Shown here piece after piece: positions 1 through 64,000 of a DNA stretch of 64,000 nucleotides. Position numbers and translations under genes: made by a program. Position 1 is the stretch's first letter. Each line of letters begins with the position of its first letter. Source of the DNA: Morchella semilibera (lineage: Eukaryota > Ascomycota > Pezizomycetes > Pezizales > Morchellaceae); the NCBI GenBank assembly GCA_009192285.1, contig WBVU01000017.1, positions 496,001 through 560,000 on the forward strand. Reading direction: 5' to 3'. The notes below the pieces were generated by a model. That model was not told the origin of the DNA. It worked only from the letters and a program-made list of their open reading frames with translations, and did no database searches.

Positions 1-735
1 ATCTGTACGGATACATACATCGAGCATCATTACCACGCTACAAACCAATGTGGCAAGCGTGGTATACTGACAAGTGATAGTTTATGATTATTTTCTATTT
101 CAGTGAACCTATATATATATAGGGATCCGTACCTTTGCTCTGTGGTATTGGGATATACCGATACACTCACCAAAACGTCCGAGACATCAATTAGCTCTAT
201 GCCCTCTCAGTATTTAGGGAGGGAGTCAAGATGTTCCGGCCAAGGGGCCAAGAAGCTGATGAGAGTACCATGCCCCGATTGTCCGAGGTACCTACTGTGC
301 GCGGGATCTTTATTTTGGTCTACAAAGATGGATTGGTTAATATAACTGTACTACTAGGCGCGGATAAAATAAATACCTTTGAATCGAATAGATATTGGCT
401 TACGGCCAGCTGGCGAGTTAGTTGTCCGTAGAGTCATGGTTTCGTACATCGACCCTAAACATCTTTCTTTGCCTCTCAAGGCGCCGATTTCTATCCCTCT
501 CACAATGGAAGTAATATACTTTCAAGACAAGACTGTCGAGGGAAATCGCCCAAACAGCTACCCGGAGTAGAAAATATAGAACTTATGGACAAACAGGAAG
601 GTCTTTAAACTCCGCGCAAAATGAGCCCCCAAAAAGGGAAACCTAAAAGTGAACAAACAAAAATAGCGGATCTGATAAAAACTAGCTATATGGCCCCAGA
701 AGATAACAAGGAATGCAAAAGTGTTTATGCAAGGG
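1..735. other. Intergenic, no gene seen
   Basis: Only short, unconserved open frames occur here. I see no tRNA, no repeat shared with the rest of the window and no terminal inverted repeats. It is the 3' flank of the minus-strand RING/PHD gene. Confidence 0.5.
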
Positions 736-2762
736 TTACAGGCATTCAACCGCCGATATTACCTCCTCCTCCGCGACCTTAATCCATTTTTTCTTATCGC
801 CTTCTATATCAGAGTCCTTATCAGCCTCCACAAGCTGATAGAGCTTACGAGAAACACTCTTATTAATTTGAGTAAAATCATCCTTAGATAACCTTTCTGG
901 ATAGTAAGGTCTCAGGACGGATCGAACCATATCTGCTATGTCTGCCTTGACTTGGGATGTAATTGCTGAATGTGCTCCTCCATGCTTATGATGCTGGTGC
1001 TTTTTGCTCGTAGAATCTATATCAGAAGGTGATGCCCCACCTCGAGTATCATCAGGCCCGGGGTCTTCGTCTACACGCTGCTGTTGTCGCTGGATCGGCG
1101 AATTTGCCCGGCTGGGGGGCGGTGATGAAGACAGTTCCCATGCTCGGGTAGGAGAAGGCTGTAAATGAGAGACAGCTGGAATTCTTCGTGTAGGAGATGA
1201 TGGAGAAAGTGGTATCTGACTTGTATCGATAGGTGATTGAGGCCTACTTCTAAGGAGAGATGGAATTATGTATGGTGACTGAGCGGCTGGAGATGTTGGC
1301 CTACTACGAGGACTAGCAGCATTGGATGGTTCAGGTGATAAAGGTCGCATTTTACTGAGATCAATTCCCCAAAGCCCTACCTGAGGCGGATCCGGCGCTA
1401 CTGTCTCTGCACACTTCGCGATGCTTTCCAATATATGGCCTAGATAACTCCCGGGGGCTGTAGGGGCATGGCTTCCTTGCTCTCTATCGCCTAAGGCTGA
1501 GACTGAGGCTGAGGATGTGGCTGTAGCTGTAGCTGTTGTGGCTGTAGAATTACCTGAAGATTCAGTGTTCACTGTGTTCCCATCAATCAATTGGGAGTCA
1601 CGTCTGGTTCTGGGCCTTTTTCGTCTAGGTTTCTCGTCATTGTCTGATCCGGGGGGCCTAGTTATCTCTTGACTATTCCCTCTGCTTCTTTTTGAGTTTT
1701 CTATTCCTTCAGCTATATCAAACATTCTCCATGCTGACTGCTCTTCCTCACTAATTGGCTGTTGGTGATCTGGGAATGTTCTAGGCCGGGAAGTTGGTAT
1801 CATCCATGCTAGTTGCTCGTTAAATCCATTGTGTCCCTCGCCAATTTGAGCAGCTGCCACCTCACGCCGACGTATCATACGCTCCATCTGAGCATCGCGC
1901 TGATTCATCATGCTTTGCGCGGTGGTGACATCAGTTACTGATGCACGCTCCCCAAGATCTGAGTCTAGGCGCTGCCAGGCGCTCTGCCAAGCTCGATCTT
2001 GGCGTAATGCCATATCACGCTGGTCCTGTCTCCGCAAGCGGCGAATTTCACCGACAGTCCTCACACCTCGCCTCCCTCCAGAGCGAGGGAAACCGGCGAA
2101 CTGGGCCGCTATATGCCTCTCGGAACATCTTGGACAGTACCAAATGTTTTGCAGGGGAATATTACTAAGTCCGAGGCAGTAAATGTGATAGGACCTGCTA
2201 CAGTCATCACAGATCAAGAGGGCGTCTTCGTTGTTACCGCTGATGCAAACTTCGCATTCCCCCTCCACTTCCTCGTCGTAGTTAAAAGTCTCGGTCTCGT
2301 GCTCGGTGATCTGTATTCTATCTTTAACCGGGTAAGTTTCGAGAATAGGACCTAGTGACAAGATATTAGAAAATCTACTAAAATTCCACATTCTCGGAGG
2401 AGAGAGCAAATACCCGAAAGTGTGGCTGAAACCGAGACCTCCTTAAAAGCTGCGCGACAGATAGGGCAACTATTGGCCCTCTCCATCCAAGGTACCAAAC
2501 AGCTGTTGTGCATGGCATGATTGCAAGGAACCAATCTAGCTACAGGATCATACTCCCCAGTAACCGGGACAGAGTCCTGGGGAAGGTCGCTGAGGCATAC
2601 GATGCATGTCACGGCATCATCGGACTCCTGACGTAGATCTGTGGAACAAGATGTGGGGGGGCTCAAAGGTTGCTGTACCCTGAGCTGTGGCGTGGATTCG
2701 TGAGGTTGTGGCGTACTTGGGCCTGGCTCAGGACCGGGAGAGGTCCCAAGGGACTCACTCAT
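736..2762 (-). CDS. RING-H2 and PHD finger protein (Asr1/PHRF1-like E3 ligase)
   Basis: Two exons, 2762-2414 and 2351-736, give a 654-residue protein. The 62-bp intron (GTATTT...CACTAG, branch-like CTAAT) restores the frame across a conserved Gly-Pro. A RING-H2 finger lies at about residues 53-102 (C53, C56, C80, H82, H85, C88, C99, C102). A PHD finger lies at about 149-192 (C149, C152, C164, C167, H172, C175, C189, C192). A long Ser/Pro-rich low-complexity middle follows, then a conserved-looking helical C-terminus of about 80 residues. In known proteins of this layout (yeast Asr1, animal PHRF1) the RING is a ubiquitin ligase module and the protein binds RNA polymerase II CTD. That function is inferred from the layout. 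The start is the first ATG before the RING. Nuclear location is likely but untested. Confidence 0.88.
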
Positions 2763-3332
2763 GCTGGAAGCAAGATAGGCGACAGATCGCTAGGGCAATA
2801 GGGCGAGGTGCTGACCGTAGAGAATCTGTTGGGTACAGGGCAACAGCAACGACGAACAAAAGATGATGTGTTCTTCATCTAACTATCGAGAGTTCATGAA
2901 GAGGAAGAGCTTCATTTGGAGGCGGGACGCCCACCTCTTTAAGTAGCTCGATGCCAAGCAAGGCTGTTATTGGTTGTTTTGATTGTCTAATGGGAGTCGT
3001 TTTGCCAATGGTGGGTGTGCAGCGTACATCCGTCTTTGGGCAGACGCACCATTACATGTAGGTACAGTATTGTGCACTTTATGTATACTCGTTGTTTTGA
3101 ACGCGACTGGTATTGCATACCATACAAAAATACGCCAAGCTCCTGATTTTGGGTGTATGCAATAGCGGCCCAGTTCAGGAACGTCAGGACACTACGAGTA
3201 GTGTACCTACAACATATATACATTGACAAAATTAATTCTATATGAACGCTTTCGCTGCGTGACATTAACATCGGTCTGCTGAAGTGACCTAGGATGCAAT
3301 AAATGTACTAAGCTTTAACTGTAGCACAGTAT
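2763..3332. other. Upstream region of the RING/PHD gene
   Basis: No convincing coding frame. It presumably holds the promoter and 5' leader of the minus-strand gene. I could not place a TATA box. Confidence 0.4.
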
Positions 3333-3512
3333 TAGTCTCGTTCCCTGACCCCAGCGGTATTTTTCCCAGCCCATACAGTGTGATGTTAGTGGTGGTGGTG
3401 GTCGTGACCGATAACCATACAACTAAAAAAATACCGCTGGAGTCTGGGAAACCTATCGGTCACAAACACCACCACCACTAACATCACACCGTATGGGCTG
3501 GGAACGAGACTA
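3333..3512. mobile_element. 180-bp fold-back MITE with 9-bp TSD (Mutator-like)
   Basis: The element starts TAGTCTCGTTCC and ends GGAACGAGACTA, and almost its whole length is an inverted repeat with (GGT)n-like arms. It is flanked by the perfect 9-bp direct repeat GCACAGTAT at 3324-3332 and 3513-3521. A 9-bp duplication is typical of Mutator-like transposons. No transposase is present, so it is non-autonomous. Confidence 0.85.
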
Positions 3513-3748
3513 GCACAGTATAACATACATGTAAGTAACATGTCGCGGCCTAACAAACTACGGAGAGCGGTGAGTTGGTAAAAGTACAGTCACACCAGGG
3601 GCAACGACGAAACTGGTTGAACGACGAACAGGGGTGTTTGTCAGTGGTGCTTAGGCTGATATGCAACCACTTGGTTGACTGAAATCTGTGTCTTCGTCGT
3701 TGTCCAGGTTCGCCGTTGCCCCAAAGTTGACTATACTACGGTGTATGG

Positions 3749-4006
3749 TAGTCTCGTTCCCAGCCCATACGGTGTGATGCTAGTGGTGATGGTGGTTGTG
3801 ACTGATAGATACATACATGTAATTGAGGTTCATCACAGCAGGGTCTGGAGCAATGGAGTTTTTGGCATAGCAACCAGGGGACTTTTGGCATAGCAACCGG
3901 GCAAGGAAAGGACTGGTCCAAACCTTTTGGGCAAGCACAGTACCAGACCCTTCCGGTATTGAACCATACAACAAAAAAATACCGCTAGGGTCTGGGAACG
4001 AGACTA
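3749..4006. mobile_element. 258-bp second copy of the Mutator-like MITE
   Basis: Same TAGTCTCGTTCC termini as the copy at 3333, with a longer centre that holds a short tandem repeat (GGCATAGCAACC twice). The flanks GGTGTATGG (3740-3748) and GGTGTAGGG (4007-4015) match at 8 of 9 bases, which supports the 9-bp duplication. Confidence 0.82.
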
Positions 4007-4765
4007 GGTGTAGGGTAAGTCTATAGACAGTAGTAGTATATCTAAGTATCTACATGTACTTACATGTATCTGTACGTACTGAGGGCTTGCAATAGAAAAT
4101 ATGCATGCTCATAAGGCAAGCTTCTCCCGTTGATAATTAAGAACTACATGTAGTTATATAATACCTCATAGTAACGCAGTAGGAATAACGGTATGAGTAT
4201 AGCTGTACAGTACCCCTCCTCCAATGCCGGTTTAATTCAATACTCGTCACTAAATTCCGTCGTCCTATGCTAGTGGTTTACCAGTTTTATCATACTGTAT
4301 GTATGGGCAACTAGAGATTACATACGCTACTATAGGAGAATTTATGTAAATTCGTCTACGGGCGGTAGGTCGCCAGCTATTGCTTTAGACTCCCTGTCCG
4401 CGATCAGGCAAGAAACAGGGCAAGAAACCGTCGGCCATGAGCAAGTGTATCTATACACTCTGTCAAGTTGATAAGAGCGAGCCTTATAGCTACGTGTATA
4501 TACGTCTATTTGACATTTTCTGGTCTATTCACGAAAAGTCACTCGATATAGGTTTGTAGCGTATTTACGAAATATTAGATATTGACAAACACAGAAGACG
4601 GACAAAAGAAAGCCAAAGTCGGCTTAATTTATCATACGCAGGTAATGGGGATCCAATTCTCGATGTATTTGTCTCTAGCTTGAAAGTAAAGTAAACAAAA
4701 CGGATACAAAAGGCAAGTTAAAGTTGATTATTATACAATTGTCTTTAGGGGGGCTACACGGAGGC
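4007..4765. other. Intergenic, no gene seen
   Basis: AT-rich spacer between the MITE and the 3' end of the RTT103-like gene. No coding frame or repeat structure stands out. Confidence 0.4.
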
Positions 4766-6265
4766 TCATGGATGATATTCGTCATCATCCTCAATCTTCA
4801 TTCTCTTATTCGTAGACTGGCCGCTCATCTGCGCATCATTTCTGAACATATCAGCCACGTCGTCATCGAGACCTTCAAACATATTCACATCCTCCCTTTT
4901 CTCTCTCTTCAATCCACCACCATTTAGAGGCGCAGATAAGCTGGCCAGTAATTCAGAAGCACCCTGGTGGAAGACATGAGGCTCCGGTGGTACCGCTGGC
5001 GCTATCGAATGTTGGTGATGGGCCTCACTAGCAGATGGCGGTGGGGGCGGCTCAAAGCTAATTTGATGAGGGGGAGTTAAAGCCTCAATTTCGGGAGATT
5101 TGAGGTCATCTGGTGAGGTTGAGGCATGATTCCCATGGCTAATATCCATCCCGTCACTGCCACCATTCTTGGACTCTTCCATATCTCGCAATATCATCAT
5201 CTCAACTTCTTCCTTAGTCGACTCGGTCTTCTGTCGCTTTTCTGTGATATCGTTGAGTTTTTCCTTCTCAGCTTCCAGAGCCTTCTTGCTTGCCTGCAGG
5301 AGCTTTTCCAGATTTCGAATGTGTGCCTCACGAGCCTCGATGGCACCCTTGACAGCTATATGGGCATTGTCTAAAGTTTTGAGTAGGGAAGAAAGACGCG
5401 CTGCATATACAGGAGGTACAGGGAGGGTGTCGGTATCAAACTGTTTCTGATATTCGGTATTTGCCATACCAACTGCTATTGTAGATGAGGATAGCTTGGT
5501 CTGAAGGCCCTTATGACTGTTGATTATGGGCGTGAACTCAAAAGGAACATTTGGTGTACCACTGCCACCAAGGCTGCCACCGCCAAGAGAGCCACCGAAG
5601 AGCCCACCACCACCGAACTTACGGGCCCCCGCGGCCGAAGAAGGGCCAGACTTGCCAAGATCAACATCTAGGAATGTTTAGCTGAATTCACATAGAGAAA
5701 TAAGGATTCAAAATACCGTCTAAGCGCTTTTCGATTGCGCCTTGTATAACAGCCTCGAAAATTGAACGCTCGCGCCAGACTTGAACGACGCGCTTGATCT
5801 TGTTCTGGATCTCCGGGGGCGCCCCCTTGTACGCGATTTCGCATGCTTCAGGGATGATTGGAGAAAAAGCAACGACGAAATCTGTTTTGCGGCGAGCCTT
5901 CGACTGTTGAACAACCTCTAAATGAAGGTAAGAATTTCGGTAAACCGTAGGAGTGAGTGGATCGGTGTTCTCACCATTTGCAAGATAGATCAAGTTTAGC
6001 TTCTTGTGAGCCGTGGATTCCTTCAAACGTTGCAGCCAGAGCTCAGCAGTACGTTTTGCACTCCGCCTACGTTCACGCAGTAGTGTTAGCTACAATTGGT
6101 TCCGCCAATGATTTCAGACCCGACAACCCAGCTCTTCGAGCGTTCTTTGAAGACTTTCGCATACCTGTGGAACATAATCCATTGCGCCGCCGTCATAATA
6201 CCTTCTTGCGTTTCATTCAAAGCACTTAGCTTTGAAAGGACTTGTTCGTCATTGTATGATGCCAT
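4766..6265 (-). CDS. RTT103: RTT103-like CTD-interaction domain protein
   Basis: Four exons (6265-6165, 6066-5975, 5917-5717, 5667-4766) encode 431 residues. All introns are GT..AG (98, 57 and 49 bp) and phases agree throughout. The N-terminal ~145 residues form a CID: the helical run containing ELWLQRLKES, LNLIYLANEVVQQS and VVQVWRER is characteristic. A Gly-rich linker follows, then a coiled coil at about 225-292, then an acidic, Pro-rich tail. Rtt103 proteins bind Ser2-phosphorylated RNA polymerase II CTD and act in 3' end formation and termination with the Rat1 exonuclease. That role is family knowledge. The start is the ATG before SYNDEQVLSKLSALNETQEG, the first in frame. It shares its minus orientation with the neighbouring RING/PHD gene. 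Confidence 0.93.
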
Positions 6266-7210
6266 TTCTGCTAGTTTGCGGGGAAACGCCGAGATTTGTT
6301 TTACAAGATTGGGTAACTGGATAAATCTGAAAATTTGTCGCGTTGTGTTGAGAAGACGGGACTGATGGGGCCAGCTAGTTTACGAAGAGGTGGGGGACCT
6401 GAAAGATGACGGTGGGGGTGGCAAAAGGCTTACTGGTTGATACTCAGAGGTATGGGCTTTGAATTTTAGGCACTGTAATAAGTCCGTACGCAAAAATGTA
6501 AACGGTCCCTTTCCCTCTTCACTTCTGCTGAGTGTTGACGATGAACAAAGGTTGCAGTGTTTGCTGCGCGTATATATGGGTGTGCCAAGCTTGCCTTGGC
6601 ATAGCCTCACCTCGCATACAATAACTTACATGTAGTGTTTCATTGAGTAACCATGGCAGCGGGGGTTTTGGGGTCCGAGATCTTGAGAGTAAAGCAAGTG
6701 TATAGAGACCCTTTTTAGATGTCTTTCGACTATACTATGGTGGGGGGACCCTTCAGACGGAGGACCGCGACATTGATCTTGCTTACTAATACATACAAAC
6801 TGCGCACCAAGACAAGCAAAAATGACCATAAAGCGACATTGTCCCGCCCAAATATTTTTATAACTCAACAACCAGAAATGAATTCAAAAATTCAAGCAGA
6901 TAGAATAATAGAGTAGGTAAAACTGGGCCCATCCATTCAATAAGATTAAGAATATGTGTTGTGGTTGGTGGGCTATAACAGGTCAAAGTTAAGGTGTTCA
7001 AATTGCTCTGTGTTAAGGATTCCCCCAACTGGTCTCTTAAAGTTGACATGTCAGTATTTCAACTGAAACAATCTTGGCAACTTCGAACAAATGAGAGTAT
7101 GGTAATCCAGCTAGCTTATAGTTGGAAATCACATCTTAGTCGCATTTCCGTAATGAAGAAGTTATGAATGAGTATAATACTGTTCTACTTCACCAAGACT
7201 TCAAGTTGGT
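6266..7210. other. Upstream region of RTT103-like gene, otherwise empty
   Basis: No supported gene. The start-proximal part must hold the RTT103 promoter. The rest is unremarkable spacer before the first LTR. Confidence 0.4.
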
Positions 7211-8601
7211 TGTTCCGGCGTCTTGGCATATGTCCTGAGGGATCGGTAATCGAAGTGCTGTTGTGATTGTTAAAGTAATGTTAGGCGAGAAAGGAGTGTG
7301 CTGAGGAGAGGGTGTCGTCATTGTGTTCTAGGAGGTTCGATGGCGTAATGGATTTGTAATATAAATAGACGAGATGGTAGGGAGAAATATGAAGTGTGGT
7401 TGCAACAGATTTCTATGGGTTTCTATGAGCAAAAGTATGAGTCATAGCGGACTAGTGGAGGAGAAGTGTTAAATAGGGGGGATAGAGGTTTTCCTTAGTT
7501 CTTTCTCTCTTTTCTCTCTGTCTCGTCTTCCCGTTATCTCGATACACAGGAATCTACTCCTATTCTAAGCTATAGCTTCTCGTACCCAAGACTCTGTCCT
7601 CTAGAAAGAGGAAATCTATAGTACCTCTCATCATTCTCGTTGAGGTCCATCCGGTCCTCATTCTCCCTGCCTGTGACGGAGTAACCCGACGCAAAGAAGA
7701 AGATTACAATTATGACGCAGAAGGACCCGAGGAGCACAGCCTCAGCGATGAGGAGACCGACGAAGACAAAGGCGACACCGGGCGGGCACAAGCACAAGCA
7801 TCGGCAAGGGCAAAGGCAAGGGCAAAGGCACAAGAACACAGAGCAGGGAGAGTGAGGATCGAATGGACCTCAACGAGAACGATGAGAGGTACTATGAGTT
7901 TCCTCTTATCAGAAGATCGAGTATTTGGTATGAGAAGCTATGGCTTGGAAATAGGAGTTGATTCCTATGTACCGAGATAACAGGAAGACAAGACAGAGAG
8001 AAAAGAAAGAAGAAACCAAGGAAAACATCGAACTCTGCTATTTAACACCTCTCCTCCACCAGTCTGCCATAACTCATACATCAGTTCATAGAAACCCACA
8101 GAAACCCGTCGCATCCACACCTCGTAATCCCTCCCACCATCTCTGCTATTTACGTTACAAATCTATCACGCCACAGAACCTTCTAGAACCCAATGACGAC
8201 ACCCTCCCTTTAGCACACCCTTTCCTCACTTAACAATTCCTAAACAATCACAACAGCGCTTCGACTACCGAGTTCTCGGGACCGATGCCAAGACGCCGGG
8301 ACACTTTTAGAACCCAATGACGACATCCCCCTTTAGCACACCCCTTTCTCGCTTAACCATTCCTAAAGAATCGCAATATCGCTTCGACTACCGAACCCTC
8401 GGGACTGATGCCAAGACGCTGGGACACTGCCATGTGCTCTTGTGACTTTGCCCTTATTTTTGCCTTTGCCGGTACCTATGCTTGTGCCTGCCCGGTATTG
8501 CCCCTGTCTTCATCGATCCCCTCGTGATTTAAGCTGTGCTCCTCGAGTCCTTCTGCATCATCATTGTCATCTTCTTCTTTGCGTCGGGTTACTCCGTTAC
8601 A
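7211..8601 (+). mobile_element. LTR family A, solo LTR split by another LTR
   Basis: A plus-oriented family-A LTR begins near TGTTCCGGCGTCTTGGC at 7211 and ends in GTTACTCCGTTACA at 8601. It is split after 7671 by a minus-oriented LTR and resumes at 8432. I found no target duplication for the outer copy, so it is old. Confidence 0.75.
7672..8426 (-). mobile_element. Nested LTR family A with partial 3' tandem duplication
   Basis: It begins TGTGACGGAGTAACCC and reaches CGCCGGGACA at 8303. About 120 bp of the same LTR end are then repeated, ending at 8426. The unit as a whole is flanked by CTGCC (7667-7671 and 8427-8431), so the duplication probably arose by unequal recombination between LTRs after one insertion. 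Confidence 0.75.
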
Positions 8602-8784
8602 AAAGCGAATCATGAGTCCCCATACCTATGAATTGGACCTATCGTTTTCTATAGAGACATATCCGGTCTTATATGTTTCTTTATTATCACTAATGGCTAA
8701 TGATCCTGTTCCTGGACAAGTTATTGAACCACCCGCGTCTATGGAGATAGGAGAGAAAGTTGAGTGGGAAGTGTAGGAGATATT
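8602..8784 (+). pseudogene. Gypsy pol 3' fragment
   Basis: The translation resembles the end of gypsy polyproteins: a stretch around MSPHTYELDLSF, then PVPGQVIEPP and EWEV just before the chromodomain position. It breaks at a stop after EWEV and is cut by the next LTR. Confidence 0.7.
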
Positions 8785-8849
8785 TGTGACGCAGTAGCTC
8801 GACGTAAAGTAAAAGATGACAATGATAACGCAGAAATACTCGAGGAGCA

Positions 8850-9544
8850 CATCAGCAAGCCTATTCAACCCTACCGGAGGCCCGGGAGGTGTGGGAGACG
8901 TTCGGAGACACCCGGTCAAACTTTTGATCTCCAGGGCTTACCCGCCCGTACGAGGGCCTCCTGAGCCTTTGCAGGAGCCTCCCGAGCCTTCAAGAAGGCT
9001 TAGCGGGCTCTCCTGATGCTAAGCGGCGCTCTCCTGGCACCATCTGGAGGCTTTGTTATTCTCTCCCAAGAGGCTGCGAGATATCGTAGACCTCCACACT
9101 AGTAAGAGGTTTTCGTTTAGAGAGGCTTCAGAGACGCTCTGTTATAAGTCCAAGGATGAGTAGGGCGTTCTCGTGAGGGCTCCCCAAGCCCTCCTGATAT
9201 CTCCGGAGGATTAAGCGAGATCTCCCAAGCTCTTCTGTAATCCCTGCCAATCTCCTGGGCTCTCCTGAGGGCTCGCCAAGCCCTCCTGATATCTCCGGAG
9301 ACTCTTGAAGATTAAGCCAGATCTCCCATGCTCTCCTGTAATCCCTGCTTATCTCCTGGGCTCTCCCAATATCTCCGAGGACTTTCAAACTATTACTAAT
9401 CTACTGATAACTCAAAATCCACTTTGATTATTCATACCATACATAAAAATAGGAGTCCTCCCCCAAAATCACATATCCACCGTCGAGGCGGAAGGAGGCT
9501 CTTGAAATGCCTCTCCCGCCTTCGCCATGCCCACGTCCCCCAAA
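8850..9544. repeat. Left subterminal repeat region of the Plavaka element
   Basis: No gene. It is packed with related words such as CTCCTGATATCTCCGGAG, GGGCTCGCCAAGCCC and CTCTCCTGTAATCCCTGC, repeated at 9180-9270 and 9270-9380. A related block occurs in inverted orientation at about 20310-20430 inside the element. Such subterminal arrays commonly bind transposase in CMC-type elements; that role is inferred here. Confidence 0.6.
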
Positions 9545-12107
9545 TCACTCAATCGCTGCTGGTGCCTTCCCTTTCTTCCCGCGCGCCTTTGTAGCTCTCC
9601 ATGCGGTTATATCCGCAGCTAATTGAACATCATCCTCCTGCAGGCCGACTCTGGATATAACCTCTTTAGGCCCTCTTAACTCATCGACCTAAAAGGCTTG
9701 TTAGTATATAGATAAGGCTCTTTGAGACTTTTTTATTTACCTTCTCGCGAATTGATTCTCGTATTACTTCCAGGGTGCCCTCCTGGTTCTCCTTGCTTCT
9801 CTTCCCCCATGTGCTTAACATCCTGTTATAGGTAGCTGGAGGTATCCCGAAGTCAGAAGGAGCCTTTTAGAGGGCTTGGTGCGCCTTACTCATGATATCC
9901 GGATTCTGATGCGGATTGAAGTTCAACCTTTCGATGTATATGCCTGTTTTCCAAGATCGTAAGATAAACCAGATTGCGGTGCAAACTAGGCTAATAAATG
10001 CCTGAGATATATCATCAATGAAACCAGGATCCCTGGCCCCACGCATTTTATCACCTTTGTAATATTTTAGAAATATTACTTCTACGATTTCCGGGGCCCA
10101 AAGGTGAAGCTGGCCTGTCTAGTGGCTGTCAGCACCTTGCCAAAGGCTCATAGAACGGTGGAGAGAGCTCTTACAGTATAATTATCAGGATCGCTTATAA
10201 AACGGTCATTCTCGAGGAGAAAGGACACTTTCTTACCCTTTGCCTCTGACGTTTTCTCCTCGCTCAAGCCATACAAAAGATCCTTCGACATGCAGTCCTT
10301 CACTGTAAAAACAAGGTGCGATCTCACCCGCGAACAATTGATTTGAACCTAATGGAAGCAGTTAGCGAAGGCTCACTAAGCCCTCCGAAAGGCGCGCGAG
10401 GCACTCACGTCGCTCCTAGCTAACTTAGTCATTGGTAGACTTGTATTAAAATGGTCGTTTGCCTCACTCCAAAACTGACGGACGTTAATACTAAGAGAAT
10501 CAGCTTGAGGCCAAGGCTACTCGAGCAATGTATAACGTCCGAGAAGGTATCCCATATGCTTGATTACGGACTTGGCCTCTGCTGCGTTTTCATTAATGGA
10601 GTCAGGCTCTGGTGCTCCATACTGCGAAGGCGTTGGCGTTCCATACTGCGAAGGCGTTGGCGTTCTATATGGAGATAGGGCTCTACGATATTGCTGTGGA
10701 GAGCTAGGCATGCGAAAGGGTTTGTGAATTTGTTGGGGTTGTCTCATTCTCGCGGTCGAGCTCTTGTCGCAAGGTGCTGCTGGTCGAGCAAAATGAGGAA
10801 CTTGTGGAGGCAATGCTAGCCCTTTCGGAGGCTGCTCCAGCCTTCCGTGGAGTTTCCTGCCTTCGTGAATTCACGACATGATGGTTTCCGTGCTCCGTTA
10901 TATCAGCGGTTTGACTGAGACGAGGGGGATTTAAATATCACATACCTGCATCATATTTACTGCAAAAGAAAAAGAAGCAATTGCTTCTGCCGCCAGTCAA
11001 CTAGGTCTCCTTTGAGTGGCTGCAAGAGCCCTGGCGGAGGCCACAGGGGCCTCCCTTTGTGTTTTTCCAGCTCGCGACCCCCGGTTTGATGGTGGTCGTG
11101 GCAGTGGTCGTGATGGTGGTGGTAGTTGTGGTGGTTGTGATGGGGATGGTGGGACTGGGGATATACTCCGTTCTGATAAAGGCATACTGTCACGGCACGC
11201 CTGGGATGGTCGGGAATGATTAAGCAGGGATGTCGGGTTTCTTCGGGATAAGTTATCGGGTTTTAGTATGTGGATCGGTTAGCGGAGCGGGGAGTTTCTC
11301 TTTAGGATTCTATGGGTTTCCGTGGTACGGATTAGTAATCGGTGAAATTGGAAGGTTATATATACGGCTAGGATTTCCTTTGTCTTTTCTTTCTTCTTTC
11401 CTTACGCAACCTCCTGTTGTCAACCTTTTCCTTTAGGTTTCTGTTTCTTGCGTTCTATCTGGTTCTTTCTTCCGTCGTGATATAAAAATATATACTTGGT
11501 TCTCTACTTCGCCCCGTCCTCGCTATTGGTTGTGCTCCTTGGTAACACCGTGTCCTGAACCCGTCTGCCTCGCTTAATCCCGTGGCCTCTTGTTGTATCC
11601 TGTCTTCGCGTATGACAGTGATCCGAGTTATTTATTGGTGCCTTTGCGTATACGTTGAATTCAGAGACTCCCTGTGGACTCTCTGCCCGACCCTGCTCCT
11701 GCTATAATTCCCTCGCCCTAGTACCTCGACCCCGTCCCGTAACACATATGCTGGGGCGGTGGTGCATTCTCACCTCCCGGCTCCTCGTCCTCATAGTCAT
11801 CCTCATGGATTTGAACGTAGTCTTCCTCCTCTGGATGATCATCAAAATCACTCCAGGTTTTTAGTGGGCCCTGCAACGCTCCGTTTACCAATATTGCCCC
11901 GTCTGGAAACCTTTCTGGAGGGTTCGGGGAGCCATAGTAATCGGGGTCAGTATTGAGTTCTGTAGTACCGGAATTCCTACTGCTCGCAGCACTCGAAATA
12001 CTCATCGCCCCCCTTAGACGTTTATTAATGGAGGAGGAGATCGGGGCTTGCATGCCATGTCCTTCCTCAACGGCACGCTTGTTGATTTTTGCTCTCTGCG
12101 AAGCCAT
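9545..12107 (-). pseudogene. DUF6532-like gene carried by the Plavaka element (disrupted)
   Basis: Starting at ATG 12107, an acidic then Pro-rich N-terminus runs into a solo LTR at 11188-11744. With the LTR and one duplication removed, the frame continues without a break. Downstream exons can be read at about 10813-10520, 10465-10411, 10350-10190 and 10120-9740, then 9690-9545, with GT..AG introns such as GTGAGTGCC...CATTAG. The region with SHLVFTVKDC, LLENDRFISD, APEIVEVIFLKYY and SLVCTAIWFILRSWKTG resembles DUF6532 proteins of fungal repeats; this is pattern recognition only. In-frame stops TGA 10997-10999 and TAA 9867-9869 break it, although an alternative splice could skip the second. Function unknown. 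Confidence 0.6.
11188..11744 (+). mobile_element. Solo LTR family C inside the DUF6532-like gene
   Basis: It begins TGTCACGGCACG and ends GTCCCGTAACA (557 bp). The flanks are CATAC (11183-11187) and CATAT (11745-11749), a 5-bp duplication with one change. The coding frame of the host gene continues exactly across it. Confidence 0.8.
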
Positions 12108-12521
12108 GATGGTGGTTTGTAAGGCTGGAAGAGCCTTCATGAAGGCTCTCACCTCCACTATATATTGTTCGATTCACACCATATCACCTTTGCTTTTTCT
12201 CGACAATTAGAGGTTTTTGGCGAGAAGCCTTTCGGACGGCTCGCTAAGACAGAATCAATTCTATAACTAACCTAAATAAGATAACACGATACCCAAATAG
12301 GCAACCATATATTCCCAAACATGCAAAATTGCAACTGCATCTCCAAAAAACAAAAAACAACTGCAGTCAACATCAAACCGCTTATCAGGCCTTCTAAGCT
12401 CTAATCAAGCCTTCTAAGCTCTAATCAAGCCTTCTAAGCTCCAATCAACGCCCCCCGGGCCTTCTAAACTCACACTAGGTCGCTAGAGTCCTCGGAGACA
12501 CGGTCATTGGCATCTCCGCCT
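12108..12521. repeat. Spacer with 20-bp tandem repeat
   Basis: Lies between the DUF6532-like gene and the first paralogue. At 12389-12448 the unit GCCTTCTAAGCTCTAATCAA occurs three times with minor changes. The rest holds element-specific AGGCTC words and an A-rich stretch. Confidence 0.6.
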
Positions 12522-13276
12522 TCACCATTGGGTGTGCCTAAACAGGTGATTTCTCTCGGCCTGGGTCCAAATACGTTCACGATCATAGTGACAAGACTCA
12601 AAGGTAATGGCATTTGGGTAGAGCTTTCTATAATGCTCATCGAGCCTTCTTCCAATCGCCGCGTACCTCTCGGAACGCTCATGCACCACCGCCTGGACCA
12701 TCTGGCACCCCTCATCAGTACGGGACATGGAGATATTCAAACCTGTTTGATCAACCTTATTCCTAAACATTAGCATTTCCTCCTCAACATCAAGCTCTAT
12801 TCCATCAATGTCGCCTCTAGTAAGGTGCTGATATCCTTCTAGTGAAGGTGTTTGAGGCATTTAGGTAGGCCCAGTAACGATTGCCGAAGGCCTGTGAAGC
12901 ACCGGACAGAGCCTTAAGGGTTTTGCCTCTGTGGTTTTGAACCAACCTTCCAGCTCTTCAGAATCTCCGATCTGCACATATTTCGGATTTGGGGGATAGG
13001 GTGCCTGCCCCCGGGGGGCCAAATTGGACAACGCCCCGTAGAAGGCTCGGAAAGCTCTCGCGGGGCTCCCTGGAGCTGCTGGTGGGGCCCGCTTTATTGC
13101 AAGTCTTTCTAAATCTTGCATAGACAACTCCTGAAGGATGTTAATAAAGGGGATAAGCGATCCGGGCCCGTACTAATCATAGTGGCGGTATATATCGCTG
13201 GTGATGCCTGTAACCCTTTCTGGGTCAATAATATGTATGGTTATTGCCGGCCTGTAGGGTATTCCCAAGGCCTGCC

Positions 13277-13910
13277 TGTGACGGAGTAACCCGGCGCAAA
13301 GAAGAAGATGACAATGATGACGCAGAGGAACTCGAGGAGCACAGTGTACTCGACGAGGGGGCCGATGAAGACAGGGACACCGCCGGGCGGGCACAAGCAC
13401 AGGCACCGGCGAAGACAAAGGCAAGAGCAAGGGCACAAGAGCACAGAGCAGGGAGAATGAGGACCGAAGGGACCTCGACGAGAACGATGAAGGATACTAA
13501 GGGTTTCCTCTTGTCAGAGGATCGAGTCTTTGGTACGAGAGGCTATGGCTTTAGAAATAAGAGTAGATTCCTATGTACTGAAATAACAGGAAGACGAGAC
13601 AGAGAGGAAAGAGAAAAAGAACTAAGGAAAACATCTATCCCCGCTATTTAACACACCTCCTCCACTAGTCCGCTATGACTCACACTCTTGCTCATAGACC
13701 CTCATAGAAACCCGTCGCTACCACACCTCGTAATCCTCCCCACCATCTCCGCTATTCTTCATTACCAATCCATCACGCCATCGAACCTCCTAGAACCTAA
13801 TGACGACAGCCTCCGCCTTGTACTCCCCACTCTCGCTTATTATTACCTTAACAACCACAATCGTGCATCGCCTACCAGACTGTCGGGACGACTGCCAAGA
13901 CGCCGGGACA
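13277..13910 (-). repeat. Gypsy 1 3' LTR
   Basis: 634 bp, TGTGACGG...CGCCGGGACA on the plus strand. I see no differences from the 5' LTR. Open frames within it are products of low-complexity LTR sequence, not genes. Confidence 0.95.
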
Positions 13911-13931
13911 GATCAGGTCCCCTCCAAGGGC

Positions 13932-16900
13932 CTAGCTCCTGATAGGCCGAGGTTTCGAAGGATATTGATCGTGAAATACTCTCCTAAAATCAGGACTATG
14001 CTCCAAATCACCCGAAGGTTGCCAGGACGCTTCTTCATATCCAACATATCTAACCAAGTACTCCACCCGTCGCCCCCTCTTCCGCGAATCCAATATCTCC
14101 GCTACTTCCCATTCAGTTTCTCCTTCAACTTCCACCGGTGGGGGTGGTTCAACAATTTGTCCAGGAATAGAATCCCCAACTGTCGGCGATAATAATGAAA
14201 CATGGAATACCGGATGTATTTTCATAGAGGCAGGTAATTCCAACTCGTAGGCATAAGGGCTCACAATTCGTTTGACCGGGTAGGGACCAATTTGTTTCCA
14301 GTCAAGTTTTTTCGAGGGTCGTTTTGTTTCGATATTTCGAGTCGAGAGCCAGACAAAATCGCCAACCGCATATCGAGGTGCTGGAGTCCGGTGTAAGTTG
14401 GCCATCTCCTCCTGTATCTTCTGCGCCCTGAACATCTCACTTTTCAGAAAATCAAACACCTGGGACATCTCCCGTGCCAACCCATTGGCCTGGTCCTCGT
14501 TCACCGTCTGTCCGTGCTGTAAGGGTCCGAATGTCATCCTCGGGTGTCTCCCATAGTTAGCCTGAAAGGGGGACATATTAGTAGTTTCAGAGATGTGATT
14601 ATTGGTAGCAAATTCAGCCAGAGGTAAAAAATCCACCCAGTTATCCTGTTGATATGATACATAACTACGGAGGTACTGTTCCATAATCGCATTGGTCCTT
14701 TCTGTTTGTCCATCGGTTTGAGGATGAAATGCTGTAGAGTAACGAGGGGCAATCTCCAGCCGTTCGCAGAGAACTTTCCAAAATTCAGCAGTAAACTGTG
14801 TCCCTCGATCGGAAACAATAGTCTCCGGTAGCCCATGTAACTTCCATACCTGCTCCAGGTATAGACGAGACAGATCCCTGGCGTTAACATTCTCCGTCGT
14901 GGGAATCAAATGTTTCATCTTTGTCAACCGATCCACCACTACCAGAATGGCATTAAATCCATGACTCTCCGGAAGTCCCGTTACAAAATCCATCGTGACA
15001 TCCGTCCAAGGTCCCTTGGGCACTAATAATGGGCGCAAAACTCCTTGTAGGGGATTATGGTTTGTCTTGCTCCGCCGACAGGTATGACAATTCTGGACAT
15101 AGCGGTCTGTATATTTCCGCATGGTTGGCCAATAATATTCCCGGCTGAGAAGTTCCAGAGTCTTTGATCGTCCAGGATGTCCAGCCGAGGGTTTATCATG
15201 ATACTCTCGTAGCAGATAGAGCTTGAGTTCATCAAGGTCAGGGACATAAAGTGTATTCCGATAAAGCAACAACCCCTCCTCGCTCTCTTTGCATTCAGCT
15301 AATGAAATCTCCTTCGATTGTCGAACGCCCTCTCGGAGCATAGATAAAATCTTGTTTGGAAAGCTATCACTCTGGTAAGCTTTATTAAACAAATCAAGTA
15401 CGGGAGACGATCCTTCAGCGGGTTCATTTGACAAAGAGCCCGCTAACAAACTTATCTTTGCATCTAAGTTCCCCCTCTTTAAAACTACTCGACTTTGTTG
15501 TTCCAATCTCTCATCCCCTTCCTTCGGTAAATCCTTAGGCCTCCTGGTCAAAATATCAACCTTCCTCCCCTGCTTCCCGGGCCTGTATTGAATAACGAAA
15601 TTAAATCGAGACAAAAACTCCGCCCAACGGGTTTGACGCCGGTTCAGCAATTTAGTTGACATAAAATACTCGAGATTGCGATGATCTGTGAGCACCCTTA
15701 CTTGAAATTGAGCTGTCTCCAGATGAGGTCTCCATTCTTCGAAACAGCGAATAATAGCCAGCAACTCTTTATCGTAAATTTCATAGTTGCATTCCGCAGG
15801 CGAATGTGTCTTGGAAAAGAAGGCGACCGGATGAAGTATTCCCTCGTCGTCGCGTTGTGATAATATTCCCGCCGACACATAATCTGACGCATCGGTTTCC
15901 ACAATAAATTCTTTCTCAGGGTCAGGATGCATCAATACGGGGGCAGTGGTGAAGGCCCTCTTGAGTTTCTGAAAAGCTTGTTCAACCTTTTGAGTCCACT
16001 CGAATCGTACATGCTTTTTCGTCAAAGCGGTTAAGGGCCGAGCCACTCGAGAGTAGGCATAGATAAAGCGTCGATAGAAATTGGCAAACCCAAGAAATTC
16101 CTGAATCTCCTTCACTGTTTTTGGCGCCTCCCAATCCACAATTGTTTGTACCTTAGCAGGATCCATCTTCATCCCCCTGGAGTCAAAATCATACCCAAAT
16201 ATTTGGTTTCTTGTACGCTAAATTCGCATTTCTCTGGTTTTAGGTGGACCTCGTTGGCTTCCAGGGCTTCTAGCACTTGCCGTACATCCTGTTGGTGTTG
16301 CTCCAATGTCTCTGAGTAGATAAGAATATCATCCAAATAGGCCGTCGCACAGCGGTCCAAAAAAGGCCGAAGAATATCATTAATCCAACGTTGAAAAGTA
16401 GCAGGAGCATTCGTCAACCCAAAAGGCATTACCAAATATTCCCAATGCCCATACCGGGTTCTAAAAGCCGTCTTCCATTCATCCCCCTCTTTAATCCTAA
16501 TCTGATTATAGCCCCAACGTAGATCCAGCTTTGTAAAATAGTTCGCTCGTGCCAAATTGGCCATAGTTTCTGGTGTAAGGGGAAGAGGATATCGATCCTT
16601 AACCGTAATGGCATTTAGCTTTCGATAATCGACACACAAGCGTAAGGAACCATTAGCCTTTTTAACAAATAACACCGGAGCACCAGCTGGCGAATTACTA
16701 GACCTGAGAAATCCTTTTTGCAAATTATCGGCCAGATAATCCCTCAACGCCTTCAATTCTTCCCGTGACATACTATACATGGGACCAAAGGGTGGGACTG
16801 TTCCTTCCTGGAGTTTAATCTCATGGTCATAAGGACGGTGTGGTGGTAGTCTAGAGGCATTGGTCTCATCAAACAGCTGTCGAAACCGCTGATAGTCAAT

Positions 16901-17527
16901 TGGAATCGTTCCATCAGGGTTGGCAGGCATTTCCAATATTTTATTGACAGCATAGAGGGTAGTCGAATAAATTTGCACAGTAGGGTCTTGCGACAGCTTC
17001 TTAAACGACCGAGGAGTAATTGCCGAAATATTGGTAACCGGCCTTTCTGGCGGTGAAGTCGAAATTCCTCGAGCAACAATAGGTTTGTGGTCGGCTATAC
17101 AGTGTTCAAGACACACTGATGATTGAAAACGAATCTCATTCCTTCCGCTATCAATCAAAACTCCATGCTTCCTCAGCCAAGGTATTCCCATCACAATCGG
17201 GTAATGCCCCAACTTGGTAACAAAGAACGGACACTCCTCCACATGTCCATTAATTTCCAATTCCAACGTCACCTTCCTGGTCACCTTCCCTGACTCAATA
17301 GGCCTTCCATCAATTACATCAATCTCCCTCTCAGTCCTCAAATTCTTCATCTTTAATTCATGGCGGCGCACAAAGTCTTCATCAATAAATGCATATCCCG
17401 ACGCTCCAGTATCAATCAAGGCATATGTGGGTACAATGGATTTTTTATTTTGTGAAATAGAACATACTACAATCAATTGATTCCCATCCATCTCCCCTTC
17501 TGATACTGAAAACGTTGAAATAGACAC
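13932..17527 (-). pseudogene. Gypsy 1 pol polyprotein (one frameshift)
   Basis: It lies in the -1 frame relative to gag, overlapping its end, so expression probably needs frameshifting or reinitiation. The order is aspartic protease (LIDTGASG), reverse transcriptase with YLDD, RNase H (ETDASDY), integrase with an HHCC zinc-binding part (CHTCRRSK) and a DDE core (MDFVTGLP, VSDRGTQF, HPQTDGQTER), and a C-terminal chromodomain (VEYLVRYVGY, SWQPSGDLEH). The frame breaks at about 16170, where a G run reads five G instead of the six needed to join PGG to MKMDP. With one base added the whole pol is open. It may be a real mutation or an assembly error. Confidence 0.9.
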
Positions 17528-17565
17528 CTGAGAGAAAACCTTTGGAGGTCCCTGAGCTATGCCGC

Positions 17566-18807
17566 CTAGGCCAGGGACGAATCTTTTAACTCCTCCTCGT
17601 CCGACAATACCTCCTCTTCCTTTTCCTTCTTTTCCTTTCTTGCTTCCAACAACGCTCCCTTCATCCTGGGTGCTGCCCTTCCCGAGGGCGAAAGTTTACA
17701 ATCTCTAACCAAATGTCCAACCCCCCCGCAGTAATAGCAGCGATTCTCCGCACGACGTGCCTCCCTTTCTCTGGGATCCGGGCGACGATAACTATTAGAC
17801 AAGTCCATGGGAACAGCTCCCCCAGGAGTATAGGAAGGGTGGGCCGCTGGCGCAGCATTCTTTGATGGTGGTTGGGGTGGTCCTCGTACGACTGGGGATG
17901 TTGCTGGTGCAACGGGGGGACGAGGAGCAAAGGGACGCGGAGCAGGAGCACTTGGAATCTGAAAACGAAATCTCCCCATCCTGGCCTGTAGTGCCCGTTG
18001 CTTATTATCAAGACGTTGAAGAAACAGCCCGCAGTCCTTAATTGTAGTTGGTGTTTCATTCTGAATCATCAGGGCCATTAGGTTCTGGTTAAGTCCTTCC
18101 AACAAACATTCAATTTTAGCCGCTTCGTTGAACTCAGAGTCGGCAGCATATCGCTGAAACTCTGTAAAGTACTTAGAAAAGGTGCGTTGGCGCTGCCTGA
18201 TCTCCCTCAAATTTCGAGCAGTAGTGGCGGCGCGGTCTGGATCCCCAAAAGCATTATCCAAAATTTCAAAAAACTCCGCCATGGAATCGAGAGCGATTCC
18301 TTCATCTGTAATATAAACTAAAAATTGATCCGCCGCCGGTCCTTCCAGTCGAGAAATAGAATACGCAAGTTGTTGAGCCGCGGTAGGAAAGCGATCCAAA
18401 TTAGCCGTGAGCTTAATCTGAAGTTGTCTCTGGAAGGTCCTGAGAGTCTTGCGATCGCCCCAGTATTTCTCCGGGTCGGGTAACTTCTCGGATTTGGATG
18501 GCTTGGTTAAGTCGTCGTGGAGCTCCTCTAAACCTCCTTTGACTCCTTCTTGCAGCTTCTTGATCTTAGCCCGTAGTCCCTGGATTTCTTTGTGGAACTC
18601 GGCCCGGCCTTGTTCGGTTTCGGAATGATGGGTGGTGATGTCGACCGCATATTGCTGGACCCCTCCGTGCGCTCTTTGGAGGAGGGCATACGCTTGCTTC
18701 GCTTCTTCCGTTGCGGCGGGGTCCACTTCAGGGTGAGCGACAAAGAACCCTTCGAGATCCGTATGGAGCTTTTGATAATTAAATGCATTGGTAGCAGGGG
18801 CGGTCAT
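17566..18807 (-). CDS. Gypsy 1 gag
   Basis: 413 residues from ATG 18807. A helical capsid-like region carries YWGDRKTLRTFQRQLQIKL and the usual gypsy Gag pattern around RQRQRTFSKYFTEF. Near the C-terminus is one CCHC zinc knuckle (CYYCGGVGHLVRDC), followed by a basic then acidic tail. It forms the particle that packages the element's RNA. The frame is intact. Confidence 0.93.
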   Translation of the reverse strand: MTAPATNAFNYQKLHTDLEGFFVAHPEVDPAATEEAKQAYALLQRAHGGVQQYAVDITTHHSETEQGRAEFHKEIQGLRAKIKKLQEGVKGGLEELHDDLTKPSKSEKLPDPEKYWGDRKTLRTFQRQLQIKLTANLDRFPTAAQQLAYSISRLEGPAADQFLVYITDEGIALDSMAEFFEILDNAFGDPDRAATTARNLREIRQRQRTFSKYFTEFQRYAADSEFNEAAKIECLLEGLNQNLMALMIQNETPTTIKDCGLFLQRLDNKQRALQARMGRFRFQIPSAPAPRPFAPRPPVAPATSPVVRGPPQPPSKNAAPAAHPSYTPGGAVPMDLSNSYRRPDPREREARRAENRCYYCGGVGHLVRDCKLSPSGRAAPRMKGALLEARKEKKEKEEEVLSDEEELKDSSLA

Positions 18808-18856
18808 GGTGAACTGTGGTGCGAGGAACTCGGACTGTGCTAGTCGAGTAAGGATG

Positions 18857-18868
18857 GTCTCGTCTTAG
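18857..18868 (-). promoter_or_regulatory. Gypsy 1 primer-binding site, probable self-priming
   Basis: Directly after the 5' LTR the sense strand reads CTAAGACGAGAC. The 10 bases AAGACGAGAC are the exact complement of GTCTCGTCTT inside the LTR (19183-19192 on the plus strand reads AAGACGAGAC), about 50 nt after a TTAAATA box and hence near the expected RNA start. This matches the Tf1 type of self-priming rather than a tRNA primer. I saw no TGG-type tRNA site. Confidence 0.7.
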
Positions 18869-19502
18869 TGTGACGGAGTAACCCGGCGCAAAGAAGAAGA
18901 TGACAATGATGACGCAGAGGAACTCGAGGAGCACAGTGTACTCGACGAGGGGGCCGATGAAGACAGGGACACCGCCGGGCGGGCACAAGCACAGGCACCG
19001 GCGAAGACAAAGGCAAGAGCAAGGGCACAAGAGCACAGAGCAGGGAGAATGAGGACCGAAGGGACCTCGACGAGAACGATGAAGGATACTAAGGGTTTCC
19101 TCTTGTCAGAGGATCGAGTCTTTGGTACGAGAGGCTATGGCTTTAGAAATAAGAGTAGATTCCTATGTACTGAAATAACAGGAAGACGAGACAGAGAGGA
19201 AAGAGAAAAAGAACTAAGGAAAACATCTATCCCCGCTATTTAACACACCTCCTCCACTAGTCCGCTATGACTCACACTCTTGCTCATAGACCCTCATAGA
19301 AACCCGTCGCTACCACACCTCGTAATCCTCCCCACCATCTCCGCTATTCTTCATTACCAATCCATCACGCCATCGAACCTCCTAGAACCTAATGACGACA
19401 GCCTCCGCCTTGTACTCCCCACTCTCGCTTATTATTACCTTAACAACCACAATCGTGCATCGCCTACCAGACTGTCGGGACGACTGCCAAGACGCCGGGA
19501 CA
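18869..19502 (-). repeat. Gypsy 1 5' LTR
   Basis: 634 bp. Contains a TTAAATA motif followed by a pyrimidine-rich stretch (TTCTCTTTCCTCTCT) where transcription may begin. It looks identical to the other LTR. Confidence 0.95.
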
Positions 19503-19943
19503 CTGCCAGAACTCCGGTGTGGTCTGCAGTTCGTTTGTGCGGGCAGGAGGTGCCCCGGAGGTGGGTGTATCTTTAACTTCATCATCTGCGCCCCCCAAAG
19601 CCCCACCATGGCGTTGGACTGTCCTGTTTCTCTTCTGGGATAGATCGATAATGAGGCGGAGGAGGGCTGCTTGGATCTTTATAGAGTCCTTTGAAGCCTT
19701 TGCTGACCATGTGGTCTTTAGCGCCTTGATGGCCCTGTGTTCCATGCAAAATTGACACAGATTGTTGAATAATTGTTCGCCCGAGGTGACCTTATTAACC
19801 CACCCTATTCTTACCATCTCGTCCGCGAGGTCGCTACAGAGAGCCTTATAGATAGCATCTTTTCCAGTCAATTGTAGGATTCTTTGGCAGTCGTGGATTG
19901 TCGTGCACTTGTACGTAGCAGCTGGTCTCCTGCGTGGTGGCAT

Positions 19944-20737
19944 GGTTGGAGCCCTTTCCGGGTTTGTGGGGCTTTTTTGGAGGTTTGGGGTAGGTGTTAA
20001 GATTTGAAGGGACGTTTAAAGACGCGGCTGTCAATGTCTTGAATATATAGCTTTAGAGTGGATACTGTACCATCTTAAATACTGTATAGTAATTCAAGAT
20101 CGAAGCCTTGAAAGGCCTCGAGTGGCCTGAAGAACCGTATGTTTGAAAGTGGCAGGTTTGAAAGTGGTAGGTTTGAAGACATGAAAACGGGTGAGCGGTG
20201 TTTATCTATAATCAAACCTCACTACATAGCGAATATCGTATCACATGATATCACTCGAATCAGGAGAGCAGAGGCACCAAGCGCACTAATTAGGGCTTTT
20301 GAAGCCATCTAAAGGCTCGAGGAGCCCCCTGCCCAGGAGAGCTTGGGAGGTTTCGCTTAATCATCAGCAGTCTCCGGAGATATCAGGAGGGCTTGGCGAG
20401 CCCTCAGGAGAGCCCAGGAGATTGGCAGGGATCACAGGAGACAAAAGATAAATCATATAATTATTGCTAAAACCTAAAGAGGTAACCGGGGTAAAATTAA
20501 GAACTGCATGTGCAAAAACAAAAAACTCCAATTCTCAAATGAAGGCTCCTCAAGCCTTCTAAACTACCTACAGAGGTTTGGGAGCCTATCACCGTCATCG
20601 CTGGTTTTATCCTCTGCACCTACAGGTGGTTTCAGTCAGAATAATAAGATTCATATAAATGCCATTCAGGAAGAGCATTCTATAATGCCCACCCCGATAA
20701 GTTCATGGATAGGGTATATTCAGACCTTCAAGTTCCT
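19944..20737. promoter_or_regulatory. Upstream region of paralogue A and inverted subterminal-like block
   Basis: 20030-20290 resembles the region upstream of paralogue B (23056-23330): both contain CTTGAATATA, ATCAAACYTCACTAC and ATGATRTCACTCGAAT in the same order. This looks like a duplicated promoter. 20310-20430 is an inverted relative of the subterminal repeats at 9180-9380. 20500-20560 resembles the 3' flank of paralogue A, marking a tandem duplication junction. Confidence 0.55.
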
Positions 20738-21557
20738 AATCCAAAAGCTCTATATCATTAATATCGTCCTCAGTCAGGTAATCCCATCTCTCTGGTGAAG
20801 GCGTTTGGGGCCTTTGAGTAGGCCCAGCTACGATTGCCGAAGGCCCATGAAGCACCGCACAAAGTCTTAAGGGGTTTGCCTCTGTGGCCCTGAGCCAACC
20901 TTCCAGCTCTTGATCGTCTCCGATCGGTACATATTCCGGATCTGGGGGATAAGCTGCCTGCCCCTGGGGTGCCGAATTGGACATCGCCCCGTAGAAGGCT
21001 CAAACAGCCCTATTAGGGCCCCCTGGAGCGGCCGGTGGGACTCGCTTCAGCGCGAGGGCTGCTAAATCATACATAGACATCACTTCGAGAATGCCGGTAA
21101 ATGGCGTAAGCGACGCAATCCCATACCAGTCGTATGGACGGTACGTATCGCTTGGGATGGCAGTAGCCTTCTCTGGGTCAATAACCTGTACGGTTATTGC
21201 GGGCCTGGGAGGTATTCCTAAATTCTCCCAGGACTTGAGTACCATCTTGTAATATCTCTCGTTATCCACCGCACTTTCCAAAGCTTCGTCATGTCGTTTG
21301 TCTATCCTTTTCCTCTTCTGTGATAGATCTACAATGAGATGGGCTAGGGCTGCTAGGATCTTTATAGTGTCCTCTGAAGCCTTTTCTAACCACTTGGGCT
21401 TCAAATTCGTGAGGGCCTTGTGATCCATGGCATATTCGCACAAATGATTGAATGAAGAATCACCCGACCTGGATTTATTCACCCACCCTGTCCTTGTCAT
21501 CTCATCGGCGAGGTCTTTGCGTTAAGCTTTATAGATACCATCCTTATCTAAGTGCAA

Positions 21558-22332
21558 CATCAGCAAACTCAACTTATGACTGTAGTCGCCCAACAGTCTC
21601 CCTGTCCCGGCGTCTTGGCATCTGTCCCGACAGTCCGGTAGGTGATGCATGGTTATGGTTGTTGTGGTAATGTTAAGCGAGGGCGGGGAATGCGAGTGGG
21701 AGGTTGTCGTCATTAGGTTCTAGGAGGTTCGATAGCGTGGTGGATTGGTAATATAGAATAGCGGAGATGGTGGGGAGGATTACGAGGTGTGGTAGCGACG
21801 GGTTTCTATGGGGTTCTATGAGGGAAAGTGTGAGTCATAGCGGACCAGTGGAGGAGGTGTGTTAAATAGCGGAGATAGATGTTTTTCTTAGGTTCTTTCT
21901 TTCTTTTCTCTCTGTCTCGTCTTCCTGTTATCTCGGTACATAGGAATCTACTCCTATTTCTAAGCCATAGCCTCTCGTACCAAAAGACTCGATCCTCTGA
22001 TCAGAGGAAACTCATAGTCTCTCTTATCGTTCTCGTTGAGGTCCATCTGATCCTCACTCTCCCTGCCCTGTGTCCTTGTGCCTTTGCCCTTGCCTTTGTC
22101 CTCGCCGGTGCCTGTGCTTGTGCCTGCCCGGTGTCGCCCTTGTCTTCGTCAGTCTCCTCGTCGCTCGGCGTGCCCCTCGGGCTCCTCTGCGTCATCATTG
22201 TCATCTTCTTCTTTGCGTCGGGTTACCCCGTCACACTCCCGGGTCTCCTGAGAGTCTCCTGAGACTTCTGGAGATTTTTTGAGTCTCCTGAGGCTCAGGG
22301 GACATCAGGAGACAAATGAAGTCTTGCTGATG
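21558..22332. mobile_element. 137-bp MITE (Plavaka-type ends), split by a solo LTR
   Basis: CATCAGCAAACTC...CTTGCTGATG. The two parts are 21558-21602 and 22241-22332, and they total 137 bp once the LTR and its duplication are removed. The flanking 2-bp duplication is AA, confirmed by the restored reading frame of paralogue B. Confidence 0.88.
21603..22235 (+). mobile_element. Solo LTR family A inside a MITE
   Basis: TGTCCCGGCG...CCCGTCACA, 633 bp, flanked by CTCCC on both sides (21598-21602, 22236-22240). It inserted after the MITE. Confidence 0.92.
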
Positions 22333-22370
22333 AAGATTCTCCGGTAGTCGTATGTGGTCTGGCAAATGTA

Positions 22371-22507
22371 CATCAGCAAGACTTCATTTGTCTCCTGATG
22401 TCTCCTGAGCCTCAGGAGACTAAAAAAATATCCAGGAGTCTCAGGAGACTCTCAGGAGACCTAGGAGACTGTTGGGTGACTCCAGTCACAAGTTGAGTTT
22501 GCTGATG
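22371..22507. mobile_element. 137-bp MITE in paralogue B
   Basis: CATCAGCAAGACTTC...GTTTGCTGATG with TA on both sides. Removing it plus one TA joins Lys-Tyr-Ile-Cys codons that correspond to the Tyr-Lys-Cys region of paralogue A. Confidence 0.92.
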
Positions 22508-23055
22508 TACTTGGCGGGCTGTTTGTATCGTGGTGCCATTTCAGGGGCCTCCTTGGTCTTTTGGACCTGCTTCCTAACTTGTGGGTCTAACCTGGGGGGT
22601 AGGGAACGTCGAGTCTTATGGGTAGGTGTCGTTGGGGGGGCGCCAGGGGCCACCGATAAGCCCTTGGGAGCCCTGGATCCTGAAGGCCCGGATCCTGAAG
22701 GCTCAGATCCTGGAGGGCGTAGAACGGGGCTTTTCGGAGGCTCCTCAGATGTTTTCGACTTTCTCTTCTGGGTGCTCCGGGTTATTTCTTCCTCTGACTC
22801 GATCTTTATGTAGGATGCAACACTACTGCTAGAGGCTGAACTAAGGCTGGAGTCCGAGCTCTCACTATCACTGTACTGCCTGGGGATTAATGGTCCGACC
22901 TCCTGTTTTTTGGATGCGTTTTTATCACTATGGGAGGATATGCGGCTTCGTTTTTGGCCTTGTTTAGGGCTTGCCGGGGTGTTGTCGGGGGTGTTTGGTG
23001 AGGGGTGCGGTTTGGATACCGACTTATAGAAAGAGGAAAAAAAGGCCTACTGTAT

Positions 23056-23484
23056 ATATGTCAATTGCTTGAATATAGAGCAATAGAGAGGATAAGATAC
23101 CATCTTATATCGTGTATTATAAACTCTTGAAGGCTTCCAGAGACTTGGAGATAGTGTAGTAAGCTTGAGACAGTGTATCGATCCTAGGGATGGATGGGGA
23201 TAGAAGTAGGAGAATAGGAGAACGCGGGGTATCTTCGATCAAACTTCACTACGTCATATATTGGATTAACAATTGAACATCATATTGAATCATATGATGT
23301 CACTCGAATATTGTGATCAGAACGTTAGTGCGATAAGATATGATCTATCGGTGCACGGGCCCATTTAGAGTGCCAACCTCCCCAAAGCCTCCCGGGCCTA
23401 GGAAGCTTAGGAGGCCCCCAGGGGCTCCAGAGTCTCCAAAGCCTCCAGAGCCTCCGAAGCCTCCGCCAATATTGACTATCAGCA
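23056..23484. promoter_or_regulatory. Shared upstream region between paralogue B and the transposase gene
   Basis: The two genes diverge from this 430-bp stretch, so it probably drives both. It holds ATCAAACTTCACTAC and CATATGATGTCACTCGAAT, which also occur upstream of paralogue A. 23366-23470 is a run of GCCTCC/AGGCCC words. I found no clear TATA box. Confidence 0.5.
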
Positions 23485-23522
23485 ATGAGATCACGATGTC
23501 CATTTTGCATACGGAGCTACGC

Positions 23523-24099
23523 TGTTACGGAGCAACACGGAGACAACAGACAAGGGAGCCGAGGTACACAACCGAGGCGAGAACGGGAACGGGGATGCGG
23601 GACGAGGGCAAGAGAACTTAACCGAGGAGCAGAGTTGTTGGGCAGAGGGTCCAGATGGCCTCTCTGACGAAGACGTGGAGACGAAGATACCAGTAGACGA
23701 CGCGGACTACGGTCATGGACTATGGATGAGCGAAACGAGACGAGGGCGAGGACGAAGCAAAGCGAGGACGAAGCGAGGTACTATGGAAGACCCTTCAGGT
23801 CTTGGCACGACTATGAGTATGACGTAATATATTTCGAACTAAAGACACGAGACGAGAACGAAACTAAACCGTAGGGTTGATAACAGGAAGAACACGTAAG
23901 GAAAGAAAGAGAAAGAAAAGAACAAAGGAAAGATCCGTAGCAACGTATATATACTCCTCCTAATCCCTGTACAATCATGACTCATCACATCGTGTAACGG
24001 AAACCCATAGAAACTCCAAGAACCCAAAAGAAACACCGCGATCCGAACTCCATTCCGAGATATCCTTCTCCCCTAAGAACTCCGTGGTATGCCGTGATA
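23523..24099 (-). repeat. Gypsy 2 3' LTR (family B)
   Basis: TGTTACGGAGCAACACGG...TATGCCGTGATA. Almost identical to the copy at 28956. Confidence 0.93.
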
Positions 24100-24119
24100 G
24101 ATTAGGCCCTCCTTCAGGC

Positions 24120-27100
24120 CTAACTCCTGGTAGGCCTAGGTTTGCGTGGGTAGCTATCGTGAAAGTCTTTAACCAAATTGGGGGCATGCTCCAGATCCTC
24201 GGGGGGTTGCCAGGATGGTTCATCATAACCAAGATACCGAACCAAATACTCCAACTTCCCATAACGCCGACGAGAGTCTAAAACCTGTTCCACTTCCCAC
24301 TCTTGTTCGCCTTCGATTTCTATTGCTGGGGGGCGGCGACTGTAATTGACCAGGGACGGGGTTACTTGGTGCAAGGGACAGAAGTGACACATGAAAAACG
24401 GGGTGAATTTTCATTGAAGCGGGAAGATCGAGTTCATAAGCATAGGGGCTAACCATCCGCTTAATCACATAGGGGCCAATGCGTTTCCAGTCGAGTTTCT
24501 TCGAGGGTCGTTTGGTTTCGATATTCCGAGTCGAGAGAAAAACTTCATCTCCAATGGCATACCTAGGGGCGGGGATTCTATTCCGATTTGCTGCGTCCTC
24601 ATGAATCTTCTGAGCCCGACCCATTTCGTCACGAAGAAACTCATAGACCTGTGCCATAGTCCTGGCCATACCATTCGCCTGATCCTCATTGGTTGTCTTT
24701 CCATGCTGTAGCGGGGCAAAGGACATGCGAGGGCTCCTCCCATACATCAGCAAGATTTCATTTGTCTCCTGATATCTCCTGAGCCTCAGGAGACTCAAAA
24801 GATCTCCAGGAGTCTCAGGAGACTCTCAGGAGATCCGGGAGACAGTTGGGAGACTGCAGTCATAAGTTGAGTTTGCTGATGTAGTTCGCCTGAAACGGAG
24901 ACATCCTAGTGGTTTCGGAGACATGATTATTAGTTGCAAACTCTGCCATCGAAAGATACTGGGTCCAATCGTCCTGTTGATACGAAACATAGGCTCGGAG
25001 ATACTGTTCCATGATAGCATTAATCCTTTCCGTCTGCCCATCTGTTTGAGGGTGAAAAGCGGTACTATAGCGAGGAGCAATTTCGAGGCGAGCACATAAA
25101 GTCTTCCAAAACTCGGCAGTAAACTGCGTGCCACGGTCTGAGACGATAGTTTCTGGGAGTCCATGAAGCTTCCAAACCGAATCAAGATACATCGTAGCCA
25201 CATCCCTAGCATTTGCCTCTTCCGTACAGGGTATAAAGTGGCGCATCTTTGTCAGACGGTCTACCACAACCAGGATCGCGTTAAACCCATTGCTTTCCGG
25301 AAGTCCTGTAACAAAGTCCATTGACACATCGGTCCAGGGGCCTTTGGGTACGGCAAGAGGTCGAAGAACACCTTGAAGGGCATTGCGAGATGCTTTGCTA
25401 CGAGAACACACATTGCAATTCAGAACATAGCGGTCAACATATTTCCTCATATTCGGCCAATAATAATTCCGGCTGAGGAGTTCTAGGGTCTTGGCACGGC
25501 CTGGATGTCCCGCGGAAGGCTTATCATGATGATCTTGCAAGAGGCGAAGCTGAAGACCATTGAACTCGGGAACGTAAATAGCCTGGCGATATAAGAGGAA
25601 CCCGTCCTCGGTCTCCGTACATTCGGCAAGGGAAATCTTCTTCGAATGTTTGGTACCATTACGTAGCATCATTAAAACTTGGTTCGGAAAACTATCCTCT
25701 TGGTAAGCTTGGATCAACAACTCCTTCACGGTAGACATTCCTTCAGCGGGTTCATTTGTCAAAGAACCCGCCAACAAACTTAGCTTAATCTTTGATTCCA
25801 AATTCTCTTGCTTCAATATCACCTGCGACTGATGCATCAGGCGCTCGTCCCCTTCCTTAGGCAAATCTCTTGATCTCCTGGTGAGTGCATCCGGCTTCCC
25901 CCCTTGTTTCCCTGGTCGGAATTGAATAACAAAATCAAAACGCGACAAGAACTCGGCCCAGCGGGTTTGGCGGCGGTTCAACAGCTTCGTGGACATAAAA
26001 TATTCCAGGTTCCTATGGTCACTCAATACCTTAATCGGAAAACGAGATCCTTCCAAATTCGCACGCCATTCCTCAAAACTCCTAACCACTGCCAACAGTT
26101 CCTTGTCGTAAATCTCATAATTGCATTCGGCTGGAGAATGTTTCTTGGAAAAGAATGCCACTGGGTGCAAGATTCCATAATCATCGTATTGGGACATAAT
26201 GCCCGCAGAAACATAGTCGGAGGCATCGGTTTCCACAATCACTTCTTTTTCAAAATCAAAGTGAGCCAGAATCGGGGCTGAGGTAAATGCATCCTTGAGC
26301 TTCTGAAACGCTGCTTCTGCCTTTAGGGACCATTCAAACTTTACGTTTTTCTTGGTCAAAGCGGTGAGCGGAGCAACCACTCGAGAATACGCATAGATAA
26401 ATCGCCGATAGAAATTTGCAAATCCTAGAAATTCTTGGACTTCCCGGAGTCTCGTGGGGGTTTCCCAATCCTTGATCGTTGATACCTTACTAGGGTCCAT
26501 CTGAATACCTTCGGGGGTAACAATCAATCCGAGATACTTGGTCTGTTGCACGTAAAACTCGCATTTCTCAGGCTTAAGGTGGACACCATGAATCTGAAAA
26601 ACTTTCAAAATCTCCCGAACATGTTGCTTATGTTCCTCCAGAGTCTCGGAGTAAATTAATACATCATCGAGATATGCCGTGGCGAAATTATCCAAATAGG
26701 GCCGTAAAAGATCATTAATCCAATGTTGAAACGCAGCAGGGGCATTGGTAAGTCCGAAAGGCATAACATTGTATTCGAAATGACCATAACGGGTCCTAAA
26801 AGCCGTTTTCCACTCGTCGCCCTCCTGAATTCGGATCTGATGGTAGCCCCAACGAAGGTCCAACTTGGTATAATACCTAGCTTTGGAAAGACGCGACAGT
26901 GTTTCCGGAATAAGGGGCAGCGGGTGACGATTCTTAACAGTAATCTCATTGAGTTTCCTGTAGTCCACGCATAATCGGAGAGAGCCATCAGATTTCTTAA
27001 CGAATAGTACGGGAGCGCCAGCGGGAGATTCTGAATAACGAATAAACCCCTTTGAGAGGTTTTCCGTAATGTAATCTCGAAGGGCCTGTAGCTCTGCCCT

Positions 27101-27913
27101 GGACATTCCATAAAGCGGACCAAACGGGGGAGCCTTTCCATCTTGTAAGACTATTTTCAAATCGTGGGGACGGTGTGGTGGCAGGGCGGCGGCATCGGAT
27201 TCCTTGAACAGCGATATGAATTCTCGGAGTTCCTGAGGTACATGAGCGAGGGGGTCTATTGTCTGTTTCCCCACCAAGGCTTCATCTATCGCACGAATTG
27301 AGGCGCAGAAGAGTTTATTCTGTCGGCGCCGAGCAAGACCTACGAAGGGAACGGCCCCAATGGCCGCAATCTGAATGGCCGGGGCGTCGGGGAACGAAAC
27401 CGAGATTCCTTTTGCCGTAACCGGAGCATGGGAGCGAGAACAGTTCCGAACGCAGAAGTCAGAGTCAAAGATGATCTTATTCGTCTTTGGTCTAATAGCC
27501 AAGTCGTGATGTCTCATCCAAGGGATACCCATTACTAGTGGGTAATGTCCCAGCTTCGTGACAAAAAACGGGGCCAGTTCTTGGTGTCCATTAATATCCA
27601 GGGATAGCTTGACCATATGCGTAATCTTCCCTGATTCCACCAGCCTGCCGTCGATTACCTCGAGCAAGCGTGATGTCTTCAGGGGAACCGGAACAAGACC
27701 ATGCTGCAAAACGAACCCCTGGTCAACGAAAGCGTAGCCCGACGCACCTGTAATTATCAGGGCGTGAGTAGCAATGGAGTCGGCGGCATCTTGGGCGACG
27801 GAGCAGGAAACAACGAGAGACTCCTCAGACATCCTGTCTTCGGAGACGGCGGCAGCGGAGAGAACAAAAGTAGGTGACGGGACTAGCCCCTTTGGTGTGT
27901 CAATTTTTACCAA
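24120..27913 (-). pseudogene. Gypsy 2 pol (frameshift, MITE insertion)
   Basis: Open in the -1 frame after gag from about 27930 to 24882, with protease-like, reverse transcriptase (YLDD), RNase H and integrase (HHCC and DDE motifs) parts. The protease motif reads LIITGASG where gypsy 1 has LIDTGASG, so the catalytic Asp is missing. A MITE splits the frame at 24745-24881; without it FQANYGRSPRMSF is continuous. A further indel near 24345 separates the C-terminal chromodomain (LEYLVRYLGY) from the rest. The polyprotein is therefore inactive unless complemented. Confidence 0.9.
24745..24881. mobile_element. 137-bp MITE in gypsy 2 pol
   Basis: CATCAGCAAGATTTC...TTTGCTGATG flanked by TA (24743-24744, 24882-24883). 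Removing it restores the integrase reading frame exactly. Confidence 0.95.
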
Positions 27914-28893
27914 AGGGGCTGATCTTTTAACGCCAGCTTCGGGGTTACTAAATCAACTGGTGCTTTACGCCAGTTGTCAGCGGTGCGAAAATCCTGGGAG
28001 CGGGGGGCGAGGTAGCGAGGTTTCGAGGTCTGGGCGTCGGGGCGAGATGGCTTCCCGGTAGCCTTCAAGTTGGAGGCAGCAAGAGGCAGGCGGCGGCGAA
28101 GGTTCGCAATAGTGGCATCTGCTTCACCAAGAGCTTCCTGGTGTAGGGCCAAACGGTAACGGAATTCCTCCTTCTCAGCTGTGATGGAGGCTACTTCTTC
28201 CTGGAGACTCTCGACGGTCTCAACTGTCTCATTCTGGGCCTCGCACATACGAGACCAGAGATCAGCAACCTTTCGTTCAGCTGCATCGAGTTCAGATTCG
28301 AGGTTCTCGATAACCTCGTCATGGGCCGTACATACGGCTGGTTCTTCGGGGACAGAGACGGCAACATCGGCGGGAGCGGTCAAAGCGGCGAGGGCTTCTG
28401 CGATGAGGGTATGGGCCTTGGTTAGTTCATACCCGAAATCCTCCTCAACAGGGCCAAAGGTTTCCAAGAACTCGGCGAGTCTCTCGGTCAGGGTGCATGA
28501 GGCGGGAGTATCAAAGGGGCGGCCAATAGTATGCTGAGCGAGGGCGGGGACCCTGAGGCTACGAATGATGGCTTCAGAGTCGTGGGCCGGGCAGGAGTCG
28601 TCGGTGGTGGGGGATCCAATATGGAGCCTACCCGGAGCAGGTTGAGTAAAAGTAGCCTTTGCCCAGTGGGCATCGGCACGTTTGAGACCGTGGGCGAGAG
28701 CGTACTGACGGAGGCGGTAAACGTGGGGGTCTGACCCGAGGCGATTGCCGAGGTCGAACCAATAGGCCTGGGGGACGAGAGCAAGGTGACAGTACCCCTT
28801 CCTTTCTGGGAAGAAGCACTCGAGGGGGCCGGGGGAAAAGAAGACAGCGTTGGGGCAGTCCCCCATGGGGACATCCCAACTAAGGTCGGTCAT
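27907..28893 (-). CDS. Gypsy 2 gag
   Basis: 328 residues from ATG 28893. It has a coiled-coil-like middle (ESELDAAERKVADLW and onward) and a basic C-terminus, and lacks the CCHC knuckle found in gypsy 1. It overlaps the pol frame at its end. Assignment as Gag rests on position between the LTR and pol, since similarity to gypsy 1 Gag is not evident. Confidence 0.75.
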   Translation of the reverse strand: MTDLSWDVPMGDCPNAVFFSPGPLECFFPERKGYCHLALVPQAYWFDLGNRLGSDPHVYRLRQYALAHGLKRADAHWAKATFTQPAPGRLHIGSPTTDDSCPAHDSEAIIRSLRVPALAQHTIGRPFDTPASCTLTERLAEFLETFGPVEEDFGYELTKAHTLIAEALAALTAPADVAVSVPEEPAVCTAHDEVIENLESELDAAERKVADLWSRMCEAQNETVETVESLQEEVASITAEKEEFRYRLALHQEALGEADATIANLRRRLPLAASNLKATGKPSRPDAQTSKPRYLAPRSQDFRTADNWRKAPVDLVTPKLALKDQPLW

Positions 28894-28943
28894 TATGACC
28901 GGAGCGAGGCGAGACGAGGGCGTTGTGTAGGTCGGCGGAGGGG

Positions 28944-28955
28944 ACGTGTTCTTAG
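28944..28955 (-). promoter_or_regulatory. Gypsy 2 primer-binding site, probable self-priming
   Basis: The sense strand after the LTR reads CTAAGAACACGT. AAGAACACGT is the exact complement of ACGTGTTCTT in the LTR (29321-29330 on the plus strand). Same geometry as gypsy 1, including the CT spacer, but a different sequence. Confidence 0.72.
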
Positions 28956-29532
28956 TATTACGGAGCAACACGGAGACAACAGACAAGGGAGCCGAGGTAC
29001 ACAACCGAGGCGAGAACGGGAACGGGGATGCGGGACGAGGGCGAGAGAACTTAACCGAGGAGCAGAGTTGTTGGGCAGAGGGTCCAGATGGCCTCTCTGA
29101 CGAAGACGTGGAGACGAAGATACCAGTAGACGACGCGGACTACGGTCATGGACTATGGATGAGCGAAACGAGACGAGGGCGAGGACGAAGCAAAGCGAGG
29201 ACGAAGCGAGGTACTATGGAAGACCCTTCAGGTCTTGGCACGACTATGAGTATGACGTAATATATTTCGAACTAAAGACACGAGACGAGAACGAAACTAA
29301 ACCGTAGGGTTGATAACAGGAAGAACACGTAAGGAAAGAAAGAGAAAGAAAAGAACAAAGGAAAGATCCGTAGCAACGTATATATACTCCTCCTAATCCC
29401 TGTACAATCATGACTCATCACATCGTGTAACGGAAACCCATAGAAACTCCAAGAACCCAAAAGAAACACCGCGATCCGAACTCCATTCCGAGATATCCTC
29501 CTCCCCTAAGAACTCCGTGGTATGCCGTGATA
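28956..29532 (-). repeat. Gypsy 2 5' LTR (family B)
   Basis: 577 bp, TATTACGG...CCGTGATA. The second base (A here, G in the other copy) is one of the few differences between the pair. Confidence 0.93.
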
Positions 29533-32331
29533 TACGCCAATGCTGGTAGTTTCGATCGACATCTCTCAAAAGTCCACCTATCGCGGACCTGCGGGTGGTA
29601 CAACAGGCAGCTTTCAGGGACTCCCGTTGAGGGCTCGCGGAGCCTTCCTGAAGGCTCAGGAGGTCCCCACGAGGGTGGACATTTGAACATACCAGATAAA
29701 AGCGAATCCGATACTGAATCGAATGATGATCATACTTTGGGATCCACGCGGTTCAATCTAGCAACTACCATATACGAGGGTGCAGGGGAGCCTCTTTTCA
29801 CCGCAATGGGATATGATGAAGGCTCGGAAAGCCTTTTGATCAACTCATGGCAGCCTTTCGAATCAGCAGAGGAATTTCAGTTATCGCGCTGGTTCCTACA
29901 ATCGGATGTATCTCAGGGTCAAATAGACAATTTCTTCCGCACCGTACGCCCTCTACAAGGCTCCTACAGCACTGGTAGAGGCTTCGCACGCCTCCTCGAC
30001 GAGATGTCGTCTATGGGGGGTTAGGAAAAGAGAGCTGGATACGCTCAGAGGTCGAAATGGGCGGGCAGAAAATTCCTTACTACTACAGGGACCCTATGAA
30101 TATAGTGCGTTTTCTTCTGGGACAACGTGCATTTAGGGAGTCCTTGGTGTATTCACCTATTATGGAATACAATAAAATGGGGGAGCGGATGTATGGGGAG
30201 ATGCACACGGCAGACTGATGGTGGGAGATGCAGGTTCGCAACACTTACTTAGAAGGCTCAGGGAGCCTCCGCTAACCCCTCACAAATGTTATAGAATATC
30301 CTTCCAGAAGGATCAACGGTGGTGCTAGTAATATGTGCATCAGACGGAACACACCTCACTAATTTCAGTGGTGACAAGAAGGCTTGGCCAGTATACCTAA
30401 CGATTGGCAATATCACTTCGGACACACGAAATAAACCCTCTAATTACGCGATCATACTCCTAGCTCTACTGCCAGTGCCACCAAAGGTTGGAGTGCGTAC
30501 GAGCAGACGCCATTGGGAGAGCCAGATGGTCCTTCACCAGGTCCTCTCTGAGGTTCTTGAAGGCCTTCAGGGCCCTGCGGAAAGGGGTGAGCTTATAACA
30601 TGCGCTGATGGCTATGTGCGCCTATGTTATCCGATACTATGTGCATGGATTGCGGATCAACCAGAACACGCCTCGCTGCTAAACCTCAACAATCAGGCCT
30701 GCCCTGGGTGCGAAAGTTGATTTCAAAAGCCTAGGGAGCCTTCAAGAAAACCCACCACGCATTCAGGAGCGATATATCGAAATGGTAGAGCGTTATGAGG
30801 AGGATACGTCGGATACAGCAACCGTTGAATACCTAGTGTCGAAATCCTTCAAAACTCTGTACAATGCTTTGTGGGCCTTGCCGAAGGCTCAGGGGTATGA
30901 TCTTCACAAGTCAGATATGTTGCATAATATTTATCTCGGCCTATTGAAACATATGATGGAATGGATTCAATCGTTTTTGAAAAAACACAATCGCCTAAAG
31001 AATTTTGATCGGGCTTGGGCGTCCATTAAGCCTTACCCAGTGCTTGCTGTACCAAATAAGGCTTATCGGGCAGCTACTCAATGGCAAGGTAAAGAAATAC
31101 GTCATCTCGGCCGGATAGTTCTAGGAGCCTTTGCAGTGGCTCTTTGGAACCCCCCAAAAGCTTCGCAGAGCGACTTCGGGAGATCCTTGAGGTGTGTTCG
31201 GTCACTAATCGATTTCCACTTGATGGCACAGTACACTACGCATACAAAAGAAACACTAGACTATCTTCAAGGGTATCTAGAAGATTTCCACAAGTATAAG
31301 GATGTGTTTCTGGAATTTAGAGCCAATAAACGAACAAGGAAAGAGGCAAAGAATCGAACAAAGGTGCTGCAAGGCTCGGGAAGCATTGACAGAGGCCTGG
31401 CGGAGCTTGAGGAAATTTGCGAGGCTTCTCATTTCAACTTCATTAAAATGCATCTTCTTTCACACTTCCGGGGGCATGTAGAGCGATTTGGTGATGTTCC
31501 AATGTTTTCAACCGATGTGAGCGAGTTAGCTCATAGGCAACAAATTAAGATGGCTTATGCAGCCTCCAATATGGTCGACGCAACAGTTCAGATTCTCGGT
31601 TACCACTCAAGACGTATGGCTATAGAGATACGGGTCTTAAATCTAAAAGATATCGTTGTCAGTCTTCCAGAACATTACGAGGGCCTCCCAAGCCATTGAG
31701 AGAGCCTCCGGAGCATGTTGGAAGTATTCAAAAACGAGGACCCACAAAGGACAAACGAAAGATTCCTAGACGATGATAAACACCCGGAACCTAGGATGTC
31801 GACCCCCGACGGTGGACCCCACATATTATCTGATATCGCCGATATGATTAAAATCAATAGAAGAACACTAGCAAAAGCGGTGTCGGAATATGGTCAGGGC
31901 CTGAGCCGGGGAGAATAAGGCTTATTGAGCCTTCTGGAGTGCCCGGTGGGGTGCTTTAAGTGCCTACAGGTGCCAGTATCAATTTTTCAGAAGCCTGACA
32001 GTTACGAGATACACAATATACGGTGTACGGGAGAGGCATTATTTAGGAAAAGGTCGACTCGAAATGATTGGGCATGGATTAAGGTGGCCACAACGGAGCC
32101 GTGGGGAGCCTTTCAGGGACGCCTACCAGGGCTTGTACGAGCAATATTCAAGATACGTGACAGTATATCGACGAAAACATATCAGCTTTGTCTTGTAGAG
32201 CTACTGGAAGCCAAGGATAGGGGTCTTCCAGACGGCTCACACGGTCTTCTTAGAGTTGCGAGGCGCTCTCGGCAAAGGTTTTGGGTAGTTAATATCAGTA
32301 GTGTTTTGGGAATGGCTCATTTGTTCGAGCT

Positions 32332-32468
32332 CATCAGCAAGACTTCATTTGTCTCCTGATGTCTCCTGAGCCTCAGGGGACTCAAAAAATATCCAGGAGT
32401 CTCAGGAGACTCTCGAGAGACCTGGGAGACTGTTGGGAGACTCCAATCACAAGTTGAGTTTGCTGATG
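32332..32468. mobile_element. 137-bp MITE in the Plavaka transposase
   Basis: CATCAGCAAGACTTC...GTTTGCTGATG flanked by CT (32330-32331, 32469-32470). Removal joins the C-terminal codons for HLFEL and GQGQW in frame. Confidence 0.93.
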
Positions 32469-32517
32469 CTGGGACAGGGTCAATGGGTTGTGAACACGAG
32501 GATAGATTTGAGAACGT

Positions 32518-33142
32518 AGAATGAGTTCGATATATAGTGACAATGTCTCTGGTGGCCTGGGGAAAGGTACAAGAGGCCTTCATAAAGGCTCGAGTGACTT
32601 CAGCTGGCATAGAATGTATTTAGAATAAAATTAACATGATAGTAAATGAAACAATATGATCTAGATCGGAGATTCATGAGGGCTCCAGAACCCCTTATAA
32701 AGGCGCAGAGGGCCAGAAGCTCCCGGGCGGCGGGGTAGCCACAAAGAGCTGCATATGTCTCATGCGTGAAAATAGGTTGTTGGTGGCCTCCGAAACTTAC
32801 TAATCAAAGCTCGGAAGGCCTCTGGAAGGCTCAGGAAGCCCTCTGGAAGGCTCCGGAGGCGAGAAACAATTAGCGAGGTGTCAGGAGAGGAGGGTAACAG
32901 AAGGCTCAGGGAGCCCTCTAGAAGGCTCAGGAGGCTACATACAATTAGCGAGGTGTTAGGAGAGGTAAGGAGGGTAACAGAAGGCTCAGGAGACTCTCTA
33001 TCAGGCTCGGGAGGCTATCGGGAGGCTCGGGAGGCAACAAATAGTTAGCGAGGTTATTAGGAGAGACAGGAGGGTAATTGCCTTGGCAACGGCCTCCAGA
33101 GACCCAGTCAAGCCTCTGGAGAGAGTTTGAATCTTGCTGATG
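32518..33142. repeat. Right subterminal repeat region of the Plavaka element
   Basis: From about 32815 to 33085 a unit of roughly 80 bp is repeated about three times: AGAAGGCTCAGG, CTACATACAATTAGCGAGGT, then AGGAGAGG and GGAGGGTAACAG. The element ends in TTGAATCTTGCTGATG. No gene. Confidence 0.7.
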
Positions 33143-33170
33143 CACAGCCAACGCGACGAGGTCACCGACT

Positions 33171-33307
33171 CATCAGCAAACTCAACTTATGACTGGAGTC
33201 TCCCAACAGTCTCCTGGGTCTCCTGAGAGTCTCCTGAGACTCCTGGTGATTTTTTGAGTCTCCTGAGGCTCAGGATACATCAGGAGACTAATCAAGTCTT
33301 GCTGATG
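33171..33307. mobile_element. 137-bp MITE in the old LTR
   Basis: CATCAGCAAACTC...CTTGCTGATG. The LTR reads ACCGA|CGGAG without it. GA is duplicated but two extra bases (CT) sit between the left GA and the MITE. Confidence 0.85.
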
Positions 33308-33752
33308 GACGGAGACAGGAACGATACCGAGCAGGCACAAGCACAGGCACCAGCAAAAGCAAAGGCAAGGGCAAAGGCAAAAGGCCGCAGAGCAGGAGGA
33401 GTGAGGACCAGTTGGACTACAATGAGAACGATGGGAGGTTTTATAGGTTTCCTCAGAGGAGGACAGGATTTTGGGTGCAAGGGACTATGGCCTGGAAATA
33501 GGAATATATTCCTATATACTGAAATAACAGTAAGACCAGACAGAGAGAAAAGAAAGAAAGAACTAAGAAAAACATCTATGCCTACTATTTAACAACCTTC
33601 CTCCACCAGTCCGCTATGACTTACACATCAGCTAATAAAAACACATAAAAATCTATCGCAACTATACCTCGTATTTCTCTCCACCATTTTTCCTATTTGC
33701 ATTACAAATCCATCAAACGATTACAACAGCACTTTGACTACTAAAACCTCGG

Positions 33753-34524
33753 TCTCCTGGCGTCTTGGCATTGGTCCCGAGGGTTTGGTAGTCGAAGCGC
33801 TGTCGTGATTGTTGTGGTAATGCTACGCGAGGAAGAGGTATGCTGAGGGGGGGGTGTCGTCATTGGGTTCCATTGGGTTCGGTGGCGTGATGGATTGGTA
33901 ATATAAATAGCGAAGATAGTGGGGAGGAATACGAGGTGTGGCAGCGATGGGTTTCTATGAGATTCTATGAGTGAAAGTGTGAGTCATAGGGGACTGGTGG
34001 GGGAGATGTGTTAAGTAGCGGAGTTGGAGGTTTTTCTTCGTTCTTTCTTTCTTTTCTCTCTGTCTCGTCTTCCTGTTATCTCGGTATATAGGAATCTACT
34101 CCTATTCCTACAGCCATAGCTTCTCATACCAAAGACTCCGTCCTCCTGAAAGAGGAAACTTATAGTACCTCTCATCATTCTCGTTGAGGTCTATCTGGTC
34201 CTTACCTTCCCTCATCAGCAAGACTTCATTTGTCTCCTGATGTCTCCTGAGCCTCATGAGACTCAAAAAATATCCAGGAGTCTCAGGAGACTCTCATGAG
34301 ACTTGGGAGACTGTTGGGAGACTACAGTCACAAGTTGAGTTTGCTGATGCTGTTCTGCACTCTTGTACTTTTGCCCTTGCTTTTGTCTTCGCCTGTGCCT
34401 GTGCCTGTGCCTGCCCAGTGTTATTCTTGTCTTCGTCGGTCTCCTCGTCGCTGAGGCTGTGCTCGTTGGGTCCTTTTACGTCATCATTGTCATCTTCCTC
34501 TTTGCGTCGGGTTACTCTGTTACA
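33753..34524 (+). mobile_element. Solo LTR family A nested in the old LTR
   Basis: Flanked by CTCGG (33748-33752, 34525-34529). It contains a MITE at 34213-34349, and its own length is 633 bp. Confidence 0.88.
34213..34349. mobile_element. 137-bp MITE in a solo LTR
   Basis: Standard CATCAGCAAG/CTTGTGACTG ends, flanked by CT (34211-34212, 34350-34351). Confidence 0.9.
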
Positions 34525-34673
34525 CTCGGGACTGATGCCAAGACGACAGGACAAAATATATGCATCCTGTTGACTCAAAGAAATCTCTGTTACCAAAAAT
34601 CATAAAACCTAATAAAAAACCCTAACTACTAATCTTTCTTCCCACAATATCAGTAAGTATGTTCCAAGCCGTT

Positions 34674-35205
34674 ATCATAGAGCAAAACGAGGATAAGCAC
34701 GAGACAGGCCAAAGTATATCACTAAGGCAAAGCGGAACGAGATACAGCAAAGTAGAACGAGTCGAGACAGGGTGAGGCGAGGTAAGATACTAGGTATGCG
34801 GGGATACGAGGGCTATAGATAAGGCAGAGGCCATGGGTGTTCTTTTGTCCCTCAAGGGATACAAGAAACGTCTTGGCGATAACTAAGAGTTGTAAAGTAT
34901 GTATTGACTAGAAGGACAATAAGGTTGTATGAAAAGGAAAGAAACTATCTACAAGCGAGGGCGAAGCCTCTATATATGTCTCATATTCACACCCAATCAC
35001 TAACAAACTGGCAACCATCCCTGTACAGAAACGCATGGAACCTTCCAAGATTGTTATATCTGATCCTAAGCCTGACCGCATTACTAACCCATAACTCTGA
35101 CCTTAACCCTTCTCATAGAAACTCATCGAATATAGAAAACTCTCTGACTAATCTTTCTTCCCGCAACACCTCTAGACATTACTCCATACCATAATAGTCG
35201 TGATA
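34674..35205 (-). mobile_element. LTR family B copy, degraded
   Basis: Runs from TATCATAGAGCAAAACGAGG to AATAGTCGTGATA. It shares the internal words CTATATATGTC and CCCTGTACAGAAACG with other family-B copies. No target duplication seen. 34554-34673 before it holds nothing recognisable. Confidence 0.55.
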
Positions 35206-35842
35206 TTCATAATCTTGGAATTCTATCTAATTAAATTAAATTGTCAATTACAATTAAAATTTATTACTTACGATTACAAACAAATATGCAAATAGAAATC
35301 ACAACTCCTCAGAAATAGCATAGATAAATATTACATTCTTGAGAATTATCCATCGTAGATAGAGTTGTGTAAATACTTTTGTATAATATGTAACTCGTGT
35401 AAGAATATTTGTCGATTGTCATCAGCAAACTCAACTTGTGACTGGGGTCTCTCAACAGTCTTTTAGGTCTCTTGAGAGTCTCCTGAGACCCCTAGATATT
35501 TTTTGAGTGTCCTGAGACTCAGGAGACATCAGGAGCCAAATGAAGTCTTGTTGATGGTTGATCATCTGTACTAGCAATATAGTTGTTGAGATCGTAGTCA
35601 TGTGTTTCGATATTGCTACTGAAATTATGACATTTGACAAGGTGCGTTATTGCATTTTTAGTCGTTATAGTATAATTCACAGCTTTCTCCCAGTCTGTAC
35701 CTAACATTATCTCATTGGTTTATTAATCTTGTATATGTTATGGAATACTGATTTGGTATATAAACTACATTTTTATTATCTTGTTACTTCTAATCCCAAT
35801 CTACTACTTGATATAATTTGTCATGTTTTCAAACTCAACTTG
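35206..35842. other. AT-rich spacer with one MITE
   Basis: No gene seen. Apart from the MITE at 35420-35556 the sequence is AT-rich and unstructured. Confidence 0.4.
35420..35556. mobile_element. 137-bp MITE
   Basis: CATCAGCAAACTC...CTTGTTGATG, flanked by GT on both sides. Confidence 0.88.
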
Positions 35843-36473
35843 TGTGACGGAGTAACCTGACGCAAAGAAGAATATGGCAATGATGACGCAGAAGGACCCG
35901 AGGAGTATAGCCTCAGCGATGAGGAGACCGACGAAGACAAAGGCGATACCGGGCGGGCACAAGCACAAGCACTGGCGAAGGCAAAGGCAAGGGTAAAGGC
36001 ACAAGGGCATAGAGCAGGGGAAGTGAGTACCAAATGGACTTCAGCGAGAACGATGAGGGATACCATGAGTTTCCCCTTGTTAGAAGATCGAGTATTTGGT
36101 ACGAGAAGCTATGGCTTGGAAATAGGAGTAGATTCCTATGTACCGAGATAACAGGAAGACGAGACAGAGAGAAAAGAAAGAAAGAACTAAGGAAAACATC
36201 TACCTCCGCTATTTAACACTTCTCCTCCCCTAGTTCGCTATGACTCATTCATCAATTCATGGAAATCCACAGAAACCCGTCGCACCCACACCTCGTATTC
36301 CTCCCCACCATCTTCACTATCTGCATTACCAATCCATCACGCCATCGAACCTCCTAGAACTAAATAACGACAACCTCCTTTAGCACACCCCTTTCTCGCT
36401 TAACTATTCCTGAACAATCACAACAGCGCTTCGACTACTAAACCCTCGGGACCAATACCAAAACGCTGGGACA
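35843..36473 (-). mobile_element. Solo LTR family A
   Basis: TGTGACGGAGTAACC...ACGCTGGGACA, 631 bp, flanked by ACTTG (35838-35842, 36474-36478). Confidence 0.92.
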
Positions 36474-36595
36474 ACTTGCTTATTCTTGAGACTAAGACTA
36501 AGACTAAAACTAACTAAGAGTTCTAAGAGTCCTAAGTTTTAGATTAAGACTCCATCAGTCTATTAGTCGACTCTTTGGACGAACTGCCAAGCTTT

Positions 36596-36732
36596 CATCA
36601 GCAACACTTCATTTGTCTCCTGATGTCTCCTGAGCCTCAGGAGACTCAAAAAAAATCCAGGAGTCTCAGCAGACTCTCAGGAGACCTGGGAGACTGTTGG
36701 GAGACTACAGTTAAAAGTTGAGTTTGCTGATG
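36596..36732. mobile_element. 137-bp MITE
   Basis: CATCAGCAACACTTC...GTTTGCTGATG, flanked by TT on both sides. Confidence 0.88.
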
Positions 36733-37709
36733 TTTTTATTTAGTCTATATGCCGTTCGTTATGCAGTCTGTTATGCAGTCTGCTATTAATTCATGAACTG
36801 TTTTGGTAAATTAGACTTTAGTCAACTATAGTTGGACTGGACGGTTGTCAGTTCAGATGGATATCTATATACTCGTTATTTTTCCACGTTTCTGAACTGG
36901 ACTGGGTCCAAATGAGCCTGCATGTAAGCTCATTGCACGCATTTGTGTTGAAGTTAGTATGTCAACAGAATCCCCTCATGTCTTGGTCAACAACTCGTTG
37001 CCATCATGGGAGGTCCTAAACCTCTCACCAAGCGGGATCAGATCATTGGATTTGTCAGCTTGAGAAATGATAGAAAAATGAAACTAAATCATATTGCAAT
37101 TTTCTCAGGAGTTCCTAGATCTACCTGTTCAGTCTTATCAGTAAGGCCAAACAGAAAGCGATACAGACTGAGAACTATTACCCATACGCTCTGGAAAATT
37201 TAGAACCGGACTCTAACTCAAGGAAGGGTTGCAAGAAAGTGTTAACTGATAAGGAAGAAAGGAAATTGATTGAATTGGCTTTATCAGATGCTACTCACTG
37301 CCGCATGCTTTTTGATGAACTTGAAGCTTCAGGTATATAGTAAAATCACATTCTTTTTCTTAACTAATAAAATAAATAGCTGGTCTATATGTTAGCACCA
37401 ATACAATTAGTTAAACCTTAAAAGCCGATAGAATCCACAGATGCAAACCTACGAAAAAGCTATTAGTGAGCGATAAGCATAAAGCAGCATGCCTTGCTTT
37501 CTGTTTTCAACACCGTCTGCAAAAGTGGGAAGACATAATCGTCAACGACGAATCTTATTTCGAAACTAGTATTCTAAGCAAAGGATAGCTAGGGTTGTAT
37601 TGCGTCGAGCTGGAGAAGCATTCCCATCACGTAATATAGACCGGAAGTTTCATTTTGAAGCGAGAATCATGTTTTGGGTAAAATTTTATATAGATACTCA
37701 GGATATAAA

Positions 37710-38232
37710 TATCACGGCGTGGAGCGCGGTCTAGTGGTGTTGCGGGAAGAGGGATTAGTTAGGGATTCTTTTATGTTCTTTAGGTTTCGGTATTGGGGGT
37801 TCAGTTCGGAAATAAGGTTTTGGGTATAAGGGATAAGGCCGAGTTCGGATATAAGGATCTTGGGAGGTTCTATGGAGTTCTGTACAGGGATACTCGGGTT
37901 AGTCATCGGGTCGGGTGGTGTGATATATATATGGGCCTTGCCCTCGCTTGTAGATAGCTTCTTTTCTTTCTTCTTCACGCAACCTTCCTATCCTTTAGCC
38001 AACACAAAGCTTTAGGATCTTTAGTACCCTGACGTCTCCACCGCTCTTAACCTTCCGAAGGTAGGAGGAAATCCTATGGTCCTCATCTCGTAATCGTCAC
38101 CTCACTCTGTCCTTTGTCCCTGAAACCCGCTCCCTATCTTCTCTAAGTCTCGTACCCACTCGCCTCGCCTCGTTCCGCCTTGGTTGTGTACCTTGGCACT
38201 TCTCGCTCTGGTCCTCGCTTCGCTCCGTGATA
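37710..38232 (+). mobile_element. Solo LTR family B in the mariner element
   Basis: TATCACGGCGTGG...CGCTCCGTGATA, 523 bp, flanked by ATAAA (37705-37709, 38233-38237). Confidence 0.9.
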
Positions 38233-38408
38233 ATAAACTACTTTACTATGTTTACAAAACTCCCTATGAAACAGCAGCTGAACGGAGAGCTGCTTCAATT
38301 GCGCTACAAACAGAATATGAAGCTGAGCTTCTTAATCCCATAGAACCTAGTCTGCTTATTCTCTGGGAGCGAAAGAAGGATAGCAATGGTGGTATTGATT
38401 GGTATATA

Positions 38409-38544
38409 GACTAGCCTGCCCACCAGAGAGCGCGGCCCCTGAACGAGCATACACTCAAAGTTTGATGGGTAGCATCCGTTGCGACGGGAAAAATAGCAGG
38501 CAACGCTTGCTGATGGGCCGTGCTCGTTGATGGGCAAGCTGGTC
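38409..38544. mobile_element. 136-bp fold-back MITE with TATA flanks
   Basis: GACTAGCCTGCCCACCA at the left and GACCAGCTTGCCCATCA on the opposite strand at the right, with CGCGGCCC/CACGGCCC continuing the inverted repeat. TATA occurs at both sides (38405-38408, 38545-38548). It differs from the other MITE families here. Confidence 0.75.
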
Positions 38545-38999
38545 TATAGTGAGAAAGAATTTTGTATCCTCTCCTCTTTCCTCTAACTTTACTTGCAAAA
38601 AAAACTACGAACCCAAATGTGATTATCATTGAAGACAATGCACCTGCATATAGACATCATTATCAAGATGTGTTTAGGGACTGTATAAGTCTCCAGAAGT
38701 TAGAATGACCTCCAAACCCCCCTGATTTGAACCTCATTGAGGCAATTTGGAATGAGATGAAAGATAGTATAAAAGTCAAGCTAGGTTGGAATTTTACTGC
38801 ACAAGGAATCAGAGCTGTTGTTGAAGATGAATGGCAATTATATACAGTGGAGAAGATCAATCAACATATTATGTCTATGCCTTGTAGGATAGAAGCCTGT
38901 ATTGCAGATGGTGGCGAGAATAATTTCAATTATTGAGTATGCGGGTCAAAACGCTTCCATGCAGACCCAGTCCAGTCCGGAAACGTGAAAAAATGATGA

Positions 39000-39509
39000 G
39001 TACTTATAAGATGTCACATAGAAAAATAAACTTATGTACAGCCATTTCCCAAAAGACATAGCACCTCACCAAAACCTAGCATCATGGCTCTTGTTGACTT
39101 TCAACTATATCCCCTCCACAAACGCTCGGCGCGATCAATGGTAATAGTAAGTCGAGTGTGTATATTCCAATTTTGGCTTTGGTTTTCTATTATATTCGTT
39201 GCTATTTTGTAATTTTTATCTTCCTACAGGCCGTGAGGGGAGTTCGAGGTGCCAAGTCTTTTGGGGGGTGGCTGTGCATGTAGTATGCACAAAGAACCCC
39301 GCAACCCATGGCACATATCGAGCTATCGGAATCGTCCCCGAGAAAATAATCAAGCAAATATCAGCACAGCTGTCTGTTGCTGACCCGACAATTACCTAGT
39401 CCTGTTTTTTACAGATCTATTGTTATAACCCAACCGAGTATATGCCTGTTTTGTGTATGTGTATATATATGCATACCCTCTCTTATCAAGAGAGCTTAGA
39501 GAAATAGCA
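39000..39509. other. Intergenic, no gene supported
   Basis: 3' flank of the ABC transporter gene. A 66-codon open frame at 39199-39399 has no recognisable motif and I do not call it. Confidence 0.4.
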
Positions 39510-42406
39510 CTAGCGCTGATGCGAACCCTTGCCCGATGAGCCTCTGGACTTCAGAGACTCCTCCTCGTCATCCTCAACTACAGTCTCCTCCTCTACTTCC
39601 TCAACCCCCCTCATCATTGTTTCGGCTTCAGTTGGCAGCCCGTGTGGGGGCCTCGGGGAAATTTCTCCCCCGTGAAGTTGCCACTCCATAAGTTTACTGA
39701 AAGGACCATCCCTCGAACTCAGCCCCTTGAATGTTCCTTGCTCCGCCACACGTCCATCAGAACCCAGTACAATTATACGGTCACTTCTTTTGATGGTCGA
39801 GAGCCTATGGGCGATACTAATAGTTGTACATGACGAACGCATGAGTTTCGTCAGGGCTTCATTTACGGCGGTTTCGGACTCAGCGTCAAGAGCCGAAGTA
39901 GCTTCGTCGAGAATAAGAATATCAGGATCCTTAACAAGAGCGCGAGCAATAGCAATGCGTTGTTTTTGTCCTCCAGAAAGCATGGCGCCACGAGCACCGA
40001 CAGAGGTCTCTAAACCATCTGGAAAATCAGAGATGAATTGGCAGTTCGCCTTCCTTGCAGCAGCAATGATCTCCACCCTTGTAGCGTTGGGCTTTCCGTA
40101 GGCTATGTTTTCGGCAATTGTCCCAGAAAAGAGGACGGGCTCCTGGGCAACGACACCGATTCTTCGGCGTAATGACTTAAGGTTGAAAGTCGAAATATCT
40201 ACATTGTTAATCTTGATTGCACCAGACGAAGGCGCATAGAATCGGAGGAGCAGGGAACCTGTAACCATAGGTTAAAATACCGCCGACTGATAAAAAAGGG
40301 AAAGGGACATTTACTAATTGTAGATTTCCCTCCCCCAGAAGAACCAACGATAGCAACATTTGTACCGGGGGGAATTTCAAAACTCAACCCGTCAAAGATG
40401 TTAACTGCTGGGCGTGTTGGATAGCTAAAAACAACGTCTTCAAACTTTATGGTTCCACGGGCTGATGTGACAGGGTTTCCAGCTAATATTGAAGTCAGCC
40501 ATAAAAGCCTCAGCAGCATTATTTGTGGCACCCAAAGTCTAGGTCTTGTGATTCATCTCTGAAGAGAGATTTCATCTGGATAGAAACAAAGAAGCTCAAA
40601 AAGTTTGAGCAATGCTAGGATCAAAAACCAACCTGTTGGTGAAATTGATGGCTTTCTGTCTTGCAACTCAAATAATCGGCTGGCAGCACCCACGCCTTTC
40701 ATGAGTTCAGAATAAAAGCTTGACAATCCGAAAAGACTTGACCCAGCGTATGCAGTATACCTTATTTCTTGTTCAGTAAAATTGCTCCAAGGGATATTGA
40801 CGAATTCTTACATCAAAAATGAAGACAATTCACCGATGCTAATCGCGCCTGACTTAACCTGTTGGCCACCAATATAGAGGATTGCCAGAATAGTTATATT
40901 TCCAATCAATCCTGTCTAAAAAAAAAAAGCACATCTGTTAGTGATTTCCCCCTTTCCCTTGTAAGGGTAACACCATGAGTAACAATTTGTTCATAATTCT
41001 CCACCCCCAGAAAGGCTCACTCACGCTACTGAAGAAAGTTGCGCTAATTAGTGCCTCTCGCTTTCCAAGTCCAAATATCTTCCTGACCTGTCGATTGTAT
41101 CTCCCCACTTCCAATATCTCTCCAGCAAATGCCTGGCTCGTCCGGACGTTGCCAAGGCGCTCTTCAGCAATTTTTGTTAAGGTCCCAACGTTCCTTTGAA
41201 TTTTTCTACTCAAATTTCTAATACTTCTTCCATAAAAGAAAGCACCGATGGCAATCGGGGGGAACATGATCGTCATAACGGCGGTCAACTTTAAGCTCAC
41301 GTACGCCATTAATCCCAAACCAGCTCCACCAGTAACCAGAGCTCGGAGACCATCGGAAATGTTTTGAGTGATACTCTTGCCAACAACCACAGTGTCAGAA
41401 GAAAGACGCGAAATCAGGTCTCCCACACGATTTGCATCGAAAAACTCGGCATTTTGGACGTATGTTCGACGAAAAAGATGGGATCTGAGACGGGCAACAA
41501 TACGTTCACCAACAATACGGAGGAGAATTATACGAGCGTAATTAGCTCCAGCACCCATGATCAAAACCTAGAACAGTATTAGCCTGCGGTCTAAGCCCAC
41601 AAATCGATGAATGAGGTACCCCTGCGAGAGCCATGTAGAATTGTGGAAGTGCCAACCCGAACAATGTTCCAGCTTCTCCTTCAGGCTTCGTTGCCATATC
41701 CAATATCTTTCCAATAGAGAAGCTTATTCGAACATTTTCAGTATGACTACCAATTGGGGTTTTCTTTTTTTTTCCCAGTTTTTATTCTTGATGATTACTT
41801 ACGGAATAGACATCGTAATGGTAGAGCTAACCAGGAGAAAGACAAAGGCAACTACGATTCTCTTTTAGAATTCAAGTATACTGCGAACAGAATCAACCAC
41901 TCACCTCCGAGCCATTTCGCTTCTGGGCGGGCAATTTTCAGGAGCCGGATAATCTCCCCCATTCCTGGTTTAGTTGAGTTTGGGGATCCATCCTTATTGA
42001 GCCTTGCAGAAAGATTAACTTTGGCTGCACGTGCTGCCTTCTCGGAACGGCCAAAACCCTCGATTTCTGCCAGCAAATTTTCTTCAGATTTTTCATTCCC
42101 GTGTTGTTGGGTAGAATTCGATATTCTTGATGTGGAAAACGGGCGAAGTTGTTGCCTTGAAGCCCAGCCATTCCAGGTGACACGGTTCGACGTAGAGAGA
42201 CTTGACAAAGGTTTGAAAATACTTTGGAAGCGCAATTGGGCAAGATGAGATTCAATAGACCCTTTAGAGAAGGATGGAGAGATACCACGTTGGACCGAAA
42301 TGGTGTACGAACGGCGCTGTGAATCTGGTGGAGGAATGAGTACTCTTGGGGGCGAGGTTATGGGGCCTCGGAGCCCTGAGCGCAGTGGAGGGATCAGCGA
42401 GCGCAT
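39510..42406 (-). CDS. MDL1: Mitochondrial half-size ABC transporter (Mdl1-type)
   Basis: Eight exons (42406-41905, 41851-41803, 41722-41620, 41567-41025, 40915-40812, 40760-40633, 40482-40315, 40258-39510) encode 781 residues with agreeing phases. The N-terminus is Arg/Ser-rich, like a mitochondrial presequence. The membrane domain holds the conserved run AEFFDANRVGDLISRLSSDT. The ATPase domain has Walker A GSSGGGKST (about 523-531), signature LSGGQKQR (about 626), Walker B ILILDE (about 646) and an H-loop His (about 683). Mdl1-type transporters are homodimers of the mitochondrial inner membrane linked to peptide export; this substrate is family knowledge. A 56-bp intron falls just after Walker A. 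It is divergent from CDC37 with a 1.4-kb gap. Confidence 0.92.
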
Positions 42407-42714
42407 GACATGGAAATTGATCGCAAGAAGCAAACACTCGAGTGCCTTTAAAGCCTCGACGGCGCAATAGTTGATGAGGGTAAGACCGTCTCAAGAACCT
42501 TCGATAGTGGTGATGCTTCTGTTTGAGCAGGCAAGTGTTAGACAGAAGGCACCGGTTTGCAAATTGGTGGTGGGGTGTGGTGAATGCCAAACAGCGCCAA
42601 GACTTACAGTCATGCATCACACTGCATGGAAGCTCCTAGACAACGAAAGATTCTAATACCAGTTTACTAGCAGTGGCCAGCTCGCGACCGCGAGTTGATC
42701 CAATAATATATTAT

Positions 42715-42840
42715 CAATTGAGGGAACAGCGGTAAGTATAGGTAACGGCGACAGTAGAGGGAACAGCGATAGTATTAGGAACAGTGGTAGAGTATAGGGG
42801 ACAGCGCCAGGTTAGAGGGAACAGCGACAGGTTGAATAGC
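42715..42840. repeat. Degenerate short tandem repeat
   Basis: About six units around GGGAACAGCG(A/G)(C/T)AG separated by 3-8 variable bases. Possible minisatellite or factor-binding array; function unknown. Confidence 0.55.
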
Positions 42841-43265
42841 GGGGTGCTTCAATCCGTCCCCGGGTCAGTTTTGGGGGTCAGTTCTTTATCTTGACTTATG
42901 GATATCGAATTCACTCCTCCTAGGCCCCTAGAGCTGTTATTGAGGCCTACACCCCCCCTTCCCCCTCCCTCTTCCCCCCTCCCCCGGCCCCGTTCACGTT
43001 GGTTTTGAGTTTACAGTTCTGGTCCCCCATCCCCTGGGTTCATTTCCTTCAACAGTTCTTCAATCTGTGTATATGTATATATGTGGAGGGGTGGGGCTGG
43101 AATAGTTAAAGTTCAGTCTACAGTTCAGTCTACAGCTCAATTACTTCCAGTTGAATAATTCCAACTCCAGGTGTTCTTTTTGGTGGGGTGACCCGTTGCT
43201 ATGCTACCTGAGTGGAGGCAGGGTAACCGAAAAAAGCGCGCGCAACTCTCATAATCTAGTACATA

Positions 43266-43354
43266 GTAGATTCGGACGGCGGTTGCCAAGAGGACAATTT
43301 TCCAGAGATCAGAGCCTTTTACAGCCAACACCGCTCTTGGCAACCGTCCGAATG
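43266..43354. repeat. Fold-back inverted repeat
   Basis: ATTCGGACGGCGGTTGCCAAGAG at the left pairs with CTCTTGGCAACCGTCCGAAT at the right across a loop of about 45 bases, with two extra bases (GC) in the left arm. Probably a small MITE. I could not define a target duplication. Confidence 0.65.
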
Positions 43355-43787
43355 AACTGCGGTACACAGGGTTTGGGGGTTTTGGCGAACAGGGGTTGGG
43401 GCCAATAAAAACCGTTACTATTAGACAAATTCGCCAGTTTAGGCCAGAACCCTGTGTTCGTCAGAACCCCGTGGAGGGCTGTATTTAGACAATGATTAAT
43501 ATCAGTTGATCAGTACATGTACTACATGTAGTTACTAAACTTTAACCCTGTAACTACCCAACCCCTCCTACTTCGTATCCTGTTTAAACACCCCACACCA
43601 ATCTCTTCTTTTCGCACCATATCGCTTTCATCACCACAATTACTAGTCACTCCCCGGCCCTCTCCCGCCGCTGTTTTAGGATCCTCTCCTCTCTCTAACA
43701 GCGATTCCCTTCGACAACTAATCCAATAAGCACACCGCCTACTTCTCGGCTCATTATTTTTCCATCTCAGTATCAGAGTTAATAACC

Positions 43788-45625
43788 ATGGTTCTTGATT
43801 ACTCCAAGTGGGATAAGTAGGTTCCCCAGGTTGCTGATATGTTTACTAACTCCCATTTCTCTTTCCTCTACTCATTCTCTTATTTTACCATTATTGTCGG
43901 TTCACTCTTTTCCTCGAATAGCAATAGTCCGTAGAAACTAATGAAAGCCGTAATTAAAGGATCGAATTATCCGACGATTCTGATATTGAGGTCCACCGTA
44001 AGCACCAAGGATATCTCTTCTTTATTTAAATTTCAGCTGACAGAAATGCCCGTAGCTAATGTCGATAAACGCTCTTTTATCAACGCCAAAAGGCGTCAGA
44101 TACATGAAACCCGCGCTGTGCGTAAGCAAAATATTACTAACTTACGCATGGAACTTTCTATGAATGATGTTCTTCTCAAACGCTTGACGAGACTTATTTC
44201 CACTTTAGAGTCTAGTGCTGCGTCTAAATCCCCGGAGGAGGTGGTGCTTCGAGCTCTTGTCGATATTTCGTCCGAGGATGGCGAGCAGAAAACACCACCT
44301 CTCCCTCCAAATACCCCCACATATGCACAAATGATGGCATCACTGGTAGACTCAATAAAGAAGGAAATCAATGAAGAATCCCCGGAAGACCGCGCGCAGG
44401 CATTTTTGGATAAGCTCAAAGGACATAAAGTGAAACTCACTGAAGTTTATGCCCAATCCAGCAAACGATTGGTAGAGTTGGAAAAAGAGGAGAATTCAAA
44501 GATTACTAGCGATCAACTCCATGACGGATTTTCTGCTGGTCATGTCAATAAGTCTACACAATCTCCAGCTACTTCGGAAAAGAAGAAGACTTCCCAGAAG
44601 GTTCACGCAGTGGAACAGTTGAACCCAGGTGTTAAGCCTCTGGAGTCTCGGAATGATTCTACATCTTCGGGTGCTGATGGGGATTTAGAGGAGTCGGCGG
44701 AGGATGATAACGAAGATCATATTGAGCCGACAAAGCTGGGGCGAGAATTTGCGAAGATTAAGATCGGTGATTATAGAAAGTGCATGGAATACGTGTCTCG
44801 AAACCCAGCAGTAGTAGCCGAGAGAGAGACAGATGGGCTTCTGATCGAAGCATTCAATGCGCAGATTGAAGGTAAAGATGAGTACGCGAAGCAATGCGTA
44901 CATCAGGCGCTATTGTTGCAGTACTGCCGCCAACTAGGACGGGACGGTGTTGCATTGTTTTTCAGACGGTATACAGTCCACGAAACCTGTTCATTATCCT
45001 TACTAACTACAATACGTCCAGTATTACAACACCAAACCACCAGGCTCAGAAGGTTTTCCACGAAGATGTCTCGACAACCTACCTACGAATCCGTGAACGT
45101 GCAAAGGTCATGGCTGAAGAACGCAGTAACCAATCAGCTGGGGTGGAACAAATTCAGTTGCACGCCGTGGATCCTAATACACAAATTACCATTGCTGTCC
45201 CTTCAGTTGATTCGGAAGATCCCGAGATACAAGGCTCGAGGAAGATATTCGAGTCCTTTCCTCCAGGCCTTCAAAGAGCTCTGGAGAGTGGCAGTCTGGA
45301 CGAAGTCAATAAGGTACTTGGAAAGATGAGCGTAGAGGAGGCGGAGGAAATTGTCGGGCTTCTTGGAGAGGTAAATCCTGCTTTACTTTAATTGGATGTA
45401 ATGCTCACAAATCTGTAGGGGGGTATGTTGTCACTTGAGAGTCAGATCATTGACGCCACCACGGAAGAGGGTAAGGAGAAGCTCAAACAGATCGAGGAGG
45501 ATGAGAGACAAGCGAGGGCAAATAACTCTGATAGCACCGATGGGACTACCACTGCTACAGAAGCCGATATGAAGGGAAAGGGAAAGGCAAAGGTTGAGTC
45601 TTCTTATATTGAAGAGGTCGATTGA
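43788..45625 (+). CDS. CDC37: Hsp90 co-chaperone Cdc37
   Basis: Five exons (43788-43816, 43960-43997, 44056-44968, 45022-45370, 45419-45625) give 511 residues. The first two exons are tiny and encode the family hallmark: MVLDYSKWDK and then IELSDDSDIEVHP, with Ser14 and Ser17 in the CK2-type site needed for kinase binding. The N-terminal third is the coiled-coil kinase-binding part. The Hsp90-binding middle includes LQYCRQLGRDGVALFF and the HQAQKVFHEDV block, which is joined by the intron at 44969-45021. The acidic, Lys-rich C-terminus is low complexity. It loads protein kinases onto Hsp90 in the cytosol. Introns of 143, 58, 53 and 48 bp are all GT..AG. Confidence 0.95.
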
Positions 45626-46545
45626 CCGAACATGTACCCTGATTCCGGTTTAGCTAGTGCTGTACACGAATTGCACCCCTTGAGTAAATATAGTACGCGA
45701 TTTCCTTATTTGGGCCATGGGGAAGGATAGGTGGGATCTAATATGTACTATCTTTAGGTTTTCTAAAGTTTTTCATTTTGATTAGTTGGAAGTGACAGGG
45801 GTGGTTAGGAAGTCCAAATATCTAGCAATCGGCTCCCCCAGGAAAATGATACTGGTAGTGCATTAGATAGTGTAATAATCGATTAGGGGTGGTTTTAAGT
45901 GGAAAAGTTCATCATGATTACCGGCGGTAATGGTCAAACCACCCGGGTTGGCACTCGCGGCAGGCAGATAGTGATAGGGATAGGAATAAAGGAGTATATT
46001 ATTAAACAAAGTGGATATCGTCTTTCCTTTATAGTAATCGAAATAAAGAAAAGTGTCCGAATAAGGAAAAAGAGACATCTATAAAGAGAAAACAAAATAG
46101 CTAATTCGTCAGCTTCTTTATATGGAGACATTCCAGCAGATAGTACTATACAGCCACGCTCAACAAATTTTGGCCGTTTCACCCGCTTGACCAAAAAGGT
46201 CAACTGACAATATCTTTGATACAGAATACATAGTAGTATTTAATAAAATATCAGAAAATTAAATATGTGACTAGATTTTGCTATACCCTCCAATCAATAC
46301 GAGAAATAATACATCCATTTTTTGTAAGGAATTAATCAACCTGTTTACCTTTGCTTAGAAAAATTCGCTCTTGCTATTTAGGGCTGTAATAAAGAGCTTA
46401 TCTTTGTTATAAAACAGTCCCTAAATATAACTTTTTACTATTTTAAAGGTTCATATAGGTGTTTCCATATATACAGTATGATATTAAAAATGGTGATTAG
46501 TCTTCATCGTTTTGTAACCTCTATATCAAAAAACCAACAGCGATA
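45626..46545. other. 3' flank of CDC37, no gene seen
   Basis: AT-rich spacer with no open frame worth calling and no shared repeat. Confidence 0.4.
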
Positions 46546-47532
46546 TGGAGCGGTAAACGGGTCAAAAGTAATTTCACCAACGATTGATAAACTATTTACC
46601 ACCAGTGGCATTAGTGCTGAATTTGAGTCTTTGTGCCAGTATAAATTCTAAGTTTCAGTATTTATGCTATGTTTGTGAATATATATTCGAGGATTAATGC
46701 CAACACTTATAAATACCTGCCTGTCCCGGCGTCTTGGCATCGGTCCCGAGGGCTCGGTAGTCGAAGCGTTGTTGTAATTGTTTAGGAATGGTTAAGCGAG
46801 GAAAGGGTGTGCTAAAGGGAGGGTGTCGTCATTGGATTCTAGGAGGTTCGATGGCGTGATGGATTTGTAATGTAAATAGCGAAGATGGTGGGGAGGAATA
46901 CGAGGTGTGGATGCGACGGATTTCTATGGGCTTCTATGAACTGATGTATGAGTCAAAGCGGACTGGTGGAGGAGAAGTATCAAATAGCAGGGTTAGATGT
47001 TTTTCTTAGTTCTTTCTTTCTTTTCTCTCTGTCTCGTCTTCGTGTTATCTCGGTACATAGGAATCTACTTTTATTTCTAAGCCATAGGTCCTCGTACCCA
47101 AGACCTTCTCCTCTAAAGAGGAAAACCATACCACCTCTCATCATTCTCGTTGAGGTCCATCTGGTCCTCACTTCCTCTGCCCTGTGCTCTTGTGCCCTTG
47201 CCTTTGCCGGTGCCTGTGCTTGTGCCTGCCCGGTGTTGTTCCTGTCTTCGTCGGTCTCCTCGTTACAAAGGCTGTGCTCCTCGAGCTCTTCTGCGTCATC
47301 ATTGTCATCTTCTTCTTTGCGTCGGGTTACTCCGTCACACTGCTACCAGTGGTGAATTTTCCCACCGGTGGACAATGTTTATATATGATTGGCATTACTA
47401 TATAGCCCCTTTTAGCCAGAAAGTCTGTGCTTTTATCCATCTTAAGGTATAAATGTTAGTATTATTTTCACCACTGGTGGTAAAATATTTTACCACCGTT
47501 GGCAAATTACTTTTGACACATTTACCGCACCA
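46546..47532. mobile_element. TIR element (about 374 bp) split by a solo LTR
   Basis: The left end TGGAGCGGTAAACGGGTCAAAAGTAATTT is matched on the opposite strand by TGGTGCGGTAAATGTGTCAAAAGTAATTT, and the similarity continues for about 70 bp to TTTACCACCAGTGG. TA occurs at both flanks (46544-46545, 47533-47534). No coding capacity, so a non-autonomous element of a TA-targeting group. Confidence 0.75.
46732..47339 (+). mobile_element. Solo LTR family A
   Basis: TGTCCCGGCG...TCCGTCACA, 608 bp, flanked by CTGCC (46727-46731) and CTGCT (47340-47344). Confidence 0.88.
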
Positions 47533-48005
47533 TACAACGACGTCACAAGATATAATATCAATATATTAAATTGAAAATATATATTAAAACTTGCTAATCT
47601 TTGATTTAACTAAAGATATTAATATCCTTGAAAATATTCTCAATCTATTTTGAGAAATGCTTTAATAATTAATGAAAAGAAACTTTGATATCAGATCAAC
47701 GAATGATTATACAAAAACTTTTATATAACCTTTACATACATCAACAAGCTTCACCATTTGTAACTGGAGTCTCCTGAGACCAAAATAATATCCTGAGATA
47801 TATGGAATCTTGCTGATGTACTATATTTATAAAATGTAACAAGAAAGCACTTTACATGCGATATATATTGTATATTATAGCTCTAATAGAACTGGAAGGG
47901 AAATTTGGTATCCAAAGTGAATGAGTTATCAAGTCAAAGAGAATGAAAACCAGATGGAGACTTGAATCATAATAAAGTTGTCTTGAGATAACTGATGAGA
48001 ACAAA
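47533..48005. other. AT-rich spacer with one short MITE
   Basis: No gene. AT-rich sequence around the MITE at 47739. Confidence 0.4.
47739..47818. mobile_element. Short MITE (80 bp) of the CATCAGCAAG family
   Basis: CATCAACAAGCTTCACCATTTG...CTTGCTGATG with TA flanks. It belongs to the second subtype (TTACCATTTG arms), also seen at 56105 and 58629. Confidence 0.8.
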
Positions 48006-48108
48006 CATCAGCAAACTCAACTTGTTACTAGAGTCTCCCAACAATCTTCCGGGTCTCCTGAGAGTCTCGTAAGTCTTCTGGATATATTTTGAGTCTCCTG
48101 AAGCTCAA
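48006..48108. mobile_element. Truncated MITE
   Basis: CATCAGCAAACTCAACTTG begins a standard copy. It stops after about 103 bp, where an LTR abuts. Confidence 0.8.
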
Positions 48109-48798
48109 TGTGACAGAGGAACTGAGATGCAACCTGACAAATGACAATGATGATGTAGAAGAACTCGAGGAGCATAGGCAGGAACAATGAGGACACTAGA
48201 CAGACACAATGACAGACACCAGTGACAGCAAAAGCAAGGGCAAAGGCAAAGACAAAAGGAGCGCGGAGCAGTATGGGGAAAACGAAGACCAATTAAGAAT
48301 CAGGGTGAGGATAAGCAGAAACTATAGAGTTACCTTCTGTGAATGTGAGTTTGCAGGCAAGATACTATGGCTATGATCTTATCATATATTCATATATATG
48401 ATAACAGGAAGACGAGACAGAGAGAAAAGAAAGAAAGGAACTAAAGCAAATGTCTACGGCCACTATTTAATATTCTCCCTGTACCAGTCCGCTTATGACT
48501 CATACATCGAACCATAAAAGCCCCTAGAAATCTACTGACATCATACTTCATATTTCTCCCCACTATCTTCCCACGACCTATTACCAATCCTACCTGTAAA
48601 CGAACCTAATGAAAACAAATGACAATAGTCATACCTTACCTCACCCCCTCCTCTCTTAATATAACTACATTAATCCTAACAGCGCTCTCACTACCAAACT
48701 ATCGAGACTGATACCAAGAGACCGAGATAGATCAGGTCCGCTCCTATGACCTAGCTCGTGATAGGCCGAGTTTTCGAAGGATATCAACAATGAAAATA

Positions 48799-48935
48799 CA
48801 TCAGCAAGACTTCATTTGTCTCCTGATGTCTCCTGAGCCTCAGGAGACTCAAAAAATCTCCAGGAGCCTCAGGAGACTCTCAGGAGACCCGGGAGACTGT
48901 TGGGAGATTGCAGTCATAAGTTGAGTTTGCTGATG
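48799..48935. mobile_element. 137-bp MITE
   Basis: CATCAGCAAGACTTC...GTTTGCTGATG with TA flanks, inside gypsy-derived sequence. Confidence 0.9.
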
Positions 48936-49007
48936 TACTGTCGAAGTTCAGGACTATATTCGAGATTGTTTGCTGGCTGTCAAGAGGGTTTCTTATATCC
49001 AACATAC

Positions 49008-49829
49008 TGTGACGGAGAAACCCAACGCAAAGTGGAAGATGATAATGATGACGCAGAAGGACTCAAGGAGAATAGCCAATGTAACAAGAAGACCGACGAG
49101 GACAGGGACAACGCCGGGCAGGTACAAGCACAGGCACTGGCAAAGGCAAAGGCAAGGGCAAGGGCACAAGGGTATAGGGCAGAAAAAGTGAGGGCCAGAT
49201 GGACCTCAACGGAAACGATGAGAGATACTATGGGTTTCCTCTTGTCAAAGGATCGAGTATTTGGTGTGAGAGGCTATGGCTTAGAAATAGGAGTAGATTC
49301 CTATATATCGAGATAAGAGGAAGACGAGACAGAGAGAAAAGAAAGAAAGAACTAAGGAAAACCTCCAACTCCGCTATTTAACACATCTCCCCCACCAGTC
49401 CGCTATGACTCACACTTTCGCTCATAGAATCTCATGGAAACCCCTCGCTACCACACCTCGTATTCCTCCCCACCATCTTTGCTATTTACATTACCAATCC
49501 ATCACGCCATCGAACCTCATGGAACCCAATGACGACACCCCCTCCTCAACATATCTCCTCCTCGCTTATTAATACCCCAACAATCACGACAGTGCTTCGA
49601 CTACCAAACCTACGGGACCGATGCCAAGACGCCGGGACAAGATCCATCACGCTATCGAACCTCCTTGAACCTAATGATGACACCTTCCCCTCAGCACACC
49701 CCTTCCTCGCTCAACAAGCCCTCAACAATCACAACAGTACTTCGACTACTGATTCTTTGGGACCGATGCCAAGATGCCGAGACATACAACTACCAAACTA
49801 TTGGGAACTGTAGCAAGACGCCGAGACAC
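49008..49829 (-). mobile_element. LTR family A followed by partial LTR repeats
   Basis: A 632-bp LTR ends at 49639. A fragment of about 146 bp of the same LTR end follows to 49785, then one of 44 bp to 49829, each ending CCGAGACA. This ladder resembles the duplication at 8304-8426 and may reflect repeated slippage or recombination. Confidence 0.65.
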
Positions 49830-50401
49830 AGATTGAACATTTGTTCCTGGATTTTCTGGGCTCTAAATATTGCACTGTTCAAGAAGTTGAAATCTTGGGA
49901 CATTTTCCTCGCCAACCCATTTGCTTGGCCCTCATTTATCATCTTCGCATGTTATAAAGGTCAAAATGTCATTTGCGGGCGTCCTCTATAGTTGGCTTGA
50001 AAGGGGGACATATTAGTTGTTTCCGAATTCTGATTATTTGTAGCAACTTCAGCAAGTTATAAAATGTTGGTCCAGTTGTCCTGTTGATAGTATATATAGC
50101 TGTGTAGGTATTGTTTCATAATCGCATTCATACTTTCACTTTATTCTCAGTCTGAGGGGTGGAATGCAGTAGAATATCAAGGGGCTATCTTCAAATGTTC
50201 GCAAAAGGTTTTCCAAAACTCAACCGTAAATTGTATTTCTCGATCTGAGACAATAGTTTCCGGTAGCCCATGAAGTTGCCATACTTGTTCCAGGTATAGA
50301 CAAGACAGATCCCTGGATGGATATTTTCTGTAGTAGCAATCAGGGTTTTCATTTTTGTTAACTGATCCGCTACCACCAGTATGGCGTTGAAATTATTGTT
50401 T

Positions 50402-50538
50402 AATCAGCAAATTCAATTTATGACTGGAGTCTCCCAACAGTCTCTCGGGTTTCGTGAGAGTCTCCTGAGACCCCTTGATATTTTTTGGGTCTCCTGAGGC
50501 TTAGGAGACATCAGGAGACAAATGAAGTTTTGCTGATG
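50402..50538. mobile_element. 137-bp MITE in a gypsy pol remnant
   Basis: AATCAGCAAATTC...TTTGCTGATG flanked by TT on both sides. Confidence 0.85.
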
Positions 50539-50551
50539 TTTCTGGAAGCTC

Positions 50552-50630
50552 ACTGTGATGGAGTAACTGGGAAGCAGGATAGAGGTAAACAATGATGACG
50601 CAAAAGGACTCGAGGAGGACAGCCAGGTTA
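50552..50630 (-). mobile_element. LTR fragment
   Basis: TGTGATGGAGTAACTGGGAAGC and following match the start of family-A-like LTRs. It is cut off by the next LTR. Confidence 0.55.
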
Positions 50631-51731
50631 TGACGGACTAACTGGAAGGCAAGAAGGCGGAAGACAATCATGATGTAGAGGAACTCGAGGAGCACTGCCA
50701 GTACAATGAGAACACTGACGAGGATAGGAAGAACACTGGGCGGACCTAAACACAGGCATCAGCGAGGTCAAAGACAAAGGCAAAGGCAAAAGGAGCATGA
50801 GGACCTGATAGACGTCAGCACGAAGGATAACATATTCTATAAGCTTCCTTGCTTTACTGAAGGACGGTTCCAGGATATCGTAGACTATGGCCTGATAACA
50901 GGAGTATATTCCTATATAGCGAAACAGCAGATAAAAGAAACAGAGAGGAAAGAAAGGAAAAACTAAGAAAAACATCTTCCGCCCGTTATTTAACATCATC
51001 CTCCACCAGTCCGATATGACTCAGAACTCAGCTCATCAAAATTAAACCACGGTTGCTTGGTAACGGGACACTCCTCCAAATCCTCGCGCAACGACAACAA
51101 CTACCACTATCAACAATGACCTGCCAGGAGGCTTATTGATAGAATTACAAAAAAACAATGAATGGCCACTGAACAGGAGCGTGTGAGAGTTATAGAAATG
51201 CATGCAGAAGGCAAGAGTTATTGGAAAATCGCCAAAGAAATAGGTGTTTCCAAATCTGAGGTTCAAAGAATAATGTCACAATGGAAAACAAATCGTATAC
51301 TTCAGCCTCCACTACGACCAGTGAAAAGACCTGAGCTAGATGAAAGAGCTAGAAGGCGATTTCAATACTTCAGTGACGCCAATCCATATGCAACATTATG
51401 CAAAATTACAAATGAACTCAATATGCCAGTCTCAAAAAGAATAGTCGGTAATGCTCTACAGAAGGAGAAATATTTTGTCCATTTTGCCAAGAAAAAACTT
51501 TTTTTGAATAGACCCCGTAAGAGAGCTAGGCTCCATTTTGCTAGGGGAAAATACTGGACAAGAATTGTATAGCGGAGAATGATTTTTACCGATGAGATTA
51601 AGGTTGAGTTGGGAATGAGTGGAGGCCAGACAAAGGTACGGACCACCAGGGACAGCACTTGAAGAACAATACTTGAAGCCTGCATTTTCTGGCAAAAAAC
51701 TCTCTATCATGTTCTGGGCTGGTTTTACCTA

Positions 51732-51986
51732 CATCAGCAAACTCAACTTGTGATTGAAGTCTCCCAACAGTCTCCTGAGACCCCCAGATACATCAGCAAG
51801 ACTTCATTTGTCTCCTGATGTCTCCTGAGCCTCAGGAGACTCAAAAAATCTCCAGGAGTCTCAGGAGACTCTCAGGAGAGTTGGGAGACTGTTGGGAGAC
51901 TGCAGTCATAAGTTGAGTTTGCTGATGTATTTTTGAGTCTCCTGAGGCTCAGGAGATATCAGGAGACAAATGAAGTCTTGCTGATG
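51732..51986. mobile_element. MITE carrying another MITE
   Basis: Outer copy (51732-51790 plus 51930-51986) with TA flanks. It is shortened to 116 bp after removal of the inner copy. Removing the whole restores the Tc1 codons for FTYGHHT. Confidence 0.87.
51791..51927. mobile_element. Inner 137-bp MITE
   Basis: Complete copy with TA at 51789-51790 and 51928-51929, inserted in the outer MITE. Confidence 0.92.
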
Positions 51987-52854
51987 TACGGTCATCACAC
52001 CCCTATCGTTGCTCTTAGAAAAAGGAATGAGAATGAGAGGGTAGACAAGAAAGACCACCTTGGAGTCAACTCTGTTCAGTACTGCCATGAAATCCTTGGT
52101 CCTTATATTGTACCTATGGTGGAGGCACTTGACGGACCTGGTAGTGGGAGCCAAACTATAGAAGATGGTGCAAAAATTCATACATCAAGCCATACCAAAA
52201 GGTATAGATTGATGAATGGTGTCTCAAGGTCAGATTGGCCCGCATACTCTCCAGACCTCAATCCCATTGAAGATATTTGGTCTTATTTCAAAGAAGGTTA
52301 AGAAAAGAAATTATATCTACTAGAAAAGTCTCTAGCAAAAGACCAGATTTAATTTCTGTATCTAAAAGAGTTTGGGAGGAGATGCCATGGGAGAGGTTAT
52401 ATCATTATGTAGATATTATGCTAAGGAAAATTACTACTGTCATAAGGTGACATGGGGGTCATACAAGATGGTAGATTAACTCTCTAGATGTACTAGAGTC
52501 TATTCCTAGTTTTATTTTCTATTTTACTGTGTTTCTTGGTTGAGGGTGATCATTTTTGTTGCTGCCGTAAGCATTTTCATGTCGTTGCAAGAGGGGTGTC
52601 CCGTTACCAAATGACCTCGGGTTTAATAGAAATCTCTTATATACACACTGACACCTCGTATTCCTTTCCATCATCTCACCAATTCCAATTACTAATCCTC
52701 CCTGCAACTGAACTTCATAGAATCTAATGACGACACTATTACCTCCGAGTCACTCCATTCCCTCTTCGCTTGACATAACCACATCTGTTACAATAGCGTT
52801 ACCACTACCGAACTATTAGGACTGATGCTACGACGCCAGGATAGATCAGGGCCC

Positions 52855-53551
52855 TATTACGGCGTGGAGTGATACTTGGCAATATTGTGGGAAGAGGGGT
52901 TAGTCAGGAGTTCTCGTATGTTCTTTGGGTTTCGGTTGCAATGGTCTGATTCGGGCATATGGTTTGGGAATAGTGATAAGTGCGGATTCAGATATAAGAG
53001 TCTTGGAAGGTTCTATAGGTTTCTGTACAGGGATGATTGAGTTCATCATCAGGTGTGAATATGAGATATATATAGAGGCCTTGCTCTTGTTTATAGATAG
53101 TTTCTTTTCTCCTCATGCAGCTTTTTTGTCCTTTACTCAATACATACTGTAGGACTCTTTAGCCCCGCCTCGCTTAGTCTCCGATCTATGACATTAGAAC
53201 GCATCCTCTACTGATACCTTTGTCTCCATTGCTTCGTTAGAGAATCCTTATGGACTCGATAACCTACACTTCTCCTCTTTGGTTAACCCTCTACATCCAT
53301 ATATCAGCAAACTCAACTTGTGACTGGAGTCTCCCAACAGTCTCCCAGGTCTCCTGAGAGTCTCCTGAGACTCCTGGATATTTTTTGAGTCTCCTGAGGC
53401 TCAGGAGACATTAGGAGACAAATGAAGTCTTGCTGATGTAGCTCTCGTGCCCTTGCGTACCTCGTCCCTAGTCTCGTCCTGCCTTGCCTTGCTTTGCCTT
53501 TGTACTGTATCTTGGCTTGTCCTTGCCTTTGTCTCCGCCAAGTCCGTGATA
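52855..53551 (+). mobile_element. LTR family B with a MITE inside
   Basis: TATTACGGCGTGGAG...AAGTCCGTGATA, 558 bp without the MITE. Flanks GGCCC and TTCCC match at 3 of 5 bases, so an old duplication is possible. Confidence 0.72.
53302..53438. mobile_element. 137-bp MITE
   Basis: TATCAGCAAACTC...CTTGCTGATG with TA flanks (53300-53301, 53439-53440). Confidence 0.9.
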
Positions 53552-53776
53552 TTCCCTTCCTAGGGCCTAGCTCCTGATAGGTCTAGCTTTTGAAGGATAT
53601 TGACGATGAAAAGATTGTCGAAGCTCAGGAGTGTGTTGTGAATCCGAATCTATCGCTTATTGCCAGGAAGTTTCCTCATATCTCAAATATTGAATTAAAT
53701 ATTCCTTCCATTCGTCATCCTTGTTTCCTTGAATCCAATATTTCCTCCACTTCTCATTCGACTTCTCCCTCTATCT
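53552..53776 (-). pseudogene. Gypsy pol 3' end fragment
   Basis: CTAGGGCCTAGCTCCTGATAGG and the following 200 bp match the region just inside the 3' LTR of gypsy 1, including the chromodomain codons, with many changes. Confidence 0.65.
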
Positions 53777-54200
53777 CTCTAACGGAGTGGGGTCGGGGCA
53801 GGGACAAAGCGGGTAGATTCAGGAACAAGGATAGGGACGGGGTCGGCTCAGGAGATACCCGAGGCGAGGCGGACTCAGGTTCAGGTTCAGGTTCGAGGTC
53901 AGGTTCAGGAACGAGGCGCAGACAGAAGGGCTGAAGCCAAAGTAATGTATAGCTAACAGAAAGAAGACGTTGCCTAGAGAGGCAGAAACATAGGAAAGAA
54001 CGAGCCCTATATATACAACTATTTCCCCACACCAATAACTCATACCATAGAATCCCATAGAAACTCTCCTACTCCCGTACCACCCATACTATTCTCACTA
54101 ACCCCCATCCTTCCTAGTGCTTACATTCCATTACCCGAGCTCCTTCCTAAACCATCATTCTACTTCCGGCATCGACCGATACTATCCAACAACTATTAGG
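53777..54200 (-). mobile_element. LTR-like sequence, family C type
   Basis: TCTAACGGAGTGGGGTCGGGG resembles the reverse of the end of the solo LTR at 11188-11744. It contains a (GGTTCA)n-like stretch. The right boundary is approximate. Confidence 0.45.
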
Positions 54201-55100
54201 GTATCGCACCGGACTACTAGAGTAGTGCTGTGAAGAGCTCAGAGTCCAAAACGCTAACTGCAAAGGCAGAAAGGAATGGGGTCACTTCAGTCTACACGTA
54301 ACTAGAATCTCCGTTGTCCGATGCTAGTCCGACGAGTATAGGAGGTTGTTTAGATTGTGGTAATGCTAACACGAAGATTGGTTCAGGTAGATATTTTCAA
54401 GGATCACTAAGAGCGTATGGAATAGAGGTAATAGATTTATATCGTTAAGACTCTTTCTTCGTCGATGATGATTTCAACAAAGTCGGAGAATGACACTGTA
54501 TTTATATCCCGCGCAAAATGTCACGCGGACTAAAGCTATCATTACAACAAATATGTGGGAGACCCAGAAGACCCTGATAATTGCTAAGGAAACTGAACAC
54601 CAACGCCAATGTTCCCAACGCCTTTTAAATCCCTCATGTTACATCGCGCTACTGCATGCACTCAGTTTTTCGTCAGCGGGGAAGTGCCGGAGTCAGCCTA
54701 CCGGATAACTCCTTAGTACCGGGCCTCGACTTCACTCGCCAACTCCTTCCCCGCATCGTTATCTATCACTAAGGAGCATGGCTCAATATTAGGACTATCA
54801 ACGATTAGGTACCGGAGATGTCGGGTAGTCTTACCTTTCCCTGAGAGGTCACCAGCGTCAGCTTTCTCAAAACCTTTGCCGTTTGATCAGTTTTGGTCTC
54901 CATTGATCCCAAACTTGAACTACTGCCCCCTCATATACCCACCGGTGTCCTGAGCGGCTGTGCCGGCGCTTTGACGCTCCGGGGGTTATTTTCAGGGTCA
55001 AAAACGTGTTTTTTAACTAGTGATTCTGCAACTCCGCAATCTGGCCCATACTGGCACCACTGTACCTCTCTGGGGCCCCGATTGGGAGTTCAGTAGCATA
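54201..55100. other. Unclassified 0.9-kb segment
   Basis: No gene. It starts near GTGCTGTGAAGAGCTCAGAG and contains a TATTTATATCCCGCGC motif that looks like a promoter in an LTR. It could be part of a copia-type or other element, but I see no second copy in the window. Confidence 0.35.
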
Positions 55101-55450
55101 GGGAGGCTTCGGTGGTCTTCCTGTCTCCAAATCCCGTAACAACAACCCTGTTCCGAAGACATTTTGGCGGGAGGCGAGGTGCAGGAGGAGAAGCCGTGAT
55201 ATTCTCTATAGGTGGAGGTGATTCAATAACTTGTCCAAGAATAGGGTCATCGACCAACGGCAATATTAAGGAGACATGGAAAACAGAGTATATCCTCATA
55301 GAGGACGGTAGGTCTAGCTCACAAGCATAGGGATTCACAATTCGTTTCACCGAACATGGACTAATCTGTTTCCAGTCGAGTTTTTTCGAGACTCGTTTCG
55401 TGTTCAGGTTTCCAATTGATAACCAAACTTTATCTCCAACTACGTAATGA

Positions 55451-56081
55451 TGTCCCGGCGTCTTGGCATTGGTCCCGAGAGTTCGGTTGTCGAAGCGCTG
55501 TTGTGATTGTTTAGGAATGGCTAAGCGAGAAGGGGGGTGTGCTGAGGAAAATTGTCGTCATTAGGTTCTGGGAGGTTCGATGGCGTGATGGATTTGTAAT
55601 ATAAACAACGGAGATGGTGGGGAGGAATACAAGGTGTGGATGCGACGGGTTTCTGTGGGTTTCTATGAGCTAATGTTTGAGTCATAGCGGACTGGTGGAG
55701 GAGTAGTGTTAAATAGCTGGGTTAGATGTTTTCTTTAATTCTTTCTTTCTTTCCTCTCTGTCTCGTTTTCCTGTCATCTCGGTACATAGGAATCTACTCC
55801 TATTTCTAAGCCATAGCCTCTCGTACCAAACACGTGATCCTCCGACGAGAGCAAACTCATAGCATCCCTCATCGTTCCCGTTGAGGTCCATCTGGTCCTC
55901 ACTCTCCCTGCTCTGTGCCCTTGTGCCTTTGCTCTTGCTTTTGCCTTTGCCGGTGCCTGTGCTTGTGCCTGCCCGGTGTGACCTTTGTCTTCGTCGGTCT
56001 CCTCGTCGTTAGACTGTGCCCCTCGGGTCCTTCTGCGTCATCATTGTCATCTTCCTCTTTGCGTCAGGTCACTCTGTCGCT
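55451..56081 (+). mobile_element. LTR family A in the decayed gypsy pol
   Basis: TGTCCCGGCGTC...GGTCACTCTGTC. The right end is slightly degraded and no duplication was found. Confidence 0.75.
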
Positions 56082-56093
56082 GGGGAGGGGCTG

Positions 56094-56860
56094 TGTCCTG
56101 GCGTCATCAGCAAGTTTTACCATTTGTGACTGGAATCTCCTGACTCTCCTGACAGTCTCTTGAGTTTCCTGACAGTCTCCTGAGTCTCCTGAGACCCCTG
56201 TTTAAATCTTCCAAGACTTGTAAAATCTTGCTGATGGTCTTGGCATCGATCCCGAGTGTTTGGTGGTCGAAGCACCGTTGTGATTGTTAGGGTAATGTTA
56301 AGTGAGGAAGGGGTGTGCTGAGGAGGGGATGTCGTCATTAGGTTCTAGGAGGTTTGATGGCGTGATTGGTTTGTAATGTAAATAAGGGATATGGTGGGGA
56401 GGAATACGAAGTGTGGTTGTGACGGATTTCCATGGAATTCTATGAACTAATGTATGATTCATAGCGGACTGGTGGAGGAGAGGTGTTAAATAGCGGAGAT
56501 AGATGTTTTCCTTAGTTCTTTTTTTTCTTTTTTCTCTGTCTCGCCTTCCTGTTATTTCAGTACATAGGAATATATTCCTATTTCCAAGCCATAGTTTTTC
56601 TTCTCCAAGCTCTTGTCCTCTGTAAGAGGAAAACTCATAATACCTCTCATCGTTCTCGTTGAGGTCCATCTGACCCTCACTCTCTCTGCTCTGCGTCCTT
56701 GTGCCTTTGCTTTTGCCTTTACCTTCGCCGGTGCCTGTACTTGTGCCTGCCCAGTGTTATCCCTGTCTTTGTCGGTCTCCTTGTCGTGTAAGCTATGCTC
56801 CTCGAGTCTTTCTGCATCATCATTGTCATCTTCTACTTTCCATCAGGTTACTCCATCACA
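56094..56860 (+). mobile_element. Second LTR family A, split by a MITE
   Basis: TGTCCTGGCGT, then the MITE at 56105-56236, then CTTGGCATCG...CTCCATCACA. 633 bp without the MITE. Confidence 0.82.
56105..56236. mobile_element. 132-bp MITE, TTACCATTTG subtype
   Basis: CATCAGCAAGTTTTACC...AATCTTGCTGATG flanked by GT. The LTR reads GGCGTCTTGGC without it, which confirms the 2-bp duplication. Confidence 0.9.
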
Positions 56861-56962
56861 GGCCGGAGTGCAATATAGATTGGCCATTTCTTGTTGTATC
56901 CGTTAAGCTCGGAACATCTCACTCTTTAGAGGGTCGAAGGCTTATGACATCTCCCTTGTCAA

Positions 56963-57099
56963 CAACAGCAAGACTTCATTTGTCTCCTGACATCTCCTGA
57001 GCCTCAGGAGACTCAAAGAATATCCAGGAGTCTTAGGAGACTCTCAGGAGACCAGGGAGACTGCTGGGAGACCCCAGTCACAAGTTGAGTTTGTTGATG
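56963..57099. mobile_element. 137-bp MITE in gypsy pol
   Basis: CAACAGCAAGACTTC...GTTTGTTGATG flanked by AA. Confidence 0.87.
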
Positions 57100-57334
57100 A
57101 ATCCGCTGGTCTGATGTTCATTGGTAATCGTCTTATGTTGGAGGGGTCCAATGGATATTCGAGGATGCATTTTAAAGTTGGCTTGGAAGGGAGACATATT
57201 GGTTGTTTCGGAGATATGGTTATTGGTAGCAAACTCAGCAATTAGTAGGAGACTAGTCCAGTTATCCTGTTGGTAGGACACATAGCTGCATAAATATTAT
57301 TCCATAATCGTATTGGTTCTTTCCGTTTGCTGGT

Positions 57335-57815
57335 TGTCTCTATCAACTATATAAACGAATCAAAAAATGCGTCATTCAGTCTTATCACTTTTAATGTGCT
57401 TTTTAAGGGGATCAAAAACCGAGCAAAAAGGCATCCTTTACTATGGGTAAACGAATCAAAAAATGAATCCTTAGTTCCATTTGATACATTTAAAGTGCTT
57501 TTTCTTATAAAAGTTTAAAAAAAAAGAATTGATCTCCCAAGAAACTGAACTTTACCTATTGCGATTACTTAACCTGAATCTTATCACCTATGCTATCAAA
57601 CAATATATTAATATATTATTTGAGCTGTGTTGAATCGCCAGAGAGGAAAAGCATCAGAAAATTGGTGAGGAAAAGGCATCATGGAAAAGCATCATGAAAA
57701 TTGAATCCGAGTGTCTTTTAAAAAAGCATACCCTCTAAATGAATCAAAGGATTCATTTACCAAAACTGACTATGTGGAAAAACGAATCAAAAGATTCATT
57801 TACATGGCTTGTAGA
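57335..57815. mobile_element. About 480-bp insertion with repeated GAATCAAAA motif
   Basis: Interrupts gypsy pol between sequences matching gypsy 1 near 14705 and 14725. It carries ACGAATCAAAAAATG twice near its left end (57353, 57449) and GAATCAAAGGATTCATTTA / GAATCAAAAGATTCATTTA near its right end. No coding frame. Edges are approximate. Confidence 0.5.
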
Positions 57816-58172
57816 GTGTTTTGGGGATGAAAGGCCGTAGACCATCAACGTGCTATCTCCAAGCGTTCGTAAAGAATCTTCCAAAATTCAGAAATAAATT
57901 GCATCCCACTATCTGAAACAATAGTTTCTGGTAACCTATGAAGCTTTCATACTTGTTTCAGGTATAGACAAAACCAATACCTGGTATCAACATTCTCAGT
58001 GGTCAAGACCAAATATTTCATCTTCGTTTACAGGTCTACTACCACAGGTATGGTGTAAAAACCCTTGCTTTCTGGAAGTCTAGCTCCAAAATCCATAGTC
58101 ATGTCTGTCCACGGTTTCTTGAGCACTAATAGTGATCGTAGAGCTTCCTGTAAAGGGTTATGGCTTGCGTTA

Positions 58173-58309
58173 CATCAGCAAACTCAACTTGTGACTAGAG
58201 TCACCCAGCAGTCTCCCGGGTCTCCTGAGAGTCTCCTGAGACTCCTCGATATTTTTGGAGTCTTCCGAAGCTCAGGAGATATAAGGAGACAAATTGAGTC
58301 TTGCCGATA
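58173..58309. mobile_element. 137-bp MITE in gypsy pol
   Basis: CATCAGCAAACTC...CTTGCCGATA with TA flanks. Confidence 0.87.
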
Positions 58310-58392
58310 TACTTCGTCAGCAAATAAGACAATTCTGAACATCGCAATCTGTATATTTTTATATGGTCGGCCAGTAGTAGTTTCGACTCAGC

Positions 58393-59134
58393 TGTCTCAG
58401 TATTTTGGCATCGGTCCCGAGGGTTCGGTAGTCGAAGCACTGTCGCGATTGTTAAGGTAATGCTAAGCAAGGAAGAGATACGTTAAGAAAAGAGTGTCGT
58501 CATTGGTTTCTAGAAGGTTCGATGCCGTGATGGATTAGTAATGTAAATAGAAGAGATAGTGGAGAGGAATACGAGGTGTAGTTGCAATAGATTTCTATGG
58601 ATTTCTATGAGCTGACATGTGAGTCATACATCAGCAAGCTTTACCATTTGTGACTGGAGTCTCCTGAGTCTCCTGACAGTCTTCTCAGTCTCCTGAGACT
58701 CCTGTGATCTCCTGAGACTTGTAAAACCTTGCTGATGTATTGAACTGATGGAGGAGAGGTATTAAATAGCAGGGATAGATGTTTTTCTTAGTTTTTTCTT
58801 TCTTTCCTCTCTGTCTCGTCTTCCTATTATCTCGGTATATAGGAATATACTTCTATCTTTACACCATAGTTTCTCGCACCCAAGATTCTGTCCCCTTTAC
58901 AGGAAATCCATAATATCTCTCATCGTTCTCGTTGAGGTCCATTTGGTCCTCACTTCTCCTGTCTTGCGCCCTTTTATCTCTGCCTTTGCCTTTGCCTTTG
59001 CCGGTGCCTGTGCTTGTACCTACCCGGTGTTGTTTCTGTCTTCGTCGGTATCCTCGTTGTTCTGGCTGTACCCCTCGAGTCCTTCTGCATTATCATAGTC
59101 TTTCTCCACCCTGCCTCCCGGTTACTCCATCACA
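58393..59134 (+). mobile_element. LTR family A, 5' LTR of a truncated gypsy
   Basis: TGTCTCAGTATTTTGGC...TTACTCCATCACA, 631 bp without a MITE. It is followed by CTAAGATGATACC, a decayed version of the gypsy 1 primer-binding site, and then a gag remnant, so it is the 5' LTR of a plus-strand copy. Confidence 0.82.
58629..58737. mobile_element. 109-bp MITE, TTACCATTTG subtype
   Basis: CATCAGCAAGCTTTACC...AACCTTGCTGATG with TA flanks, inside the LTR. Confidence 0.9.
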
Positions 59135-59189
59135 CTAAGATGATACCATCTTTGCTCGGCTGGCGTAGCACATGTTTCTCACATCATAG

Positions 59190-59619
59190 TTGACTATAAC
59201 CTCTCCAGCCACTAATGTATTTGACTATCAAAAGCTACATAAAAACCTCGAAAGGTTTTTTGTCGCTCACCCTGAAGTAGACCCCACCGCAATGGAGGAA
59301 TCGGAGCAAGCTTATGACCTCCTCCAAAGGGCCTACGAAAGGGTCAAGCAAAATGCAATCGACCTCACCAACTACTATTCTAAAACAAAACAAACTCTGA
59401 CTGAGTTTCATTAAGAAACCCAAAGACTATGAGCTAAGATCATAAGCTGCAAGACTCATCAGCAAACTCAACTTGTGACTGGAGTCTCCCAACAGTCTCC
59501 CAGGTCTCCTGAGAGTCTCCTGAGACCCCCGGATATCTTTTGAGTCTCCTGAGGCTCAGGAGACATCAGGAGACAAATGAAGTCTTGCTGATGGAAGTAG
59601 TCAAAGAAGGCCTAAGGGA
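59190..59619 (+). pseudogene. Gypsy gag fragment
   Basis: From 59190 about 75 codons match the N-terminus of gypsy 1 Gag (FDYQKLHKNLERFFVAHPEVDP). A stop at 59412 and a MITE follow, and the copy is cut by another LTR near 59620. Confidence 0.85.
59457..59593. mobile_element. 137-bp MITE in gypsy gag
   Basis: CATCAGCAAACTC...CTTGCTGATG. Compared with gypsy 1, GA is duplicated and two extra bases CT stand left of the MITE, as at 33171. Confidence 0.85.
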
Positions 59620-60010
59620 GTCCCCTGGCGTCTTGCTACTGGTCATGATGATTCGGTAGTCGTAGCGCTGTTGCGATGGATGGAGTTGTGTTAAGAGAGG
59701 ATGAGGTAAGATGAAGCGAGGTTGTCGTCATCAGCATCTATGAGGCGAGATTGCAGGGAAGATTGGTAATAGGAAGTGGCAAAGATGGTAGGAAGGAATA
59801 CGATGTGTGATTGCGATAGATTTCTATGGGGTTCTAGGGGCTGATACATCAGCAAGACTTTATTTGTCTCCTAATGTCTCCTGAGCCTCAGGAGACTCAA
59901 AAGATATCCGAGGGTCTCAGGAGACTCTCAGGAGACCCTGGAGACTGTTGGGAGATTCCAGTCACAAGTTGAATTTGTTGATGAAGCTGGGTAGTGGAGG
60001 AATTGTTTCC
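59620..60010 (+). mobile_element. Truncated family-A LTR with a MITE
   Basis: CCTGGCGTCTTGCTACTGG...GTGGAGGAATTG follows the first half of family-A LTRs. The second half is missing. Confidence 0.6.
59847..59983. mobile_element. 137-bp MITE
   Basis: CATCAGCAAGACTTT...ATTTGTTGATG. Flanks TA and AA do not match fully, so the site is old or altered. Confidence 0.82.
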
Positions 60011-61072
60011 TCTCTAGAACAAAGTTTCTTGTAGAACTTAGTAAAAGTAGTAGAAGCAGGACACACAAAGATTTAGAGTATCAGTACTCATGTCCATTTC
60101 CGCCAACTGGTTCTAGATTTTTCCTCATCATCAGTTCGTAACAAGCAGAAGAAGACCCTTAAGATTATTCTAAGTCTAACAAGAAGAATCTTTACTTACT
60201 AAATCTAACTTCTATTTTTTACTGCCCCTCTTGCTTCCTACTTCTCATAACAGTAGAAAGAATCATCGATTGGTAGCTGAAAGCCCATGTTTTTGTTAGA
60301 GACACTCTGTCGATCTTTTATTTTACTCTTCTTCCATTTTAGAGGCAGAGCTCTATCACATTCTTAGCCTTAATTAACATTCTTATAGTAATAAATTTTC
60401 TATATTGGTTCATTATTTCTTTTCATTAAACTGCTTATATCTTATCTAAATCTAGTAATGTATGCAATTTGTTAAATTTCTAAGTTCAAATGAGTAACTA
60501 CTGGTATAGGTCTTTGGATATTCATAACTTTATTCTCTCCGCAGTTACTTGACATATATACCTTGTGAATAATTGTCTAATAATTGTATCTAGGGATAAA
60601 TACTCAGTGATATCTAAATGGAGTTTTCTGATGGGGGAAAATACAAAACGAGGGGTATTTCCTGGTGTTGAGGAAAAGATTGTGTCAAGTTCTGATTGGT
60701 TGGTTTGTCCTACATGTTGGTTGTCAAGGTAGAGCCTCCATCTTATCAATTATCACCGAATAAGTCAGCAGATAATCTTTCCAACAACTCGCCCGCAACC
60801 CACTGCTTAAAGGTCCCATCTTTTACCAACAGAAATCCCCGGCACCATCATTCACACCCCCATCTGTATCAACTTGGAGTCAAATTGGCCAAATATGTAG
60901 GTAGCGCTGAATTTGGAAAAATCTATTATTCAACATGACTTTTGAGATTAGCTTCTTCTACTTACAACAGCTACCGAAATCATCCACAATGAGCTTGATT
61001 CCCTACACCGCGTTCAAACATCAGAAAGTGCCTTGCACCCGAAGGCATCCATGGCAATCAATTATCATGTCG
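60011..61072. other. AT-rich region, no gene supported
   Basis: Open frames near 60522-60938 are short and carry no known motif. No repeat shared with the rest of the window. Confidence 0.4.
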
Positions 61073-61807
61073 TAGAATGTGCTTAGCGACGTTATGGGAA
61101 TAAGGATTAGTCAGGATTTTCTATGGTATTCTCTGAGTTGCTATACAGGGGTTCGATGAGCCAACGGCATGCATGTATTTCTAATAGAGTATCTTGATTC
61201 AGGCTCTATGGTTAGTCTTCGCCAGCAGGTTTTTTAACCTATGTTAATTTGTTTCAGAAAATTTTGAATTCCAGACATATTGGGAAACTAAAAGCTGTAT
61301 CTAATAGTATTCAAATAAAATAGTAGAGCTAACTTAAAGTATTAAAGAAAGAATGTATTCTATATACTAATTTTTGACAAATAAACAATTTAACTGGTAG
61401 GTCAAAATACCCACTGGCTACGACTATATGTAATTTCTATGGTATGAGTCAGTAGAGTAGTGTTGGGACTATATATAGACAGCTCTCTCCCTCGCTTGTA
61501 AGATTTCTCTTCTTTTTTCTTCTTCACACAATCTTTTTATCCCTTTAGTCAATAAATGCTTTAGGAACACTTAGCCATGCCTTGTTAAGTTTCCCGTCTA
61601 CGACAGTGGAACACACCTTCTACTAGTATCTCCGCCTTCACATCTGCATCAGAGAATCCTTGTGGACTCTCTGCCCTACTCTTCTTTTACTCTAGTTTTT
61701 CGCTATACCTCGTCCGACTTCACGTCGCTTCGTCTTACCTTGTCTCGCTACACCTAAGTTGTGTACCTTAGCTTGTTTCATCTTTGTCGCCGCTTCGCTC
61801 CATGATA
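61073..61807 (+). mobile_element. Solo LTR family B
   Basis: TATCATGTCGTAG...CGCTCCATGATA with the exact 5-bp duplication TCAAT (61068-61072, 61808-61812). At 735 bp it is longer than other copies, so it probably holds an insertion around 61190-61440. Confidence 0.82.
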
Positions 61808-61849
61808 TCAATATACCCAAAAACACTTATAGTTTTTGAGCTGTTGTTA

Positions 61850-62489
61850 TATGACAGAGTAACCGGGAGGCAAAGTAGCGGAAGACAATGATAAGGCGGA
61901 ATGATTCGAAGAGCATAGCTAGCACGACAAGAACACTGACGAGAGCTCAGACAACGACATGCGGGCACAAGTACAGGCACCAGCGAGGGCAAAGGCAAAG
62001 GTAGAGGCAAAAGAGGCATGAAGGGAGAAGAGTGAGGATTGGATAGACCTCAACAAGAAAGATAAGTGGTACTATAAGTTTTCTCGTTACTGAGGACAAA
62101 GCTTTAAGTCAAAGGAACTACGGCTTTGAAATAGAAGTATATTCCTATGTATTGAAATAACAGGAAGACGAGACAGAGAGAAAAGAAAGAAGGAACTAAG
62201 GAAGATATCTATCTCCGCTATTTAACACTTCTCTCCCACGAGTGCAGTATGACTCACATATCAGCTCACAGAAACCCATAGAAATTCATCGCAATCACAC
62301 TTCGTATTCCTCACCACCACTTTGCCACTTCCTATTACCAATCCTCCCTGCAACCAAACCTCGTAGAACCTGATGACGACAGCCTCGCCTCATCTCACCT
62401 TGTCCTCGCTTAACATAACTCCATCCGTTGCAACAGTGCTACGACTACCAAACTATAGGGACTACTAGTAGTGCCAAAATGCCAGGACA
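61850..62489 (-). mobile_element. Divergent family-A LTR
   Basis: TATGACAGAGTAACCGGGAGG...AAATGCCAGGACA, 640 bp. Flanks TGTTA and TGTTG match at 4 of 5 bases. Confidence 0.75.
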
Positions 62490-63050
62490 TGTTGGCTTTC
62501 ATCCCAGCCAAAAATAACCTGAATTATAGTGATCTGCATATGCGTTTGTATTGCTGGCCAGCATTTTCTTACCTCATTAATCCAAAAAAGTCCAAAAATA
62601 TCTACTGGTGCCATCGCATCCTGTTCTACTCATAGTCAGTAATGATATCCAAATTTATTCAACCACTTGTACCCGGACCCCCACCCATTTGGCCATGGCT
62701 AAATAAATAAACTTAAGAAATGTTCTTACCTCTAAGAACAATGATTCCGCATCATGGTAAATCATAGGTAAAGTCATATAGTATGGCTTTCTATTAGCAA
62801 CAGAAGCTGCTCGCAAGCAACCTGCTCTGGTTCCTTCACTTATATTTTCTCTCCTTCCTCTTGATCTGCACAATCTTCCTAATACAGATCAAGATGTTTG
62901 TACTAGCGGCCTTACTGATGTTTGTTGAAACTCTCTTTAAAGGTGCCCGCTGATCTCGTGTTATCAATATCACCTGCATTTATCAGAACTGTACTCCAAT
63001 GATGAAAACAGTGAATAGTACTCACGCATAGCTTGAAATTTGAACCCAAA
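62490..63050. other. Spacer with a coding-like minus-strand fragment
   Basis: At about 62880-62730 the minus strand encodes a stretch such as CRSRGRRENISEGTRAGC and PYYMTLPMIYHDAESLFLE, followed by a GTAAGA donor-like site. It looks like one exon of an element gene that I cannot identify. Confidence 0.4.
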
Positions 63051-64000
63051 TCTATATAGTACTACAATACAGTGTGTCTCAAAAATACTGAGACATATAC
63101 TAAGACATATATTGAGACCGGTTGGTAGTTGTATTGTAGGATGACTAAGCAGAGGGCCAGGGGGCGGAAAAAAGCGGTTTTGAGTGGTACAAGGTAGGGT
63201 AACACATGCAAGCAGTTGTAAATAGTTATAATTAGCCGTTTTGACCCCGCAGAAGATACAACAGCCCGCAACCAAATCTTCAAATTTTTTACTTGTATTT
63301 ACCAATTATTAAAGCAACAAAGATGTCTACTGCAAGGTGTTCAGTGTGTCGACGTGATAAAGTTCTTGCAGAATTTGATTTGAACTGCAATGGAGTTATG
63401 TTTAGATCATGCAGGAACTATCCGGTAATTGCGACTTGATACATATTTGAATATTTACTTAACTAACACTTTACCGCAAAGAACAGCTGAAATGCGACGA
63501 AGACGTGCAGTTGCACAACGGCAGCAAGTTGAAAATCAACAGGTATATATTGCCACATTCTAGAGGGAATATTGGTTTAATTGTAAACTTATTGTTTTGA
63601 ATAGCTGTCACCTCCAAGAGCTGCACGTTTCTCACACCCAATTTTTCCCTATGCATTTGTTAGTTCACGTTTGCAATGGCGTCCATTGGTGTTGGGCGCA
63701 ATGAACATCTCTTGCGAGTCATGCGGAGTATTGCATTGGATTGACGAACGAGTATCAGCGAGCTCAAGAGTCAAGCCCCACTTTGAAAGTTGTTGCAAGA
63801 AAGGAGATGTTCAACTACCCGCTTTGCGAGAGTCTCCTCCATATCTACAATACCTTTTACAATCCTTGGACACTGTTGCGAGACAATTCCGTACGAATAT
63901 CCGAGGATACAGCTCTGCGCTCGCATTCACGTCGGTCAGGTATACTGCTGATCAACGTCCTGCCATACAAGGTGGTGGTATTCATTGCTTTCAAATTCAC
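63051..64000 (+). mobile_element. Helitron, 5' part (continues past the window)
   Basis: TCTATATAGTACTAC at 63051, preceded by A, fits the usual Helitron 5' end (TC at the edge, inserted between A and T). A Helitron-type gene begins 270 bp downstream on the same strand. The 3' end is outside the window. Confidence 0.6.
63323..64000 (+). CDS. Helitron Rep/helicase-like protein, N-terminal part (partial)
   Basis: From ATG 63323 a CxxC-type segment (CSVCRRDKVLAEFDLN) is followed by introns near 63424-63479 and 63543-63603, then a long exon. That exon shows the pattern typical of the N-terminal region of Helitron helicase-like proteins: CESCGVLHWIDERVS, CCKKGDVQLP, LLQSLDTVARQFRTNIRGY, ALAFTS. 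In family members this precedes the Rep nickase and Pif1-like helicase domains, which lie beyond the window. The first intron acceptor is uncertain, because the frame that reads AEMRRRRAVAQRQQ needs an acceptor I could not fix. No stop is seen in the long exon. Confidence 0.72.

Follow-up and report, generated by a model that had tools for sequence, protein, structure and literature searches.

Positions 8850–33142 (24,293 bp) of the window, meaning here the whole 64,000-nucleotide stretch of Morchella semilibera DNA that was analyzed, are one Plavaka transposon with younger insertions at five places, and we are nearly certain that this 24-kb block is an inactive copy of a four-gene family of PlavakaB-type DNA transposons. 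The comparisons established that a single insertion had split an LTR and duplicated 2 bp; they also established the shared ends, the Plavaka transposase, the collinear copy and the later insertions at five places. By convention, the plus strand is the orientation of the transposase. Plavaka was reportedly named in a paper from 2014.

The preliminary description had placed the same 10-bp inverted repeat at both ends with CA on each side, and this was borne out: a 10-mer search of the window located CATCAGCAAG at 8850–8859 (plus strand) and 33133–33142 (minus strand), and the two copies of the 2-bp target duplication, seen in the sequence and in the flank comparison, lie at 8848–8849 and 33143–33144. 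When the element was excised leaving one CA, the split LTR was restored as expected, and 7 of the 22 matches among the loci compared ran through the junction without a gap; these loci partly overlap, and the seven are hence not independent places. The empty-site search was confined to a set of compared loci of the genome, and all five matches inside the masked window failed the spanning filter. There was no indication that the ends came from different insertions, and the empty site fits one insertion.

An uninterrupted copy of 10,661 bp, at C1:1925528–1936188, is collinear with the window element end to end, and 9,899 of 10,093 aligned bases are identical (blocks from 9169 onward). The collinearity gaps in the window (11188–11744, 13277–19502, 21561–22504, 23523–29532 and 32332–32467) sum to 13,873 of the 24,293 bp, in agreement with the earlier estimate of about 13.9 kb of nested sequence in a ~10.4-kb element; the third gap includes about 38 bases of the Plavaka element between two short non-autonomous relatives (MITEs). 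Other copies, this one among them, connect the same two ends with the same genes, and 20 end pairs of the family were identified. The 2-bp duplication extended to 11 of the 20 pairs, where about 1.25 matches would be expected by chance assuming four equal letters, and failed in the other nine, which have unequal flanks. Because the duplicated dinucleotides vary (CA, TC, TA, AA, AC and GC), there are no fixed target letters. The unequal flanks may reflect recombination, decay of the ends or the pairing of ends that do not belong together; an empty site was sought for eight of the nine and none was found, such sites being invisible without sister sequence.

The transposase of the intact copy matched the Pfam Plavaka family, PF18759, at 4.5e-54, and this was the sole Pfam family above the cut-off in the transposases scanned. 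In the window copy, the same family scored 138.7 bits at 30292–30741 and 48.7 bits at 30039–30239. The first codons, including two cysteines of a C2H2 finger, lie at 23485–23522 (plus strand; reading frames and collinear block), and the remainder, with a broken frame and an approximate end, at 29533–32530 (plus strand; PF18759 and protein-query frame). The finger is split by an LTR element at 23523–29532, and an intact transposase can no longer be encoded by the window copy. D105, C136/C139, H386/H390 and E410 were invariant in all seven transposases compared, and the first D motif (ASD/SSD) read the same in the six of these that were inspected. These are the motif residues by which Plavaka is defined in the available text of PMC12730594.

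Of the three further genes that had been described between the ends, one carries DUF6532 and the other two are tandem paralogues. Accessory gene 1 (9545–12107, minus strand), probably multi-exon, carries DUF6532 (PF20149) in an exon at 9870–10118 that scored 4.8e-8 in the intact copy and 29.2 bits in the window copy; the gene is interrupted by the insert at 11188–11744, and its model is provisional in splice sites and start. Accessory gene 2 (minus strand) is split by the LTR element at 13277–19502 into a C-terminal part at 12470–13276 (C14:508642–509274) and an N-terminal part at 19503–19943 (C14:515491–516015), both within collinear blocks. Its paralogue, accessory gene 3 (minus strand), has its C-terminal part at 20739–21557 (C14:516721–517566, with 62% identity to the intact copy's gene 2) and its N-terminal part, severed by MITEs and recognized from the intact-copy frame, at 22508–23046. 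The ORF that ends at 23046 does not count as a fourth gene, since a single open frame in the intact copy joins both parts of gene 3.

Against Pfam, genes 2 and 3 gave at best a sub-threshold Tri-helical match (20.9 bits, cut-off 27). An AlphaFold model of gene 2, from an alignment of 10 sequences, had a mean pLDDT of 37.1, too poor to use, and a search of the gene 2 alignment against the sequences of solved structures gave a best E of 0.14, taken as chance. The homologues of gene 2, eight proteins of which four are named, all four Morchella, gave no hint of function. Pfam likewise lent no support to genes 2 and 3 being TET/JBP enzymes: with E allowed up to 1, PF12851 matched none of the 10 scanned proteins (some exons uncovered), and of its 19 matches in the genome with E up to 10 the nearest was about 65 kb from a PF18759 place. 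The PF12851 model could miss the diverged PE type, and the genes may be a very diverged form. The element is thus without the recognizable internal TET/JBP gene that marks TET+ Plavaka.

The nested insertions are of several kinds. At 11188–11744 lies a 557-bp solo-LTR-like insert, seen as a collinearity gap, with TG..CA ends and flanks CATAC/CATAT. Comparison of their LTRs defined two LTR retrotransposons, both on the minus strand: one at 13277–19502 (LTRs identical at 634/634 positions, duplication CTGCC) and one at 23523–29532 (99.65% identity between its LTRs over 575 bp, duplication TACGC), the latter with a MITE inside it at 24745–24881. A further MITE, recognized by its ends and flanks (AA/AA) and interrupted by an LTR-like stretch, probably extends over 21558–22332, and two 137-bp MITEs on the plus strand, identified by MITE comparison and for the second also by collinearity, lie at 22371–22507 (flanks TA/TA) and 32332–32468 (flanks CT/CT). 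Relative to the intact copy, the window copy has the following transitions: C>T, 58; G>A, 53; A>G, 20; T>C, 16. Of the 111 C-to-T type changes, 45 fell at CpG and 20 at CpA, as raw counts against a single reference copy, uncorrected for dinucleotide frequency. RIP was rejected as the cause, since the changes favor CpG over CpA; the spectrum resembles decay of methyl-cytosine more closely than RIP directed at CpA.

The left subterminal region (8850–9400, plus strand) holds TCTCCTG repeats in a single orientation, and the right (32540–33142, plus strand; sequence comparison and collinearity) holds direct repeats. On the intact copy, TCTCCTG occurred 13 times on the plus strand and never on the minus strand in the left 850 bp, a count inflated by a tandem repeat, and 0 and 3 times, respectively, in the right 850 bp. 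The middle had 0 plus-strand and 5 minus-strand copies, and these five count against a recognition role for the repeats. The genome contains 869 MITE left ends and none in the reversed pattern; in the loci examined, 25 of 28 MITE-like elements had matching 2-bp flanks (5.25 expected), and all 28 contained TCTCCTGA. The 137-bp MITEs resemble the large element in their common ends, TCTCCTGA repeats and 2-bp duplications, but are too short for its genes.

Judging from sequence, the transposase, predicted to be a DDE enzyme whose N-terminus carries a zinc finger, would cut at CATCA..TGATG, and the element would be rejoined at a new site with a 2-bp staggered cut. More tentatively, the position and sharing of the family-specific subterminal repeats (TCTCCTGA here) suggest that they might be recognition sites. 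In CACTA elements such repeats are read by TNPA; by analogy, the putative reader here might be the transposase or an accessory protein. The same machinery would move the hundreds of short elements with these ends and repeats.

In this genome, 39 of 51 DUF6532 loci have a Plavaka transposase no more than 15 kb away (1.7 expected by chance), 31 of the 39 head to head; the count uses all 128 Plavaka places and is identical (39 and 31 of 51) with 70 hand-picked ones. The divergent pair is also found in families with transposases of 62% and 39% identity to that of the window family. The second family has similar ends and the same gene order; the flanks of its copy B are unequal (AT and TA) and, like those of the nine unequal pairs above, count against our preferred explanation. 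In the third family (C17), whose DUF6532 protein has two homologous proteins, the right end was sought and not found. A paper that mentions DUF6532 together with transposons only lists both domains in the passage at issue. The accessory genes form a conserved set.

We therefore weighed what these genes might be. It is conceivable, if somewhat doubtful, that DUF6532 is a dedicated Plavaka partner in a module that is divergent in this fungus, the transposase running one way and DUF6532 and a Tri-helical-like protein the other, and that the partners bind the family-specific subterminal repeats and thereby decide which MITEs are moved. That the accessory genes are captured passengers without a role in transposition seems unlikely to us: neither DUF6532 nor genes 2 and 3 has a known function, the Tri-helical match is sub-threshold and the gene 2 fold model too poor, as passengers would allow, but the divergent pair recurs at 62% and 39% transposase identity, and that it has been kept for so long suggests that it serves the element. 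The steady pairing gives this domain of unknown function a testable role; if the partnership holds in other fungi too, DUF6532, which turns up when fungal genomes are surveyed, would be carried mostly by transposons.

As to the element itself, the two ends could belong to two different MITEs bracketing unrelated Plavaka fragments. The terminal 10-mer is so common, with 20 occurrences in the window (0.12 expected) and 651 + 599 = 1,250 in the genome, that the ends alone do not prove one element; that proof comes from the other copies. A MITE pair has virtually no chance of being correct, since the left 33 bases of the element, with 38 genome occurrences against 869 MITE left ends, are unlike the end of the MITEs, its right 653 bp are found again close to transposase matches, a copy is collinear end to end, the empty site is restored, and the different flanks of the sister copies contradict their being assembly duplicates of one locus. 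We consider it very improbable that the single element belongs to CACTA/EnSpm or KDZ (Zisupton type) and not to Plavaka. Subterminal repeats are a CACTA-like feature. Catalytic motifs are common to Plavaka and EnSpm according to the available text of PMC12730594, but PF18759 alone passed the Pfam cut-off, and CATCA..TGATG with 2 bp fits PlavakaB, for which that text gives these termini and 2–3 bp duplications, against 8 bp for Zisupton. The same text places Plavaka with CACTA/EnSpm-like elements (CMCT) and not KDZ, an adjustment to the preliminary description, which had named Plavaka and KDZ together. The TGT..ACA termini of PlavakaA are absent. By termini, duplication (CA/CA in the window, 2 bp in 11 of 20 family pairs) and transposase motifs, the element fits the PlavakaB group.

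The single Plavaka element represents a family that is new within a known kind; its ends, duplication and transposase all match a published type. It gives a Plavaka family at full length and with checked boundaries from an ascomycete, to which hundreds of short elements with its ends are related. Elements like these readily escape notice. The available text of the Morchella importuna genome paper (PMC6164635) lists as DNA elements CMC-EnSpm (12/0), Harbinger, Tc1-type, hAT and Helitron, with 7.36% and 7.65% unclassified repeats in two assemblies, and that of a Rhizophagus paper (PMC11075540) states that Plavaka was absent from public repeat databases.

Compared with known systems, the window element resembles PlavakaB of Agaricomycetes, as far as described in the accessible part of PMC12730594, in its Plavaka transposase, C(2)C and H(3)H motifs, CATCA..TGATG termini and 2-bp duplication, and differs in its host, a morel-like ascomycete. 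The families described there (Kojima 2025) were reconstructed from Agaricomycotina, some with TET/JBP, whereas the present one has a DUF6532 gene and one or two unnamed genes. This gene set is accompanied by a transposase with its own Pfam family. The element shares with CACTA/EnSpm the DDE layout, CA..TG ends, a short duplication, subterminal repeats and more than one gene, but differs from it in that Pfam family, its 2-bp rather than 3-bp duplication and its CATCA rather than CAC ends.

The element at window positions 8850–33142 begins at 8850 with CATCAGCAAG on the plus strand and ends at 33133–33142 with the same 10-mer inverted, on the minus strand, with CA flanking each end, as described in the preliminary description. 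The 10-mer on its own is weak evidence for element boundaries: it occurs 20 times within the window, which spans C14:496001–560000, and 651 + 599 times in the 56.8-Mb genome (23 contigs), while the reversed pattern occurs 24 + 56 times. One reason for this frequency is a family of 137-bp MITEs, short non-autonomous relatives with the same ends as the large element, whose 28-base left end was found 455 + 414 times in the genome when up to two mismatches were allowed (control, 0). The 33-base left end of the large element is distinct from that of the MITEs and occurs 22 + 16 times.

An uninterrupted sister copy is present at C1:1925528–1936188 (10,661 bp, flanked by TC on both sides). The window element aligned with it in collinear blocks, the first starting at 8850 and the last ending at 33142, with five gaps. 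The first two blocks overlap within a tandem repeat, of which the window has a shorter version; from 9169 on, 9,899 of 10,093 aligned bases were identical. When the flanks of the window element were joined with one CA retained, the junction aligned without gaps to LTR sequence in 7 of 22 matches from the examined loci, which overlap in part, and in none of the five matches in the masked window itself. The end-to-end collinearity and the empty-site alignments confirm that 8850–33142 is one insertion, and that the LTR it had been proposed to split rejoins when compared with its sisters.

Relative to the intact copy, gap 1 corresponds to a solo-LTR-like piece of 557 bp, gap 3 to two MITEs, one of them itself interrupted, gap 4 to an LTR retrotransposon whose LTRs are 99.65% identical and which has a TACGC duplication, and gap 5 to a single MITE. 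Another nested LTR retrotransposon, at 13277–19502, has a CTGCC duplication, identical LTRs (634/634) and three long open frames of 746, 452 and 413 aa, and is therefore a recent insertion. Both retrotransposons are young, since their LTRs are near-identical; the TACGC-flanked one interrupts the finger-coding start of the transposase. In the element blocks between 9169 and 33142, C-to-T and G-to-A substitutions relative to the intact copy were abundant, with CpG the commonest context (45 of 111), a pattern suggestive of methylated-cytosine decay.

Other copies with these ends had been named as support, and we obtained 20 left/right end pairs, matched by eye from match lists (same contig, correct orientation, 1–28 kb apart). 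The outside dinucleotides were equal in 11 of the 20, compared with about 1.25 expected for four equally frequent letters; among the nine unequal pairs, one (C23:1766536) is truncated at its right end. In the examined sequence, empty sites were sought for the other 19 pairs and also for a second-family element, copy A; they were found for 7 of 12 equal-flank and 0 of 8 unequal-flank pairs. Because an insertion into unique sequence would lack a sister, a miss is not counter-evidence. The 2-bp target duplication is real. Decay, recombination or wrong pairing probably explains the unequal-flank pairs, which tell against a flawless picture.

In the left 850 bp of the intact copy, TCTCCTG was counted 13 times on the plus strand, a number raised by a tandem repeat, and never on the minus strand; the right 850 bp had 0 plus and 3 minus, and the middle 0 plus and 5 minus. 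All 28 MITE-like elements of the examined sequence carry TCTCCTGA and none carries GCGCC, tying them to the family of the window element. Their 2-bp flanks were equal in 25 of 28 cases (5.25 expected; one end is common to two of these elements). Two MITEs with unequal flanks, at 33171–33307 and 59457–59593, have CT before and GA after; because GA also precedes the CT, they may represent a variant whose left end extends 2 bp further and whose duplication is GA. A 326-bp sequence at C4:58667–58992, with both the left and the right end of the large family, resembles an internally deleted intermediate between full elements and MITEs.

The predicted Plavaka transposase was recovered from the intact copy as PF18759 matches on two frames (4.5e-54 and 2.4e-14); the frame is broken in the window copy. 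D105, C136/C139, H386/H390 and E410 are invariant in all seven aligned transposases. An N-terminal C2H2 finger is recognisable by eye in the window family and gave a weak, sub-cut-off Pfam match in the second and third families. Among the best 120 of 392 transposase matches, nine of the 12 organism-named relatives are from Morchella and the others from Tuber and Kalaharituber; the closest named one is an M. importuna protein (81% identical). The three further genes are also present, on the strand opposite the transposase: accessory gene 1 (DUF6532, 4.8e-8), then genes 2 and 3, a tandem pair of paralogues with about 62–63% identity. Gene 2 has eight protein relatives, and all four organism-named ones are from Morchella. 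These affiliations make a morel or a close relative the probable host. A Tri-helical match in three of ten aligned gene-2 family members (best 7.7e-4), and in a second-family relative (5.1e-4; 20.9 bits, below the cut-off of 27), is a hint, short of an assignment.

The second family comprises copy A (C20:2864861–2875537, flanks TC/TC) and copy B (C1:2878603–2888841, flanks AT/TA), with ends CATCAGCAAG and CATCAGCAAA and 98–99% identity in two main aligned blocks. Its terminal motif differs, being GGCGCA (15 in the ends, 1 in the middle). The transposases of copy A and of the intact first-family copy share 62% identity; a gene-2 relative (31% identical) and a DUF6532 match follow, with gene order and orientation as in the first family. 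A 403-aa open frame resembling, by eye, a Harbinger-type transposase overlaps the far end of a second-family copy (L092:5487–6698, an extracted locus). In the third family, on C17, the transposase frame is open over 1,028 aa, accompanied by a divergent DUF6532 gene and the left end CATCAGGAAA; its right end was sought and not found.

Merging all 128 PF18759 places in the genome gave 71 Plavaka loci. Of 51 loci matching PF20149 (DUF6532), 39 lay within 15 kb of one, with 1.74 expected by chance (3.4% of the genome is within that reach), and for 31 the nearest Plavaka locus was head to head; some DUF6532 loci are counted twice through the near-identical contig pairs C9/C10 and C21/C22. The figures were 14 of 20 near and 9 head to head for the window family, and 25 of 31 near and 22 head to head for the other loci. 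Clustering in TE-rich regions could inflate the proximity count, but would not account for the orientation. The window copy is among the 12 loci without a Plavaka neighbour because its nested insertions stretch the distance beyond 15 kb. We consider this conserved DUF6532–Plavaka partnership the part worth following. In the literature searched, no paper made this link apart from one listing both domains, and no priority is claimed for it. Separately, C9/C10, C12/C13 and C21/C22 share many matches at nearly the same coordinates and look like allelic or duplicated contigs, so that genome copy counts are inflated. A genome scan for TET/JBP domains at E up to 10 gave 19 matches, of which four exceed the cut-off; the nearest to a Plavaka place is about 65 kb away by coordinates.

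PMC12730594 describes Plavaka elements reconstructed from Agaricomycotina and places Plavaka in CMCT, a CACTA-like group, instead of KDZ; Plavaka is reported from Rhizophagus as well (PMC11075540). The preliminary description was right on both structure and family. It represents a new family within a known kind of transposon: in addition to the PF18759 match, the element agrees in every tested feature with PlavakaB, for which CATCA..TGATG ends and 2–3 bp duplications are given (PMC12730594).
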